DNA of 64,000 nucleotides from Neobacillus sp. PS3-34 (lineage in GTDB: Bacteria; Bacillota; Bacilli; Bacillales; Cytobacillaceae): positions 3,208,501 through 3,272,500 of the forward strand of contig NZ_CP133267.1 of NCBI RefSeq assembly GCF_030915465.1, read 5' to 3'. Below the pieces are notes generated by a model. The model saw only the letters and a list, made by a program, of their open reading frames with translations. It searched no databases and had not been told where the DNA came from. Below are positions 1 to 64,000 of this stretch, piece by piece. Position 1 is the stretch's first letter. Each line of letters opens with the position of its first letter. The position numbers were made by a program, and so were the translations under genes.

Positions 1-123
1 GTAAAAGGGAAGATTTCTACGATCTATTATCAGCCGTTTAAGACAAGTATTCCTTACTTGAAGGTGGATAGCTGGTCCAGCACAAGTGCACCAAAGGAAC
101 AGTATGTATTTAGAGGCTATTAA
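1..123 (+). CDS. 3' end of an unidentified gene (partial)
   Basis: Forty in-frame codons run from the first base of the window to a TAA stop, ending in the residues VFRGY. The tail is polar and rich in Ser, Tyr and Lys (for example SWSSTSAPKEQ). The start lies outside the window, so no family can be assigned. A hairpin terminator follows 20 bases later, which supports this being a genuine gene end. Confidence 0.5.
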   Translation, partial: VKGKISTIYYQPFKTSIPYLKVDSWSSTSAPKEQYVFRGY

Positions 124-142
124 TTGTCATAGGTAAAAAATA

Positions 143-180
143 AAGCACATGATTCCGGTAGGATTCATGTGCTTATTTTT
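143..180. terminator. Bidirectional rho-independent terminator
   Basis: A 14-bp stem with one mismatch (left arm 143-156, right arm 161-174, starting AAGCACATGA) has a four-base loop. It is followed by a T-rich run on the plus strand and preceded by an A-rich run, so it works for the minus strand too. It sits between two convergent genes. Confidence 0.75.
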
Positions 181-567
181 TCATTCATTTTCTTCCTTGT
201 TAAACCAAAGTGGATCATTGTTATCGACTTCACCATTGTAGTTGATGAGAATTTCTTCTCCAGCTTTTATATCTTTATAAGCAAAGAAGTCAAAAGTATG
301 GTTCGCAAAGTTGATATCATAAGTAGCATTCGGCTCATATGAATGATTAAACAGCATACCGTATCCTAAGAGGATAGCAGAATGGTTCTTGCCATATTCA
401 AAAGCATAATCATCAAGCCTTGTTTTTTCAATATGAACATGCTCTTCATTTGGATATGGAAGGACCGGTGCTTCATGAATAAGCTCACCTTTTGCTATAT
501 CACGAGTCGCGAATACCCCTCTATTAAGCTCTCCATCGCTGAGTGTAGAAGTCTTTATCTCAATCAT
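181..567 (-). CDS. SET domain-containing protein
   Basis: A 128-residue protein that is almost entirely one SET domain, the fold of protein lysine methyltransferases, where SAM and substrate lysine bind. Visible SET hallmarks are the N-terminal GRGVFA-like start (NRGVFATRDI), NHSYEPNA (the conserved NH motif of the cofactor site) and the C-terminal GEEILINYNG with the catalytic-type tyrosine. The start at 567 is chosen over the longer frame reaching 639 because AGGTGA lies just upstream of it and the extension has no SET similarity. Small bacterial SET proteins like this are common in Bacillus; substrates are unknown. It stands alone, convergent with the gene to its left. Confidence 0.8.
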   Translation of the reverse strand: MIEIKTSTLSDGELNRGVFATRDIAKGELIHEAPVLPYPNEEHVHIEKTRLDDYAFEYGKNHSAILLGYGMLFNHSYEPNATYDINFANHTFDFFAYKDIKAGEEILINYNGEVDNNDPLWFNKEENE

Positions 568-668
568 GTTAATCACCTGCTTGTCTTTTCTGTGAAATAG
601 TATCCTCCTAAGCTTGCCAGTTGTCAGGGATAAAAGCAAATATTTAATTTAAAAACTTCAGTGGCAAC

Positions 669-1178
669 TTATTCGTTTGGCATTGTATCAAGATTGGCTG
701 CCCTGGCTTGTTTCCTTTTCTTCTCTATACTTAAGATTTTCCAGGATAGGAAAATACCTGAACCAGTAAGGAAGATCATGCTGGTGGCTGCAAGATCAAT
801 CAGCCAGCCGATATCCATATTTCCTAGTCTGCCTGCATACAGCCCTTTAATAATGCCCATTAGGGATCCGGAGTCTCTTTCACCACGCATTCGCCCATTT
901 GGAAAGCCACCAACAGGAAAGCCGCTGCCATTCCTTCTTTGGAAGCCCTGCCCATTCTGGGAATTCAGTCCTGAATCAGATCCAGTATTCCCCTGAAAGC
1001 CTTGGCCACGGTTGAAATTTCCGCCTTGAAAGGCCTGCCCATCAGCAAAGGGTCTGTTATTATCGGATTGTCCAATCAGCCATGGCTCCATCATGATAAG
1101 CCCTGTAATGGCCTCCATAAAAAGGAATACTGAAGCAATCAGGCCGATCCACAAATGGGCTCTCCTTATTTTTTTCAT
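669..1178 (-). CDS. PepSY-associated membrane protein, part of the two-component regulon
   Basis: A 169-residue protein with two membrane segments (about residues 8-30 and 122-147). Between them is an unusual Gly/Asn/Gln/Phe-rich extracellular loop (residues 40-100, with repeats such as QGFQGN and GQGFQRR). The start MKKIRRAHLWIGL and the end GSGIFLSWKIL are typical of PepSY-associated transmembrane proteins. It lies downstream of the histidine kinase on the same strand but has its own promoter at 1257-1289 carrying the putative regulator repeats. Such proteins often accompany YkoGH-like two-component systems and may modulate the kinase or act in envelope stress; that role is inferred. Confidence 0.7.
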   Translation of the reverse strand: MKKIRRAHLWIGLIASVFLFMEAITGLIMMEPWLIGQSDNNRPFADGQAFQGGNFNRGQGFQGNTGSDSGLNSQNGQGFQRRNGSGFPVGGFPNGRMRGERDSGSLMGIIKGLYAGRLGNMDIGWLIDLAATSMIFLTGSGIFLSWKILSIEKKRKQARAANLDTMPNE

Positions 1179-1256
1179 TTTATTTCTCCTCTCAACTATT
1201 CAATTTCTGAATCCCAGAGCCCACCATCATGTGCCTGGTCATCAGTGGATAAGCTA

Positions 1257-1289
1257 AGTATGAGAGGCAAACCTTAATTTTTTCTTAAA
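1257..1289 (-). promoter_or_regulatory. Response-regulator-type promoter of the PepSY gene
   Basis: Read on the minus strand: TTTAAG, five bases, ATTAAG, ten bases, then the -10 box CATACT. There is no good -35 box; the second half-site occupies that position. The two half-sites are 11 bp apart, one helical turn, as for OmpR-family activators, and the pattern resembles the streptococcal CiaR box TTTAAG-N5-TTTAAG. The same layout recurs at 6241-6273 and 6316-6359. Confidence 0.65.
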
Positions 1290-1301
1290 TTTTCTGATAG
1301 G

Positions 1302-2552
1302 TTAATTTTTTTGATTTCTTGGGAAAGAAACTTCTATTTTTGTACCTGCTCCTGGCTTACTTGCAACCGTCACTTTCCCATTATGTTTATCGATAATCCA
1401 TTGCGCAATCGATAGGCCAAGCCCTGTACCTTCAGAAAGAGTTCTCGCTTTGTCACTTTGATAAAAGCGGTCAAATATTCTGGGTATCTCTTCTTCACTT
1501 ATTCCCATTCCATCATCTTCAACCATTAATAGTATGCTGGAATGGATCTGCCTGCAGGAAAGGCGGATATGGCCACCCTCAGTCGTAAACTTCATGGCAT
1601 TGTCCAGTAAAATAACAACAAGCTGATGAATCCGCTCTTTGTCAGCAGTAAAGAGAACAGGGGATGAAATATCAAGAGAAAGCTCTTTTCCCTGGTAGGA
1701 GATAATTTCTTCGTATTGTCTCATTATTTCAGCAAGTAATTGATCAAGCTGGAACGCTTCTTTTTTTACTTCAATTTGATTTGAGTCAGATCTGGCAAGC
1801 GTCAATAAATTGGTTACGAGTTTTGAAAGGCGCCTGGATTCATTCGAAATCGTAGAAACATCAATAATTCTATCTTCGATTGTTGCAGAAGGCGACCGGA
1901 ATAATAAGTCTGTTTCGGCCTGAATGACAGCTAATGGAGTCCGGAGCTCATGCGAAGCGTCGGAAACAAATTGCTGCTGCTTCATCCAGGCGCCTTTAAT
2001 AGGAATCAGGGCGCGTCCCGCTAAAAAATACCCCAATGCAACAGCGAAAATGATTCCGATACCACAACTTATAAGAATGATCAGAAGGAGCTTATCCAGA
2101 AACTCTTTTTCGGAGTTAATGTCACGCAGAACCTGAATAGTTTTAACCCCGCTAAGCTCTGAATCCATCTTTATTGCATAATAACGGAAGGTAAAGTGGT
2201 TAATTGTGATATCTTCCAATTGGTTGAATTCTTTTGGCTTGATTTGTTTTTTTATTTGCAGAAATCTCTCTGCTTCGGGACTCTGTGGAGGTGCGAGAAG
2301 ATTGCCTTGTTCATCCCACATTAGGATAATAATTCGATCTTTGAAAAAATGAAGATTATCCCGTGGCCCATGATTCTCTTCATCATTTAGACCTAAATCA
2401 AAACGATTAGCAGATTCTAGCAATGAACGATTCACATCTTCAAATAAACGATGCTGGGTATAGAAATAAAGAATGCTTCCAAGGGTACTGATAAGGATGG
2501 CGAATACAAGAGAATTAATGATAGTAAGCCGAATATGCGTTTTTCTAAACAT
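1302..2552 (-). CDS. Sensor histidine kinase
   Basis: A 416-residue membrane kinase. Two membrane helices (about 8-30 and 156-178) flank a roughly 120-residue extracytoplasmic sensor domain. The H box SDASHELRTPLAV puts the phosphorylated His at residue 201, followed by the N box (LLDNAMKFT), G1 (DDGMGIS), F (RIFDRFYQ) and G2 (GTGLGLSIA) motifs of the ATP-binding domain. It is cotranscribed 11 bases after the response regulator gene. The architecture is that of CiaH/YkoH-type kinases. The signal sensed is unknown, but the putative targets (efflux pump, PepSY protein, glycosyltransferase) suggest envelope or antimicrobial stress. Confidence 0.92.
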   Translation of the reverse strand: MFRKTHIRLTIINSLVFAILISTLGSILYFYTQHRLFEDVNRSLLESANRFDLGLNDEENHGPRDNLHFFKDRIIILMWDEQGNLLAPPQSPEAERFLQIKKQIKPKEFNQLEDITINHFTFRYYAIKMDSELSGVKTIQVLRDINSEKEFLDKLLLIILISCGIGIIFAVALGYFLAGRALIPIKGAWMKQQQFVSDASHELRTPLAVIQAETDLLFRSPSATIEDRIIDVSTISNESRRLSKLVTNLLTLARSDSNQIEVKKEAFQLDQLLAEIMRQYEEIISYQGKELSLDISSPVLFTADKERIHQLVVILLDNAMKFTTEGGHIRLSCRQIHSSILLMVEDDGMGISEEEIPRIFDRFYQSDKARTLSEGTGLGLSIAQWIIDKHNGKVTVASKPGAGTKIEVSFPRNQKN

Positions 2553-2563
2553 TTATATCTCCT

Positions 2564-3235
2564 TTAGGCTTCCTTCAGAATATATCCCACGCCGCGGACG
2601 GTTTTAATATCTGTGTGGTAGCCAGAGGGCTCCAGTTTTTTTCGCAGGTGATGCATGAAAACTTCAACGATAGCGATTGTCGTATCCGAATCAAATCCCC
2701 ATACACGATCGTAAATTTGTTCTTTTGTTAAAATAGCACCCCGGTTTTGAATCAAATATTCAAGAAGTTCATACTGCTTTAATGTAAGTTTTATTGCCCC
2801 TCCATCAACTATAATATCCCGGTCTTTTCCGAGAAGCTCGATCCCGCGGTATTGAATCGTCTGATTGGTTGTTAAGCTGCCACTTCTTCTGAGGAGTGCC
2901 CGAAGCCTTGCCTTTAACTCAGCAGCTTGGAAGGGCTTAGTTAAATAGTCATCTCCCCCGGAGTCCAGTCCCTTCACACGGTCCTCGAGTGCATCTCTGG
3001 CAGTTAAAAATAATACAGGAGTTTTTATTCCTTCATTTCTGATCGATTGGAGTACTTCAAACCCATCAATACCTGGCATCATCACATCTAAAATGATGGC
3101 ATCATAGATATTTTGCATGGCGAAAAACAAGCCATCTTCTCCATTATCTGCCGGGTCCACTTCAAATTCATCTGCCAGCAGCTCGACAATGGAATTCAAA
3201 AGGGGAAGGTGATCTTCAACAACTAATATACGCAT
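2564..3235 (-). CDS. OmpR-family response regulator
   Basis: A 223-residue regulator with a receiver domain (acidic pocket VVEDH, phospho-acceptor Asp50 in ILDVMMPG, conserved Lys in YLTKPF) and a C-terminal winged-helix DNA-binding domain (residues about 125-220, ending GVGYILKEA). It precedes and probably couples to the kinase. Winged-helix regulators of this class bind tandem half-sites about 11 bp apart, which fits the repeats found at three promoters in this window. No such repeat precedes its own start. It may be read from the pump operon or from a constitutive promoter. Confidence 0.93.
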   Translation of the reverse strand: MRILVVEDHLPLLNSIVELLADEFEVDPADNGEDGLFFAMQNIYDAIILDVMMPGIDGFEVLQSIRNEGIKTPVLFLTARDALEDRVKGLDSGGDDYLTKPFQAAELKARLRALLRRSGSLTTNQTIQYRGIELLGKDRDIIVDGGAIKLTLKQYELLEYLIQNRGAILTKEQIYDRVWGFDSDTTIAIVEVFMHHLRKKLEPSGYHTDIKTVRGVGYILKEA

Positions 3236-3324
3236 CCGCTTTTTCTCCTTTATAAAAAAGTATTCATATTATCCAATGATAAGGGGGGCAAATCATATTC
3301 CACGGCTTTAGTGGGTAATATTTA

Positions 3325-3364
3325 CAGCAAACAAAGCGGCCGCCAATGCGGTCGCCTGTTGCTG
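3325..3364. terminator. GC-rich hairpin, possible terminator between pump operon and regulator
   Basis: Arms GCGGCCGC and GCGGTCGC with a CAAT loop are extended by an outer CAGCAA/TTGCTG stem. On the minus strand it follows the permease stop codon directly and is trailed by TTTGTTTG, a weak U-tract. It may attenuate read-through from the efflux operon into the two-component genes. Confidence 0.45.
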
Positions 3365-3365
3365 T

Positions 3366-4547
3366 TTATTCAAACCGTAAGGCCTGAATAGGGTTAAGTC
3401 TGGAAGCCTTGTTTGCAGGAAATACTCCGAAAACAACGCCGACAAAAAGAGAAAATAAAAAGGACATTAATATTACAGAAGTTGAATAGGAAACGGTTAG
3501 GCTCATAAATGAGGACAAAAGATTGCCTAACCCTATTCCAGCTAAAATACCAATTACGCCACCAAGCGAACTTAGCACAACCGCTTCAATCAAAAACTGA
3601 AGGAGAATGTCGCGCCTTTTTGCTCCAATTGCTTTTCTAATTCCGATTTCCTTTGTTCTTTCTGAAACTGAAACAAGCATGATATTCATAATACCTATTC
3701 CTCCGACGAGCAAGGATATGCCGGCAATTCCTCCAAGCATCATCGTCATCGTGCTCGTGACAGAACTCATGGTATCCATTAAATCCTGCTGATTGAAAAT
3801 ACTATATTCGTCGGTTCCATTTGGAAAAAGTCTTTTCATTGTCATCTCTACTTCTGCCATGACAAAATTCATATTTGCATTGTTTTTCCCTTGAAGGTAA
3901 ACAGTTGAAATAGCAGTATTTTTGATTAATCTTTCGGCTGTGCTTAAGGGCATGATCACGATGTCGTCACCGCTTTGGCCCATGGAACCGCCTTTTGATT
4001 CCAATACACCTACTATTTTAAAGGATGTACCATCAATTTGTATATGCTGGCCAATTGGACTCTCAATCCCAAATAAGGTTTGAGCAGTTTCAGAGCCAAG
4101 GACAACAATTTTTTGTCTGTACTCAATATCTAAATCTGACAGAAAACGGCCTTCTGCCACTTTCATTTCACGAACATCCTGATAGGCGGAATTTGTCCCG
4201 GTTAAAGAAACCTGGGCTGAGGTTCTATCCCTTTTAACCGTGACTCTTCCTGATACAGCAGGAGAGACGGCCTGTATTCCCTGAACCGCCTTGAGCTTTT
4301 CGATGCTATCATCTGTCAGCTTCACCTGTTCGGTGCCAAATGTGTTTATGGTCAGCAGGTTTGTTCCCAGGCTATTAATTTGACTGGTCACATTTTGGGT
4401 CGATCCCCGGGCAATGGAAATCAGGACAATGACCGAAGAAACGCCGATAATAATTCCAAGCATGGTGAGAAGAGGCAGCTTATTCCCTTTTATACTCCTT
4501 AAGGCCATTTTAACTGATTGCAGGATTCCCAATTCTTTCACCTTCAT
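3366..4547 (-). CDS. MacB-like ABC transporter permease
   Basis: A 393-residue permease with four predicted membrane helices: one near residues 20-45, a large extracellular MacB periplasmic-core-type domain (about 50-230), then three helices in a C-terminal FtsX domain (about 265-390, containing SERTKEIGIRKAIGA, a family hallmark). It overlaps the 3' end of the ATPase gene. ATG at 4547 is taken here; ATG at 4508, just after the ATPase stop, is the alternative. It is the membrane subunit of the tripartite-like efflux system with the two genes upstream, similar to B. subtilis YknZ and YvrN. The substrate is likely a peptide or antimicrobial. Confidence 0.9.
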   Translation of the reverse strand: MKVKELGILQSVKMALRSIKGNKLPLLTMLGIIIGVSSVIVLISIARGSTQNVTSQINSLGTNLLTINTFGTEQVKLTDDSIEKLKAVQGIQAVSPAVSGRVTVKRDRTSAQVSLTGTNSAYQDVREMKVAEGRFLSDLDIEYRQKIVVLGSETAQTLFGIESPIGQHIQIDGTSFKIVGVLESKGGSMGQSGDDIVIMPLSTAERLIKNTAISTVYLQGKNNANMNFVMAEVEMTMKRLFPNGTDEYSIFNQQDLMDTMSSVTSTMTMMLGGIAGISLLVGGIGIMNIMLVSVSERTKEIGIRKAIGAKRRDILLQFLIEAVVLSSLGGVIGILAGIGLGNLLSSFMSLTVSYSTSVILMSFLFSLFVGVVFGVFPANKASRLNPIQALRFE

Positions 4548-5223
4548 TCATCGTCAATTTTCCATCCTGGATAGAGACCATCCGTTTACATTGCCGGGCA
4601 ATATCCATATCATGAGTAATTAAAATAATGGTATGCTGCTGGGCATTAAGCTCTCTTAAAACATCAAGGATTTCTCTGCTCGTTTTGCTATCGAGCGCAC
4701 CTGTTGGCTCATCGGCAAGCAGGATAGGGGGATTGCTTGCTAATGCCCTGGCAATCGCCACCCGCTGCTGCTGTCCTCCGGATAACTGAGTTGGGAGGTG
4801 TGTAGCTCTATCTTTAAGTCCGACTCTGTCCAAACATTCAAATGCGATTTTCCGCCGTTCCTTAGCCGGCATTCCACTGTATACAAGAGGGAGCTCAACA
4901 TTTTCCCATGCAGTTAGTCTAGGGAGTAAATTAAAATTCTGAAATATGAATCCTATTTTTTTATTCCTGATAGAGGCAAGGCCGTTGTCATTCATACGGC
5001 CAATATCTTTTCCGTCAAGCAAATACGTTCCAGAATCAGGTTGATCAAGACAGCCAATCATGTTCATAAGCGTAGATTTACCTGAACCTGAAGCGCCGAT
5101 GATCGCAATAAATTCACCTTTTTCAATGGAAAGGGAGACACCATCCAAAGCATGGACATCCTCTCCGCCCAATCGATAAGTCTTTGTTATGTCTTCAATT
5201 TCAATGATTGGTTGAGTCATCAA
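4510..5223 (-). CDS. MacB/LolD-like ABC transporter ATP-binding protein
   Basis: A 237-residue ATPase with Walker [11 protein letters not shown]-loop [11 protein letters not shown], signature LSGGQQQR, Walker [13 protein letters not shown] and switch His in ITHDMD. These are typical of the MacB/LolD/YknY branch. Its start overlaps the stop of the adaptor gene and its end overlaps the permease, so the three subunits are translationally coupled. It energises the pump from the cytoplasmic face. Confidence 0.95.
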
Positions 5224-6182
5224 GAACCGCTCCTCCCGCCATTGCCGCCACTTCTTCCTGACCAGGATCTTCCGCCAGAACCGCCGCCAATACCAGGGAA
5301 TCCTCCTATTCCCCCGCGGCCCATCCCGCGGAGATTACTGTTGCTGTTTACAGAAACTGCAGGTAATTGAACAGTTTCACCCTCAGTAAGGCCACTGGTA
5401 ATTTCTACGTAATCTTCATTATAAAGCCCCGTTTTGACAGCTTTTCTCTCAGTTGAGGCAGTATTGCCACCAGCCGTTCCGTTGCTGACAACTACATATT
5501 TTTGACTATTTATTGAGTGAACAGCTTCTACAGGTACATAAAGGGCTTGATCTTTACTATTAGTCAAAATACTGGCTTCTGCCGTCATCCCTACTTTAAG
5601 TGATTTAGGGTTGTCTATATGTATGGTAACATCGAAAGTCGATACTCCATTCGTAACAGTGCCCTCATTTGAAATTGCCGTAACCTTGCCGCTAAATGCT
5701 TCATCAGGAAATGAATTTGCCTTTATATTAACATTCTGGGAAACTTTTATTTTAGGAATATCCAATTCATCGATTTGAATCACAGTTTGCAGATTCTTAT
5801 AGTCTGTCACGTGAGCAACCACTTCCCCGACACTCACACGCTGGTCCGCTGAAACAGTAAGGGAAGTAATGATACCTTTATGGGGAGCAATGATTGGATC
5901 GCTTCCATCAGTAAACGTAATCAGTTCCTGTCCTTTTGTAACTGCATCCCCGGAATCCACGAGAACCTCCTCAATTTTTTTCTCTGATTCTGCCTTAATA
6001 TCGGTGCTCGAAACAGGTTGGACTGAACCAGAACCGCTTACTTTAACCTCGAGCTTTCCTTTTTGGACTGTAGCGGTTGGATATGTAGCTGATACCTCCT
6101 GAGTGCTGTTTTTATTGAAATATTGATAACCGACAAATGCAATTACTGCTAAACCTAAAACAATAAAAATCCATTTTTTCAT
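5220..6182 (-). CDS. HlyD/YknX-like efflux adaptor (membrane fusion protein)
   Basis: A 320-residue protein anchored by one N-terminal helix (about residues 4-20) and exposed outside the membrane. It contains a split biotinyl-lipoyl-like domain (residues about 40-110, SGSVQPVSSTDI and ITSLTVSADQRV), a short hairpin and a beta-barrel domain. It is shorter than Gram-negative MacA. The last ~35 residues are an unusual Arg/Gly/Ser-rich tail (LRGMGRGGIGGFPGIGGG onward). First gene of the efflux operon, preceded by the regulator-type promoter at 6241-6273. Related B. subtilis adaptors are YknX and YvrP. Confidence 0.88.
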   Translation of the reverse strand: MKKWIFIVLGLAVIAFVGYQYFNKNSTQEVSATYPTATVQKGKLEVKVSGSGSVQPVSSTDIKAESEKKIEEVLVDSGDAVTKGQELITFTDGSDPIIAPHKGIITSLTVSADQRVSVGEVVAHVTDYKNLQTVIQIDELDIPKIKVSQNVNIKANSFPDEAFSGKVTAISNEGTVTNGVSTFDVTIHIDNPKSLKVGMTAEASILTNSKDQALYVPVEAVHSINSQKYVVVSNGTAGGNTASTERKAVKTGLYNEDYVEITSGLTEGETVQLPAVSVNSNSNLRGMGRGGIGGFPGIGGGSGGRSWSGRSGGNGGRSGS

Positions 6183-6240
6183 TTACTGTTTGCTCCTTCC
6201 TGATTTTCACTCGCCCGCATTAGCGGATTGGGATAAGCCA

Positions 6241-6273
6241 ATTATGGAAGGAGTTTCTTAACTTTTCCTTAAT
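6241..6273 (-). promoter_or_regulatory. Response-regulator-type promoter of the efflux operon
   Basis: On the minus strand: ATTAAG, GAAAA, GTTAAG, ten bases, CATAAT (-10). The half-site spacing (11 bp) and the 10-nt distance to the -10 box are identical to the PepSY promoter. The adaptor ATG lies about 60 bases downstream of the -10 box. Confidence 0.65.
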
Positions 6274-6315
6274 AATCATTTCTTTATATGCAAGTAATTG
6301 AAAAAAACATAGACT

Positions 6316-6359
6316 TTTAATCTTGTCTTAAGAAAATTTTAAACATTTATCCCTATAAT
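6316..6359 (+). promoter_or_regulatory. Response-regulator-type promoter of the ykoS-like gene
   Basis: Three half-sites on the plus strand, TTTAAT (6316), CTTAAG (6327) and TTTAAA (6338), are each 11 bp apart. They are followed after exactly ten bases by a consensus TATAAT at 6354-6359. The gene start is 32 bases further on. This promoter is divergent from the efflux promoter, so the 180-bp intergenic region may be bound on both sides by the same regulator. Confidence 0.6.
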
Positions 6360-6390
6360 AAATTTGACTAAATTTGAAAAGGTGTTCATT

Positions 6391-8085
6391 ATGTTTAATT
6401 TTTGGGTCAGTCTAAGACAGGAAAATAAGCATCTATCATTTGCGTGGATCCTGCTTTTTATTTATCTATCACCAATGTTTATACTTGGCGAAAATGCCCA
6501 CATCAGGGTACACGATAATCTCGACTCGAATATTGCGTGGTATAAACTCATGCATGATAGCGAAGCATTATTTGCACCGCTTAATAGTACACTTCCTCAA
6601 ATCATAAACGGCCTCCCAAGAAATGCCTTTGGAACTGAGTTTAGCGGAATACAATGGCTTCATCAGATTTTCCCGACGATGCTCGCGTATTCCTTAAGCC
6701 AGGCTCTTGTGAGGATTTTTGCGTTTATTGGCTTTTTTCTGCTATTAAAAAAGCATTTTGTAAAAGACGAAAAAAATTACGCCATCCGTGTATGGGTGTC
6801 ACTGGCATTTGCACTAACGCCATTTTGGCCTTCTGGCATGCTGAGTACGCTCGGGATGCCGCTTGCACTGTGGGCATTTTTAAACATTAGAAAGGGAGAT
6901 AGCACCTGGAAAGAATGGATTACCCTCATTTTACTTCCCTTTTATTCTAGCTTTGTTCTTGGCTTCTTCTTCTTTTTATTTGCGATGGGGATTCTCTGGC
7001 TGAGGGATTTAATTGTAAAAAAACAGTGGAACCTGCATTTTTTTGGAAGTATTGCATTAATGGTTACTATGTATTTGTCTATTGAATACAGGCTGGTTTA
7101 TTCGCTTGTTTTTCCAGAGGAACCAACCAGTAGAAATGAATTTGTTAGTTCCAAATTGGAGTTCTGGCATACTGTCAGACTCGTATTTAAAAATTATTCT
7201 ATTGGGCATACACACGATATGACGCTGCATACTTTTGTGATTTTGCCCTTATCGTTTATTGTAGTTTGGAAAATATTAAAAAAACAAAAGGGTTTAGATG
7301 AAAAAAGGTATTTAAATCTATTTATATTAAATTTTGTTTTATCAGTTTGGTATGCATTTTGGTTTTACAAAGGGTGGGAACCATTAAAGGAAAGGATTTC
7401 ACTTCTAAACACATTTAATTTTGCACGTTTTCACTTTCTTCGTCCCTTAATCATTTATCTGATGTTTGCGGTTGGGTCGGTAATTCTCTGGAGAATCGGG
7501 GATAGATGGAGAAGGTTAATAAATATATGTTTAATCCTGCAAATTCTCGTTTTGTTTGCTGCCAATCCGGAGGTTGTTTATCGTTATACCAATACTCCAT
7601 CTGTTAAACAATTTTATGCGGTCAAACAGTTTGACGAGATTGCCCATTATATTGGAAAGCCAAAGTCATCTTATCGTATTGCGAGTATAGGAATCCATCC
7701 AGCCATCGCTCAATACAACGGCTTCTATACGTTGGATACATATAACAATTACTACCCATTATCATATAAACATCAGTTTAGAAAAATCATTGCAGGAGAA
7801 CTAAATAAGAATTCCAGTTTGAAAACCTATTTTGATGAATGGGGAGGCAGGTGCTACATTTTCGTTGATGAACTCGGAAAGAACTATGAATTCAATAAGG
7901 ATTCGAAGAAGAAAATTAAGCATCTGGAGATAAATATAAATCAATTTAAGAAAATGGGCGGAGAATATTTTTTCTCGGCTGTTCCGATATTGAATCATGA
8001 TGAAAACGGGCTTGATTTTATAAAGTCCTTCAGCAATGAAGAATCGGCATGGAAAATCTACCTTTATCGAGTGAAGAAGGAGTGA
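6391..8085 (+). CDS. YkoS-like multi-pass membrane protein (DUF6044-type)
   Basis: A 564-residue integral membrane protein with about ten to twelve predicted helices in the first ~400 residues and a soluble C-terminal domain of ~150 residues. I recognise it as similar to B. subtilis YkoS, of unknown function; DUF6044 is from memory. The size and the coupled GT2 glycosyltransferase downstream suggest a GT-C-like or flippase-partner role in transferring sugars outside the membrane; this is inference. ATG at 6391 is chosen because AAAGGTG precedes it; a TTG at 6364 in the same frame has no ribosome site. Confidence 0.75.
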   Translation: MFNFWVSLRQENKHLSFAWILLFIYLSPMFILGENAHIRVHDNLDSNIAWYKLMHDSEALFAPLNSTLPQIINGLPRNAFGTEFSGIQWLHQIFPTMLAYSLSQALVRIFAFIGFFLLLKKHFVKDEKNYAIRVWVSLAFALTPFWPSGMLSTLGMPLALWAFLNIRKGDSTWKEWITLILLPFYSSFVLGFFFFLFAMGILWLRDLIVKKQWNLHFFGSIALMVTMYLSIEYRLVYSLVFPEEPTSRNEFVSSKLEFWHTVRLVFKNYSIGHTHDMTLHTFVILPLSFIVVWKILKKQKGLDEKRYLNLFILNFVLSVWYAFWFYKGWEPLKERISLLNTFNFARFHFLRPLIIYLMFAVGSVILWRIGDRWRRLINICLILQILVLFAANPEVVYRYTNTPSVKQFYAVKQFDEIAHYIGKPKSSYRIASIGIHPAIAQYNGFYTLDTYNNYYPLSYKHQFRKIIAGELNKNSSLKTYFDEWGGRCYIFVDELGKNYEFNKDSKKKIKHLEININQFKKMGGEYFFSAVPILNHDENGLDFIKSFSNEESAWKIYLYRVKKE

Positions 8086-8090
8086 ATAGG

Positions 8091-9095
8091 ATGGACACAC
8101 CTATCCTAACTATTATAGTTCCCTGTTATAACGAAGAAGATGTTTTGCCTGTAACGGTCAAACAGTTGACTGGGATTATTGGGAAAATGATTGATGATAA
8201 CCTTGTCTCCTTTAGAAGCTGTCTTCTTTTTGTAGATGACGGAAGCAAGGATAGAACATGGGAAATAATCGAAGAGGAAAATAGAGACAATCCGTATGTT
8301 AAAGGCCTAAAGCTAGCAAGAAATGTAGGCCATCAAAATGCGTTATTGGCGGGATTAATGACAGCGAAAGAACAATCAGACTGCGTCATTTCCATTGATG
8401 CCGATCTCCAGGACGATATTTCTGTTATTCCTGTTTTTGTCGAAAAGTATTGGCAAGGGAATGATATCGTTTATGGGGTTCGGGATAAGCGTGAGACCGA
8501 CACCGCCTTCAAAAGGAATACTGCATTAGGTTTCTATAGCTTTATGCGTAAATTGGGCATTGAGCTAATTCCTAATCATGCAGACTTCAGATTGATGAGT
8601 AAACGTGCGCTTGACGAGCTTGCCAACTATAAGGAGCGAAATATCTTTCTGAGGGGAATTATTCCATTAGTAGGATTTCCATCTACCCAAGTCTTTTACG
8701 ACAGAAAGGAACGGATGGCAGGTGAATCCAAATATCCGTTGAAAAAGATGATAGCTTTTGCTATATAAGGAATAACTTCATTCAGCATTGCGCCAATCAG
8801 ATTTGTTACCTTAGTCGGTTTTCTGGCTGCCTTGATCAGTATATTTGCAGGAGGGTATGCATTTCTTCAAAAATTATTAGGTCATACTGAATCAGGGTGG
8901 GCTTCATTAATGATTTCTATTTGGTTTATCGGTGGATTGCAATTGATAGGTATCGGCCTGATTGGAGAATATATTGGTAAAATATTTAACGAGGTAAAAG
9001 GACGCCCAAAATTTTCGATCCAAACCAACTTGTTTTCAGAGAAAAATTATATCTCACAAACCACAGACAAGAATGTAATTTTAGGGCAGAAATAA
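8091..9095 (+). pseudogene. YkoT-like family 2 glycosyltransferase with an in-frame stop
   Basis: The intended protein is 334 residues: a GT-A domain (TIIVPCYNEED, DDGSKD, and the DXD region SIDADLQDD at about residues 98-106) and two C-terminal membrane helices, as in polyprenyl-phosphate glycosyltransferases of the GtrB/CsbB/YkoT type. Codon 226 is TAA (8766-8768), but the reading frame is the same before and after, and the protein continues as GITSFSIAPIRFVT, exactly what the family has at this point. Either a point mutation (for example GAA to TAA) removes both membrane helices, or it is a base error. AAGGAG precedes the ATG at 8091, six bases after the ykoS-like stop. Confidence 0.8.
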
Positions 9096-9271
9096 ATAGA
9101 ATCCATTGCGGGTTTAATTATGTCGAAGTTTTGAACATTATCAATATGAAAACCTACTTTTTATGAAAATGCTTCTCAAAAGGTATAAAATTTCACATAA
9201 ATGGCTTAAAATTTAAGGGGCGTGCATGTTTCACTGTGCAGCAAGTTATTAAGTTATGAGGAGATTTTATA

Positions 9272-10021
9272 ATGAAAAAGCTTTTTTTAGGAGTGGCTCT
9301 ATTCATGGGCCTGCTAACCGGCTGTAATAGCCAAGATCATTCTGCAAATCAGGATGGGGGCGGAAAAAGCCTTGAACCTGTGGAAGTAACCATCAAAACT
9401 GAGCCAGAGAAAATCAATCCAAATGAAGAGGTTAAGATAATAGCATTGGTGACTCAGGGAAAAGAAAAAGTAGCTGATGCAAACGAAGTGAAATTCGAAA
9501 TTTGGAAAAGCGAGCAGGAGGATCATTCCATGAAACCTGCTCATAATGACGGAAAGGGACTTTATTCCATTACTACTTCCTTTAAAGAGGACGGCCATTA
9601 CTTTATTACTGCGCACGTTACGGCTCGCAGTATGCATACCATGCCTAACAAGGAAATTACAGTAGGCACTCCGGTTGAAGAACATAGTGAAGCAGGGGAA
9701 CATCATCATTCAGATGAACATCATCATGATTCAAGTGTTTCGATCGAATTGCTGGGAGACAAGCCATTCCATGTAAACAAGGAAACAATATTAACCGCTC
9801 TTGTTAAACATGATAATACCCCCCTTACAAACGCAAAAGTGACGTTTGAGGTATGGGCAGGAGAAGAACAAAAGCACGAATGGATTGATGGGAAAGAGAG
9901 TGGCGGTGGAAAATACACCGCAGCTAAGACATTTACCCGCACTGGTGCATATCATGTCCAAATCCATGTTGAAAACGATGAACTTCATGAACATAATGTC
10001 ATTATGTTTGAAGTGAAATAA
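9272..10021 (+). CDS. Lipoprotein with two YtkA/FixH-like domains and a His-rich linker
   Basis: A 249-residue lipoprotein: signal peptide with lipobox LLTGC (Cys at about residue 18), then two related beta-sandwich domains of the YtkA/FixH type (about 35-130 and 155-249). Each has the pattern VKFEIWKSE / VTFEVWAGE followed by GLYSITTSF / GKYTAAKTF, so the protein arose by internal duplication. The linker carries HHHSDEHHHDS, a likely metal-binding run. YtkA-like proteins sit on the outer face of the membrane and are often linked to copper or cytochrome assembly; that link is inferred here. GAGGAG precedes the start; a strong terminator follows. Confidence 0.8.
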   Translation: MKKLFLGVALFMGLLTGCNSQDHSANQDGGGKSLEPVEVTIKTEPEKINPNEEVKIIALVTQGKEKVADANEVKFEIWKSEQEDHSMKPAHNDGKGLYSITTSFKEDGHYFITAHVTARSMHTMPNKEITVGTPVEEHSEAGEHHHSDEHHHDSSVSIELLGDKPFHVNKETILTALVKHDNTPLTNAKVTFEVWAGEEQKHEWIDGKESGGGKYTAAKTFTRTGAYHVQIHVENDELHEHNVIMFEVK

Positions 10022-10035
10022 AAAATGAGAAAGAA

Positions 10036-10062
10036 GGCTGCGATTACAAACGCAGCTTTTTT
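10036..10062 (+). terminator. Rho-independent terminator
   Basis: GCTGCG and CGCAGC arms with an eight-base loop are followed by six T. It closes the lipoprotein gene. The interspersed repeat starts five bases later. Confidence 0.85.
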
Positions 10063-10066
10063 CTTC

Positions 10067-10240
10067 GTCTAGGAAATTATAAAATTAAATGATGTGAATA
10101 ACTTCTACAAGTTGTATTAATCTAGCTCCAGCCCCCAGCCCCTCGGGGTCATAAGCCAAATCACTCCAGAAATCAGGATTTCCTGCGTGATTCGTCTTAT
10201 GCCTGTCGGGGCTAACCAGGGCGCTTGCGCATTTTGTTCT
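10067..10240. repeat. Interspersed structured repeat, copy 1 (no GATA module)
   Basis: A ~174-bp element shared with 19332-19694 and 41384-41600. Common landmarks are GTCTAGGAA at the left, TTAATCTAGCTCCA, ATAAGCCAAATCACTCC, and GGCGCTTGCGC at the right. The right half folds into a long interrupted hairpin: AGCCCC/GGGGCT, CATAAG/CTTATG, AATCAC/GTGATT and CAGGA/TCCTG pair in nested order. This copy has a short TT loop at the tip where the other two copies carry a 63-bp insert. CTAGCTCCA...GCGCTTGCGC elements are widespread in Bacillaceae genomes; their role is unknown. Confidence 0.8.
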
Positions 10241-10262
10241 TTCGCTTTCGTCTCCATGTGTT

Positions 10263-11256
10263 TTATGACTTCGCTAAGTTATCTCGGTCATCGGATTGCG
10301 GAGGTTCTTCCAGCCATCCATGCTTGATCATGATATTGGCACCATCCTCCGCAAACAATGCAATCTCGGGAATCAATGAAGCATATTTCAAGCAAATGTC
10401 CCTGCGCGGACTCGCGGCCATTGCGGCTCCATAGTTTCCAATTCCAGCTGCAATCATGGCAGATGAATGGAACATGATGAGTTTATCTGAGAAAACCTTT
10501 TCTGTAGAGTCTGTAACTGCCATGTCCCATGACATCGGGGCAGGAAGATCATTCTTTATTAAAATATCACTGAAAATATCCATATGTTTAGTTGCAATTC
10601 TTTTACCCCGAAGCAAAAATTGTGTTACATCTGGATTTTGTGCTGCCTGGCCAAAACCCATCATCAATGCTTTTCCAATTGCATTAGTTTGGACATTATG
10701 TGATTTCAATTGCAGTGAGTGGCCTAATCTCTCCCAAAAATCCTGCCAGAAAATGCTGGCCTTCTATATAAACAGCTTTATCAGGAGTAGAAATAAAAGG
10801 CGGCCTTATATAGGTCCCCTGTTTCAGCATCAATCCCTTGGCCAAATCCTGTAAAATAACAGCCGATTTTAAGACTTGCTTCTGGAAAGCGGCAATATCA
10901 TCACGAGTTACCAGCCCCAGTGCTATTCCGCTGGCCGCCATTCCTAAAACAGACATATTCCGTAAATACATTAGCACGTACGAGTCAGAAAAAAGCCTAG
11001 CCGCCGATATATTAACATCACTTTTTGTAAACCCAATTGGTATCGGAAAGCCTTCTTTTTTAAAAATTTCTTGTAAATTTACAATATTTTTTTTTGATGA
11101 ATCATGAGCGAATTCTATAATTGACTTAACCTCTGAATCATCCGCTTTTTCGATAAAATAGCTTAACACACAATTTGCTGCAGTATCATTCATATACTGA
11201 ACCCAAAGTGTGGCCATCTCTGCAGATGTCAAAAGGATCTTTGTTTTATCGTCCAT
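10263..11256 (-). pseudogene. DUF3231 family protein (frameshifted)
   Basis: Two frames together give about 330 residues of a DUF3231 protein, a helical family related to CotF-like coat proteins and built of two repeats of about 160 residues. The N-terminal repeat runs 11256 to about 10700 and the C-terminal repeat resumes near 10710 (NVQTNAIGKALMMGFGQAA). Around 10697-10710 the frame is lost within a CACA stretch, so a small deletion is likely. It starts four bases after the gdh stop with AGAGGG as ribosome site, so it belongs to the glcU-gdh operon. The function is unknown, but the context points to sporulation or spore coat. Confidence 0.65.
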
Positions 11257-11260
11257 ACCA

Positions 11261-12914
<1,654 letters not shown>

Positions 12915-13144
12915 CTTACTACCCTCTTTCTAATGTACTCATAAATATGTTTTCCTAGGTGAGGAAACTCTACTCATGGATTGTAAGCTCATAATTGATG
13001 ATGATTCAGTATGTAGGTTTTCAGTAGTGAAAAAATTGTGAACATGTACTGCCATGTCACAGTTTATTCCTATTTGAATGTTGTTTAGGTTGCTTTTATT
13101 TATTAACCTTATTAGTAGGGAGCACAATTAGAGGTTTTCCCACT

Positions 13145-13197
13145 TTGGAAGAAACGAAACATATTTCAGTATAATATTATACTTGTAAACGTTTTCA
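13145..13197 (+). promoter_or_regulatory. Promoter overlapped by a CcpA cre site
   Basis: A TATAAT at 13170-13175 with TTGGAA at 13145-13150 (19-bp spacing, rather long) forms a candidate promoter. TGTAAACGTTTTCA at 13184-13197 matches the cre consensus TGTAANCGNTNNCA perfectly and would cover the transcription start, the position for catabolite repression. The first gene downstream is the 75-residue ORF at 13366, then adhE. Confidence 0.65.
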
Positions 13198-13290
13198 TTT
13201 TTTCAAGAAAACAAATTCATCTTTCTACAAAAAAAAGCTTTATTTTAAAGAATTATTATTATTATTAATCATTAAATGATAATTCATAGT

Positions 13291-13308
13291 TTGTTCAATA
13301 TTTCACAA
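13291..13308 (+). promoter_or_regulatory. Probable Rex operator 1
   Basis: TTGTTCAATATTTCACAA differs from the Rex consensus TTGTGAAnnnnTTCACAA at two positions in one half. Rex releases DNA when NADH/NAD rises, inducing fermentation genes such as adhE. It lies upstream of the small ORF at 13366. Confidence 0.55.
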
Positions 13309-13365
13309 TCTACTATTCTGAATTCGTGTTATTATGAAATCAGAAAGGAACAAGGAGTGATTAAA

Positions 13366-13593
13366 ATGATGGTTTGCGAATGGAAAACCTTCACGACAGA
13401 TTCAGAGACATTTACATTAGAAGCTTTTGAAGAATTAGTAGGAGATGAATTTGAGGCAATGATGTTCAAAGATGACGAAAGCATTCCCGCCTATATCTGG
13501 ACTGTGAACTACGTCATCATTGTAAAAAGATGTTCCAAGCTGTTTACCGATATTTCATTTGAAAAAATCCCTAGAAATCCAGTCTGCGAATAG
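13366..13593 (+). CDS. Small acidic protein upstream of adhE
   Basis: A 75-residue soluble protein, starting at ATG 13366 with AAGGAG eight bases before it; the frame is open further upstream but without a start signal. It is acidic in the middle (FEELVGDEFEAMMFKDDE) with a beta-rich C-terminus (YIWTVNYVIIVKRC) and three cysteines. I do not recognise a family. It lies between a cre/Rex-marked promoter and the adhE gene and probably shares adhE regulation, so a role in fermentative growth is conceivable but unproven. Confidence 0.65.
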   Translation: MMVCEWKTFTTDSETFTLEAFEELVGDEFEAMMFKDDESIPAYIWTVNYVIIVKRCSKLFTDISFEKIPRNPVCE

Positions 13594-13632
13594 TAGATTA
13601 GATATAAAATTCTAAGCTGTTTCTTAAAAGAC

Positions 13633-13650
13633 ATGTGAAATACTTCACAA
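13633..13650 (+). promoter_or_regulatory. Rex operator 2 just before adhE
   Basis: ATGTGAAATACTTCACAA matches the Rex consensus TTGTGAAnnnnTTCACAA at all but the first base and is a near-perfect palindrome. It ends 25 bases before the adhE start codon, so bound Rex would block transcription or early elongation of adhE at low NADH. Confidence 0.8.
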
Positions 13651-13675
13651 ACAAATGATAACTTTGGAGGGTTTT

Positions 13676-16278
13676 ATGATGGCAGTGGATGAAAAAGCGG
13701 TAATGGATAAAAAAAATACATCAGATATGATTGACCGTCTCGTAGATAACAGCTTGAAGGCGTTGAAGGAGTTCCGTAGTTTTGATCAGGAAATGATCGA
13801 TGAAATCGTTAAACAGATGGCCCTTGCAGGACTTGATCAGCATATGCCCCTTGCAAAAATGGCAGTAGAGGAAACAAAGCGTGGCGTATATGAAGACAAA
13901 ATCATTAAAAACATGTTCGCTACAGAATATGTTTACCATAATATCAAATACAATAAAACGGTCGGTATTATTAGTGAAAATGAACATGAAGGAATGATTG
14001 AGATTGCTGAGCCGGTTGGTGTCGTAGCAGGCGTAACGCCGGTAACGAACCCGACTTCCACTACCATGTTCAAGGCGCTTATCTCCATCAAGACAAGAAA
14101 TCCGATTATCTTCGCTTTCCATCCGTCAGCGCAAAAATGCAGCAGCGAGGCAGCGAGGATATTAAGGGATGCAGCAATTAAAGCCGGTGCCCCTGAGAAT
14201 TGCATCCAGTGGATTGAAAAGCCTTCACTTGAGGCGACACAAGCACTGATGAACCATTCTAAAATCTCCATGATTCTTGCTACTGGCGGCGCGGGAATGG
14301 TCAAATCAGCCTACAGCTCTGGTAAACCTGCACTTGGTGTAGCTGGCAACGTTCCATGCTATATTGAAAAATCAGCAAACCTTCAGCAGGCAGTAAACGA
14401 TTTAATTTTGTCCAAAACATTCGACAACGGCATGATTTGTGCTTCCGAGCAGGCTGTCATCGTCGATAAAGATATTTACAACGAAGTAAAAAAAGAGATG
14501 ATCGCCAACAACTGCTATTTCTTAAATGAAGAAGAGAAGCAAAAAGTTGAAAAGCTGGTTATCAACGAACATTCCTGTGCCGTGAATGCCGATATCGTCG
14601 GAATGCCGGCATACAAAATTGCTGAAATGGCTGGTGTAGTCGTTCCGGAAGCCACTAAAATCCTTATTGCAGAATTAAAGGGTGTAGGCCGCAATTCCCG
14701 CTTTCAAGGGAAAAATTAAGTCCGGTTCTTGCATGCTACAAGGTGAGCGGCCTTGAAGAAGGATTAAAGAGAGCGGAAGAAATGCTTGAGTTTGGCGGTC
14801 TTGGCCACTCTGCCGTTATTCATACCACTGATGAGGCTGCCATCCAGGCTTTTGGATTGCGGATGAAAGCAGGACGCATCATTGTGAATGCACCATCTTC
14901 CCAGGGAGCGATTGGCGATATTTACAATGCATATATGCCATCTTTAACCCTGGGATGTGGCACTTATGGCGGAAACTCCGTGTCTACGAACGTCGGAGCC
15001 GTCCATTTAATCAATACTAAAAAGGTTGCTAAAAGGAATGTAAATATGCAATGGTTTAAAGTTCCGTCCAGGATTTATTTTGAGAAAAATTCTACTCAAT
15101 ACCTGTCAAAAATGCCGAAGATTTCTAAGGCGTTCATTGTTACAGATCCAGGAATGGTTAAATTGGGCTATGTCGATAAAATTCTTTACTATTTGCGCAA
15201 GCGCGCGGATTATGTCCATTGCGAAATTTTTTCAGAAGTTGAACCTGACCCATCCATCCAGACAGTGATGAAGGGTGCTGAAATGATGACTAATTTTCAG
15301 CCGGATGTGATCATTGCACTTGGCGGCGGTTCTGCGATGGATGCTGCGAAAGGAATGTGGCTGTTCTATGAATATCCGGATGCAGAGTTCTTTGGATTGA
15401 AGCAAAAGTTCCTGGACATCCGCAAACGGATCGTAAAATATCCTAACTTAGGAGTTAAGGCACAATTCGTTGCGATTCCAACCACTTCTGGTACAGGGTC
15501 TGAAGTGACATCATTTTCAGTTATCACTGATAAAGAAGCGAATATGAAATACCCGCTTGCCGATTATGAATTAACACCAGACGTTGCGATTATTGATCCG
15601 CAGTTTGTTATGACGGTGCCTAAGCATATTACAGCTGATACAGGTATGGACGTATTGACACATGCAATTGAAGCATATGTGTCCTGCATGGCTAACGACT
15701 TTACCGACGGACTCGCCATGAAGGCGATCCAGCTAGTATTTGAATACCTTCCAAGAGCGTATCGAAATGGCAGCGACGAATTGGCCCGTGAAAAAGTGCA
15801 TAATGCTTCAACCATCGCGGGTATGGCTTTTGCAAATGCATTCCTTGGCATCAACCACAGCCTTGCACATAAGCTAGGTGCAGAATTCCATATTGCCCAT
15901 GGGCGTGCAAATACAATCCTGATGCCGCATGTCATTCGCTATAATGCTTCAAAACCGAAGAAGTTTACTGCTTTCCCTAAATACGATCACTTTGTTGCAG
16001 ATGAACGTTATGCCGAAATCGCCCGTGTGCTAGGCCTGCCAGCTCGTACGAAAGAAGAAGGAGTCGAAAGCCTTGTCCAGGCAATCATTAAATTGGCTAA
16101 AGAACTCGATATTCCAATGAGCATAGAAACAAATGGAGTAGATAAAGCAGAGTTTGAAAGCAAGGTCGACTTCCTGGCTGATAAGGCATTTGAGGATCAG
16201 TGCACTACTGCCAACCCTAAGCTTCCTTTAGTAACAGAGCTCGCTGAAATTTACCGTCAGGCGTTTAAAGGCGTTTAA
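13676..16278 (+). pseudogene. adhE: Bifunctional acetaldehyde-CoA/alcohol dehydrogenase AdhE (one frameshift)
   Basis: Restoring one C at 14690 (GGCCCG read as GGCCG) joins two frames into a ~867-residue AdhE, the family's usual size. The N-terminal half is the CoA-acylating aldehyde dehydrogenase with catalytic Cys in NGMICASEQA; the C-terminal half is an iron-dependent alcohol dehydrogenase (GGGSAMDAAKG, TTSGTGSEVTSF, and metal ligands in GINHSLAHKLGAEFHIAHGRAN). It reduces acetyl-CoA to ethanol, regenerating two NAD. ATG 13676 follows TTTGGAGG. Rex and cre sites upstream fit redox and catabolite control. A strong terminator follows. Confidence 0.93.
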
Positions 16279-16309
16279 TTCTAAATCAGCAGTTTATAAC
16301 AAATCAGAG

Positions 16310-16353
16310 AAGCCCTGTAAGGTTAGTTCCACTAGCCTTACAGGGCTTTTTTT
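16310..16353 (+). terminator. Rho-independent terminator of adhE
   Basis: A perfect 13-bp stem (AAGCCCTGTAAGG with CCTTACAGGGCTT) and a 13-base loop are followed by a run of T. Confidence 0.92.
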
Positions 16354-16520
16354 GCGACACAAATGCAAAAAATAAAAAAATGAATCTTTTAGGGTTTCGA
16401 AATATTTTAAAATTACAGTATAATAAAAATAATCAATTTAAACAAAATGGCTTAGATTTGGGGATTTTCAGAAAATAGCTGGAAAAATCTAAATACATTA
16501 AAGCAAAGAAGGAGCCGACG

Positions 16521-18132
16521 ATGATAAATTTTGATGCACTTACATACCCTTACTCTTCGCAGCGGATGATGACTGTTGCAAGAAAAGGAATGGTTGCAAC
16601 ATCCCAGCCCCTTGCTGCACAAGCGGGGCTGGATATTTTAAAAAAGGGCGGCAATGCAATTGATGCAGCCATTGCGACAGCAGCTTGCTTAACAGTAGTC
16701 GAGCCGACTTCCAACGGAATTGGCGGAGATGCATTTGCCCTTGTTTGGACAAATGGTGAGCTATATGGGCTGAATGCAAGCGGGTGCACCCAAGGCTTTA
16801 ACGATTGAAGCAGTAAAAGAGAAAGGGCATGAAACAATGCCTAAGTTTGGCTTGGTTCCGGTTACAGTTCCGGGTGCACCATCGGCGTGGGCAGAGCTTT
16901 CCAGACGCTTTGGCAAGCTGCCGTTAAGGGAAGTGCTGGAGCCTGCTATTCAGTATGCTGAAAACGGGTATCCCCTTACTCCGATACTGGCCAAGTATTG
17001 GCAGCGGGCAGCGCAGATTTATAAAAAGCTGTTTAAAGGAGCAGAGTTTGAAAGCTGGTTTAATACCTTCATGCCTGGCGGAAAAGCACCACAGGTGGGG
17101 GATATTTGGCGCTCACCTGATCATGCAGCAACGCTTCGTGAAATCGGGGAAACAGGTGCCGAATCTTTTTACAGAGGAAGCCTTGCTGAGAAAATCGATG
17201 AATTTTCACGTCAGCATGGAGGGTTTTTACGTAAAGAAGACCTGGCTGGATATCATCCAGAATGGGTTAAGCCAATCAGCGTTAATTACCGGGGTTACGA
17301 CGTTTGGGAAATTCCGCCGAATGGTCAGGGGCTGGTTGCTCTTATGGCATTAAACACACTTAAAGGTTTTGAGTTTTCCGAAAAGGAATCAGTGGAAACG
17401 TATCATAAACAAATCGAAGCGATGAAACTGGCATTTGCCGATGGAAAAAAATATATTACCCAGGAAGATAAGATGACGGTACCTGTTGAACAGCTTTTAA
17501 GCAGCGAATATGGAAAAGAGCGCGCGAGCCTAATCAGCGGGGAAGCATTAACCCCTGAACCTGGAACACCGCCATCGGGCGGAACAGTTTACCTTGCGAC
17601 AGCCGATGAAGATGGCAATATGGTATCATTTATCCAGTCAAATTATATGGGCTTTGGATCCGGAATCGTCGTACCAGGAACAGGAATTGCCCTGCAAAAC
17701 CGAGGGCACGATTTTTCACTCGATCCTGAACATGCAAATCGCCTTGAGCCAGGCAAAAAAACGTACCATACGATTATTCCAGGCTTTATGACAAAAGGGA
17801 ACGAGGCTGTCGGCCCTTTTGGAGTAATGGGAGGTTATATGCAGCCTCAGGGACATGTCCAGGTTGTCATGAACACAGTTGATTTTCACTTGAATCCTCA
17901 GGCTGCCCTTGATGCACCAAGATGGCAGTGGGTAGAAGGGAAAACGATTGAAGTAGAGCGTGCACTTCCAGCACATATTGCGGAAGAACTTGCTAGAAAA
18001 GGCCACGATATTAAAGTGGCACTTGATTCAGGCGGTTTCGGGCGGGGACAGATTATTTGGAGAGACCCGGTAAGCGGCGTCCTTTTCGGAGGTACCGAGC
18101 CTAGAACAGACGGAACTGTAGCATCCTGGTAA
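16521..18132 (+). pseudogene. ywrD: Gamma-glutamyltransferase family protein, YwrD-like (frameshifted)
   Basis: Two frames join at the GGG run 16782-16784 (one G too many, or two bases lost), giving about 536 residues. Gamma-glutamyltransferase hallmarks are [20 protein letters not shown] near the N-terminus, SNGIGGDAF, and the autoprocessing nucleophile Thr in PSGGTVYLATADEDGNMVS, followed by the small-subunit motifs. The enzyme cleaves or transfers gamma-glutamyl groups. The gene order with two chromate-transporter halves is that of B. subtilis ywrD and ywrB-ywrA. AAGGAG precedes ATG 16521; a TATAAT at 16419-16424 may be its promoter. Confidence 0.88.
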
Positions 18133-18172
18133 AGAAGCAACAAGACAGACAGATTAAAGGATTTGATAAACT

Positions 18173-18753
18173 ATGAAACAATGGAATCTTTTTTTAGCCT
18201 TTTTCAGGCCAGGAATACTTGGTTATGGGGGATGCCATCCTCAATCCCGCTCGTTCATAAAGAGGTTGTCGGCAAATACAAGTGGATGAGCGATGAGGAG
18301 TTCGGCGATGTATTGGCACTGGCAAATATGCTGCCAGGTCCAATCGCAACCAAGCTTGCAGGTTATATTGGCTACCGTATTGGCGGGACATTAGGACTGA
18401 TAAATGCTGTTTTGGCTTCAACGCTCCCGACCATTATACTGATGATTTTTCTGCTAACCTCACTTTCTTCCTTTAAGGACCAGCCATGGGTATTGGGTAT
18501 GACGAAAGCGGTGGTGCCTGTTGTTGGGGTCATGCTTGCCGTATTAACCTGGCAATTTTACGAAAATGGGCGAAAAGCAATGGGCTGGAAAGGGAATCTT
18601 ATCCTCGTCGTGATAAGCCTGATCCTCATGGAAGTGCTGAATGTCCATCCCGGATTTTTGATTGCGGGTCTTCTAGTGCTGGCTCTAGCTGGACCGGAAA
18701 AAAAGAAAGTGACTGAAAAAGATACGGTAAATCGGGAGGGGAAAATCAAATGA
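18173..18753 (+). pseudogene. Chromate transporter, first half (frameshifted)
   Basis: The start is ATG 18173 (MKQWNLFLAFFRPGILGYGG), which reads into the downstream frame only if one G is restored near 18234, where ATGGCC appears as ATGCC. The corrected product is about 193 residues with six membrane helices and the family motif GYGG..SIPLV. It belongs to the short-chain ChrA proteins, which work as heterodimers of two half-size homologues; the partner follows immediately. Chromate efflux is the annotated role of the family, but the physiological substrate of these Bacillus proteins is not settled. Confidence 0.85.
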
Positions 18754-19283
18754 TGGTTCAGTGGAAGATTTTTCTCTCATTTTTCATCCCGGGAATTTTA
18801 GGTTATGGAGGGGGGCCATTTTCCATTCCGCTTATAGAAAATGAAGTCGTCGACCGTTATGGCTGGCTGACGGTGAAGGAATTCAGTGAGGTGCTGGCAC
18901 TTGCCAACTCACTTCCTGGCGCAATCGCCACTAAAATGGCAGGCTATATCGGCTATCAGCAGGGCGGAATTCTTGGTGCGGCTGTGGGAGTATTCGCCTC
19001 TGTTGCCCCGTCATTGGTATTAATGATTGCTTTGCTGAGCCTTTTATACAAATACAAAGATTCGCCAAGAGTAAAAAAATTGACGACGTATGTTAGGCCC
19101 GCCATTGCTGTCATGCTGGGTGTCATCGCCTTTCAATTTTTGAAGGGATCATCGCTTGATATAGGCTTTTGGCAGACACTGGTTCTTGCCTCAATAAGCT
19201 ATGTTTTGATGGAAAAAGTCAAAGTCCACCCTGCATTGGTCATTTTAGCCGCGCTAGGGTACGGAGCCATATTCCTTCATTAA
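18750..19283 (+). CDS. Chromate transporter, second half
   Basis: A 177-residue half-size ChrA protein with six membrane helices, homologous to the preceding gene (PGILGYGGGPFSIPLIENEVVDRYGW; ANSLPGAIATKMAGYIGY in both). The start overlaps the previous stop as ATGA, so translation is coupled and a 1:1 heterodimer is likely. Together with the gamma-glutamyltransferase gene it forms a three-gene operon ended by the terminator at 19297. Confidence 0.92.
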   Translation: MMVQWKIFLSFFIPGILGYGGGPFSIPLIENEVVDRYGWLTVKEFSEVLALANSLPGAIATKMAGYIGYQQGGILGAAVGVFASVAPSLVLMIALLSLLYKYKDSPRVKKLTTYVRPAIAVMLGVIAFQFLKGSSLDIGFWQTLVLASISYVLMEKVKVHPALVILAALGYGAIFLH

Positions 19284-19296
19284 TATTCGTGAGATA

Positions 19297-19329
19297 GCTG
19301 CCATCCTTACAAGGGTGGCGGCTTTTTTG
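19297..19329 (+). terminator. Rho-independent terminator
   Basis: GCTGCCATCC pairs with GGGTGGCGGC across a six-base loop, then six T. It ends the ggt/chromate transporter operon. The interspersed repeat starts three bases later. Confidence 0.88.
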
Positions 19330-19395
19330 TCGTCTAGGAAATAATAAAATTAAATGATGTGAATAACTTCTACAAGTTGTATTAATCTAGCTCCA

Positions 19396-19458
19396 CAAGG
19401 AAAGCTTCGGCAGCATATGCTTCGCACGAAGAAATAGCGATAGCTTTTTCGAGGAGCA
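19396..19458 (+). repeat. GATA-loop module, copy A1
   Basis: Begins CAAGGAAAGCTTCGGCAGCA and contains GCACGAAG and a stem around GCGATAGC. It ends at an AGGA (19452-19455). It is the most diverged of the three plus-strand copies and is inserted after CTAGCTCCA rather than at the hairpin tip. Confidence 0.7.
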
Positions 19459-19573
19459 CCCAGCCAGTTTTCACCTTTGAATAGCCCCTTTGAATTTCTT
19501 GCTCCAAGCATGACCTTTAGGTGATGCTTGGAGCAGCTCGGGGTCATAAGCCAAATCACTCCAGAAATCAGGA

Positions 19574-19636
19574 CAAGGAAAGCTTCGGCAGCATCCGCAT
19601 CGCACGAAGGAAAAGCGATAGCTTTTCCAAGGATGA
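19574..19636 (+). repeat. GATA-loop module, copy A2
   Basis: A 63-bp insert beginning CAAGGAAAGCTTCGGCAGCA, bounded by AGGA on both sides. The core is a perfect 8-bp stem GGAAAAGC / GCTTTTCC closed by a GATA tetraloop. A second pairing, GCAG.CATCC with GGATG.A.CTGC, extends the host hairpin into which it is inserted. Copy 1 of the host repeat shows the corresponding uninterrupted tip. Confidence 0.8.
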
Positions 19637-19805
19637 CTGCGTGATTCGTCTTATGCCTGTCGGGGCTAACCAGGGCGCTTGCGCCTTTTGTTCTCTTGCT
19701 TCGACAGGCTTGATCCAAGACTAGAAAACTTGAATTATGAACGAAGCAAGCGGTCTATGCGCGAAACTACAAATTACTTCAATCTCCACATGGATGTACG
19801 CCGGA

Positions 19806-19850
19806 TAAAAAAACAAAAGTAAAAGCAGTGAAATTCACTGCATTTACTTT
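19806..19850 (-). terminator. Rho-independent terminator of the TPR gene
   Basis: On the minus strand a 15-bp stem (AAAGTAAATGCAGTG with its partner) has a short loop and is followed by TGTTTTTTT. It lies 22 bases after the stop codon. Confidence 0.85.
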
Positions 19851-19871
19851 CATTTGGATAAAGTTTTGGTC

Positions 19872-20549
19872 TTAATTTATAAATGCTTTACATTCCTCTG
19901 ATTTTTCTAAGTCTTCCTGAGCAAGAACAGCTTTACCCAAATTTTTATATGCAATCGATCTGGCCAGATAGGCTCTGGAGATTCCCTGCCAATTATTGAT
20001 TGGCAAAAGCTTTTCAAGTGCCTGGTCAGCAAATTCCACTATTCTTTCACTAGGTACACTAATAATCCCCTTATTGGCGATATCCGCTTTGATGATCCAA
20101 TACCATCCTATACCTTGAATATGGTCAAAGGTGTCACCCTTTTCAAACATCTCCCGTGCTCTATCTAGTAAACTTAAACCCTCTTGAACTTGATTATTTG
20201 AAATATGGCTAATCCCTTTTGAAAATATGCTTTGTGCCAATGATACAGAATCTCCTGATAAACGAGCGAACTCTTCTTCCTTTTCACTATATTGGCTGGC
20301 TTCTGCTGGTTTCCCTAATGAACGGCACATATTACCGAGACGTAAATAACATTGTGCAAGTATTTTATAAGCATAAATCGTTTCTTCATCTGAATTACAG
20401 CCATCTAATAATTCAAGTAGCTTATCTTCAATAATCCGGTAGCCTTGAAGTGCCTCCGTGTATTTATTTTGCTGTTCATAGGTATGCAGTATTTCTTCCA
20501 TTTCCTTTTCAACACCAATTAGTAATTCTATTATCCTCAACCCCTTCAA
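19872..20549 (-). CDS. TPR-repeat protein
   Basis: Up to 225 residues, all helical, with at least three TPR-like repeats (for example TIYAYKILAQCYLRLGNMCR, and ISRAYLARSIAYKNLGKA near the C-terminus). TPR proteins act as protein-binding scaffolds; no other domain or signal peptide is seen, so it should be cytoplasmic. The start is uncertain. The frame opens at TTG 20549, but the ribosome site GAAGGGG (20541-20547) lies after that codon, and at the expected distance stand ATA ATA GAA. A G-to-A change or miscall of ATG at 20531 would explain this. Monocistronic, with its own promoter and terminator. Confidence 0.65.
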   Translation of the reverse strand: MKGLRIIELLIGVEKEMEEILHTYEQQNKYTEALQGYRIIEDKLLELLDGCNSDEETIYAYKILAQCYLRLGNMCRSLGKPAEASQYSEKEEEFARLSGDSVSLAQSIFSKGISHISNNQVQEGLSLLDRAREMFEKGDTFDHIQGIGWYWIIKADIANKGIISVPSERIVEFADQALEKLLPINNWQGISRAYLARSIAYKNLGKAVLAQEDLEKSEECKAFIN

Positions 20550-20565
20550 AACTATTTTTAATCAT

Positions 20566-20594
20566 ATTATAGTTTATTTTCTAAAAATAACCAA
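20566..20594 (-). promoter_or_regulatory. Sigma-A promoter of the TPR gene
   Basis: On the minus strand TTGGTT (20594-20589), a 17-bp spacer and consensus TATAAT (20571-20566). Transcription would start near 20559, just ahead of the GAAGGGG ribosome site. Confidence 0.6.
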
Positions 20595-20630
20595 TTAATG
20601 TAAAGGATTATTAATAAATACGACTGTCAT

Positions 20631-20660
20631 AAAAAAGCAGTGCAATTTTTTATGCACTGC
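20631..20660 (-). terminator. Rho-independent terminator of the DMT gene
   Basis: On the minus strand GCAGTGCA and TGCACTGC arms, an eight-base loop, then six T. Confidence 0.9.
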
Positions 20661-20677
20661 CTGCCCTCTTATGCCAA

Positions 20678-21103
20678 TTAATTCAACGCAGTCAACAGCA
20701 CACCAATCGCGATAAGGCCTACACCAATTCCGTTCACCATGCTTAGTTTTTCCCCGAAGAAGGCAATTGCAAAAACAGTTGCGATGACGACACTTAATTT
20801 ATCAATTGGGGCAACCTGCGATACCTTTCCGGTTTTAAGTGCCAAAAAGTAGAATAGCCAGGAAGTCGCTCCAGCAACTCCGCTCAAAACAATAAACATA
20901 AAGGTTTTCTTTTCACTGATAATTAGAGGGATTTTGCTTAAATTCCCTTCACAGGCGACTACCCCAAATAAAAAGATTGCCATAATGATGGCTCTGACTG
21001 CGGTTGCAGTATTGGCATCAATATTTTGCAGGCCTAACTTCCCGAATATCGAAACAAAAGCAGCAGAAACAGCTGAAAGAATTGCAAAGATAAGCCAGGA
21101 CAT
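20678..21103 (-). CDS. EamA/DMT family single-domain transporter
   Basis: A 141-residue membrane protein with about five helices, one EamA domain only (ILSAVSAAFVSIFGKLGLQN at the N-terminus, GEKLSMVNGIGVGLIAIGVL at the C-terminus). Classical DMT exporters have two such domains in about 300 residues, so this half-size protein probably works as a dimer. GGAGGGG precedes the ATG. The substrate cannot be predicted. Confidence 0.88.
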   Translation of the reverse strand: MSWLIFAILSAVSAAFVSIFGKLGLQNIDANTATAVRAIIMAIFLFGVVACEGNLSKIPLIISEKKTFMFIVLSGVAGATSWLFYFLALKTGKVSQVAPIDKLSVVIATVFAIAFFGEKLSMVNGIGVGLIAIGVLLTALN

Positions 21104-21378
21104 ACTGTAACCCCTCCTTTATTTTTTTCTTATAACAACAATTACCATTTGGACACACTAATTGCAAAGATTATCCAGAAAAATTTAATAAACTTTTAAG
21201 AATTCATTTAGAGAATTTTTAGGCTGGGTGGCTATGCTTATCCTTAAGCAAATTACTTCTTGATAGATAATTACTTTTCGGATGGAAAATCCTTATACAG
21301 TCCTGGAGAGAATTTCTTACGATGGGATACTATAAAAATATCCGGAATGAACGTTAAGCGCAGAAAGCGGTGTAATGA

Positions 21379-22854
21379 ATGTCAATTCGCCTAAGATTAT
21401 TGCTGTCCTATATCGCAATGATTTTTATCCCTATTTTATTTGCAATCATGTCAGCTTTATTGGTTGCCCTGCTCTTCAGGGGGGATGTAAAGGAATTGCG
21501 GGATATTTATCTGCCGCCTGAGCATCATGAACACCTGACAGCAAAGGATCAATTATTACTTGATTTACACCGGCAATCGGTTAAAGATTCAGGTCGATTT
21601 TTAAATCCTTCCTATTTAAGAAAAGTAGATAAGCAATTGAAGAAATCTGGTGCTGCATTGGTAATGCGGAAGGAAAGAACAATCACCTATCTATCTTCTT
21701 CTCTAAAAGGGCTTGATACAGAGGATCTACCATCGTTTGGAACGTATAGGGAAGCGGATCCTGTTGAGAGGATCGACCATCGATATGTATCGTTTAAACA
21801 GCTTGATTTTTTCTTCCCCGACAATTCTGAGGGATCGCTATTTCTTATTACAGACGCCAGCAGTCTGGCAAAATTTGTTCGTTCCTTTTTTCCCGGTTTA
21901 TTTATCGGTTTGATTCTTATATTAATCATTACAAATGGTTTATTAACTTATTATGTGTCCAGGAGTATCATCCGCCCGATAAGGGAGCTTCAGAGAGCCG
22001 CTAAAGAAATGAAGGAAGGCAATCTGAATGTGAAAATAGAAGCTATGTCCAAGGATGAGCTGGGCCAACTGGCAATGGGCTTCGAGGAAATGAGAGTAAG
22101 GCTGAAGGAATCGATTGAATTACAGCTGGCATATGAGGAAAACCGCAAAGAACTCATTGCCAATATCTCGCATGATTTAAAAACGCCGATCACAACGATA
22201 AAAGGATATGTAGAGGGTATTCGGGATGGTGTTGCCAATAGCCCTGATCGGATGGAGCGTTATATCCAGACGATCCATAATAAAGCAATTGACCTTGATC
22301 ATATGATCGACGAACTTTTTTTATACTCTAAACTCGACTTGCAGCGACTCCCATTTTATTTTGAGAAGTTTCATTTTGATGATTATGTTCAGGACTTCGT
22401 AGAGGAGCTTCGATTTGATGTAGAAGAAAAGAAAGTGGAAATAGTATTGGAAATTGAAAAAAATCGAGATTATACAGTGTTGGGTGACCGTGAGCATCTT
22501 AAGCGGGTTATTACTAATATTGTTAATAACTCATTGAAATATATTGAAAATGAAAATAAAAAGCTTTCCTTCCACTTATCTGCTTTAAAATCGCATATTC
22601 AGCTCAGTATTAAAGATAATGGACCGGGCATAGATGCTAAAAATCTTCCATTTATTTTTGACCGTTTTTACCGCGCTGATTTAGCAAGAGGAACAGAAAA
22701 GGGTGGCAGCGGCCTTGGGTTATCAATTGCTAAGAGAATTATTGAAGAGCACCATGGGTCCATTTGGGCAGAAAGCACCGAAGGACAGGGGACTAAGATT
22801 CTATTTACGTTAAAAAAGGCAGGTGAACAGGATGAAAACGATTTTAATCATTGA
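21379..22854 (+). CDS. Sensor histidine kinase of the envelope locus
   Basis: A 491-residue kinase: membrane helices at about 8-33 and 171-192, a ~135-residue extracytoplasmic sensor, a HAMP linker (about 195-250, with AAKEMKEGNLNVKIEAMSKDE), H box ANISHDLKTPITTIKGY (His265), and an ATP-binding domain with N (NNSLKY), G1 (DNGPGID) and G2 (GGSGLGLSIA) motifs. It resembles Bacillus kinases of the YkoH/YclK/BaeS type. The gene overlaps the response regulator that follows. Immediately downstream are three envelope-lipid or wall genes, its probable targets. Confidence 0.92.
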   Translation: MSIRLRLLLSYIAMIFIPILFAIMSALLVALLFRGDVKELRDIYLPPEHHEHLTAKDQLLLDLHRQSVKDSGRFLNPSYLRKVDKQLKKSGAALVMRKERTITYLSSSLKGLDTEDLPSFGTYREADPVERIDHRYVSFKQLDFFFPDNSEGSLFLITDASSLAKFVRSFFPGLFIGLILILIITNGLLTYYVSRSIIRPIRELQRAAKEMKEGNLNVKIEAMSKDELGQLAMGFEEMRVRLKESIELQLAYEENRKELIANISHDLKTPITTIKGYVEGIRDGVANSPDRMERYIQTIHNKAIDLDHMIDELFLYSKLDLQRLPFYFEKFHFDDYVQDFVEELRFDVEEKKVEIVLEIEKNRDYTVLGDREHLKRVITNIVNNSLKYIENENKKLSFHLSALKSHIQLSIKDNGPGIDAKNLPFIFDRFYRADLARGTEKGGSGLGLSIAKRIIEEHHGSIWAESTEGQGTKILFTLKKAGEQDENDFNH

Positions 22855-23518
22855 AGATGACAAAAGCATCGCAGAATTGGAACGCGATTATTTAGAAATA
22901 GATGGATTTAACGTTGAAATAGCGTTAACAGGAAATGAGGGTTTAGAGAAAGCTTTAAATCATGAAGTAGACCTGGTTCTGTTGGATCTTATGCTCCCAG
23001 GGCTTGATGGCTTCCAGATTTGCAAATCAATCCGTTTAAAAAAGGATATTCCGATACTGATGGTCACTGCCAAAAAAGAGGATATTGATAAAATTCGTGG
23101 CCTTGGAATAGGTGCAGATGACTATATTGTAAAGCCCTTCAGCCCAAGCGAATTGGTAGCAAGAGTAAAAGCACATCTTTCCCGTTATGAAAGGTTAATT
23201 GGCAAGGAAGCTCAGAATGATGTCATAATGATCCGGGGTCTGCGCATTGACAAGTCTTCAAGAAGGGTATTTGTCAATAATCATGAAGTAATGTTCACTG
23301 CTAAGGAATTCGATGTCCTGACATTTTTTGCACTCCATCCAAATCATGTTTTTAGCAAAGAACAGTTATTTGAGCGACTCTGGGGGTTTGATTCTTTGGG
23401 GGATATTTCCACTGTCACTGTGCACATCCGAAAAATCAGGGAAAAAATTGAATCAGATCCTTCAAATCCCCAATATCTTGAAACCGTGTGGGGAGCTGGA
23501 TACCGATTTAAAGAGTAA
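22832..23518 (+). CDS. OmpR-family response regulator of the envelope locus
   Basis: A 228-residue regulator: receiver with IIEDD acidic pocket, Asp52 in LLDLMLPG and Lys in IVKPF, and a winged-helix output domain ending VWGAGYRF. ATG 22832 lies inside the kinase gene (23-bp overlap) with GGCAGGTG as ribosome site, so the two are translationally coupled. It is followed after about 60 bases by the PAP2 gene. Confidence 0.93.
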   Translation: MKTILIIEDDKSIAELERDYLEIDGFNVEIALTGNEGLEKALNHEVDLVLLDLMLPGLDGFQICKSIRLKKDIPILMVTAKKEDIDKIRGLGIGADDYIVKPFSPSELVARVKAHLSRYERLIGKEAQNDVIMIRGLRIDKSSRRVFVNNHEVMFTAKEFDVLTFFALHPNHVFSKEQLFERLWGFDSLGDISTVTVHIRKIREKIESDPSNPQYLETVWGAGYRFKE

Positions 23519-23578
23519 AAATCATGAGAAAATGGAAAAACAACAAAATATGGAAATTTAGTGTAATGGAGGTTCAAC

Positions 23579-24184
23579 ATGTTTTCACATATAGATTTTA
23601 ATGCCTTTCAAACCATTAACCATCTTGCTGTAAGTGAGCGTATTCTAAATCCCCTGATGATTTTTCTTGCAGAGTGGGGTGAATATGTCTTCTTTGCCGG
23701 CATTTTATTTTATTGGTTTTATAAAATTTCAGAAAACAAGAATCGGAGAATGGTAGTAGAAGCATTACTTGCTGCTTGTTTAGCTTTAGGTATTAATGTG
23801 CTGATCGGAATGTTTATTTACCGTGACAGGCCTTTTGTCCATCACCACGTGAATTGGCTGATTCCACATGCGAAGAATGATTCATTTCCGAGTGACCATG
23901 CAACAGGAGCATTTGTTATTGCGGCCTCAATATGGCAGTGGAAAAAACGGGCGGGGTGGCTATGGCTTCTTCTTGCAGCAGGTATTTCCTTATCGAGAGT
24001 CTGGACGGGTGTCCACTATCCGGCGGACATCATTGCAGGAATGCTGATTGGGACAGGCTCTGCGTTTGCGGTTCATACACTTTCGATGCGATCCGGAAAG
24101 TTCGGTAAATTAATATCCTTTTTTATAAATTTTTATATCAAGATTGAAAGCCTCATTTTCAAAAAGAAAATTATTAACCCATAA
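23579..24184 (+). CDS. PAP2 phosphatase, BcrC-like undecaprenyl-diphosphatase
   Basis: A 201-residue protein with five to six membrane helices and the three acid-phosphatase motifs: YRDRPFVHHHVNW, SFPSDHATGAF and SLSRVWTGVHYPADI. The layout and length match B. subtilis BcrC, which dephosphorylates undecaprenyl diphosphate on the outer membrane face during cell-wall synthesis and gives bacitracin tolerance. GGAGG precedes the ATG. Its place right behind a two-component system suggests control by envelope stress. Lipid phosphatases of other specificity have the same motifs, so the substrate is inferred. Confidence 0.85.
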   Translation: MFSHIDFNAFQTINHLAVSERILNPLMIFLAEWGEYVFFAGILFYWFYKISENKNRRMVVEALLAACLALGINVLIGMFIYRDRPFVHHHVNWLIPHAKNDSFPSDHATGAFVIAASIWQWKKRAGWLWLLLAAGISLSRVWTGVHYPADIIAGMLIGTGSAFAVHTLSMRSGKFGKLISFFINFYIKIESLIFKKKIINP

Positions 24185-24250
24185 AAAAAGCAGGAAAGAC
24201 TGGTGCCGAATTCATTTTTATTCACTTTTTATGGTTGGGGAGTTAATGAA

Positions 24251-25395
24251 ATGATACAAGTTAAAAAGGAAAAACTTCTAATTCTTTCAGCCAATTTTGG
24301 AGACGGCCATAAACAGGTTGCAAAAGCAATAACAGAGGTGGCTGAGCTTTCGTATCCGGAAGTGGAGACGGCAACACTCGACATTATGAAGTGGATTCAT
24401 CCACGCCTTAATCCTATAAGTCATTTTTTATACATCAGGGGGATAAAAAGGTTACCGTTTTTATATAGTTTCATTTACAAGAGAACACGAAAACCCAACT
24501 CTTTTTCTATGAAGTTAAATTCCATCCTGTCATCTGGATTGGAACCGGTATTAGAGATTATCAACAACATGAAACCTTCAGTAGTGGTGAGTACCTATCC
24601 CTTTGCAGCCGGGATTATGTCAAAGTTAAAAGAACTTGGATTAATAAATGTTCCGATTGTTACGGTTATCACGGATTATACAGACCATTCATACTGGCTT
24701 CATCCAAACACAGACCATTATTTGGTTGGGTCGAAAGAGGTTGAGGAGCGGTTAATAAGACTTGGAGTAGAACGCAGTAAAATAAAAAACACCGGAATTC
24801 CGATACGACAGCAATTTTATAAAAAACATTCAAGAAACGCTCTTGCAGAAAAATTTGATTTTGATCCAAAAAAATTCACCTTGTTAGTGATGGGCGGCGG
24901 CGATGGGCTGATAGGGAAGGGTTTTTCCACTCTTCAAGCCTTGGAAAATATTCCACATCCAGTTCAAATCGTAATTGTGTGTGGACGTAATAAAAAATTG
25001 AAGCTCCAATTGGAAAGCAAGCTAAAGGATACAATTCATAAAATACGAATTGTTGGATTCTGTGAAAATATCGCTGAAATAATGGCGATTTCGGATATTA
25101 TGATAACAAAGCCGGGAGGTGTAACGACCACCGAAGCCATTGAGATGGATCTGCCAATGCTGATTTACAAACCGCTCCCCGCCAGGAGGAAGATAATGCT
25201 AATTATCTATTAGGAGAAGGAATGGCAGTCCTAGCCAAGAATGACAGAGATTTAAGTGCCAAGCTTCAAAGCTTGGTCGGCCATTCAAAACAATTAAAAT
25301 CTATGAAATCAAAAATTAGGGCTTATCATCGTTGGACAATAAAGAAGGATCCCTTGAAATCAATCCTTCAAAGTATTCCAGGAAGAGAGACATAA
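24251..25395 (+). pseudogene. MGDG synthase/UgtP-like diacylglycerol glycosyltransferase (frameshifted)
   Basis: Restoring one G near 25181 (CCGGCC read as CCGCC) extends the frame from 25213 to the stop at 25395, giving ~381 residues of a GT28 family enzyme. Seen are the N-terminal MGDG-synthase motif SANFGDGHKQVAKAI, VVSTYPFAAGIMSKLKE, ITDYTDHSYWLHPNTDH, and the nucleotide-sugar site ITKPGGVTTTEAIEMDLPM. UgtP-type enzymes add glucose from UDP-glucose to diacylglycerol, making glycolipids and the lipoteichoic acid anchor. ATG 24251 follows GGGGAG. Confidence 0.88.
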
Positions 25396-25485
25396 GAAAT
25401 TAGTTGATTTTTAACCTTACTACATCGACCGGCAAAAGCCGACCAAAGGGAAAAGGCTAGGGTTGCAACTGAGGTGAACAGAAGT

Positions 25486-26217
25486 ATGTACGAGAAATTA
25501 TTTTACTTTATCCTGATATTATTTATATTTTACACTCTTATTCCGTTCCTTTATTCAAGAGTATTAGGTATGGGAGTATTCAAAAACAATCGAAAATCAA
25601 ATAACATTGCCTTCACTTTTGACGATGGGCCGCACCCCGTCTATACCGCAGAGGTGTTGGATGTTTTAAGAGATCACCATATAAAGGCTGCCTTTTTTGT
25701 CCTGGGTTCCAGTGCTGAAAAATATCCGGAGTTAATCCTTCGCATACATAATGAAGGCCATTTAATTGGAATCCATAATTATGTTCATCATTCGAACTGG
25801 ATTATGGCACCATGGAAAATACGCAAAGATCTAGATCGTAGTGCTGCCATTATCGAAGGTATTACGGGGAAAAAGCCCCATTATTACCGCCCGCCCTGGG
25901 GCTTATTGAACATATTTGATTTTTTCATTCTCAAGGACTATAAAATCATTCTCTGGTCTTTAATGGCCGGGGATTGGCGGAGCCGCGGGGGAAGTGAAAG
26001 AGTGAGGAATGTGTTGCTTACAAAGGTGAAGCAGGGTGATATTATTCTTTTGCATGACAGCGGCGATACTCTTGGAGCGGATGAAGAAGCTCCCCAAAAT
26101 ACAATTTCTGCTTTAAAAGATGTTTTGAAGGAGGTAAGCTTACGAGGTTATACGTGTGTGAGAATAGATGAACTGTTTTACTCACAGCACCAAAACAATA
26201 ATATAAAACTCCAGTAG
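25486..26217 (+). CDS. Membrane-anchored polysaccharide deacetylase
   Basis: A 243-residue protein with an N-terminal membrane anchor (about residues 4-24) and a NodB-type carbohydrate esterase 4 domain outside the membrane: AFTFDDGPHP (metal-binding Asp), GIHNYVHHSNW (metal-binding His pair), YRPPWG, and the C-terminal LLHDSGD. It would remove acetyl groups from peptidoglycan sugars or a related polymer. ATG 25486 is preceded by GAGGTGA. It closes the kinase-regulator-PAP2-glucosyltransferase series and fits an envelope-remodelling role. Confidence 0.87.
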   Translation: MYEKLFYFILILFIFYTLIPFLYSRVLGMGVFKNNRKSNNIAFTFDDGPHPVYTAEVLDVLRDHHIKAAFFVLGSSAEKYPELILRIHNEGHLIGIHNYVHHSNWIMAPWKIRKDLDRSAAIIEGITGKKPHYYRPPWGLLNIFDFFILKDYKIILWSLMAGDWRSRGGSERVRNVLLTKVKQGDIILLHDSGDTLGADEEAPQNTISALKDVLKEVSLRGYTCVRIDELFYSQHQNNNIKLQ

Positions 26218-26300
26218 GCGGTAACATTCGAATGAAGGATTTTTTTTAAAAGAATATACCAAAACCAAAAAAGGAAAAACTAGAAAAGGAGGAATCATAA

Positions 26301-27110
26301 ATGAAAAATAATGAACAGAATCTCGATAGTAATAGGGATAATCGATCCATTGGCAGGCAAATGTTGAACAAAGTTCCAGAAGTGACAATCTACTTCTGGA
26401 TTATTAAGATCCTAGCAACGACGGTGGGTGAAACGGCAGCGGACTTCCTTAACGACAATCTGAATATGGGATTGACCAACACGACCATCATCATGAGTGT
26501 CCTCTTGCTCATCACACTGTTTTTCCAATTCAAAGCTAGAAAGTACGTGCCGAGGGTTTATTGGCTTGCAGTTGTACTCATAAGTGTGGTCGGTACGCTA
26601 GGTTCTGATAATTTGACGGACAATTTAGGTGTCCCACTTCAGACTACCACTATCATTTTCACCATCTTAATGCTTGCCACTTTTGCCATGTGGTACGCCA
26701 GTGAAAAAACACTTTCCATTCATTCTATCTTCACGACTAAGCGGGAAGCGTTCTATTGGTTAACCATCCTATTTACTTTCGCATTGGGTACTTCAGCTGG
26801 TGACCTTATAGCTGAGGGACTGAACATGGGGTACTGGAAGTCAGCGATTATGTTCGCCGCTGTGATCGGGGTGGTTGCCATCGCACACTACCGCTTCAAG
26901 CTGAATTCAGTGCTTGCCTTCTGGATCGCCTACATTTTGACCCGTCCTTTTGGAGCTTCTCTAGGCGACTTCCTATCACAGCCTCACCATAATGGTGGTC
27001 TTGGCCTCGGTACGATGGGAACAAGCGCACTCTTCCTCATAACAATCTTAGGCTTGGTCATTTACCTCACTATGACGAGAATAGACGCTCCAAAGTTAGC
27101 TGAGGAGTAG
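26301..27110 (+). CDS. COG4705-type membrane protein with four internal repeats
   Basis: A 269-residue integral membrane protein with about eight helices in four repeated pairs. Each repeat starts with a G-(E/S/T)-x-x-x-D signature: GETAADFLNDNLNMGLTN, GSDNLTDNLGVPLQTT, GTSAGDLIAEGLNMGYW and GASLGDFLSQP. The conserved acidic residues at membrane edges suggest metal or proton coordination. I recognise it as an uncharacterised membrane-anchored family (COG4705, from memory). Base composition is more GC-rich than its neighbours. GGAGG precedes the start. Confidence 0.75.
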   Translation: MKNNEQNLDSNRDNRSIGRQMLNKVPEVTIYFWIIKILATTVGETAADFLNDNLNMGLTNTTIIMSVLLLITLFFQFKARKYVPRVYWLAVVLISVVGTLGSDNLTDNLGVPLQTTTIIFTILMLATFAMWYASEKTLSIHSIFTTKREAFYWLTILFTFALGTSAGDLIAEGLNMGYWKSAIMFAAVIGVVAIAHYRFKLNSVLAFWIAYILTRPFGASLGDFLSQPHHNGGLGLGTMGTSALFLITILGLVIYLTMTRIDAPKLAEE

Positions 27111-27167
27111 AGTAAGGTACTGCCGCTAGAGAATCATCCGAAATACTTGAAGTGAATAATAACATAG

Positions 27168-27204
27168 AACAAGAGCGTTTCTAAGGAAGCGCTCTTGTTG
27201 TTAT
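27168..27204 (+). terminator. Rho-independent terminator
   Basis: A 14-bp stem (AACAAGAGCGTTTC with GAAGCGCTCTTGTT, one G-U pair) and a four-base loop, then a short T-rich tail. Confidence 0.8.
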
Positions 27205-27301
27205 ATGTTTGGCAAAATAGAATAAGGGTTATTTAGTGTGCTAAGGATATTTAAGAGCCATGTGGAGGCTCTATCTTTTTTAAGTTGGAAGGAGTTTGAG
27301 G

Positions 27302-27960
27302 ATGAGTTTAAAGTCGCATCTTTTCATAGCATTTATTATAAGTTTAGTTTCCCTGGTGGGTTTTAGCGTAGTAGCTGTGTTCATCAGTGATAAGAAAATA
27401 ATTGATTTTGATAGTGATATCATCTCATTTATACAGGGATTTGAATCTCCGCCACTTACAGTTATTATGAAATTCTTTACTTTTATAGGTTCTGCCCCAT
27501 GTGTCGTGGTTATTAGCATCCTTCTTTTGTTTTTCCTGTATAAAGTCCTCAAGCATCGGCTGGAATTGATTTTGTTTATTAGTGTTGTCGCAGGGTCGGC
27601 TATCTTGAATCAGATATTAAAGCAGGTATTTCATCGAGTTCGCCTGATCTTCATCGATTAATTGACATAGTAGGATACAGTTTTCCAAGTGGGCATGCGA
27701 TGAATGCCTTTACCGTCTATGGAATGATTACCTTCCTGCTTTGGAGGCATATTCCCTGGAGGATCGGACGAAGTATCCTAATTCTTATTTCAATCTTCTT
27801 TATATTGGCTATTGGTATAAGCCGAATATATTTAGGTGTCCATTATCCGAGTGATATCATTGGCGGCTATTTCGCAAGTGGCTTCTGGCTTGCAATCGCC
27901 ATATGGTTCTTTCAACATTACAAAGAAAAACAATACAATCGAAAAACATTCAATTCTTGA
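27302..27960 (+). pseudogene. PAP2 family phosphatase, second copy (frameshifted)
   Basis: One C lost at 27643-27644 (CGCCCTGAT read as CGCCTGAT) splits a ~219-residue protein. Corrected, it has membrane helices and the full PAP2 signature: KQVFHRVRPDLHR, GYSFPSGHAMNAF and SRIYLGVHYPSDIIGGY. It differs from the BcrC-like copy at 23579 and is nearer to YodM/PgpB-type lipid phosphatases, which act on phosphatidylglycerol phosphate or undecaprenyl diphosphate. GGAAGGAG precedes ATG 27302. A bidirectional terminator follows. Confidence 0.85.
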
Positions 27961-27968
27961 AGGAAAAT

Positions 27969-28000
27969 AAAAATCCTTATGCGTAATAAGGATTTTTGTT
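27969..28000. terminator. Bidirectional terminator
   Basis: A perfect 12-bp stem AAAAATCCTTAT / ATAAGGATTTTT with a short loop lies between convergent genes. Confidence 0.88.
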
Positions 28001-28022
28001 TTGCGTAAAGGGTTAAATTCTT

Positions 28023-29133
28023 TTATAGATCTGATTTCACAATGGTTTGAAAGCTTATGAGCCTTAAAAGAGTGGGCACAAGAATTAATACAGCAATTAA
28101 TCTAAGTGACTGGACGGTTACGACGAACGTAGAGTCTGCATGAAGAGCCAATGAAGTGGATGCCATTTCTGCCACTCCTCCTGGAGCAAAAGCTAAAATA
28201 CAAGTGACCATTGGTATTTGAGTTACTTTTGAAATCCATATAGAAAAGACTGCCATAATGGCTACCATAAAAAGCGAGCTAACTAGTCCACCACAAATAA
28301 TTCTTCCCAGACCTCGGAACATCTCCTTTTTAATATGGGAACCGATACTGGTCCCAATCAAAACCTGTGCCAAGATGACTATTTTGTGTGGCCAGAAGGG
28401 GGAAGCATTGTTTTTATTAAAATAGGAAATAATTAATTGGGTTAGTGATGCTCCAATCATACCTCCAACGAGCCATGGGGCTGGCAATTTTATTCTTTTC
28501 CCCATAATAGCTCCTCCAATTGAACCAAAAATCAAAAGAGTGGTCCAAAGCAAAGGAAAAAGGTCAACGCCGTAATGGCCCTATCTTGTAAGGTTATATG
28601 AATTTGATTATTCAGTTTTCCGGCAATGAAAGGAACTGTACCAATGACAAGTAAAATACGAAGTGTTTGGATAATGCTGACAACAATTGCATTTGCCCCG
28701 GCCTCTTCAGCTATTGCCGGCATGGCGGACATTCCCCCAGGTGTTGTTCCAAACAGGCATGTAATCATACTGGCTTTGCTGAATCGACACAATGCTATTC
28801 CAGCAACGATAGCGACAGCAATGGAAATGATAAGCATAATGGTAATGATAAAAAAATGATCCTCAAAAGTATCAAGGCTGGAAATATTAATATTTTGTCC
28901 CAATTGGATCCCCAAAATAGCTTGCCCAATTTGCCGCCAATAAGGATGCAAGCATTTGTTTTTTTCACAAAGCTTCCCTCTGGATTTTGCCAAGACTAAG
29001 GAAATTAAGCTTGCTGTAAACAGGCTTCCCAACAACCAGGCAATAGATATTCCTGTATTGGATAAAAAAAGGCCTCTAAAAAACTAACCGTTATTAAAGG
29101 AACATTTTGCAGCATTCCGCTAAGTTTGTTCAT
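28023..29133 (-). pseudogene. AbrB family membrane protein (two frameshifts)
   Basis: Corrected at 29064-29070 (seven A should be eight) and 28555-28556 (GG should be GGG), this is a ~370-residue membrane protein made of two homologous halves of ~170 residues. Each half has a signature TCLFGTTPGGMSAMPAIAEE or TCILAFAPGGVAEMASTSLA. This is the AbrB/YkoN-like transporter duplication family (not the AbrB transcription factor), often annotated 'ammonia monooxygenase regulator', whose substrate is unknown. The restored start is ATG 29133 (MNKLSGMLQNVPLI) with AAGGAG 13 bases upstream. Confidence 0.82.
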
Positions 29134-29189
29134 AATAATATGTCTGCTCCTTTTGGGGGTATTTCTAATCTTTTATTTCTACTATCCAA

Positions 29190-29462
29190 TTATTTTTCCC
29201 GATAAGCCTTTAAAGTTGTTTTTAAAGAGGCATACGATCCAATCGCAGCATATCCGTAAAACCAGCCCATGAAACCCCCAGCAAACAAGTGATGGGGATG
29301 GCTGATAAATATAGAAATAATTAAACCAATTAGTAATGCTATAGTTGGAATAAACTTTTTTGAAAGTTTAAAAAAGACTTTGATAATCTGCGTTGCAACG
29401 AGGACAATTGGAACCGCTATAACAGCATCCCAAAAATTCGTATGTATAGTTGGAAACTCCAC
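29190..29462 (-). CDS. Small membrane protein
   Basis: A 90-residue protein with two or three hydrophobic helices (about 12-30, 37-54 and 62-78) and a basic tail (TTLKAYREK). The GTG start at 29462 is preceded by GAGGGGAG. It resembles small holin-like or uncharacterised Bacillus membrane proteins, but I cannot assign a family. It lies just upstream of the AbrB-like transporter gene on the same strand and may be in its operon. Confidence 0.6.
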   Translation of the reverse strand: MEFPTIHTNFWDAVIAVPIVLVATQIIKVFFKLSKKFIPTIALLIGLIISIFISHPHHLFAGGFMGWFYGYAAIGSYASLKTTLKAYREK

Positions 29463-29724
29463 TTTTTAACACTCCCCTCACTGTATGTATTGTTCCCATC
29501 AATCGTTTGAATATTATGGAAAGCTATCCGGCTGTTTATTAAAAAGACACTATTCCAACATGATTTTTATGGATTACTAATACTTTATAAACTTAAAATC
29601 CTGAATGAGAAACGGAAGAGGACAAGGGGGTTCTTTGGACGAATTATTATATATTGAAATGCCAGAAATAAATCCTGAAATTTTTCTCATGTTTATAAAT
29701 GGAATTTAAAAAAGGATGATGAAC

Positions 29725-30579
29725 ATGTCTCTTTTTGAACAAATCAGCGAACATATTTGGATTATGCATGCAGATCATGAAACCGACAGGCCTATTTTGG
29801 CAGCAATCGCAGGTACAAGGAAAACGCTCATCATGGATGCAGGAAATTCTCCGAAGCATGCCAGTCTATTTAAAAACTATTTAATAAATCAGGGAATACG
29901 GCTTCCTGATATGGTGGTTTTGACCCACTGGCATTGGGACCATACATTTGGCCTGACTGCATGGGACGCTCCGGTGATTGCACACTCAGAGACTGCAAAA
30001 GTTCTCCGCTATTTATCAAGTATGGAATGGTCTGAAGAAACACTGAAGGATCTGTCAAACGAAAAAATTATTAATGAAGATACGATTGTTCACATCATAA
30101 AGGAATATGGGGATTCCAGAAGCATTCAAATTCCGGAAGCGGATATCCAGTTCAATGCAGGTTTGCAGATCGATCTTGGCGGTGTGTCCTGCGAAATTCA
30201 GCATGTTGGGGGCGACCATGCCGCAGATTCCTGCTTCTTCTATGTAAAAGAAGACAAAGTATTATTCCTGGGAGATGCACTTAGTCCTTCGGTTTACGGT
30301 GGACCGCGCACGTATACATCAGCCAACTTTTTAGAAGTACTGTTAGTTATGTATCAATACAATGCTGAAATCTATGTGGAATCACATGGGAAACCAACAA
30401 AAAGAGAAGCGTTCTTGGAAGAAATCAGTCCATGGGAGCAGCTTGCTCGTCTTATTGATCATTATGGAAACAACCGTGAACACATAGTGGAGGACTTGAA
30501 GGAATATTTTAAAATGGATGAACTGTCCAGGGACCTTGACGAATCAATAGGCTATTTTATATCAGGCTTAAAAATGTAG
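29725..30579 (+). CDS. MBL fold metallo-hydrolase
   Basis: A 284-residue metallo-beta-lactamase fold enzyme. Zinc ligands are seen in order: THWHWDHTFG (the HxHxDH motif), GGDHAADS, FLGDALSPS (bridging Asp) and VESHGKP. Proteins of this size are general hydrolases (thioesterase, lactonase or phosphodiesterase-like); the substrate is not predictable. ATG 29725 is preferred over the ATGATG at 29716 because AAAAGG then sits at a usable distance. No operon partner. Confidence 0.88.
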   Translation: MSLFEQISEHIWIMHADHETDRPILAAIAGTRKTLIMDAGNSPKHASLFKNYLINQGIRLPDMVVLTHWHWDHTFGLTAWDAPVIAHSETAKVLRYLSSMEWSEETLKDLSNEKIINEDTIVHIIKEYGDSRSIQIPEADIQFNAGLQIDLGGVSCEIQHVGGDHAADSCFFYVKEDKVLFLGDALSPSVYGGPRTYTSANFLEVLLVMYQYNAEIYVESHGKPTKREAFLEEISPWEQLARLIDHYGNNREHIVEDLKEYFKMDELSRDLDESIGYFISGLKM

Positions 30580-30583
30580 TAAT

Positions 30584-30612
30584 TTGACAAGGAAATGATA
30601 TGGTAAAATAGT
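30584..30612 (+). promoter_or_regulatory. Sigma-A-like promoter of unknown target
   Basis: TTGACA, 17-bp spacer, AATAGT. It starts four bases after the MBL stop codon and 250 bases before yeeI, so it may be a distal yeeI promoter. I see no other ORF or terminator in between. Confidence 0.45.
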
Positions 30613-30737
30613 ACGTGATAAAACTGGTGGTTATTAAATTCCAATTTAATTGTGAGATAATAATATAGAAAAACCTTTTGTTCGAAGCCGGGAATTTTAT
30701 TAGCTTTTTGAATGGAGCGTTTTCGATTATTATTCAC

Positions 30738-30765
30738 TTAACAAATTGTACAAATGCGGTATAAT
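30738..30765 (+). promoter_or_regulatory. Sigma-A promoter of yeeI
   Basis: TTAACA, 16-bp spacer, TATAAT (30760-30765), about 100 bases before the gene. Confidence 0.6.
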
Positions 30766-30862
30766 ATAAGCTGTGAATGAAGTATTTTTGATTATTATTG
30801 TTTGTCAGCAATATAATCGTAATAAAAACATTTAAAAAGCTTTGATTCAATTTTGAAAGAGA

Positions 30863-31591
30863 GTGAACATAATAGGCCGTAAATGGAATAATATTAAAGA
30901 AAAAAAAGCGTCCAAGGATGCTAATACGAGTCGTATATATGCAAAGTTTGGTGTTGAAATTTATGTAGCAGCAAAACAGGGTGAACCAAATCCAGAGTCT
31001 AACCAGGCTTTAAGATTCGTACTTGAGCGGGCAAAAACATATAATGTACCGAAACACATTATCGACCGAGCGATTGAAAAAGCAAAAGGCGGTTCAGAAG
31101 AAAACTATAGTGAACTTCGTTATGAAGGCTTTGGACCTAATGGATCCATGGTAATCGTAGATGCCCTGACCAATAACGTGAACCGTACAGCTTCAGACGT
31201 ACGTGCTGCCTTTGGTAAAAACGGCGGAAACATGGGTGTCAGCGGATCAGTAGCTTATATGTTTGATGCAACGGCTGTCATTGGAATTGAAGGCAAAACG
31301 GCTGATGAAGTGCTTGAATTATTAATGGAAGCAGATGTAGACGCACGTGATATTATTGAAGAAGATGATTCTGTCATCGTTTATGCGGACCCTGAACAGT
31401 TCCATGCAGTACAGGAAGCATTGAAAAATGCAGGGATTACTGAATTTACGGTAGCTGAGATTACAATGCTTGCCCAAAATGACGTCACCCTACCTGAAGA
31501 TGGACAAGCAAAATTCGAAAAAATGATTGACGCATTAGAAGACCTAGATGATGTTCAACGAGTGTACCACAATGTCGATTTAGGTGAATAG
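30863..31591 (+). CDS. yeeI: YebC/PmpR family transcriptional regulator, YeeI
   Basis: About 239 residues, near identical in pattern to B. subtilis YeeI ([40 protein letters not shown], and VYHNVDLGE at the end). YebC-family proteins are widespread; some act as DNA-binding regulators and recent work links the family to translation of difficult (proline-rich) stretches. The homologue starts MGRKWNN, but here the codon before GGC CGT AAA is ATA (30872-30874), where ATG is expected. GTG at 30863 is the nearest usable start. ATGGGCC may have been misread as ATAGGCC. A terminator follows. Confidence 0.92.
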
Positions 31592-31597
31592 ACCTTG

Positions 31598-31634
31598 AAG
31601 CAGACCTTTGACCTAAAAAGGGTCTGCTTTTTTT
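31598..31634 (+). terminator. Rho-independent terminator of yeeI
   Basis: AAGCAGACC pairs with GGTCTGCTT, then a run of seven T. Confidence 0.9.
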
Positions 31635-31694
31635 AGTTATCAGAATTTATTTCCATAGTTTTTCTAATGTATTTAAAAGTATTTGGAGGGAAAT

Positions 31695-33026
31695 ATGTTG
31701 GAGCAAAACTTTACAAGCAGGCAAGTTCTTGGCTTAATAGGTGTCACACTTGCGGGGATTTTAGCATCCGTTGCCTGCAATATTCCTCTTGCAATCGGAT
31801 TTTTGCCTGGGTTGTTCATGCTGATTGCATTAGTTAGAACTAAAAGGCATTCCTTCTCGCAAATACTGTCTGTTTGCAAATCAGGGATTAACCGTGGAAA
31901 GACGGTTATTTTTATTCTATTTCTTGTAAGCTTTCTCCTGCCTTCCTGGTATGAAGCAGGAACTATTAATCAGTTAGTATCGCTGTCTCTTGAGGTTATT
32001 ACACCCACTCATTTTCTTTTATTGACGTTCATCATTTCCATGTTTTTTTCAATGATACTGGGTACCTCTGTTGGTACTTTAAGCTCTATAGGGATCCCGA
32101 TAATCACCAGCGCAGCTGCAATCCATATTGCATTGCCTACTGTTGCGGGGGCATTAATATCAGGTGCGTTCGTTGGAGATCGGACCTCTCCTTTTTCAAG
32201 TGCACACCAGCTTCTTTCAAACATAGTGGAAGTTCCAGTTAAGAAGCAGTTTCGGGCCATTTTTGTCACAACGATCACAGCAGTTATGGCAGGCAGCTTG
32301 TATTACTGGATTCTCGACTTACACATTCAAAACTCGAGCCTTGTTCACGAACATTCACTGTTTCGGGGGAAAAGTGTGAGCATGGTAAAATTTATTCCGC
32401 CTGCAGTTTTGATCACAGCTGTATTGCTGCGATTTAAAATCATTTATGCTTTCATGGCCAGTATTATTTCTGCATGCATAATCGCTTTATTTGCAAAAGT
32501 TGCTCCTAACGCTCTTTTACATTCTTTATTTTCAGGTGTACCAGGTATCGGCGGGGGACTGCAAAACATGTATTTACTACTCATTTTTTTGGCATTGGCG
32601 GGTGCTTACAATGGACTGCTGGAGGAATATAAAGTAATCCAGCCTCTCTTAGACCGGTGGATGACCAAATCCGGCTCACTGGCTTTGGATACGGTTAAAA
32701 CGATCATCGCTACGTTAGGAATATCGCTGATTGCCGGCAACCAAACCCTTCCGATTATTTTAACAGGAAGATCGTTTCTTTCACATTGGTCCAATAAACA
32801 CAGCAAAGAAGAATTGGCGCGTGTTATGGCTGATTCAACTATGCTGTTTCCGGCCATGATTCCCTGGAGTGTATTGGCTCTAATGTGTAGCAGTATTTTG
32901 GGAGTTTCCTTATTCGATTATCTTCCTTTCGCTATTTTTCTTTGGATTTTACCAATATTAACGATCATTTTTTCATTGGGTAAAAAAATAAAAGCCTCCT
33001 CCTCTGTCGTTTCCAATACTGGCTGA
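31695..33026 (+). CDS. NhaC-type Na+/H+ antiporter family protein
   Basis: A 443-residue transporter with about eleven membrane helices. It fits the NhaC/YheL/MleN ion-transporter branch: an inverted duplication with motifs TSVGTLSSIGIPI and SGAFVGDRTSPFSSAHQLLSN in the first half and GNQTLPIILTGRSF in the second. Such proteins exchange Na+ or organic acids (malate/lactate for MleN) for protons. The substrate is uncertain. ATG 31695 is preceded by TTGGAGG. Monocistronic. Confidence 0.85.
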   Translation: MLEQNFTSRQVLGLIGVTLAGILASVACNIPLAIGFLPGLFMLIALVRTKRHSFSQILSVCKSGINRGKTVIFILFLVSFLLPSWYEAGTINQLVSLSLEVITPTHFLLLTFIISMFFSMILGTSVGTLSSIGIPIITSAAAIHIALPTVAGALISGAFVGDRTSPFSSAHQLLSNIVEVPVKKQFRAIFVTTITAVMAGSLYYWILDLHIQNSSLVHEHSLFRGKSVSMVKFIPPAVLITAVLLRFKIIYAFMASIISACIIALFAKVAPNALLHSLFSGVPGIGGGLQNMYLLLIFLALAGAYNGLLEEYKVIQPLLDRWMTKSGSLALDTVKTIIATLGISLIAGNQTLPIILTGRSFLSHWSNKHSKEELARVMADSTMLFPAMIPWSVLALMCSSILGVSLFDYLPFAIFLWILPILTIIFSLGKKIKASSSVVSNTG

Positions 33027-33135
33027 TAACTAAAATCTGAGGTTGAAGGAAAAGAGCCAAAAACTGATATAGCTATAGAGCCGTGCAGGATTCCCTGCGC
33101 TTTCCACAATAAAAAGCTTAGTGAATTAATATTTT

Positions 33136-33305
33136 TTGAAAATATAAACTTTATGTAGAATAATGTCGAAATTTGACGAATATAGTATACTGTTAATAGG
33201 TACCTTACACTTGATTATAAGTAGTTAGCGCCTATCAAACTTAATTGGGATGCAGCGGAAACTGCATCTCAACTAAAATCCCTTCAAAATTTTGAAGGGA
33301 TTTTT
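33136..33305 (+). ncRNA. Candidate small RNA with its own promoter and terminator
   Basis: A promoter TTGAAA (33136-33141), 17-bp spacer, AATAAT (33159-33164) is followed by about 130 bases without an ORF. These contain a 7-bp hairpin GATGCAG/CTGCATC with a CGGAAA loop (about 33249-33269) and end in a perfect terminator stem AATCCCTTCAAAA with its complement plus TTTTT (33275-33305). The nearest downstream gene is on the other strand, so this is not a leader. I cannot match it to a known RNA family. Confidence 0.45.
33275..33305 (+). terminator. Rho-independent terminator of the candidate small RNA
   Basis: A perfect long stem (AAAATCCCTTCAAAA with TTTTGAAGGGATTTT) ends in a T run. It could also serve the minus strand for the gene at 33352. 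Confidence 0.85.
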
Positions 33306-33351
33306 CTTGTTCATAAATACATGTCTTGTTAATAATAAATTATCAGCCGCC

Positions 33352-33606
33352 CTAAATTTCTTCTTTTAAAAAATGGTCTTTGAGTTTTTCATATAATTCT
33401 TTTTGTTTTTTGTAGTCATACCAATAGTAAATTAAAAAAAGCAGCCCTAAAATACTCAAAGTAATTGTGATACCCAGCTTTTTCGTATCTTTTTCAATCA
33501 AATCAATAATTAAATTCCCCAAAGGACTTAAACATACTAACGCATTGCATATTAAAACAGATATTTTTGGCCTGATTTTTTTAAGCCTTTTTTCAGTTAC
33601 TCTCAT
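33352..33606 (-). CDS. Small two-helix membrane protein
   Basis: An 84-residue protein with a basic N-terminus (MRVTEKRLKKIRPK), two hydrophobic segments (about 15-35 and 45-62) and a charged C-terminal coil (KKQKELYEKLKDHFLKEE). A good AGGAG sits eight bases before the ATG. No recognised family. It is convergent with the candidate small RNA and transcribed away from the gene at 33832. Confidence 0.6.
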   Translation of the reverse strand: MRVTEKRLKKIRPKISVLICNALVCLSPLGNLIIDLIEKDTKKLGITITLSILGLLFLIYYWYDYKKQKELYEKLKDHFLKEEI

Positions 33607-33831
33607 TTTTATGACTCCTGATTTGGTTTTTCGAAGGTTATGTGAGTTTTGTATTTTTTTACACGCTTTTATTAAAGCGTGCCCTTCTGGATTTGTAAAT
33701 AAACAGCCTTTGTTAGTTACTGGACATAGAGTGAGTTTTGGTTAATTTAGGTTTAATGACCGATTTTTTCATATAGTTTATCATTTTCTTTTTCGATAAA
33801 ATGAAATTGAAAGTGGAGGTAAATAAACGTT

Positions 33832-34308
33832 ATGAAAAAGAACTGGTATGAAAAAGAAAATCCTCTCTTTGGGATTGGCAAGAATATCCTTGGAACTATT
33901 ATATTCGGTATAATATGGTGGATTTGCAAGCTTTTATTCAAGGATATTATTTCACATGATTGGCTTTATATTACAATCTTGATACTTATCCTGATTATTG
34001 CTGGAAGCTTGTTATTCAACAAAAGTTTAAATAAATCGATGAAAAAAGGTAAAGAGTATGAAGCTCTCGGAATAAATATCTATAACTCGCTGAAAAGAAG
34101 CCGGCCAGATATAAGCCTTGAAAAAGCGAAATCAATCATTAATGGTACAATTGATGAGAAATGGTTTATTTCTTTGAAAATGAATCAGATACACGAAGTG
34201 AAAAAATGCATTAATGATTATCTGGAAGTTAATAATGTGTTTAATGAAGAAGATTTAAGGAAACTCGTTTTAGATAAAAAAAGAATTTGGATTGAAAAAA
34301 ACTATTAG
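33832..34308 (+). CDS. Membrane-anchored protein of unknown function
   Basis: A 158-residue protein with two N-terminal membrane helices (about 17-36 and 43-62) and a soluble, Lys-rich C-terminal domain of about 90 residues (NIYNSLKRSRPDISLEKA). TGGAGG precedes the start. AT-rich and without a recognised family. A terminator follows at 34322. It could be a lineage-specific gene. Confidence 0.6.
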   Translation: MKKNWYEKENPLFGIGKNILGTIIFGIIWWICKLLFKDIISHDWLYITILILILIIAGSLLFNKSLNKSMKKGKEYEALGINIYNSLKRSRPDISLEKAKSIINGTIDEKWFISLKMNQIHEVKKCINDYLEVNNVFNEEDLRKLVLDKKRIWIEKNY

Positions 34309-34321
34309 TTTAACTACTCGG

Positions 34322-34347
34322 ATCGCCAATGCAGGCGATTTTTTTCT
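34322..34347 (+). terminator. Rho-independent terminator
   Basis: ATCGCC and GGCGAT arms with a six-base loop, then seven T. Confidence 0.85.
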
Positions 34348-34447
34348 TTTTACAGCTTACTGGAAGGATAGTTGAAGGAATTTAGATGTTTAAATAGAAG
34401 TACACATTAATAAAAGAAAAATATCAAACGTGTTAGGAATGATACAG

Positions 34448-35464
34448 ATGATTAAATATCCTTTTTTGGCAGAAGGAGCAACAATAGGAGTAACTGCGCC
34501 CTCATCAGGGGTGCGCGCTGAGTTACATGACATGTTGAAACTTTCAATTAATCGAATGAATTCGAAAGGTTATACCGTTATTTGTGGAGATACGGTTTGG
34601 ACTCAGGAAAAGGCTAAATCGGCATCTGCCAAAAAACGAGCAGACGAGTTTAATGAAATGATGAGTAACGAAGATATTGATATCATTATTCCTCCATGGG
34701 GCGGAGAGCTTCTAATTGAGATACTCGAAGATATTGATTTTAAAAATATAAAGAACAAATGGGTATTAGGCTATTCAGATATTAGTTTATTGTTACTGGC
34801 TATTACTCTGAAGACTGGTATAGCTACTGCGCATGGAACGAATTTAGCAGATTTAAGAGGGGAGTATTCTGACGAGACAACTTCCATGTGGCAGTCCGTA
34901 TTATCGTCGAAACCTGGAGCTTCTGTCCTTCAACATTCATCAGCAAAATATCAGAAGAACTGGCAGCATGGTAATCCTTCCCCATGTGTTTTTCATTTAA
35001 CTGAACAAACATATTGGAAGACTGTTTCAACTAACAATGTTAAGGTTGAAGGCCGCTTGCTGGGTGGCTGTATAGACGTGATAAGGCATTTAATTGGTAC
35101 ACCTTTTGGTGATGTGCAAAGCTTTAGAAAGCAATATATCAATGGAGAACCTATACTATGGTACTTAGAAAATTGTGAAATGAATACTGCAGATTTACGA
35201 AGGTCTTTGGTGCAAATGAAATTAGCCGGATGGTTTGAACATTGTTCAGGCATTATGTTTGGGCGAAGCCCCGCAAATCAACCTGTCGAAAACTATACAG
35301 TGGAAGATGTTTATAAAGATCTTTTTGATGAACTGCAAATACCCATTATTTATGATATTGATTGCGGACATGTGCCTCCTCAGATCACTTTCATAAATGG
35401 TTCATATGCAGAAGTCGAGGTGGACAGCGGGAAAGGGACTGTTTTGCAGCAATTTAAACAATAA
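34448..35464 (+). CDS. S66 family LD-carboxypeptidase / MccF-like peptidase
   Basis: About 338 residues. Peptidase family S66 is shown by the N-terminal GATIGVTAPSSGV, the nucleophile elbow LGYSDISLL, the catalytic Glu in WYLENCEMN and the catalytic His in IDCGHVPPQ. S66 enzymes either remove the terminal D-Ala from muropeptides (LdcA) or inactivate microcin-C-like antibiotics (MccF). The PWGGELLIEIL motif and length are nearer the MccF-like branch, but this cannot be settled from sequence alone. ATG 34448 is chosen for the AGGA nine bases upstream; ATG 34439 is an alternative. Confidence 0.87.
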   Translation: MIKYPFLAEGATIGVTAPSSGVRAELHDMLKLSINRMNSKGYTVICGDTVWTQEKAKSASAKKRADEFNEMMSNEDIDIIIPPWGGELLIEILEDIDFKNIKNKWVLGYSDISLLLLAITLKTGIATAHGTNLADLRGEYSDETTSMWQSVLSSKPGASVLQHSSAKYQKNWQHGNPSPCVFHLTEQTYWKTVSTNNVKVEGRLLGGCIDVIRHLIGTPFGDVQSFRKQYINGEPILWYLENCEMNTADLRRSLVQMKLAGWFEHCSGIMFGRSPANQPVENYTVEDVYKDLFDELQIPIIYDIDCGHVPPQITFINGSYAEVEVDSGKGTVLQQFKQ

Positions 35465-35525
35465 AAAAATTTATATTAAACAACTTTTTAATAGAGCGTT
35501 TGAACTTTATTAATGTTTAAAAAGA

Positions 35526-35565
35526 GTGCTAGACACCATCCGGAAAATTGGAAGGTGCCTGTCAC
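35526..35565. repeat. GGTGCC-type hairpin repeat, copy 1
   Basis: An imperfect inverted repeat with arms AGACACCATCC and GGAAGGTGCCTGTC and an AAATT-type loop. It resembles the larger palindrome at 43012-43059 in arm sequence and loop position, so both appear to belong to the GGTGCCTGGCACC-type repeats common in Bacillus. Confidence 0.55.
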
Positions 35566-35648
35566 CTTACATTATTTGGTTTCATTTTCACTGGTTATAT
35601 ATTACATTTAAAGGAAGTGAATGAAGGAAAGTATTTGGAGGTGATGGG

Positions 35649-36383
35649 ATGTTTGGAGGGAGTAATAAGGGATACAAGTTTGAGATATTTTCAGTAAGTC
35701 ACCTTTGTGTCATTGGTCTTTTCATTCTCGGAACGATTTTCTTATATGTGTTTCGGGAATATTTGCGAAAACGGCATATGAGAAGGACTGAAATGGGGGT
35801 TGCGTTATCTTTAATCCTGGCTGAATCGGTTTATCATGTATGGATGATCTCAACTGGAATGTGGAATGTAAGCCACGCCCTCCCATTAGAATTGTGCAGT
35901 ATTAGCCTTATTCTTACGATCATTCTTTTATTTAGCCAAAATAGATTCGTTTACGAGGTTTTATTTTTTACTGGCCTTCTGGGTGCATCACAAGCATTGC
36001 TGACGCCGTTGTTATACTTTGATTTTCCACACGTTCGGTTTCTTCATTTCTTTTATACCCATATGATGATTATTTGGGTGCCTCTTTATTTTACCTGGGT
36101 ATATGGATATCGCCCGACCATTTTCTCGTGTCTAAAACTTCTTGTGACTCTTAATGTCCTCATCCCTTTTATCATTTTAGTCAATAAATTAACCGAAGGT
36201 AATTATATGTTTTTAAGCCATAAACCTGAAACTGATAGTCTATTAGATTTTTTAGGTCCATATCCATGGTACATTTTTTCTTTGGAAGGTTTGCTAATCT
36301 CACTAAGCTTAATCCTTTGGCTGCTATTCAGGGAAAGGCCTGCCAAAAAACATGTGAGAGAAGAAAAAGAAATAAGCCAATAG
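35649..36383 (+). CDS. ywaF: YwaF-like TIGR02206 membrane protein
   Basis: A 244-residue integral membrane protein with six to seven helices, matching the TIGR02206/YwaF family (HALPLELCSISLILTII, YGYRPTIFSCLK, FLGPYPWYIFSLE). The function is unknown. GGAGGTGATGGG precedes the start. It is monocistronic; the next gene is about 140 bases away. Confidence 0.85.
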   Translation: MFGGSNKGYKFEIFSVSHLCVIGLFILGTIFLYVFREYLRKRHMRRTEMGVALSLILAESVYHVWMISTGMWNVSHALPLELCSISLILTIILLFSQNRFVYEVLFFTGLLGASQALLTPLLYFDFPHVRFLHFFYTHMMIIWVPLYFTWVYGYRPTIFSCLKLLVTLNVLIPFIILVNKLTEGNYMFLSHKPETDSLLDFLGPYPWYIFSLEGLLISLSLILWLLFRERPAKKHVREEKEISQ

Positions 36384-36521
36384 AATGGAGAGCAAATTTA
36401 ATAAAGTGCTAAATTTCTTGATGATGATTTGCTAAGAAGCACAGGAAAATTCAGAACTATTGAAAAAGTTATGTGTTTTACCATATAATCACAGAAAAAG
36501 CACCTTAAGGAGAAAGCAGAA

Positions 36522-38239
36522 ATGATACGTCGTTTTTTTACATACTATAAACCTCATCGCAGATTATTCATCATTGATTTTAGCAGCGCAGTAATAGTCG
36601 CAATTCTTGAGCTTGCCTTTCCGCTAGCGGTAAAGTGGTTTATTGATACACTCCTGCCCGGAGGGAACTGGAATGCCATTGTTGGTGTTAGTCTTGGTCT
36701 GCTTATGTTATATGTGCTCAGTACCTTTTTGCAGTTTATCGTCAATTACTGGGGCCATAAGCTCGGGATCAATATTGAGACCGATATGAGGCAGCAGCTG
36801 TTTCAGCAGGTTCAGAAACAATCCTTCCGTTTTTTTGATAATACGAAAACGGCCATATCATGAGCCGAATTACTAATGATTTATTTGATTTAGGGGAACT
36901 TGCACATCACGGACCTGAAGATTTATTTATTGCCGTGATGACGTTTGTGGGGGCATTCTGGATTATGCTCACCATTAATGTGAAGCTCGCTTTAATGACA
37001 ATGATCATCGTACCATTTCTCATCTGGCTCATTACGTATTCCAATTTTAAAATGAATGCCGCCTGGAAAAATATGTACAGTGATATTGCCGATGTAAATG
37101 CACGAGTTGAGGACAGTGTATCTGGTATAAGGGTTGTCCAATCGTTTACAAATGAAGAATTTGAGATTAAGAGATTTACAATTAACAATCAAAAGTTCCG
37201 TTCTGCCAAATTAAGTGCATATAAGGTCATGTCCTTCAGTTCTTCTGGCATTTATATGCTTACACGACTCATTGTCCTGGTCGTACTCATATTCGGTGCA
37301 TGGCTTAGCTTCAGCGGCAAACTGACCTACGGGGAATTGGTCGGCTTTGTCCTCTATGTAAATGTACTTTTTAAACCGATTGATAAAATCAGTGCCATAC
37401 TCGAGCTGTATCCAAAGGGAATGGCCGGATTTAAACGCTTTACAGAGCTGATGGACCAGCATCCTGATGTAGTCGATGAAGAGGATGCCATTGAGGTCGC
37501 TAGTTTAAATGGGGATATCGAGTTCCAGGATGTAAGTTTTAGCTATGACAACAATAAACCTGTTCTGGAGGGTATTGACCTCCATATAGGACGCGGGGAA
37601 ACCGTTGCCTTTGTGGGTCCATCAGGGGCAGGGAAAACGACGATTTGTTCATTAATTCCGCGTTTTTATGATGTAAGTGAGGGAAGTATACGGATTGATG
37701 GGATCGACATTCGCCATATGACAAAGAAATCGCTGCGCTCCCAGATTGGAATTGTCCAGCAGGATGTTTTCCTGTTTACGGGTACGTTAAAAGAAAATAT
37801 TGCCTACGGTGCTCTTGATGCTTCTTTTGATGATATCGTGAGGGCTGCAAAGCGGGCCCATTTGGAAGATTTTATTGCTTCGTTGCCGGATGGATATGAA
37901 ACACAAATCGGTGAGCGCTGGCTGAAATTATCAGGGGGTCAAAAGCAGCGTATAGCCATTGCGCGTATGTTCTTGAAAAATCCGCCGATTCTTATTTTAG
38001 ATGAAGCGACGTCCGCTCTCGATACGGAAACAGAAATGATTATTCAGCAGGCGCTTACCGAGCTTTCAGTAAACCGTACCACACTGGTTATTGCACATCG
38101 TTTGGCAACCATCAGAAATGCAGACCGAATTGTTGTGGTTACAGAGGACGGAATTGCTGAAGAAGGCAGACACGATGAATTGTTAGAGGCAGGCGGTATT
38201 TTTGCCAGCCTTCATAGAGTCCAGTTTCAGAGATCTTAA
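36522..38239 (+). pseudogene. ABC exporter, fused permease and ATPase (frameshifted)
   Basis: One G lost at 36851-36852 (ACGGGCC read as ACGGCC) splits a ~572-residue half-transporter. The N-terminal domain has six helices (type 1 ABC exporter, with the joining segment DNTKTGHIMSRITNDLFDL once corrected). The C-terminal ATPase has Walker A GPSGAGKTT, Q-loop QQDVFLFTGT, signature LSGGQKQR, Walker B ILILDEATSALD and IAHRLATI. It resembles Sav1866/MsbA-type multidrug or lipid exporters acting as homodimers. AAGGAG precedes ATG 36522. Confidence 0.9.
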
Positions 38240-38367
38240 AGATTGAGTGGAATAGCATATACAATTGAATATAAGATTCTGGTAGAGGTTGAACGGATAT
38301 GGGATGAGGATATGGCATTACAGGTATTATGATTTTAAATGAAATAATTCTTAATTAAGGGGTAGTA

Positions 38368-38817
38368 ATGATGGAATCTTCTATTTCAAATGAAATTAAA
38401 GTACTGTACCAACATCTAATAGAGGCATGGAATAATCGCAACGCCAGCGCGATGGCTGATTTATTTGCAGAGGATGGCGAAATAATTGGTTTTGACGGAA
38501 GCCAGGAAATGGGGAGCAGGGAAATCTATTCACACCTGAAGCCCATTTTTGAAAATCACCCAACCGCGCCCTTTGTGTGTAAGGTGAAAGGAGTGCATCT
38601 TTTAAGCGATAATGCTGCCATGGTACGTGCAATAGCAGGAATGATTCCTCCTGGACAATCAGACCTTAACCCTAATGTGAATGCACATCAGACTCTCGTA
38701 GCGATAAACAGCGATGGTAAATGGAGGATTCAGCTTTTTCAAAATACCCCGGCTCAATTCCATGGAAGACCAGAGCTTGTCGAACAAATGACAGAGGAAT
38801 TAAGAGAACTTCTTTAG
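38368..38817 (+). CDS. SgcJ/EcaC-type SnoaL-like (DUF4440) protein
   Basis: A 149-residue protein with the cone-shaped SnoaL/NTF2-like fold: helix LYQHLIEAWNNRNASAMADLFAEDGEIIGFDG followed by a curved sheet (here split: LYQHLIEAWNNRN, ADLFAEDGEIIGFDG) and the tail WRIQLFQNTPAQFHGRPE. It matches SgcJ/EcaC family proteins, whose activity is generally unknown. AAGGGG precedes the ATG. No operon partner. Confidence 0.82.
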   Translation: MMESSISNEIKVLYQHLIEAWNNRNASAMADLFAEDGEIIGFDGSQEMGSREIYSHLKPIFENHPTAPFVCKVKGVHLLSDNAAMVRAIAGMIPPGQSDLNPNVNAHQTLVAINSDGKWRIQLFQNTPAQFHGRPELVEQMTEELRELL

Positions 38818-38905
38818 TTAAGGCCTTCAATTTGGTTTTTATAATGGAGTAAAGTACAATACACTATGTTGAGTCTTTAAAAGACGAAAGTTTATTTGGT
38901 GGTGA

Positions 38906-39655
<750 letters not shown>

Positions 39656-39666
39656 TAAGATGGAAT

Positions 39667-39690
39667 AAGAGCTGAGAGGCTCTTTTTTTT
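39667..39690 (+). terminator. Rho-independent terminator
   Basis: AAGAGC/GCTCTT hairpin followed by eight T. Confidence 0.85.
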
Positions 39691-39793
39691 ATGGATACCA
39701 TCATTAAAAATCGTTTTTGAAAAATTCAGCCAGTTTACTAGATGAATATGGTAAAATTAAGAGAATCTTTTAAACATGTGCGGAGGGCATTTC

Positions 39794-41237
39794 ATGAAGA
39801 ATTACCGTTATCTGGCCGATTATTGCTGTTATTTTGCCATATATTTTGTTTGAGTTTTTTAGAAAGGGGATCTTTCCAGACCCATATTTCATTATGCCAA
39901 ATGGGCATTTTTATATTGTTTCTACCGTCGCCCTGCTGTCAACGATTATAGCAGTTGCTGTTGGGATGGCGGGAAAAAGGCTTAGAAACATAAAGGTCAG
40001 TTTCATATCTTTGTCTTTCATCTCATTAGCCCTGCTGTTTTCGCTGCATGGACTTTCCACGCCTCATTTTCTCCTCCATGTGACGCATTTACCTGGGGTA
40101 GCCGCGCAACTGAGTATGCTATTAGCTACTTTTTGGCTATGGTTATCCTCATGGCACTCTGATTCCAAAATAATAGAAAAACTTTCACTATATCATCAAT
40201 TTCTTTTACCTGTTTGGACGGTGATTTTAGTTCTCTTTGGAATGGTAAGTATGCTAAATCCGCATATGGCTAATATGGTTCCGTTGGATGCCAGGCCAGT
40301 TAACTTGTTTTTTGCCATCACTACTTTCGGGTTAAATATTACCACAATGGCCCGTTACTACCAGTCTTACAGGTATTCACGCTTCCCTCTTCAGTTAGCT
40401 ATCGTGTATAGTTCAGGATTTTTAATTATTTCTCAATATATTATGGTTAAAGGGGAATTATGGAGACTCAGTTGGTGGATGTACCATTATTTATTGCTCG
40501 CCTCCATGATTGTTATGGTGGCAGGTTTAATTATGCAGTATACCGTAAAGGGAAATTTTATAGGATCAATTCGAGCATTGTTTACAAACGACCCCTTTGA
40601 AAGAGTTACAAGCAGCATTTCTCCAAGTGTAAAAGCACTCGTCATAGCTACTGAAAAGAAAGATACCTATACTGCTGGCCACACGTTTAGGGTGACAATG
40701 TATGCATTAAAACTAGGGGAAGAACTTAAATTAAAGCCCGAACAGCTTCACGCGATAGCACAAGGGACACTTGTTCATGATGTCGGAAAAATAAGCATTC
40801 CGGATTCCATATTAAATAAACCAGGGCGTCTTACTGAATATGAAAGGGTATTAATTGAACAGCATCCGTTAAAAGGTTATCATATGTGCCGAGATCTTGG
40901 TTTTATGAATGAAGAGCTCAGTATCATCCGTTCCCATCATGAAAAATGGGATGGAAGTGGGTACCCTGACAGGTTAAATGGGGATGCCATCCCCATTTTA
41001 GCGAGAATTGTTGCAGTAGCGGATGTCTATGACGCACTAACCACCGAAAGATCCTATAGAAAGGCGTGGCCACATTCGAAAGCAATGGATTTTCTGATTG
41101 AGCAAAAGGGGAGGCATTTTGATCCTGTTTGCATTGATGCGTGGGTCAAACTTTGTGAGCTTAATCCATCTGTTTATCAGTATCCTTCCCTAACAGTAAA
41201 TGAGGAAACGACGGTTACCCTGGTTTCGAAAATCTAG
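39794..41237 (+). pseudogene. Membrane-bound HD-GYP domain phosphodiesterase (frameshift at start)
   Basis: The N-terminal half has about seven membrane helices. The C-terminal half is an HD-GYP domain (about residues 280-460): HDVGKISIPDSIL, EQHPLKGYHM, SHHEKWDGSGYPDRL and ADVYDALTTERSYR. HD-GYP enzymes hydrolyse cyclic di-GMP or related dinucleotides. The frame is open from 39798 (RITVIWPIIAVILPY) but the likely ATG at 39794, preceded by GGAGGG, is one base out of frame. Removing one A at 39797-39798 gives MRITVIWPII. Without that correction the only start is a TTG at 39834 with no ribosome site. Confidence 0.85.
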
Positions 41238-41340
41238 TTTACATCCTGTAGGTTTTGCTTTTTTCTTCGTGAAACCGTGCAGCAGGATGTGGCGTTGACG
41301 TGAGTGGTAAATGCAACATTGCCTCTGTCTGCGCCTTGAG

Positions 41341-41366
41341 ACTCGCCAATTGGTGAGTTTTTTTAT
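41341..41366 (+). terminator. Rho-independent terminator of the HD-GYP gene
   Basis: ACTCGCCAATTGGTGAGT forms a short hairpin followed by seven T. The third interspersed repeat begins about 18 bases later. The 100 bases between the gene and this hairpin hold no ORF. Confidence 0.75.
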
Positions 41367-41383
41367 CGATTAAAAAATTTTTT

Positions 41384-41600
41384 ATAATTAAATGATGTGG
41401 GTAACTTCTATTGAGTTGTATTAATCTAGCTCCAACGCCAAGCCGCTCGGGGGCATAAGCCAAATCACTCCAGAAATCAGGACAAGGAACACTTCGGCAG
41501 CATCCTCATCGCACGAGGGAAAAGCGATAGCTTTTCCGAGGATGACTGCGTGACTCGTCTTATGCCTGTAGGGGCTAACCAGGACGCTTGCGCCTTTTGT
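41384..41600. repeat. Interspersed structured repeat, copy 3 (one GATA module)
   Basis: Same family as 10067-10240 and 19332-19694, with about 10 percent divergence (for example GTGGGTAACTTCTATTGAG where the others have GTGAATAACTTCTACAAG). It carries a GATA module at the hairpin tip, in the same place as copy 2. Again it lies just downstream of a terminator. Confidence 0.82.
41483..41545 (+). repeat. GATA-loop module, copy A3
   Basis: 63 bp, bounded by AGGA on both sides, core stem GGAAAAGC-GATA-GCTTTTCC. The flanking pair CATCCTC/GAGGATG is two base pairs longer than in copy A2 because both arms changed together, a compensatory change. Confidence 0.8.
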
Positions 41601-41760
41601 ACCTCAAAGCTGGAGAGTTGAAAAGATATGGATACTAATTTAAAGCCAAAAATACTTTGTCGTTTTGCTGCCCAAATATCGAAAAAATTGAAACTATTCA
41701 GTAGATATACCGTCAATTTTTGTACGTACTGATAATATCTTATGGATGGAGGTGCTGCAG

Positions 41761-42018
41761 GTGTATTTTCTATTCGTTTTTTTAATCGGTTTTGTTATTC
41801 CATTATTATTTAAAAAATCCAAAATGAAATGGGCTAAATGGTTTCCCGCTATACTATTATTTGTCGGAATGATTATTATGGGTGGAAAAGCAAAATTTTT
41901 CCCAGGTCCCGAAATGGCTGTTTTAGGTGAAATAATGTATTTTATGATTTTGGGAACTGCTGCGATTGGTGCCATTATGGGCGCTCTTTTCGTTCATTTT
42001 TCGAATAAGAAAAACTAA
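41761..42018 (+). CDS. Small three-helix membrane protein
   Basis: An 85-residue hydrophobic protein with three helices (MYFLFVFLIGFVIPLLF, WFPAILLFVGMIIMGG, MYFMILGTAAIGAIMGALF). The GTG at 41761 is preferred as start because GGAGGTG lies six bases upstream; ATG 41746 would place that ribosome site inside the gene. No family recognised. A terminator follows directly. Confidence 0.65.
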   Translation: MYFLFVFLIGFVIPLLFKKSKMKWAKWFPAILLFVGMIIMGGKAKFFPGPEMAVLGEIMYFMILGTAAIGAIMGALFVHFSNKKN

Positions 42019-42056
42019 GGCATTCGCCTAATTGCTGAACGAATGCCAAGTTTTTC
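42019..42056 (+). terminator. Rho-independent terminator
   Basis: GGCATTCG and CGAATGCC arms with a 13-base loop, then AAGTTTTT. Confidence 0.8.
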
Positions 42057-42153
42057 TAATAAGCCCATAAGATTAAGTTAGTTGATAGGTTTCTTATCTG
42101 TCTTCTCAGGGAATTTAATAGATAAGAATATCTAATGCAATGGAGGGGCTGCT

Positions 42154-43008
42154 ATGACCATGTCGATTTCGAAATCAGGAGCCAAACAAAAGGTCGTGAA
42201 GGCGAATCGAAAAATGAAACCCTGGATTCGCCGCTTTGGGCGATTTGGAATGATGGCAAAGGGAATCGTGTTTTCGTTCATCGGAATCCTTGCTGTCATG
42301 GCGGCTTTAGGACTGGGAGGAAAAACGACCGGAACAAAGGGAGTATTTTACTCATTAGCAGGCATCCCATTTGGAGAAGGTCTACTATTAATAATTGGGA
42401 TTGGATTAGTTGGTTATATTGTCTGGCAGCTTATAAAAGCCATAAAGGATCCGGAAGACAAAGGGCATGACATGAAAGGAATAGTAACACGGTCGGGCTA
42501 TTTTATTAGTGCAATAATTTATTCAAGCCTTTCATTTAATGCAATCAAGGTTGCTTTGCATGCAGGAAGTGCCGGGGGGAGCGGATCTGAAAAAACGCTT
42601 TCGGCTAAAATGTTATCATACCCATTGGGACAATGGATTGTCGGCCTGGTAGGCGTTGTAATCATTATTTACGGTTTAAGTGAAATTGTAAGCGGATATA
42701 AAGAAAAATTCATGCGTAAATTTAATGTAGGTAAAATGAGTCAGCATGAAAGAAGGATTGCAAGAAACTCAGGTAAAATAGGGCTGATTTCACGTGGGAT
42801 AGTCTTAAGCATGGTCGGATCCTTTTTTATTCAAACAGCCATCACAGCTAATCCAAATCATACAAAAGGACTTGGAGGAGCATTATCAGAGCTTGCCAAA
42901 CAGCCTTACGGCCAATGGCTTCTTGGCATTGTCGGATTTGGATTAATTCTATATGGTCTATACGGAGTGATTAAAGGGCGCTATGAATATACGAGTTTTG
43001 GAAATTAA
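42154..43008 (+). CDS. DUF1206 domain-containing membrane protein
   Basis: A 284-residue protein with six membrane helices in three repeats. Each repeat begins with a FGRFGMMAKGIVFSFIG / SGYFISAIIYSSLSF / SGKIGLISRGIVLSMVG type segment and ends with GEGLLLIIGIGLVGY / PLGQWIVGLVGVV / PYGQWLLGIVGFG. This threefold pattern is DUF1206, of unknown function. TGGAGGGG precedes the start. It is convergent with the metallophosphoesterase gene. Confidence 0.88.
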   Translation: MTMSISKSGAKQKVVKANRKMKPWIRRFGRFGMMAKGIVFSFIGILAVMAALGLGGKTTGTKGVFYSLAGIPFGEGLLLIIGIGLVGYIVWQLIKAIKDPEDKGHDMKGIVTRSGYFISAIIYSSLSFNAIKVALHAGSAGGSGSEKTLSAKMLSYPLGQWIVGLVGVVIIIYGLSEIVSGYKEKFMRKFNVGKMSQHERRIARNSGKIGLISRGIVLSMVGSFFIQTAITANPNHTKGLGGALSELAKQPYGQWLLGIVGFGLILYGLYGVIKGRYEYTSFGN

Positions 43009-43011
43009 TTA

Positions 43012-43059
43012 ACAGGCGCCTGGCATCATCGAAATTATTGGATGGTGCCAGGCGCCTGT
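43012..43059. repeat. Large GC-rich palindrome between convergent genes
   Basis: Arms ACAGGCGCCTGGCATCATC and GATGGTGCCAGGCGCCTGT (one wobble/mismatch) surround a ten-base AT-rich loop. It fills nearly the whole gap between two convergent genes and could stop transcription in both directions, although the T run is poor. The central part resembles the hairpin at 35526-35565. Confidence 0.65.
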
Positions 43060-43063
43060 TCGA

Positions 43064-44181
43064 TTAAATAAATTTTATATCTATTTGGAGGATTTCAGAA
43101 CGGCTTCCGATCCGGAAGGGCGGACCCCAGAAACCATAGCCTGAGGAAACAAATGCATGCATTTGTTCCTTTTTTAAATATCCCCAATCCAATTCATACA
43201 TTTTCTTCGTAATAAGGTGGTTGGGAGCCATTTGCCCCCGATGGGTGTGCCCGGATAAAAGGATATCTACGTCATTTTCCTGTGCCTGTTTAAGTTCAAA
43301 GGGCTGATGATCCATGGCAATAATGGGATACTCCCTGTCAATATCCGTTAAAAGTTCCTTAAACGATTTTCGGCCTTTATCCGTTTTATCTTTCCTTCCA
43401 GCCAGATGAAAGCTATCATCGATTAGCAGCTTTTCGTCCATCAATATTTTTATATCAATTTTTCTCATTTCTTCAACGAAGGCAGGTATTTGTCCACCAT
43501 AATATTCATGATTTCCCAATACACCGAATTTTCCAAGTGGTGCGTTCAAATTTTCGAGAATGGAGCCCATATTCTTTTTAATAAATGGCTCGGGTTCATC
43601 ATCAATGATATCTCCGGGCAAAAGAATGATATCAGGATTTAGTGCATTAATATTATCAACTAATCTCCTTGCATGCGCCACTCCGGAAAGTCTTCCAAAG
43701 TGCATATCGGATGCCATGGCGATCCGCAGTGAGGATCTTTTGCTATTCTTTTTAGTTACACTGATTTCATATTTTCTCACTACAGGACTATAAGCATTGA
43801 ATAAACCTACTGAAAGGATAGCTGCCATCAGGACGATAACCGAAATTCCTACTATCCTAAATATATTTGATGTCAAAGGGATAGAAGATAATTTAAAAAT
43901 TAATATGACCAGGTCTGCTAATGGAAGCAAAATGAGACTGTATTGAATTACCGCAAACCAGACATAACTGACAGTCCGGAAAATGGAGAATAATTTGGAA
44001 AGCCTGCTAAGGATAAAAGAATAAGATATTAGAACAAAAACGAGGCTAAAGATTAATGAGTAATGAAAACCATATCCAATTTTCAGCCATTCCAATCCGT
44101 TCCAGCCAATAAAAAACAACAGCCGTTAAAAAGAATAAATATAGAAGCAATTTGCATGATTCTTTTAAATGTCATCTTCAT
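43064..44181 (-). pseudogene. Membrane-associated metallophosphoesterase (frameshifted)
   Basis: About 372 residues when the T run at 44112-44117 (six read, seven expected on the minus strand) is corrected. Four N-terminal membrane helices (about 10-130) precede a calcineurin-like phosphoesterase domain with all motifs: ASDMHFGR, LPGDIIDDE, LGNHEYYGG and LSGHTHRGQM. Similar Bacillus proteins (YkoQ/YkuE-like) act at the outer membrane face. The restored start is ATG 44181 with AAGGAG five bases upstream (MKMTFKRIMQIAS). Confidence 0.86.
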
Positions 44182-44607
44182 GTGTTCTCCTTTTTAAATA
44201 ATAAATCCCATCAACCGATTTTAACACAAATTTTGACGTACACAGTTAAGGGAGGCTTAGGAAAAAATTTAACAGCTATTCCGTCTTTTTTTATCTTTTT
44301 TGTTGTACCGCCTTTGCTAAAATGGCTATTTTCCATACTCTTAAAAAACCCGGAAAAGGCTAATAAATAAAAAAAATCATGTTACACTCCTGAAATATTC
44401 TGTAAAATTACATCCGTTTTTTGTAAAAACCGGCGTTTTTCTATGGGGAAATAAATCCGGAAAAACATTCCAGGTTTAAGGAAATTGCATTTATACCAGT
44501 AAAGCAAGCAACCTATCAAGCTATTGCCACATTTTGGTGCATGAATTAGTATATTACAACTGCTAGCCTAGTAGACAGAGACGAGAACAACTACTAGGAG
44601 GATTAAC
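44182..44607. other. AT-rich 426-bp intergenic region
   Basis: It separates two divergently oriented genes. I find no ORF with a ribosome site, no repeat shared with the rest of the window, and no recognisable riboswitch. The promoter of the downstream hydrolase must lie here; a TATATT at 44552-44557 is a candidate -10 box but has no well-spaced -35, so a sporulation sigma factor is possible. Confidence 0.4.
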
Positions 44608-45210
44608 ATGAAAAAAATTAAAAAACTAGTAATTGCATCGGCGTTATTAATTTCGATGTCACCATTTTTCTATGGGAAGAATTCAGAAGCAGCAACTCGC
44701 ACTCATAATGTTAGAGCTGGAGAGACATATTGGAAGATTGCTAGTAAGTACGGAGTATCTGTAAAAGAACTTATGAAAACAAATAATAAATCACGAAGCT
44801 TGATTTATCCAGGTCAAAAGCTGAAGTTACCTAATTCAAGGATTTCCGCTGCTGAGAAAGATTTAATTGCGCGCCTGGTCCATGCTGAAGCTAAAGGAGA
44901 ACCTTTTGCCGGTAAAGTAGCTGTAGCAACCGTTATTTTAAACAGGGTAGCAAGCAAGGGTTTTCCTAATACAGTTAAAGGGGTAGTTTACCAAAAGTCT
45001 AATGGTCATTACGCTTTTACTCCTGTCCAAAACGGTGCTATCAATCAGCGGGCAGACGCAGCTTCCAAAAGAGCAGTAAATGAGGCTTTAGCATATAGAG
45101 GGCAAGGAAAAGGTTCATTGTTCTTTTATAACCCTAGAACAGCAAAAAGCGGTTGGATCTTTTCACGTAAAACTACGATTACTATTGGACATCACAAATT
45201 TGCAAAATAA
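44608..45210 (+). CDS. LysM plus SleB/CwlJ-type cell wall hydrolase (YkvT-like)
   Basis: A 200-residue exported protein: signal peptide (about 1-29, cleavage after NSEAA), one LysM peptidoglycan-binding domain (about 32-76, RAGETYWKIASKYGVSVKEL) and a C-terminal Hydrolase_2 domain of the SleB/CwlJ/YkvT type (about 82-200, ARLVHAEAKGEPFAGKVAVA with the catalytic Glu). Family members are lytic transglycosylases acting on spore cortex; YkvT is the nearest in layout. AGGAGG precedes the start; a terminator follows. Confidence 0.9.
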   Translation: MKKIKKLVIASALLISMSPFFYGKNSEAATRTHNVRAGETYWKIASKYGVSVKELMKTNNKSRSLIYPGQKLKLPNSRISAAEKDLIARLVHAEAKGEPFAGKVAVATVILNRVASKGFPNTVKGVVYQKSNGHYAFTPVQNGAINQRADAASKRAVNEALAYRGQGKGSLFFYNPRTAKSGWIFSRKTTITIGHHKFAK

Positions 45211-45228
45211 ATTAATTATCAAATTTTT

Positions 45229-45262
45229 ACAGAGCCGGGGACTAGTTCCTGGCTCTGTTTTA
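45229..45262 (+). terminator. Rho-independent terminator
   Basis: ACAGAGCC and GGCTCTGT arms followed by TTTATT. Confidence 0.82.
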
Positions 45263-45390
45263 TTATCAGTGAGACAATTTCCAATATTAAATGTGTTTTT
45301 CTGCTTCTGGCTATTTTCAGAAAATTGTTTATTTTAATTGACTAAATCATTTATACATATTATCCTGATTTCTGTAACTATACATCATTA

Positions 45391-45497
45391 CTTATCGAGA
45401 GAAGTGGAGGGGCATGGCCCTGCCAAGCCTCGACAGCACGTTTTTAATTAGAACACTTTGCCAAATTCATAAAGCCAATCCTGGGAGATAAAATGAG
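45391..45497 (+). promoter_or_regulatory. Candidate SAM (S-box) riboswitch
   Basis: The segment CTTATCGAGAGAAGTGGAGG and the following GGCATGGCCCTGCCAAGCC match the conserved 5' part of S-box RNAs (TTATC.AGAG..GTGGAGGGA..GGCCC). TTTGCCAAATTC and GGGAGATAA match the 3' part (GC.AATTCC and GAGAGATAA). P1 forms between TTATC (45392-45396) and GATAA (45486-45490). The GATAA arm can instead pair with TTATCC in the loop of the following terminator, a plausible antiterminator. Some core positions deviate from consensus (CTCGACAGC where CCCGGCAACC is usual), perhaps partly through base errors. Confidence 0.72.
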
Positions 45498-45504
45498 CAT
45501 ATAA

Positions 45505-45546
45505 CCTCTCAACTTATCCGTGTTGAGAGTTTTTTTGCATTAGATT
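45505..45546 (+). terminator. Riboswitch-controlled terminator
   Basis: CTCTCAAC and GTTGAGAG arms enclose a loop containing TTATCC, then seven T. It lies between the S-box aptamer and the M42 peptidase start, the layout for transcription attenuation. Confidence 0.85.
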
Positions 45547-45566
45547 TTAAAGGAGTGAAGGGGAAA

Positions 45567-46646
45567 ATGTTTGAACTGTTAAAGGAGTTGGCCTTATTGC
45601 ATGGCCCGTCAGGATTTGAGCAGCCTGTTGTCAGCTATCTGAATGAAAGGCTAAAAGATGTTGCAGACCAGTTAGACACAGATTCCCACGGGAATATTAT
45701 TGCAAGGAAAAAAGGGAATTGTGCCGCGAAAATTATTATTACCGCCCATATGGATGAAGTGGGATTTATCATACGGAAAATTGAAGAAAATGGCCTATTG
45801 CGGTTTGAACAATTGGGCGGGCATGATGAAAGAGTTCTTCCCGCACAAAAGGTTCAAATTAGAACAAAAAGTGGAATGCTGACAGGTATTATTGGAACCA
45901 TCTCTGCCCATTATAAAAAGTTCGAACAAGATATAAAGGTTAAAAGGCTACGGGATTTATACATAGATGTTGGAGCAAGCTCAAGACAGCAAGCGGTAGC
46001 AATGGGAATAAATATTGGTGATCCTGTTACATGGCTTTCAAGTATAGAATTTTTAGGGAATGAAACCACTGGTAAACTTGTTGGGAAGGGCTTTGATGAC
46101 CGTGCAGGCTGTGCGGTGGTGGTAAAAGTACTCGAAGAGCTTACGGACTTTGCTGGAGAGATCATTGCGATTTTTACAGTTCAAGAAGAAGTAGGACTGC
46201 GAGGCGCGAAAATAGCAGTTGAAGGCATTTCTGCAGATGTGGCGGTTGCGGTAGACACAACAGCTGCCAGTGATACTCCTGAGGGTGTTTTAGATGACTT
46301 TATTCAAATTGGACAAGGAACTGGAATCAAGATAATGGATGCCAGTTTAATTGCCCATCCTGCGGTAAAAGATAAATTGGCAGTCATTGCACAAGAAGAA
46401 AGCATCGATTTTCAGTATGAAGTGTTTCCAGGAATAGGAACTGATGGAGGGGCAATCCATCTTGCGAATAGCGGGATACCAACAGGTGTACTCTCCATTC
46501 CTTCCCGTAATGCGCACTCGGCTGTAGAAGTAATCTCCATAAAAGATTTGGAAGGTACAAAGGAATTATTAAAGTGTTATATTTCTTCATTTAAGGAAGA
46601 AGAGAAGTTCTTATTCATTGACAATGGAGAAGGGGAATCTAAGTAA
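45567..46646 (+). CDS. M42 family metallopeptidase (deblocking/glutamyl aminopeptidase type)
   Basis: About 359 residues. All M42 dinuclear-metal motifs are present: TAHMDEVGF (His, Asp), GKGFDDRAGC (bridging Asp), VQEEVGLRGA (catalytic Glu and Glu ligand), VDTTAASD, and SRNAHSAVE (C-terminal His). These cytoplasmic, often dodecameric enzymes degrade short peptides. ATG 45567 has GAAGGGG upstream; an in-frame GTG at 45555 is an alternative. The S-box leader suggests that it is made when SAM or methionine is short, perhaps to recover amino acids from peptides; that is inference. Confidence 0.88.
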   Translation: MFELLKELALLHGPSGFEQPVVSYLNERLKDVADQLDTDSHGNIIARKKGNCAAKIIITAHMDEVGFIIRKIEENGLLRFEQLGGHDERVLPAQKVQIRTKSGMLTGIIGTISAHYKKFEQDIKVKRLRDLYIDVGASSRQQAVAMGINIGDPVTWLSSIEFLGNETTGKLVGKGFDDRAGCAVVVKVLEELTDFAGEIIAIFTVQEEVGLRGAKIAVEGISADVAVAVDTTAASDTPEGVLDDFIQIGQGTGIKIMDASLIAHPAVKDKLAVIAQEESIDFQYEVFPGIGTDGGAIHLANSGIPTGVLSIPSRNAHSAVEVISIKDLEGTKELLKCYISSFKEEEKFLFIDNGEGESK

Positions 46647-46670
46647 ACTTCAAGTTCAAGCTATACAATA

Positions 46671-46706
46671 AAGAAGGACAGAAAGCTTAACCTTTCTGTC
46701 CTTCTT
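46671..46706. terminator. Bidirectional terminator between convergent genes
   Basis: A perfect 15-bp stem AAGAAGGACAGAAAG / CTTTCTGTCCTTCTT with a six-base loop. The right arm overlaps the last codons of the DUF4129 gene. Confidence 0.85.
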
Positions 46707-47888
46707 TGCTTCGATCCTTTATTTCTCTTTTAAGATTTTCAATTGACACTTCTATGTCCTTCAAGTCTATTTTTGTTAAAATGACGTTTCCATATCGAAC
46801 GTTATCGTATGCTATAAAAAGTGCTTCATCCATCGAAAATCCTAAGCGATCAAACCATTCTCTTAACGTTTCATGGCTGTGTCTGCCCATTTTATGCCTA
46901 TCCGCAAATAATTGAAGCTGATAAATTAATCTGCGCATATACTCTTGCGGAGCAGAGCTACGGAAAAAGCGGCTTTTTCCGCCTTTTTTTTCAAATGAAG
47001 GAAAATGCTCTATTAGGAGTTTAACCGGCTGTTCCGATTGAGAGATATTACGTTGTTTAAACTTTTTGATAAGAATCCATATGACAATCAAGATTGCAGC
47101 TAATACAATCAGCGAAATCCAAAAGGGAACGTGGTGTACAACATGGTCAGTAAAGACAGAATTTGGTTTTTGTTCTTTCCCTGCTATTTTATCCTGCGGC
47201 CTTTTCAGTACTTTTAACTGCAGATGTTTTCCCTCAACTAAATTGAATAAAGGGCCAAAAGAAAGCTTATAAGCAGAATGATTCCCTTAAAGAAATTGAA
47301 AAGTAACCATTTAGCAAAGGGCAGCAGGAGAGAAGCAATTCCAGCAGCGAATAAGAAAGCAATGCCAAAAAAAGCAGCCAAAAACTTAGGATTTCTGTTC
47401 ACTGTATTTGAATCTGTTTGTTGGAGATACCTTCCAATACTGAACAGAACAGTGAAAAGAATGACATTCCAAAACAGCCAATTCATATAAGGATATTTAA
47501 AAATCCAACCCAGAAAGAAAATTAAAAAACTGCTGCAATAGAATGTAAGAGCTAATTTTCGCCTTTCTTCGGTCCATAATGCCGTATCCTTTGTAAATGC
47601 ACTGATTCGGAAAAAGATAAAAACAATACAGATTAAGGCTGACATCGGGGTTAATCCTAAAAAATATCCAATTCCGCCAGATAAAATGGCCCCGATAAAA
47701 GGAGTAAATTTGGAACCCTTTTTCACTTTTAAGGAAAATACAAGAAACAAAAGTCCGGAAGCGATTACGCAAAGAGTCGCCGCCATTGGCGGGAGCTTGC
47801 CGGTTCTTGTGTAGAACAAAAATAAAAGGAAATATAAATACACACATTCTAAACCAAAATAATAGGCCGGTAGTATCCGTTTTATCAT
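46687..47888 (-). pseudogene. DUF4129 domain membrane protein of the MoxR operon (frameshifted)
   Basis: Two frames join if one G is restored at 47255-47256 (minus strand TTGGGCCC read as TTGGCCC), giving ~400 residues. The first part has six to seven membrane helices; after a linker there is one more helix (VPFWISLIVLAAILIVIWIL) and a C-terminal cytoplasmic DUF4129 domain (about 300-395, with TLREWFDRLGF). In many Bacillus this slot holds a larger protein with a transglutaminase-like domain (YebA type); that domain is absent here. ATG 47888 is preceded by AAGGAAGG. Confidence 0.75.
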
Positions 47889-47907
47889 TTTTATACCTTC
47901 CTTCCAC

Positions 47908-49107
47908 TCATATACGTCCCAGTGGAACAATAGCAGGATATTGATTATCGTCTTGAAGAATAAATAGCCTTTGGCCGTTCTTAAGCATTTGAGCAATATA
48001 CTTATGTTTTTCATCTGGAAATGGTCCACAGAAAATTACAACTGGTGAATTTTGCTGCTTTTTTTCAACATAGTGCAGCAATTTGTTTAATGGCTGGGTA
48101 TTACCTTTTTTGTTGACACGAGCAAGGATATCCAGCACCTTACCTAATTGGCGGGTACCGCATCCCTTTGGAAGATGATAAACGGCTGATTGGTTAACCA
48201 TTCGGAGATTGAGGAATACTTCAAATTCTATACCTCTTTGCGTTGCTAGCTGGGCTAAGTAAGCCACATTACTTGCAATTGATTCTAAACTTTCCACTAC
48301 TCCTAAATGGATGTGTGGAGTATTTGCCTCACGCAGGTTGATAATAAATGTCCAGGAATTATCAGCCATACGCTCGAACACTTTCGTTTGTAGAGCTTGT
48401 GTTTTTGCACTTGCTTTCCAATGAATCTGTTTAAAAGAATCAGTGTAAATATAATCTCTCGTTCCAATTGGTGCTAAAAATTGCTCAAACATACTAGAAG
48501 GTGACGAATAGTCACCGTTGGACCTTGCTGCAACCAAACGGTCGGTCTGTGATACCATAGTTGGGGAAGGATAAACAATTAATTCTTTATGAATGAAGGG
48601 GTTATATTTTAACTGAACAGAACCTAACCCGAAAAAATTTCCTACTGTTAACTCGACCGTTTTAATTCTTGTTACACCGCGGGCAGTTGCTTTGAGAGGA
48701 AGAGAGACCTGTATTGTTTCTTGTCCTTTTACAAAAATGGGGAATTTGAATTCTACGTTGTTTTCATGGCTTGTAAACGGCACACCTAATCCTTCCACAA
48801 TGGCTTCAAGCTTTATTTTTAAAGTTCCTTGAAAGATTGGCAGCCAGCTGAACTGTGAAAATTTTAATGGCAAGATGATTTCTTCTCCAACCGAAAGGCG
48901 AATGGACTCCTTTTCATTCTCGAAAATAAGATGGTCAGCTACATGGTTTAGGTAATAAATACTCATTCTGCTGATAACTAGCAAAAAAGCTCCCAAAAAG
49001 ATAAACCAATAGGAGGTTTTGTAAAAGCTGAGAAGGAGCAGTATAGCTCCTACCGCTGTAACAGCATTATTTGACTCAAGACCCTGAATCTCTTTTCGCC
49101 ATGCCAT
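47908..49107 (-). CDS. DUF58 domain-containing protein (YeaD-like)
   Basis: A 399-residue protein with two N-terminal membrane helices (about 17-48), a beta-rich region, and a DUF58 domain (DYIYTDSFKQIHWKASAKTQ is its hallmark), which folds like a von Willebrand A domain. DUF58 proteins work with MoxR ATPases, probably in assembling or activating membrane complexes. The start ATG is immediately after the MoxR stop, so the two are coupled. Confidence 0.9.
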   Translation of the reverse strand: MAWRKEIQGLESNNAVTAVGAILLLLSFYKTSYWFIFLGAFLLVISRMSIYYLNHVADHLIFENEKESIRLSVGEEIILPLKFSQFSWLPIFQGTLKIKLEAIVEGLGVPFTSHENNVEFKFPIFVKGQETIQVSLPLKATARGVTRIKTVELTVGNFFGLGSVQLKYNPFIHKELIVYPSPTMVSQTDRLVAARSNGDYSSPSSMFEQFLAPIGTRDYIYTDSFKQIHWKASAKTQALQTKVFERMADNSWTFIINLREANTPHIHLGVVESLESIASNVAYLAQLATQRGIEFEVFLNLRMVNQSAVYHLPKGCGTRQLGKVLDILARVNKKGNTQPLNKLLHYVEKKQQNSPVVIFCGPFPDEKHKYIAQMLKNGQRLFILQDDNQYPAIVPLGRI

Positions 49108-50058
49108 TTATTTGCTCGCCCCAATTTCAACAGGTACTTCAACACTATTTAAAAGGGAGTTTACCACCTGGCTGTTTGACTTTTTCAACGAGGCATCCAT
49201 CGTTAAAACGATGCGGTGGGCCAGCATATAGACAGCAACCTCCTTAACATCCTCTGGAGTTACATAAAAACGGTTATTTATGTATGCCTTTCCTTGTGCC
49301 CCTCGCATAAACGCCAGTGTACCTCGAGGGCTAATCCCCATTTCTACATCATCATGTGTGCGGGATAGGTGAACAATTCTTAATATATAATCCTCAATAT
49401 CTTCAGAAAGGGTTACCTGTTTTACTTCTTCTTTCATTTTGGCTATCTCTTCTAAGTTAAGGACAACTTCCAATTTGTTAAACGGTGCACCAGTCCGATA
49501 AGTTTGCATGATTTTCTTTTCTTCTGCCAAGGTCGGATAACCTAAAGGAATTTGCATGAAGAAACGATCCATTTGTGCTTCAGGCAAGGCAAAAGTACCC
49601 TGCTGGGACTCAATCGGATTTTGTGTCGCAATTACGATAAAAGGATTTGGAAGTAGAATGGTATCGCCATCAATTGTAACCTGGCGTTCTTCCATTACTT
49701 CCAGTAAGCTGGCTTGTGTTCTTGGTGTAGCACGGTTTATTTCATCTGCCAGCAGGATATTGGTCATAACAGGACCAATCCGAAGCTGGAAATCCTGCTC
49801 CTTTGGATGGAAAAATTGGATCCCTGTCACGTCACTCGGCAATAAATCCGGGGTAAATTGAATGCGTTTAAACTCCCCGTTAATCGTTTTGGCAAAACTT
49901 TTTGCCAATTGTGTTTTGCCCGTTCCAGGCACACTTTCCAGCAATACATGCCCATCGTTCAAAAGGGCAATGAATAACATTTCAACGATTTCCTCTTTGC
50001 CAATTATGACATTACTAATTTCTTGCTTAAGCTGCACTACTTTTTCTATTAAACTCAT
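49108..50058 (-). CDS. MoxR family AAA+ ATPase (YeaC-like)
   Basis: A 316-residue AAA+ ATPase: Walker A ESVPGTGKTQLAKS, Walker B NILLADEINRATPRTQ, sensor 1 FIVIATQNPIE, arginine finger region PEAQMDRFFM, and the MoxR C-terminal lid with GISPRGTLAFMRGAQ. MoxR proteins act as chaperones for metal-cofactor or envelope complexes. It is first in a three-gene operon MoxR-DUF58-DUF4129. GAGGAGAG precedes the start. Confidence 0.93.
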   Translation of the reverse strand: MSLIEKVVQLKQEISNVIIGKEEIVEMLFIALLNDGHVLLESVPGTGKTQLAKSFAKTINGEFKRIQFTPDLLPSDVTGIQFFHPKEQDFQLRIGPVMTNILLADEINRATPRTQASLLEVMEERQVTIDGDTILLPNPFIVIATQNPIESQQGTFALPEAQMDRFFMQIPLGYPTLAEEKKIMQTYRTGAPFNKLEVVLNLEEIAKMKEEVKQVTLSEDIEDYILRIVHLSRTHDDVEMGISPRGTLAFMRGAQGKAYINNRFYVTPEDVKEVAVYMLAHRIVLTMDASLKKSNSQVVNSLLNSVEVPVEIGASK

Positions 50059-50244
50059 CCAAACTCTCCTCGCTAATTAAAAGAATTAAACTCCTTCGTA
50101 TAATGACGAAATAGTCATAAAATTCAAGTACTTACTATTTTATATTTATTTCCATTTATAGTCCATTTGTTTTAGGGAAAAAGTTTGGGTTCTGAATGAG
50201 ATAAACATAACTAGCAAGAAAAACAACAGTACCGAAAAAAATCC

Positions 50245-50273
50245 TTACTGAATTTTCATATATTTGTTATAAT
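50245..50273 (+). promoter_or_regulatory. Extended -10 sigma-A promoter of the YiaA/B gene
   Basis: TTACTG, 17-bp spacer, TATAAT with an extended TG (TGTTATAAT). It is about 50 bases before the gene start. Confidence 0.65.
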
Positions 50274-50324
50274 TTACAAGAAATTACTCTTTATCAACAA
50301 GGTTACCAGGAGGGGTTAGATTTT

Positions 50325-50588
50325 ATGCAAAGATACAGGAGAAGAAACACACCTGCATTTACGGTTTTAGCGTATTTTACACTTTTTGCCGGAGTAATGT
50401 TATTCAGTATTGGTCTTTATAATGCCGATAGCTTACAGCTTAATGAAAAGGGCTACTACATTGCGGTCATGCTATTATGTATAGTGGGAGCTATCTTGAC
50501 TCAAAAAGTGGCAAGGGATAACGCTGAAGATAATGAGATTATCGCAGAACAGGAAAGAAAATATAATATTACTGGTAAGGTAGATTAA
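50325..50588 (+). CDS. YiaA/YiaB-type two-helix inner membrane protein
   Basis: An 87-residue protein with two hydrophobic helices (about 11-31 and 43-62) joined by a short loop (YNADSLQLNEKGY) and an acidic C-terminal tail (DNAEDNEIIAEQE). The pattern matches the YiaA/B inner membrane domain. The function is unknown. AGGAGGGG precedes the ATG; a terminator follows. Confidence 0.78.
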   Translation: MQRYRRRNTPAFTVLAYFTLFAGVMLFSIGLYNADSLQLNEKGYYIAVMLLCIVGAILTQKVARDNAEDNEIIAEQERKYNITGKVD

Positions 50589-50635
50589 TTTTAAACGGAT
50601 TAATAAAAATAGTTTTTCTATACTTTCAAGAGATT

Positions 50636-50662
50636 GACTGTCATTTTTGACGGTCTTTTTTT
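50636..50662 (+). terminator. Rho-independent terminator
   Basis: GACTGTCA/TGACGGTC hairpin followed by seven T. A second short hairpin (AATGCCAATTGGCGTT plus T run) lies at about 50680-50702. Confidence 0.78.
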
Positions 50663-50859
50663 ATTCACTTCAAGACATAAAAATGCCAATTGGCGTTTTT
50701 TTCTTTGAAGAAAACCCGGCAGCTACTAAGGCTCTGGTCTTAGTATGAAATAAAGCTTCAGGACGTTTTGCCTTTTAAGTTTGCAGTTTAAGATAAGGTT
50801 GAAGGTAATTACTGCTGATGTTTCAGGTGGGAATTTTAAAATTTGAGAGGAGACTTCTA

Positions 50860-51785
50860 ATGGCAGGAATAGTAGAGATACAAAATGTTACAAAAACCAT
50901 CAAAGGAAAAACAATTATTGATTCATTAAGCTTTGAAGTATATAAAGGGGAGGTATTCGGATTTCTGGGACCAAATGGTGCCGGAAAAACTACCACTATC
51001 AGAATGATGGTGGGACTAATTGGAATTACCTCAGGAGACATAAAAATCTCCGGCTACAGTGTCAAAAATGATTTTGAAAAAGCTGTCAGCAAGATTGGCG
51101 CGATTGTAGAAAATCCTGAAATGTATAAATTTCTGAGCGGCTATGAAAATCTTATCCACTTTGCACGCATGTCCAATGGTATCCGTAAAGAAAAAATCGA
51201 TGAAATAGTGGAGCTGGTAGGCTTGACTGACCGAATTCACGATAAAGTGAAGACCTATTCGCTTGGAATGAGGCAAAGGCTTGGCCTAGCTCAATCACTT
51301 TTGCATGATCCCAAGGTTCTCATTCTTGATGAACCGACCAATGGTCTTGATCCTGCGGGAATCCGTGAAATCAGAGACCATCTCAGAAAGCTTGCGAGGG
51401 AAAGGGATATGGCTGTAATTGTTTCGAGCCATTTACTTTCGGAAATGGAAATGATGTGTGATCGAATCGGGATAATCCAGGAAGGGAAGCTGGTGGATGT
51501 CCAGCTTGTCCATGATTTTGTAAATGGATCTGAAAAAGTATATGACATTGTAGTTAATCAAAAAGAAAAGGCAAAAAGGACTTTAGAATGCCTTTATCCT
51601 GCTTTGTCAGTTCATCTGACCGAAAATGGGATCGGTGCCTCATTTAAAAAAGAAGAAATTCCATTTGCCATTAAAGAACTGGTCAGCGCAGGAATCGATA
51701 TTTACGAAGTTAAGGAAATAACTAAAACTTTGGAGGATCGGTTCTTGGAAGTTACGGAAAAAAAGGGGAAGCAATGCATGTTTAA
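50860..51785 (+). pseudogene. ABC transporter ATP-binding protein, BcrA-like (frame error near 3' end)
   Basis: An ABC-2 type ATPase of ~308 residues: Walker A GPNGAGKTTT, signature YSLGMRQRLGL, Walker B VLILDEPTNGLDPAG, and a C-terminal extension typical of drug or bacitracin ABC ATPases. As read, the frame runs straight into the permease gene and looks like a fusion. Adding one A to the seven-A run at 51758-51764 gives the normal ending EKKGEAMHV and a stop at 51783-51785, overlapping the permease ATG. ATG 50860 follows GAGAGGAG. The substrate is unknown. Confidence 0.88.
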
Positions 51786-52730
51786 ATTGGTTCAAAACGA
51801 GTGGATGAAAATATTTAAGCGTCCGGGTACGCTGGTCATGATTGGTTTACTTTTGATTATGATTTCATTAACCGGTGCGGTTATTAAGTATCAGCAAAAT
51901 AAAGGTGTGTCCCATTTAGATCAAAACTGGAAGCAAACACTTCAGGCAGAAGTGAAACAATCGAAGGATCAGTTGGCAATAGGAAAGGTACCTGAGAGCC
52001 AAATTTCAAATATAAAAAGAAATATTGCCATTAAAGAATACAGAATTGAACATAATCTTTCACCGAATGTTAAATATTCAATGTGGGATTTTGTATCGGA
52101 TGGTGCGGGTTTAATAAAATTAGCTGGTTTATTTACTATTATTATTGCTGCAGGGATTGTTGCTTCCGAGTTTAATTGGGGGACGATTAAACTTCTGCTG
52201 ATCAGGCCGATTAGCAGGGAAAGATTTTAGTCGCCAAGTACATGGCTGTTATTTTGTATGCACTGATGATGTTAGTTATTTTATTTTCATTCTCTGCTCT
52301 TTTAGGAATAATATTATTTGGGGCACCAGAGAATGCTGTTCCATATCTTAATTATTCTGACGGGAATGTAACAGAACAAAGCATGGTTTTCCACCTTGTC
52401 ATTTTTTATGGGATGAAATCCATAGCGATGATTATGCTTTCTACCATGGCATTTATGATTTCAGCTGTGTTCAGAAACAGCTCACTCGCGATTGGGCTTT
52501 CCATCTTCCTCATGTTTACTGGGACGGAACTGACGATGCTCTTGGCGATGAAATTTGATTGGGCAAAATATATACTGTTTGCCAATACTGATCTAATGCA
52601 ATACTTTGAAGGAGTTCCGATGGTTAATGGAATGACCATATCGTTTTCTGTCATCATGCTCACAATTTATTTTATTTTGTTTCAGCTTCTAGCTTATGTC
52701 GTTTTCAAAAAGAGAGACGTTGCTGCTTAA
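51778..52730 (+). pseudogene. ABC-2 type permease (frameshifted)
   Basis: About 317 residues with six helices when one T is restored at 52225-52228 (SRERFLVAKYMAVILYALM). It starts MFKLVQNEWMKIFKRPGTL, a classic start for BcrB/YxlG-like permeases, has a long extracellular loop between helices 1 and 2 (about 45-110), and ends VVFKKRDVAA. The start codon lies inside the 3' end of the ATPase gene. Together they form a two-gene exporter, probably for a peptide or small molecule. Confidence 0.85.
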
Positions 52731-52734
52731 TGAA

Positions 52735-52770
52735 AAAAGGTCTGACCCATGTTTTCGGGACAGACCTTTT
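52735..52770 (+). terminator. Rho-independent terminator
   Basis: AAAAGGTCTG and CAGACCTTTT arms with an inner CCC/GGG pairing. It may also serve the short minus-strand gene that ends at 52772. Confidence 0.88.
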
Positions 52771-52771
52771 A

Positions 52772-52930
52772 TTATATATACATATGCAATATTTTTTTGG
52801 CAAATTTAATGTACTCCGGATGGTGAGTGATGATCCAGAGTGATAAAAACAAGAGAATGATGACCATGTAATTCAAACCATATAATATTTTAACTGTTAT
52901 ATCAGGGGTTCTTCCACTTTTATTTGCCAT
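52772..52930 (-). CDS. 52-residue single-helix membrane protein
   Basis: A short ORF: MANKSGRTPDITVKILYG, one membrane helix (LNYMVIILLFLSLWIITH), then a basic end (KFAKKILHMYI). GAGAGGCGAAGGA lies just upstream of the ATG. It fills the gap between a terminator and the downstream gene. No family known. The hydrophobic pattern, the ribosome site and the fit between features argue for a real gene. Confidence 0.5.
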   Translation of the reverse strand: MANKSGRTPDITVKILYGLNYMVIILLFLSLWIITHHPEYIKFAKKILHMYI

Positions 52931-53027
52931 TTCCTTCGCCTCTCACCGATTGATCCATCAAAGTATTAGACGCTTAATAGGCAGACTTGGTTTCCGTGTG
53001 ATGAAAATAAATTTCCGGATGTCCACC

Positions 53028-54281
53028 CTAAAGCGGTTTTAAGGCGGTTGTCGAATCGATAAAAATAAAGCTGTCATATCTTTTCGCAAGGTTGGTGGGA
53101 ACATAATTTCCAAAGTGTTCTAATGCCGGTTCATATACTACCCCGATTGCCCGATGTCCGGCTATTGTATCAAATAGGCTGGATTGAAGCAGATTTGGCA
53201 AAATGATCTGATCATATTGTCCAGCACGGTGGATCACTTCTTCCCAGCTTCCTCTGCTTGCAGGCGGTACTTCCATTACTTCCAGAGGGGCACCCCAGGA
53301 AGGACCTGCAATAACTGTCCCCTGATAGGTTCCGAACCCAACAGCGAAGACATCAGAGCCATGTTTCTCCCTCATAAGCTGTCCGACATTTACCATACCT
53401 TCTTCAGCCATGTCGGTTGCACTTGCATCCCCAATATGGGTGTTATGCTCCCAAACAATGACTTTGGAATCGGAACCATGAAAGTCAGTAAGCTTTTCGA
53501 TAGTCTCGACCATATGGGTATCACGGATATTCCAGGTTTCTGTTCCGCCCTTAACCATTGAACGATAATAAAGCTCCGCATTGGCAGCGACTAATGCATT
53601 GAGCTCAAGGCTCAGGGACGCTTCATCATCTGTCGCAATTGCTTCCTTTTTAGATTGGATGTCCAGTAATAGCTTCAGGACTTCCTGTTCACAGCTTTCC
53701 GACAAATAGGCGGTTGTCATGGCATAATCATGCTCGTTCTTCTCAAAAGGCTGAAAGCAGGAAAATGCCATTTTGGCGACTTCGACTTCCTCTGAACCGA
53801 TGCTTTCTAAATAACGAATGATTTCTTCCATTGATTCAAACAGGCTGTACATATCAATTCCATAAAAGCCAACCTTTTTTTTAGCAGACTCATTATGCTT
53901 TTTCAGCCATTCTGCAAAGCTTAGCACTTCTTTATTCGCCCACATCCAGGTTGGCCAGCGTTTGAAGTTATTCTTTAAAAGGGTAACGATATCCTTCTTT
54001 TCCTCATCTAAGCCTTTGCAATAGCGGTTAACCATATAGCAGGAAGGCCAATCGCCTTCAACTGCAACAAAAGAGAATCCTTTCTCTTCAATCAACTTTT
54101 TGGAAATCTCTGCCCTGATATTATAAAACTCCGATGTCCCATGGGTAGCTTCCCCTAGAAGAACATATCTGGCATCGCCAATCGCATTAAACAACTCATC
54201 AAGATTGCCATAATCATTTAGGCGTACTGCTTTTTCTCTAATAGCTTTTACAACCTTTAAATATTGGATGTTTAACCCCAT
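53028..54281 (-). CDS. Erythromycin esterase family protein
   Basis: A 417-residue protein of the erythromycin esterase/succinoglycan (EreA/ChaN-like) family: LLGEATHGTSEFYNIRAE near residue 45 (His of the active site), AVEGDWPSCYMVNRY, VGFYGIDMYSLFESM, and VWEHNTHIGDASATDM. True macrolide esterases share this fold, but most Bacillus homologues have no known resistance role. It lies 48 bases downstream of the amino-acid permease on the same strand. Confidence 0.88.
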   Translation of the reverse strand: MGLNIQYLKVVKAIREKAVRLNDYGNLDELFNAIGDARYVLLGEATHGTSEFYNIRAEISKKLIEEKGFSFVAVEGDWPSCYMVNRYCKGLDEEKKDIVTLLKNNFKRWPTWMWANKEVLSFAEWLKKHNESAKKKVGFYGIDMYSLFESMEEIIRYLESIGSEEVEVAKMAFSCFQPFEKNEHDYAMTTAYLSESCEQEVLKLLLDIQSKKEAIATDDEASLSLELNALVAANAELYYRSMVKGGTETWNIRDTHMVETIEKLTDFHGSDSKVIVWEHNTHIGDASATDMAEEGMVNVGQLMREKHGSDVFAVGFGTYQGTVIAGPSWGAPLEVMEVPPASRGSWEEVIHRAGQYDQIILPNLLQSSLFDTIAGHRAIGVVYEPALEHFGNYVPTNLAKRYDSFIFIDSTTALKPL

Positions 54282-54329
54282 CCTTTTCTATTATTTGTAT
54301 TCATTTAAACAGGAAATAAAATTATTAAA

Positions 54330-55703
54330 CTAGCCTGACTTTTTTGCAGCCTTGCGCCAGACCTTTTTTTGCAAAATGAAAGCAACGATGCCAATAATTG
54401 CGACAAATAACAGGCTGACAAAAAATCCATAGCGAATGTTTTTTTCCATTATCGTTCCGCTGATCGCTGCGAGGATCAATGCAAGACCAGCAAAGGCCAT
54501 CATTTTATCCAAGCTTGTGACCTTCAACACCTTCAAGGCAGAAATAACAATGAACGACCAATTAAACAGGAGAAGAATACCTGCAGCGGTTGTAATATAC
54601 TCATATATCTTTCCAGGCAGCAGAAGTGCTGTGATGATCGAGGCCACTAATCCTGCTGCTCCAAGCCCTAATGAAGGGAGAGGCAGATCCTTGAATTTCT
54701 TAAGTTTTTTTGAAAAAAATGAAGGAGCATCCCCTCCCACGGATAGTGTAACAAGGAGAGTCGTAACACCGAATAACGAGGCAGTCATTGTAGAGAATCC
54801 CGCAATGATTATCGCGCCGTTAAAGACATGTGGAAAAAAAGGCAAATGATAATTGTCCATAGCGGTTACAAATGGACTTTCCTTTTCGTTAAAGGCATGA
54901 AAATACACCATTATCACAGCAAGGCCAAGAGATAATACATAAATAATCATCAATACAAGGAGCATAATTTTTCCTGCCTTTGGAGCATCCTCCTTCTTTT
55001 GAAGCTGCATCGCCATTAGACCTATTACTTCAATTCCTCCATATGCATAAAAAGCATAGATGAGTGATGACCAGAAGCCTTTAAGGCCATTCGGGAAGAT
55101 TGCTCCCATTGTTCTGGGGAAGTCTGGTTTACTAGCATCACCGTGTACCCAGCCAAATAAAGCGGCCAACGCAAGAATGATAAACATGATAATCGCAGCC
55201 GTTTTAATTATGGCGAGAATGTTTTCTACCCTGTCGAATCCTTTTGTTCCCAATAAAACAACGAAAATGGCAAGGACAGCGTATCCAGCTGCGAAAATCC
55301 ACAGGGGAACCTTGGGAAACCAGAACCTTGAGAGTATGGATAGAGCCGTTAATTGGCTGCCCATAATAAGAATGTTAGAGCACCAGTAATTCCACCCACA
55401 GCTAAAGCCCGCCCAGCGTCCGTATGCTTTGTTAGCGTAATAGCAAAAAGAACCTTCCTGTGGATCCTCGGCGGTCATTTTGGCAAGTAAATTGAATACG
55501 ATGTACGTCCCGATGGCAGCCAAAACAAAAGAAAAAACAATAGAAGGGCCTGTAACCTCAATTCCGATACTGGAACCCAGGAAGTACCCGGTTCCAATGG
55601 TACAACCAATCCCCACCATAGACAATTGCCACCATTTCATGTCTCCTTTACTTTGCCCTTGTCCCTGGCTTTCACTTCCTGGACTGCAATTCGCTTTAGT
55701 CAA
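54330..55703 (-). CDS. APC family amino acid permease
   Basis: A 457-residue permease with twelve membrane helices. APC features are the N-terminal MVGIGCTIGTGYFLGSSIG (unwound helix 1) and YAFYAYGGIEVIGLMAMQ (helix 6). It is transcribed divergently from kynU, so an aromatic amino acid, possibly tryptophan, is a reasonable guess but not shown. The start at 55703 has GGAGG upstream. The N-terminal tail is polar (SPGSESQGQGQSKGD). Confidence 0.88.
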   Translation of the reverse strand: MTKANCSPGSESQGQGQSKGDMKWWQLSMVGIGCTIGTGYFLGSSIGIEVTGPSIVFSFVLAAIGTYIVFNLLAKMTAEDPQEGSFCYYANKAYGRWAGFSCGWNYWCSNILIMGSQLTALSILSRFWFPKVPLWIFAAGYAVLAIFVVLLGTKGFDRVENILAIIKTAAIIMFIILALAALFGWVHGDASKPDFPRTMGAIFPNGLKGFWSSLIYAFYAYGGIEVIGLMAMQLQKKEDAPKAGKIMLLVLMIIYVLSLGLAVIMVYFHAFNEKESPFVTAMDNYHLPFFPHVFNGAIIIAGFSTMTASLFGVTTLLVTLSVGGDAPSFFSKKLKKFKDLPLPSLGLGAAGLVASIITALLLPGKIYEYITTAAGILLLFNWSFIVISALKVLKVTSLDKMMAFAGLALILAAISGTIMEKNIRYGFFVSLLFVAIIGIVAFILQKKVWRKAAKKSG

Positions 55704-55885
55704 TGAAATACCTCCTTCATCTCGGATTATTATTCGATTTTTAGGAGCTAAATATGAAGTGGCAGAAGTTTAATTTTTGGAAGTGTAAAGGATCGAAAGT
55801 TTTGGAATATTTAGATTTAGCGTTGACGGTATGTCGCATTCCTTGTTACGCTTTGTTTAGTATGATATAAGAGCAGGGGGTTGCA

Positions 55886-57172
55886 ATGGGACTTTATAGC
55901 TTTGAACCAACACATGATTACGCACAAATACTTGACCAAAACGATCAGCTTGCAGCTTATCGTAATGAATTTTATTTAAAACCGAATTCTATTTATCTGG
56001 ATGGAAATTCTTTGGGGCTTCTTTCAAAAAGGGCTGAAAAGGCTTTGCTGGATTGTGTGAATGATTGGAAGGAACGAGGAATTGATGGCTGGATGCAGGG
56101 TGACCATCCCTGGTTTTATTTATCGGAAAAATTGGGAGCGCTCTGTGCACCTCTGGTTGGAGGGTTACCTGAAGAAGTAATTGTAACCGGTTCCACGACA
56201 GTGAATCTGCATCAGCTTGTGGCTACTTTTTACAAGCCTGAGGGAAACCGCACAAAAATATTGGCAGATGAGTTGACCTTCCCATCCGATATTTATGCTT
56301 TACAAAGCCAGCTGCGCATTCATGGACATGATCCAGAACCACACCTTCTTCGAGTGAAGAGCAGGGACGGGCGATTTTTGGAGGAGAAAGACATTATTGA
56401 TGCCATGACAGAGGAAGTTGCTTTGATTATCCTGCCGACAGTCCTTTATCGCAGCGGACAAATATTAAATATGGAACGTTTGACGAAAGAAGCCCATGAC
56501 CGCGGCATACTGATCGGATTTGATGGCTGCCATTCTATTGGGGCAATTCCACATTCGTTTTCTGATTGGGATGTTGATTTTGCATATTGGTGCAGCTATA
56601 AGCATTTAAATGGGGGACCGGGAGCAGTTGCCGGATTATATGTGAACCGAAAGCATTTTGGCACACTTCCTGGCCTTGCCGGCTGGTTCGGCTCTAAAAA
56701 GGAACATCAATTTGATATGGAACATACCTTTTTTCCTGCTGAATCAGCAGGTGCATACCAAATTGGAACTCCTCATCTATTGAGTGTAGCCCCATTAATT
56801 GGTTCACTTGAGATGTTTGGAGAAGCTGGCATAGGCAATATCCGTACGAAATCGCTTTTAATGACGCAATATTTAATGGAATTAGTTAAGCATGAACTAA
56901 ATGGTCTAGGGTTTAGCATCGGCAGCCCGATGGATGAGGTGCGGAGAGGCGGGCATGTAAGCCTTGAACATGCGGAGGCGGCACGGATCTGCAAAGCGCT
57001 TAAGGAAAATGGAGTAATACCGGATTTCCGTGCACCTAATATTATCCGGCTTGCTCCTGTTGCACTTTATACTTCATATTGTGAGGTGTGGCAGGCAGTC
57101 CAAATCCTTAAAAAAATCATGTCTGAAAAACAGTACGAAAAGTTTAAAAACGAAAGAGAAGTCGTAGCTTAG
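55886..57172 (+). CDS. kynU: Kynureninase
   Basis: A 428-residue PLP enzyme of fold type I. Kynureninase features: [11 protein letters not shown] near the N-terminus, [30 protein letters not shown] (PLP-binding Asp), [12 protein letters not shown] (Schiff-base Lys) and [14 protein letters not shown]. It hydrolyses kynurenine to anthranilate and alanine in tryptophan breakdown. GCAGGGGG precedes the ATG. It is followed by kynA with a 39-base gap; the kynurenine formamidase gene (kynB) usually found with them is not present. Confidence 0.95.
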
Positions 57173-57211
57173 ATTGATGAAATGCCACGCATTGAAAGGA
57201 AGGGGCAGAAA

Positions 57212-58058
57212 ATGAGCAATGAAATAAATAAAAATGGAGCTCTGGAAAAAGACATTCATACAGATTTTCAAAAGGAAATGTCCTATGGGGGCTATCTTCA
57301 ACTCGAGAAGATACTAACAAGCCAGCACCGAGTTTCGGACCATCATGATGAAATGCTTTTCATTATTATCCACCAGACGAGCGAGCTATGGATGAAGCTG
57401 ATTCTCCATGAAGTAAATGCGGCTGCCGAATGCATCCGGAGGAATGATCTTGAGCCTTCATTTAAAATGCTCTCACGTGTATCGCGGATACAGCAGCAAT
57501 TAATCCAATCTTGGAATGTGTTATCGACCCTGACACCAGCAGAGTATATGGAATTTAGGGATAAGCTTGGCCATTCATCTGGTTTTCAATCGTATCAAAA
57601 CCGGCTGATTGAGTTTGCATTGGCGCAAGAAAAATGCTCATGTGTTATTAGTATATAAGCATGAGCCTGAGCTTTATAAACAGCTGACAAACGCACTTCA
57701 TGAGCCAGGCCTATACGACGCAGCCGTGAATGCACTCGCTCTTAGAGGATTGCCGATTGACCAGGAAGCGCTTGATAGGGATTGGTCGCAGGAGTATCAG
57801 CCGAACGCGAGTGTCGAGGAAGCCTGGCTGACAGTGTACCGAAATGTGGACCAATATTGGGATTTATATGAGCTGGCTGAAAAACTGGTGGATATCGGAA
57901 GCCAGCAGCAGCTATGGCGCTTTAACCATATGAGTACAGTCGAAAGAATCATTGGAAATAAAAAAGGAACCGGAGGCTCATCGGGAGTGTCGTATCTAAA
58001 GAGGGTTCTTGACCATCAATTCTTCCCTGAGCTATGGAGCTTGAGGACAAAGCTTTGA
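57212..58058 (+). pseudogene. kynA: Tryptophan 2,3-dioxygenase (two frame errors close together)
   Basis: About 282 residues after restoring one G at 57622-57623 and one A in the run 57630-57634, giving [22 protein letters not shown]. Family signs: heme- and substrate-site region [32 protein letters not shown], and the C-terminal [15 protein letters not shown]. It opens the indole ring of tryptophan to N-formylkynurenine using heme and oxygen. ATG 57212 is preceded by AAGGGG. A terminator follows at 58070. Confidence 0.92.
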
Positions 58059-58069
58059 TTGATCCAAAT

Positions 58070-58098
58070 GGGGCAGGGGAACCTGCTCCTTTTAATTT
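58070..58098 (+). terminator. Terminator of the kynU-kynA operon
   Basis: GGGCAGG/CCTGCTC hairpin with a GGAA-type loop, followed by TTTTAATTTT. The remaining ~130 bases to the next gene hold nothing I can support. Confidence 0.75.
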
Positions 58099-58225
58099 TG
58101 TTACCGAAAGGAAAGTTGGCAAAAAGAAAAAACCTTGCCAAAGGCAAAGTCTATTATGGTGGAGAAAGTATAATTAAAAAAATGAACAGAGCGGCTGATA
58201 AGTGGAGCTTCTTTTTAGCTTTGAT

Positions 58226-58732
58226 TCATTTTTTTACATCAAAATGTTCTTGTATAAATTTCATTTCTTCCTCTGGAGATGCAATTCCGTATGCTTCACC
58301 AGTAGTTCCATCTTGTAACCGCCAGATTGTATTGTGATCATAGACAGCATTACTGAAATTATTCTCTGCCCAATCCTCGAGTATCCCTAAATATAAGTCA
58401 GAATGCGCATATTCCTTTTCGTTAGCTTTTACTACTTCTATTAATCTTTTTACTCGCTTAGGTGTTAAAGGTAAGGCTCCCCACTTTTCTTTTGCCAGAA
58501 CTTTTTGATGTGACATATTATGAATAGCTTGCTGTACAGATGCTTCGCTCATGTTATAAGGAAATTCATCTTTAAGGTTTTCTCCTTGGTCATGGACCTG
58601 AATTACTTTTTCGCCATCAGAGGAAACTACCTCTGTTACAGTTACATTTGCTTTACTGGCAAATAAATAAACTATATAAAAACTAATTATTAAAATAGGA
58701 ATCATAATTATTTTCTTTGGGATTTTTTTCAT
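58226..58732 (-). CDS. Membrane-anchored protein, DUF6241-like
   Basis: A 168-residue protein with one N-terminal membrane helix (about 8-26) and an extracytoplasmic domain of about 135 residues (NMSEASVQQAIHNMSHQKV, WGALPLTPKRVKRLIEVV, LEDWAENNFSNAVYDHNTIW). It resembles Bacillus proteins annotated DUF6241; that label is from memory. The function is unknown. A good AAGGAG precedes the ATG. Confidence 0.68.
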   Translation of the reverse strand: MKKIPKKIIMIPILIISFYIVYLFASKANVTVTEVVSSDGEKVIQVHDQGENLKDEFPYNMSEASVQQAIHNMSHQKVLAKEKWGALPLTPKRVKRLIEVVKANEKEYAHSDLYLGILEDWAENNFSNAVYDHNTIWRLQDGTTGEAYGIASPEEEMKFIQEHFDVKK

Positions 58733-58871
58733 TATTTCTCCTTATAATGTAAATCGATTACTATTCAAAAATTATAACAAAAAAGACTCCTGAAAACAGT
58801 TGTTTTTTCCTTTATTTTCAATTTGTGCTTATCCATATTTTTAAATGAAGGGATATTCGTAAAAATAATTA

Positions 58872-59135
58872 GGCTGTTTTCGTAAATTTGTTGCTATTTA
58901 GAGTGAATCAGATGGTTGATGGAGCGGAAGGTGCGAGATCCTCGAAAATGCTATCGCATTTCCTTCGTGCGGTGTTGATTCTAGGAAGCTGATTCAACGT
59001 CCTGAGGGAGCAGTGGGACAGGTGAGACCCCGCAGTCGCTTCAGCGACGAGGAGGCTCACCGCCCACCCCGCGGAAAGCGAGCATCCTGAAGCGGAAATC
59101 AACTACTAAAAACAACAATCTTTTAGAAATCAGCC
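58872..59135. mobile_element. MITE-like element with terminal inverted repeats and 8-bp target duplication
   Basis: A 264-bp non-coding element. The ends GGCTGTTTTCGTAAATTTGT and (reverse complement of the right end) GGCTGATTTCTAAAAGATTG are imperfect terminal inverted repeats of about 40 bp. Exactly outside both ends stands AATAATTA (58864-58871 and 59136-59143), a perfect 8-bp target-site duplication. The interior holds the GC-rich GTGGGACAGGTGAGACCCCG...CGCGGAAAGCGAGC segment familiar from Bacillus genomes and, nested in it, a GATA module. It encodes no protein and must have been moved by a transposase acting in trans. Confidence 0.82.
58937..58990 (-). repeat. GATA-loop module, copy A4 (inside the MITE)
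   Basis: Read on the minus strand it shares GCACGAAGGAAATGCGATAG with copies A1-A3. The stem keeps the GATA loop but has ATGC/GCAT in place of AAGC/GCTT, a compensatory change. It is again bounded by AGGA (TCCT on the plus strand at about 58939 and 59001), so the full insert may reach 59000. Confidence 0.7.
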
Positions 59136-59151
59136 AATAATTAAATGGCAT

Positions 59152-59184
59152 AAAAAAAACACTTCCCACAAAAGTGGAAGTGTT
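59152..59184 (-). terminator. Orphan terminator on the minus strand
   Basis: AACACTTCC and GGAAGTGTT arms are followed on the minus strand by eight T. No minus-strand gene is visible between here and the plus-strand gene at 59403, so it may end a short untranslated RNA or be a relic. Confidence 0.6.
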
Positions 59185-59402
59185 CCTTTCAAAATTAGGC
59201 TATTGTGGATGTACTATGTTTACAAACTAAATTAGTTGACATTCATCTACTAACGCTGCCCATTTACATAACGTAAATTTAAACAAGTATTTTGCTGTCA
59301 TAATTGCCGGAGCAATGTGGAAATTTAAGTAGGATTATAAAAGTTCTCATTGTTGTGATGATAATAAGCAACTGATCAAAAATGGAAGAGGTAAAGAGAA
59401 CG

Positions 59403-60107
59403 ATGAAAAAGAAGGAACAAACAGAGCACATTGAAAAACATTTTGATGCTCCCGATTTGATTCGTGATATTGTGATTGGCATGTCGGATGGATTAACGGT
59501 ACCTTTTGCGCTTGCTGCTGGTTTGTCAGGATCCGTTTCTGCGACTAATATTGTTGTTATAGCTGGAATTGCTGAAATAGCAGCAGGTTCTATCGCAATG
59601 GGGTTAGGTGGTTATCTGGCTGCACGAACGGACCGAGAGCATTATGCAAATGAGTTGGAGAGAGAACGACGAGAAATAATTGAAGTTCCGGAACGGGAAA
59701 AAGAGGAGGTCGCAGAAGTTCTAAGAAGTTGGGGACTTCGCGAACATCAAATCGAATCGGCTGTTGAGGCGATTAGTGAAGACGCTGATAGATGGGTGGA
59801 CTTCATGATGAAGCATGAACTGGGACTAGAAGAACCTGAACCCAAAAGGGCAAGAAACAGCTCATTAACCATTGGTATATCATATATAGTTGGCGGTCTT
59901 ATCCCTTTATCACCTTATATTTTTATCCATCATGCACAAAGTGCATTAATGACCTCTGTTATTGCAACCTTAATCGCATTATTCATATTTGGTTATGTGA
60001 AGGGGAGATTTACCGGTTCAAAACCCTTTAAAAGTGCTTGGCAAACAACACTCGTTGGTGGTTTTGCTGCAGGGATTGCTTTTCTTGTTGCCAAGTTAAT
60101 TTCGTAG
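59403..60107 (+). CDS. VIT1/CCC1-family iron/manganese transporter
   Basis: About 234 residues. Five membrane helices in the VIT pattern: DIVIGMSDGLTVPFALAAGL (helix 1 with the conserved Asp), AAGSIAMGLGGYLAARTDREHY (helix 2), a cytoplasmic helical hairpin rich in Glu (about 85-145, metal-binding), then three helices. The family exports Fe(II) or Mn(II) in exchange for protons. ATG 59403 is preferred over 59382 because GAGGTAAAGAG precedes it. Confidence 0.88.
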   Translation: MKKKEQTEHIEKHFDAPDLIRDIVIGMSDGLTVPFALAAGLSGSVSATNIVVIAGIAEIAAGSIAMGLGGYLAARTDREHYANELERERREIIEVPEREKEEVAEVLRSWGLREHQIESAVEAISEDADRWVDFMMKHELGLEEPEPKRARNSSLTIGISYIVGGLIPLSPYIFIHHAQSALMTSVIATLIALFIFGYVKGRFTGSKPFKSAWQTTLVGGFAAGIAFLVAKLIS

Positions 60108-60190
60108 CTTGATTAGTAATTTTAGGGCGTTTTATTTTACAAAACGCACACGTTTCACAAGGAAAATCAACATCTAACATTAATAGAGCA

Positions 60191-60219
60191 AAAAAAAACG
60201 ACAATAATGTCGTTTTTTT
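60191..60219. terminator. Bidirectional terminator
   Basis: AACGACA/TGTCGTT hairpin with an A run before and a T run after. It serves the transporter gene and the tRNA on the opposite strand. Confidence 0.85.
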
Positions 60220-60229
60220 CGATGATAAA

Positions 60230-60306
<77 letters not shown>

Positions 60307-60386
60307 GATCGGTACATGAATGATTATAACGGCAACTTTAAGGACATGCAAGAAAATTTTGAAAGAAAAGGCAAATTTATTTGCCC

Positions 60387-61082
60387 TTAACTAATGCTTT
60401 CTATCTCTACTCGATTTACACCAGCAATATTAGAAATAGAGTGGTATACATCGGTGGTCTTATTGCGATAATCAACAGCAATCATAATTTGTACATAGTG
60501 ATCGCCATTGTCCAGATCCTTGATTCGAATCCTTCTAAGTGTGTATTTTTTCTCCATTATATAATTTATTACTTCATCTATATGGTCTTTTTCTTTAATA
60601 TTCAAATTGAGCATTATTTCTTTTTCCCGAAGCTGTTTCGGACCAACAATTTTCATTAAATACGGAACAAATTCAACACTCAAAATAAGGAGGGCGACCC
60701 CTGCGAAAGCTTCAAGGTAAAACCCGGCTCCAACGGCAATTCCAATTCCTGCTGCCCCCCAAATCATCGCGGCTGTCGTTAACCCCGAAATGCTGTCATT
60801 TCCTCTTCTTAAAATAACCCCTGCACCGAGAAAACCGATACCGGAAACTATTTGAGCAGCAAGCCGTAATGGATCCATTGTTATATTAACATTCCCTGCA
60901 GATGGAAACGTATAGGCAGACTGTATGGATACAATGGTAAGCATACAGCTTACAATTGAAATGACGAGGCTGGTCTTTAGTCCAACCGGCTTTCTTTTTA
61001 ATTCTCGCTCAAGACCAATCACAAGACCGAGGACTGCTGATAAACCTAGTTTGAATAAAATCTCCATCTCTAAATTGCTCAT
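60387..61082 (-). CDS. MgtC/SapB family membrane protein
   Basis: A 231-residue protein: five membrane helices in an MgtC domain (GLVIGLERELKRKPVGLKTS, VSGIGFLGAGVILRRGND, GLTTAAMIWGAAGIGIAVG) followed by a C-terminal cytoplasmic ACT-like domain of about 75 residues. MgtC proteins act in magnesium-limited growth and in modulating the F-ATPase in pathogens; roles in Bacillus are not well defined. Monocistronic. Confidence 0.92.
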   Translation of the reverse strand: MSNLEMEILFKLGLSAVLGLVIGLERELKRKPVGLKTSLVISIVSCMLTIVSIQSAYTFPSAGNVNITMDPLRLAAQIVSGIGFLGAGVILRRGNDSISGLTTAAMIWGAAGIGIAVGAGFYLEAFAGVALLILSVEFVPYLMKIVGPKQLREKEIMLNLNIKEKDHIDEVINYIMEKKYTLRRIRIKDLDNGDHYVQIMIAVDYRNKTTDVYHSISNIAGVNRVEIESIS

Positions 61083-61219
61083 GGCTATTCACGTCCATAT
61101 TTAGAATGATATTAACTTAATTTAATAATAAATTAACAAAAAGTATTATATGATTATCATTACTTAACATATATTTTCAACATCGTTGTATTACGATTAG
61201 AACATCAAAGGAGTTAATC

Positions 61220-62137
61220 ATGAAAGAACCAAAAATCAACCCATATGCAGCTTTGGCCGTGGGGGTAATTTCCGTCTCCGCATCTGCCATTTTTGTGAAG
61301 CTTTGTTCTGCCCCTTCGGGAGTAATCGCTTTTTACCGTTTGTTTTTCTCAGTCCTTTTCATGCTTCCGGTCTTTCTGACGAAATATGCTCCAGAGATTA
61401 AGCTTATTACAAAAAGAGATTGGATGTTCTCATTAGTGGCAGGTATTTTACTGGCATTTCATTTTATCCTCTGGTTTGAGTCCTTAAACTACACCTCTGT
61501 GGCAAGTTCTACTGTTTTGGTAACCTTGCAGCCTTTATTTGCTTTTGTTGGCACCTATTTTTTCTTTAAGGAAAAATTATCTGCAAAGGCAATTTTAAGC
61601 GGTCTGATAGCTGTAGCAGGAAGTGTCATTATCAGCTGGGGGGATTTCAAAATCAGCGGTTCAGCACTTTTTGGTGATGCACTTGCTATAGTAGCTTGTG
61701 CGTTTGTAACCGGGTATCTTTTGTTTGGTCAAACTGTACGAAAGCGGCTATCACTTGTTACATATACATTTGTCGTCTATTTCATTAGTTCTGTTACTCT
61801 CTTTATTTATATTCTTGCAGTTCAGGAACCGTTATTTCCCTATAAAACAAATGAATGGGTTTATTTTGTTTTGCTGGCACTCATACCAACATTGCTCGGG
61901 CATACATTATTCAACTGGTCATTAAAATGGATCAGTGCTTCTACCATCTCAATGGCCATTTTATTCGAACCAGTTGGCGCAACGATTCTAGCTTATAATT
62001 TGCTGAATGAAAATATCCTGTGGTCTCAAATAATTGGCGGTTCAATCGTGATCTCCGGTATTTCCTTATTTATAATAGATGAAAGAATTCGCGAAAGGAA
62101 AAACGCGATAAAATTGGAGGGGAACAATGATTATTAG
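61220..62137 (+). CDS. DMT/EamA family transporter
   Basis: A 305-residue membrane protein with ten helices in two EamA repeats (GVISVSASAIFVKLCSAPSG; ALIPTLLGHTLFNWSLKWIS). It is probably a metabolite exporter. Its 3' end overlaps the GNAT gene by 11 bases with GGAGGGG as ribosome site, so the two form an operon: perhaps acetylation and export of one compound, which is speculative. Confidence 0.9.
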   Translation: MKEPKINPYAALAVGVISVSASAIFVKLCSAPSGVIAFYRLFFSVLFMLPVFLTKYAPEIKLITKRDWMFSLVAGILLAFHFILWFESLNYTSVASSTVLVTLQPLFAFVGTYFFFKEKLSAKAILSGLIAVAGSVIISWGDFKISGSALFGDALAIVACAFVTGYLLFGQTVRKRLSLVTYTFVVYFISSVTLFIYILAVQEPLFPYKTNEWVYFVLLALIPTLLGHTLFNWSLKWISASTISMAILFEPVGATILAYNLLNENILWSQIIGGSIVISGISLFIIDERIRERKNAIKLEGNNDY

Positions 62138-62675
62138 AAAGGCAATTAGTAAGGATGCTTTAGGAATAGCAGAGGTTCATGTCCAAAGCTGGAAGGAAAC
62201 CTATAAGGGAATTATCAGCCAGGATTTTCTGGATGGATTAAGAATTGAAGATCGATTGCCCTTATGGGAAAGTAATCTTAATAACCCTAATCCTAACGCT
62301 CCCGTTTATGTTGCAGAAGATTCTAATGGCAAAATTGTGGGCTTTTCTTCATTTGGAAAAGAGCGTACAAAGAATAACCAGCTTGATGGTGAGCTTTATG
62401 CCATTTATCTATTGAGTGAAGTTAAAAGAAAGAAAGTAGGGAGCAAGCTTTTGCTTGCAGGAATCAATGACATGCTAAGCCAAGGATTTGAATCACTGCT
62501 TGTTTGGGTTTTAGCTGATAACCCTGGCCGCAGATTCTATGAACAATATGGCTCTGTCAAAGAAACTTCTGAACTAATTCAAATAGCGGATGTTAATTAT
62601 GAAGAAATTGCTTATAAGTGGAGTGATTTAAAAGAATTAATGAAGGAAGTAGAACAAAAAACCAAAAAAAATTAA
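62127..62675 (+). CDS. GNAT family N-acetyltransferase
   Basis: A 182-residue acetyltransferase. GNAT elements: N-terminal IIRKAISKDALGIAEVHVQSWKET (here in two parts: MIIRKAISKDA and AEVHVQSWKETYKG), acetyl-CoA binding segment VKRKKVGSKLLLAGIND, and ADNPGRRFYEQYG near the end. The substrate is unknown. Translationally coupled to the DMT transporter. Confidence 0.9.
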   Translation: MIIRKAISKDALGIAEVHVQSWKETYKGIISQDFLDGLRIEDRLPLWESNLNNPNPNAPVYVAEDSNGKIVGFSSFGKERTKNNQLDGELYAIYLLSEVKRKKVGSKLLLAGINDMLSQGFESLLVWVLADNPGRRFYEQYGSVKETSELIQIADVNYEEIAYKWSDLKELMKEVEQKTKKN

Positions 62676-62989
62676 TAAAAGTATTTTATAGAAACGTATT
62701 CAAAATCCAAGATTTCATACGAGAAAGTTGAATAAATAAGTCTGATTTTATTTCTGAGTTTTTTTACGTAAATAATTTACTTATTAAAGCACTCTTTAAG
62801 GAAAGCCGTGGGCAGCATTGCGAGAGGATATCCACAGGTTGTGCATAGGTTCGGATAAGATTGATAAATAAGCAATAAGGGTGTTGATAAGGATGTGAAT
62901 AATAAATTCACACTCCAATCTGCACCTTTTTCTTATTAAATGGCGTAATAAAAAAGATTGTTTTACGAGAACTTTTTTTAAAAATTATA
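62676..62989. other. Upstream region of the rRNA operon, no gene
   Basis: About 315 bases without an ORF. Seen are ATATCCACA and GTGCATAGG (62828-62850), each one mismatch from a DnaA box (TTATNCACA) and in opposite orientation, and a palindrome GTGAATAATAAATTCAC at about 62896-62912. The AT-rich stretch just before the promoters (62940-62985) could act as an UP element. Confidence 0.35.
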
Positions 62990-63018
62990 TTGCAAACACT
63001 TTTTATACATGTTATATT
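62990..63018 (+). promoter_or_regulatory. rRNA operon promoter P1
   Basis: TTGCAA, 17-bp spacer, TATATT, preceded by an A/T-rich tract. Confidence 0.7.
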
Positions 63019-63073
63019 AAATCTCGTCCTCAACAAGAGAGTCACCAAGCAAGAAACAAAATGAAAAACACGG

Positions 63074-63102
63074 TTGACAACTTGGTAGACGGATGATATA
63101 GT
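63074..63102 (+). promoter_or_regulatory. rRNA operon promoter P2
   Basis: TTGACA, 17-bp spacer, TATAGT, about 145 bases before the 16S start. Tandem promoters 84 bp apart are usual for Bacillus rRNA operons. Confidence 0.85.
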
Positions 63103-63246
63103 AATGAAGTCGCTTTTGAGCGGCAGACACGAATTGATCCTTGAAAACTAAACAAACAAAAACGTCAACAAGAACAAATTTTGATGTATGCAAACCTTCG
63201 GGATGCAGCATCAGCCAACGTAACTTTATGAGCTAATCACTCACTC

Positions 63247-64000
<754 letters not shown>

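Follow-up and report, generated by a model that had tools for sequence, protein, structure and literature searches.

A 60–61 nt hairpin unit, possibly mobile, within unrelated intergenic repeats of Neobacillus sp. PS3-34 and related bacilli

The window considered here, i.e. the whole analysed stretch of 64,000 nt from Neobacillus sp. PS3-34, harbours two repeat families, K and H, which between them carry four copies of a hairpin unit of 60–61 nt, recognised by reading the sequence. Repeat K is present in three copies; these and their inserts all lie on the forward strand. Copy 1 (10068–10239) carries no insert at either unit site or at a further site, M, and the sequence-only reading was right to describe it as devoid of the unit. 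Copy 2 (19333–19693) is filled at all three sites: units occupy site 1 (19396–19455) and site 2 (19574–19633), and a different insert, a CTCCAAGCATGACCTTTAGGTGATGCTTGGAG hairpin, occupies site M (19466–19536, limits set by eye). Copy 3 (41381–41602, left limit set by eye) is filled at site 2 only (41483–41542, identified by sequence reading and covariance model). The fourth unit (58939–58999, reverse strand) lies within repeat H (58872–59135, reverse strand), a MITE-like element with the ends GGCTG...CAGCC, whose limits were also set by eye.

This arrangement of three copies in one repeat family and a fourth in a different one agrees with what had been proposed from the sequence, and the four copies are seen by pattern and covariance model as well. 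A pattern built from them matches four times in the window (shuffled mean 0.01), and the covariance model recovers all four with E values of 7e-19 to 2e-25; copy 41483–41542 belongs to the training alignment, which also contains close kin of the other three. In Rfam, the unit has no match at gathering score in the window; at E values up to 1, positions 19300–19760 give just two weak miRNA matches, both on the M hairpin.

Each site kind has an empty counterpart. At K site 1, the unit is flanked by GCTCCA and GCACCC, and empty K copies read AGCTCCA^GC; at K site 2 (19574–19633), the flanks are TCAGGA and TGACTG, with TCAGGATTTCCTG as the empty form; at the H site, they are CAGGA and TCTCGC, the empty form being CAGGA^GTCTCGC. 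The right flank of K site 2 copies in this genome is altered, with TGACTG in place of TTTCCTG.

The unit, a left arm some 30 nt long followed by one hairpin, begins with C after an A and finishes with CGAGGA. Its length had been put at 63 nt; the measured value is 60–61 nt, a size shared by 170 of 208 distinct unit sequences (returned by a finder allowing 56–63 nt or so). The right-hand AGGA is present in all four window copies, as anticipated, and the left-hand AGGA in three, the flank at 19396 being TCCA. Likewise, the expected perfect stem is found in three copies (with G-T taken as a pair), and that of 19396–19455 has one T.T mismatch. The 5' end reads CAAGGAA or CATTGAA and the far end, on the opposite strand, TCCTCG (from the alignment, unscored); terminal inverted repeats of the classical MITE type are not seen in the 71-row alignment, read by eye. 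Nor is there a consistent target site duplication across unit sites. The arrangement AGGA...AGGA occurs only at K site 2, H and two further loci (L341 and L244), and duplication as a general rule is ruled out by TCCA...AGGA at K site 1 and J, a third repeat, and by AACA...CGA at a third K site. The right end varies too: units at K site 3 end in CGA or CGAGG, or have lost the end (L336), and a nested unit at 3303702 ends in GAGGC.

Between units, the hairpin sequence changes while pairing is kept, and the arm and ends recur. In the window, the 58939 copy differs from the 19574 copy by a paired change, as had been noted; it is A-T to T-A. More widely, double changes are found at four of eight stem pairs (0 of 500 shuffles were as high), and the variable stem pair is of a standard type in 230 of 237 cases, against a shuffled mean of 146; the suggested selection on the fold is thereby supported. 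The alignment comprises 71 rows, namely 70 of 73 picked rows plus one window row. The three omitted units (L233:2143-2198, L244:3543-3600 and L341:1442-1501) are real ones whose stems are intact, and two occupy new sites; their omission was an error, though not one in favour of the result. Since row selection relied on patterns and on a stem rule of 7 pairs, conservation in this alignment is inflated. Some units carry a wholly different hairpin.

A degenerate pattern finds 87 unit copies in the whole genome. All 52 places found by a stricter, host-blind pattern lie in hosts: 20 in H, 19 at K site 2, 11 at K site 1 and two nested in another unit. Some insert is present in 33 of 68 K copies, and all eight combinations of the three sites occur; site M also accepts unrelated hairpins. 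H is filled in 41 of 87 copies. Further copies were predicted in relatives, and many relatives have them: the covariance model has matches in 106 of the 397 genomes covered from the order, and in three of 398 in a sample of the phylum, the three being this genome and two of its family. The hairpin unit is present in many soil bacilli. Among the papers listed in literature searches, which took in few subscription journals, none describes it by title or abstract opening.

In relatives, the unit is also found at other points of K, and in repeat J in both orientations, at different J sites (reversed at another J site in L146, L161, L173 and L208). Units stand in tandem at L152. The unit can also be nested in itself: in its own arm in this genome (3303702, plus a partial case at 1915983), and in its own stem at six loci of Bacillus sp. 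cl95, perhaps from one event, with a remnant of the same kind of nesting at L233. At the third K site, five cl95 loci, perhaps again reflecting one event, have the unit's arm with an unrelated hairpin. Finally, the H hosts of genome G046 and of Sutcliffiella horikoshii contain chimeric units with K-like left arms.

Filled and empty hosts occur together in one genome, and two exact pairs from single genomes, at one locus each, define the junctions. In cl95, K site 2 reads CAGAAATCAGGA^unit^TTTCCTGC (L256) versus CAGAAATCAGGATTTCCTGC (L234); this exact-insertion flank could have been restored by conversion, which would count against a mobile unit. In Neobacillus terrae (G003), the pair is CCCACAGGA^unit^TGTGGGTCAGG (L341) versus CCCACAGGATGTGGGTCAGG (L346). 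For J, a filled CTCCA^unit^GTCCATACG (L219) can be set against the empty CTCCA^GTCCATACG (L233) and ATCCA^GTCCATCCG (L256), the genomes being different ones. Exact junctions at several unrelated sites, and the coexistence of filled and empty hosts within a genome, uphold the idea of a separable segment. Orthologous loci differing by the unit alone were not found. Pairwise comparison of 148 loci from other genomes gave 10 matches of at least 400 bases, 72.5–83% identical (same-genus genes are about 73–79% identical), and in the single orthologous comparison, between two genomes, the whole host is missing, not just the unit. When the neighbourhood of K copy 3 was compared with three same-genus genomes (40 candidates scored per genome), no K lay beside the matching flanking gene among the matches listed.

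The proposed preference for AGGA at hairpin tips recurs without being a rule. Such targets are K site 2, CCCACAGGA^TGTGGG (the exact pair L341/L346) and GCACAGGA^TGTGC (L244). AGGA as the sole target is ruled out by TCCA, AACA and AGCA flanks, and tips as a rule by K site 1 and H: in the folds predicted for empty K and H, K site 2 alone among the window's three site kinds falls at a hairpin tip. IS200/IS605-derived elements would insert 3' of a fixed short target; here the bases before the unit are AGGA in 215, TCCA in 28 and others in 12 of 255 cases; these counts are not independent evidence, because the finder demanded a final A and scored up AGGA and TCCA.

The reading preferred here, with moderate confidence and from sequence comparison, is that the unit is a non-autonomous mobile hairpin. 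Sharp unit boundaries at many unrelated sites, the unit itself included, point in this direction. Movement would depend on an enzyme acting in trans; none was found, which counts against this reading, as do the varying right ends, the altered right flank of K site 2 copies in this genome, the restriction of each exact pair to one locus and the failure to find orthologous loci that differ by the unit alone. The absence of inverted termini and of a consistent target duplication suggests that, most plausibly, a single-stranded, folded copy would be joined 3' of an A. The unit may persist mainly by landing in intergenic repeats that are abundant and would tolerate one more hairpin, and then being copied with them. 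Also against mobility, the unit has one orientation at each site, so that a few events probably gave rise to many of the copies.

The same mosaic of inserts could possibly, if with rather low likelihood, have arisen by cassette shuffling, in which template switching or gene conversion swaps hairpins between repeats via short matches such as AGGA, followed by spread with the hosts. The eight K combinations, the chimeric units and the unrelated hairpins at site M are what such exchange might produce, and on the host trees the insert states are not clearly clustered. For K sites 1, 2 and M, the trees require 14, 17 and 15 changes (shuffled means 13.9, 17.7 and 16.1; 130, 83 and 62 of 200 shuffles as low), and for H 21 (mean 23.8; 28 of 200), with one of 68 K rows and 16 of 87 H rows dropped. 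Resolution of the K tree is poor, with 16 of its 65 branches reaching 80 or more, so that this result is weak either way. Shuffling is harder to reconcile with identical unit ends at sites without AGGA or a common flank (K site 1, J and the unit's own stem), and with the flipped orientation at one J site.

It is improbable that the unit is an ordinary functional RNA or DNA domain, ancestral to the hosts and lost from some copies, such as a protein-binding hairpin between GGA motifs. The strong stem covariation would fit such a domain, as would a GGA to either side of the hairpin, noticed by eye (uncounted) in the majority of units, flanks included; K copies come after terminator-like T-runs, so that read-through transcription of K may be possible. 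Against an ancestral domain stand the unrelated K places, the presence in J both ways and in H, and the tandem and self-nested units; moreover, slippage deletion would draw on direct repeats, and neither K site 1 nor J offers these for an exact loss.

That the unit is a REP moved by a resident RAYT-like Y1 transposase, the agent first suggested, is very improbable: a Y1_Tnp gene does exist in this genome (one copy) and at least one in 51 of the 61 genomes searched, this one counted, but the gene here is flanked not by the unit, as a RAYT gene would be by its REP, but by another palindrome (GTGACAGGCACC..., three copies in L061), the carriers G003, G006 (by covariance model only) and G019 have no Y1 match, and the foot of the 71-row alignment reads, by eye, CGAAG or CGAGGA and not GTAG. 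Y1 is missing in two of 15 carriers and eight of 46 non-carriers (carriers defined by pattern), so there is no association. With the foreign palindrome and the Y1-free carriers, RAYT as the agent is unsupported.

If the mobile-hairpin reading is extended across Bacillales, a distinct class of minimal transposable hairpins can tentatively be envisaged, in which the left arm and the CGAGGA end recur and the hairpin is freely exchangeable. A trans-acting single-strand enzyme would insert such units 3' of A, and they would home to structured repeats and to themselves, with hairpins growing recursively from hairpins.

The bcr repeats of the Bacillus cereus group are Bacillales intergenic repeats with mobile-element features; the unit is likened to them by that description only. 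Closer in kind are the GC clusters of yeast mitochondria (GC42 and kin), described in PMC4478555 as gene-free short palindromes with many copies, constrained stems and an unproven agent, which merge and shuffle with one another and are flanked by AG or ACT duplications. The unit shares their shortness, lack of genes, palindromic multicopy nature, constrained stem, merging and unproven agent; unlike them, as portrayed there, it is bacterial, lacks a consistent duplication and lies mostly within other repeats. The pneumococcal BOX element is a composite intergenic repeat whose internal hairpin module, boxB, can be absent or repeated, and BOX, RUP and SPRITE have inserted into each other (PMC3049150). 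The unit in K, optional in 68 copies with eight occupancy combinations, resembles boxB in layout; boxB is placed by that account within BOX-type elements, Streptococcus suis variants included, whereas the unit has at least three unrelated hosts and nests in itself. According to PMC3733652, GTAG REPs come with RAYT transposases and CGTC REPs are without a dedicated one. The unit is similarly short, palindromic, of high copy number and thought to be mobile, and CGTC REPs, as presented there, also have no known agent; it differs from GTAG REPs in that it has no GTAG tag, its left arm measures 30 nt, it is placed precisely within other repeats, and some of its carriers are Y1-free.

If true, the mobile-hairpin reading would make this one of the smallest mobile units put forward for bacteria, its ends being clearly defined and its naturally empty sites numerous. 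The recurring arm and end, combined with an exchangeable hairpin, would indicate what the enzyme must recognise. The origin, merging and growth of palindromic repeats such as REPs, BOX and organelle GC clusters would then become testable in cultivable, free-living bacilli.

The hairpin unit proposed in the sequence-only reading is real, and the covariance model places its four copies in the window (3208501–3272500 of the 4.9 Mb genome, a single contig) at 19396–19455, 19574–19633, 41483–41542 and, on the minus strand, 58939–58999. Its length is 60–61 nt instead of the 63 bp first given, and the claims of a perfect stem and of bounding AGGA need correction: the unit at 19396 contains a T.T mismatch and has TCCA as its left flank. 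The first three copies lie in the repeat K (19333–19693 and 41381–41602; a further K copy spans 10068–10239), the fourth in H, a distinct MITE-like repeat (58872–59135, minus strand); all four host limits were set partly by eye. The window also holds a tRNA at 60230–60302 (minus strand) and, at its right edge (63248–64000), the start of a 16S rRNA gene.

Genome-wide, a degenerate pattern applied irrespective of surroundings finds 52 units, and a looser one 87 (50 forward, 37 reverse), with none for the reversed-pattern control. Flank placement, which covers these 52 of the 87, assigns 20 to H, 19 to K site 2, 11 to K site 1 and 2 to the interior of another unit. A structure-based finder, run on all fetched DNA (selected partly with the K and H patterns), gave 84 matches. 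H accounts for 44 of them, K site 2 for 20 and K site 1 for 14; 2 more are nested and 4 were judged chance. Both hosts occur filled and empty. Among 68 K copies recovered with one right-end pattern, 35 have no insert, 8 are filled at site 1 only, 5 at site 2 only and 3 only at M, the site of a separate hairpin insert of ~70 nt; the combinations are M and 2 (9), 1 and 2 (2), 1 and M (2) and all three (4). Occupancy of site 1 is independent of M (Fisher p 0.33) and of site 2 (p 0.53); an association is seen between M and site 2 (p 1e-5). A right-end pattern for H gives 87 copies, 41 filled versus 46 empty by the analyst's rule, with both states in both H groups distinguished (9/5 and 32/41).

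K repeats start a few bases 3' of a T-run (e.g. window 10050–10075 and 19320–19335) resembling an intrinsic-terminator tail; TTTT lies within 14 bases before the leader in 48 of the 52 K copies (out of 68) with a leader match. The strand biases of K and H are opposite, 58 of 68 K copies running with replication versus only 23 of 87 H, for replichore limits (2.45 and 4.40 Mb) guessed from GC skew, calculated on partial sequence with a bin size of 0.25 Mb.

Comparison with relatives yields exact junctions (^). In Bacillus sp. cl95, K reads CAGAAATCAGGA^unit^TTTCCTGC (L256, the same locus as L332), an exact insertion relative to the empty K of L234. Neobacillus terrae has CCCACAGGA^unit^TGTGGGTCAGG (L341) versus CCCACAGGATGTGGGTCAGG (L346), again an exact insertion, here at the tip of a small hairpin. 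Bacillus sp. HNG has GCACAGGA^unit^TGTGC (L244), where no empty copy was seen; this target reads as the same kind as that of L341. A further host repeat, J, is marked by CTACGATAAGTCAACATCG. Nine filled rows read CTCCA^unit^G[GT][CT]CATA, the empty counterparts being CTCCA^GTCCATACG (L233) and ATCCA^GTCCATCCG (L256); in L219, a filled J, the right flank is GTCCATACG, as in empty J. Caldibacillus thermoamylovorans (L208) and genome G057 carry the unit at a different J point in opposite orientation. The right flank of K site 2 is TGACTG or similar in the own genome and most cl95 and N. terrae copies, which points either to another event there or to a changed flank. At least eight distinct target sites were counted by eye, a count of sites and not of events at each; loci of one genome with a common site may trace to one event. 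H itself appears to be mobile: between matching flanks, G033 (L165, 1351–1608) has 258 bases that include H with a unit, and G009 (L296, 1394–1500) has 107 unmatched bases, so that H appears absent.

Fifteen of 61 genomes, the own genome counted, carry the unit by pattern, and H hosts 122 of 158 non-own copies by a simple rule. A named-genome scan found at least 120 stretches with the unit, the matches listed including Neobacillus, Cytobacillus, Sutcliffiella, Peribacillus, Rummeliibacillus, Caldibacillus, Mesobacillus, Sporosarcina globispora and unclassified Bacillus. Records titled Pseudomonas sp. ISL-84 (L218, L254, L288) and Paenibacillus sp. BSR1-1 (L189, L212) contain Bacillaceae repeats, so these titles may be wrong. 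The covariance model, built from 71 alignment rows, has matches at E ≤0.001 in 106 of 397 genomes from the order and in 50 of 135 genera, the 106 including the own genome and others that supplied training rows; on a reading of the list, nine reach only E above 1e-6. Across the phylum, a sample of 398 genomes gave three with a match at E ≤1e-5, namely the own genome and two of the same family.

For 71 diverse units, RNAalifold returns a single helix of 8 pairs. All 567 cells are paired and four pairs show double-sided changes, in an alignment biased by a finder that required at least 7 pairs and a named-genome pattern that fixed several letters. None of 500 shuffles reached any of the five measures observed, and slid versions of the helix are at most 52.4% paired. 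With no pairing requirement, the most variable pair is standard in 230 of 237 units, kin copies among them not being independent, versus a shuffled mean of 146 and maximum of 164 (2000 shuffles). The tip is GCGATAGC in 119 of 237 and otherwise GAAT, GTTA, GAGA or other loops; the loop letters are thus not fixed.

Units also occur beside or within one another. L152 holds a tandem pair, and two pattern matches 61 bases apart (G057:C100:9665-9757) are probably another. In the own genome, one K copy has a unit within the left arm of a second (3303702), and another a partial nested unit (1915983). Six cl95 loci (L334–L339) have a unit with stem ATGATGC/GCATCAT within the stem of a second, the left junction altering one base of the outer stem. 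A unit in L233, with stem ATTATGC/GCATAAT, has TTTTTGAGGA after it, apparently the leftover end of an outer unit; L356 has one additional unit site. At a third K site, five cl95 loci (L333, L334, L336–L338) combine the same left-arm type with an unrelated hairpin (GGCACAAGT...ACTTGTGCC type) and right ends CGA or CGAGG, altered in L336. Site M takes unrelated hairpins: GCATGACC...GGTGATGC in the window (19466–19536) and one or two of GTTGTTTCC...GAAACAAC type in most cl95 copies (L317, L320, L322–L339).

The main rival to insertion is that hairpin cassettes may be exchanged by recombination or template switching. It keeps some probability because insert states show no clear clustering on host trees and left arms recombine with right halves of units.

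No agent moving the unit was found in this analysis. The sole Y1_Tnp gene of the own genome, RAYT-like judging from its motifs, has no unit beside it within its locus (L061) and three GTGACAGGCACC... palindromes instead. The gene and its palindromes (GTGACAGGCACCTTCCAGTTGGCTGGAAGGTGCCTGTCAC) are placed at about 1–60 and 1400–2080 of L061; the K copy at 300765 also has half a palindrome in its leader. Y1 genes are present in 51 of the 61 genomes, none being found in the unit carriers G003 (N. terrae), G006 (a carrier by model only) and G019.

In lacking inverted termini and a consistent duplication, in following an A, and in its hairpin just within the right end, the unit resembles single-strand (HUH) elements as a group, but it is unlike IS200/IS605 in its variable flank, their target being fixed. 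Nearest in behaviour are the yeast mitochondrial GC clusters, some of which contain an AGGAG motif. The motif was not found in the searched text on these clusters (PMC4478555); the literature consulted also included PMC3049150, PMC3733652, PMC2267715, PMC4666352 and PMC12306157. A literature search by title or abstract start, most subscription journals being outside its scope, found no publication on the unit.

Comparison of filled and empty copies shows a unit built from recurring ends, one arm and a hairpin that pairs, which unrelated repeats either hold or lack at exact points. On the preferred insertion model, an enzyme would place the unit, single-stranded and folded, on the 3' side of an A, and the unit would then spread together with its host repeats.
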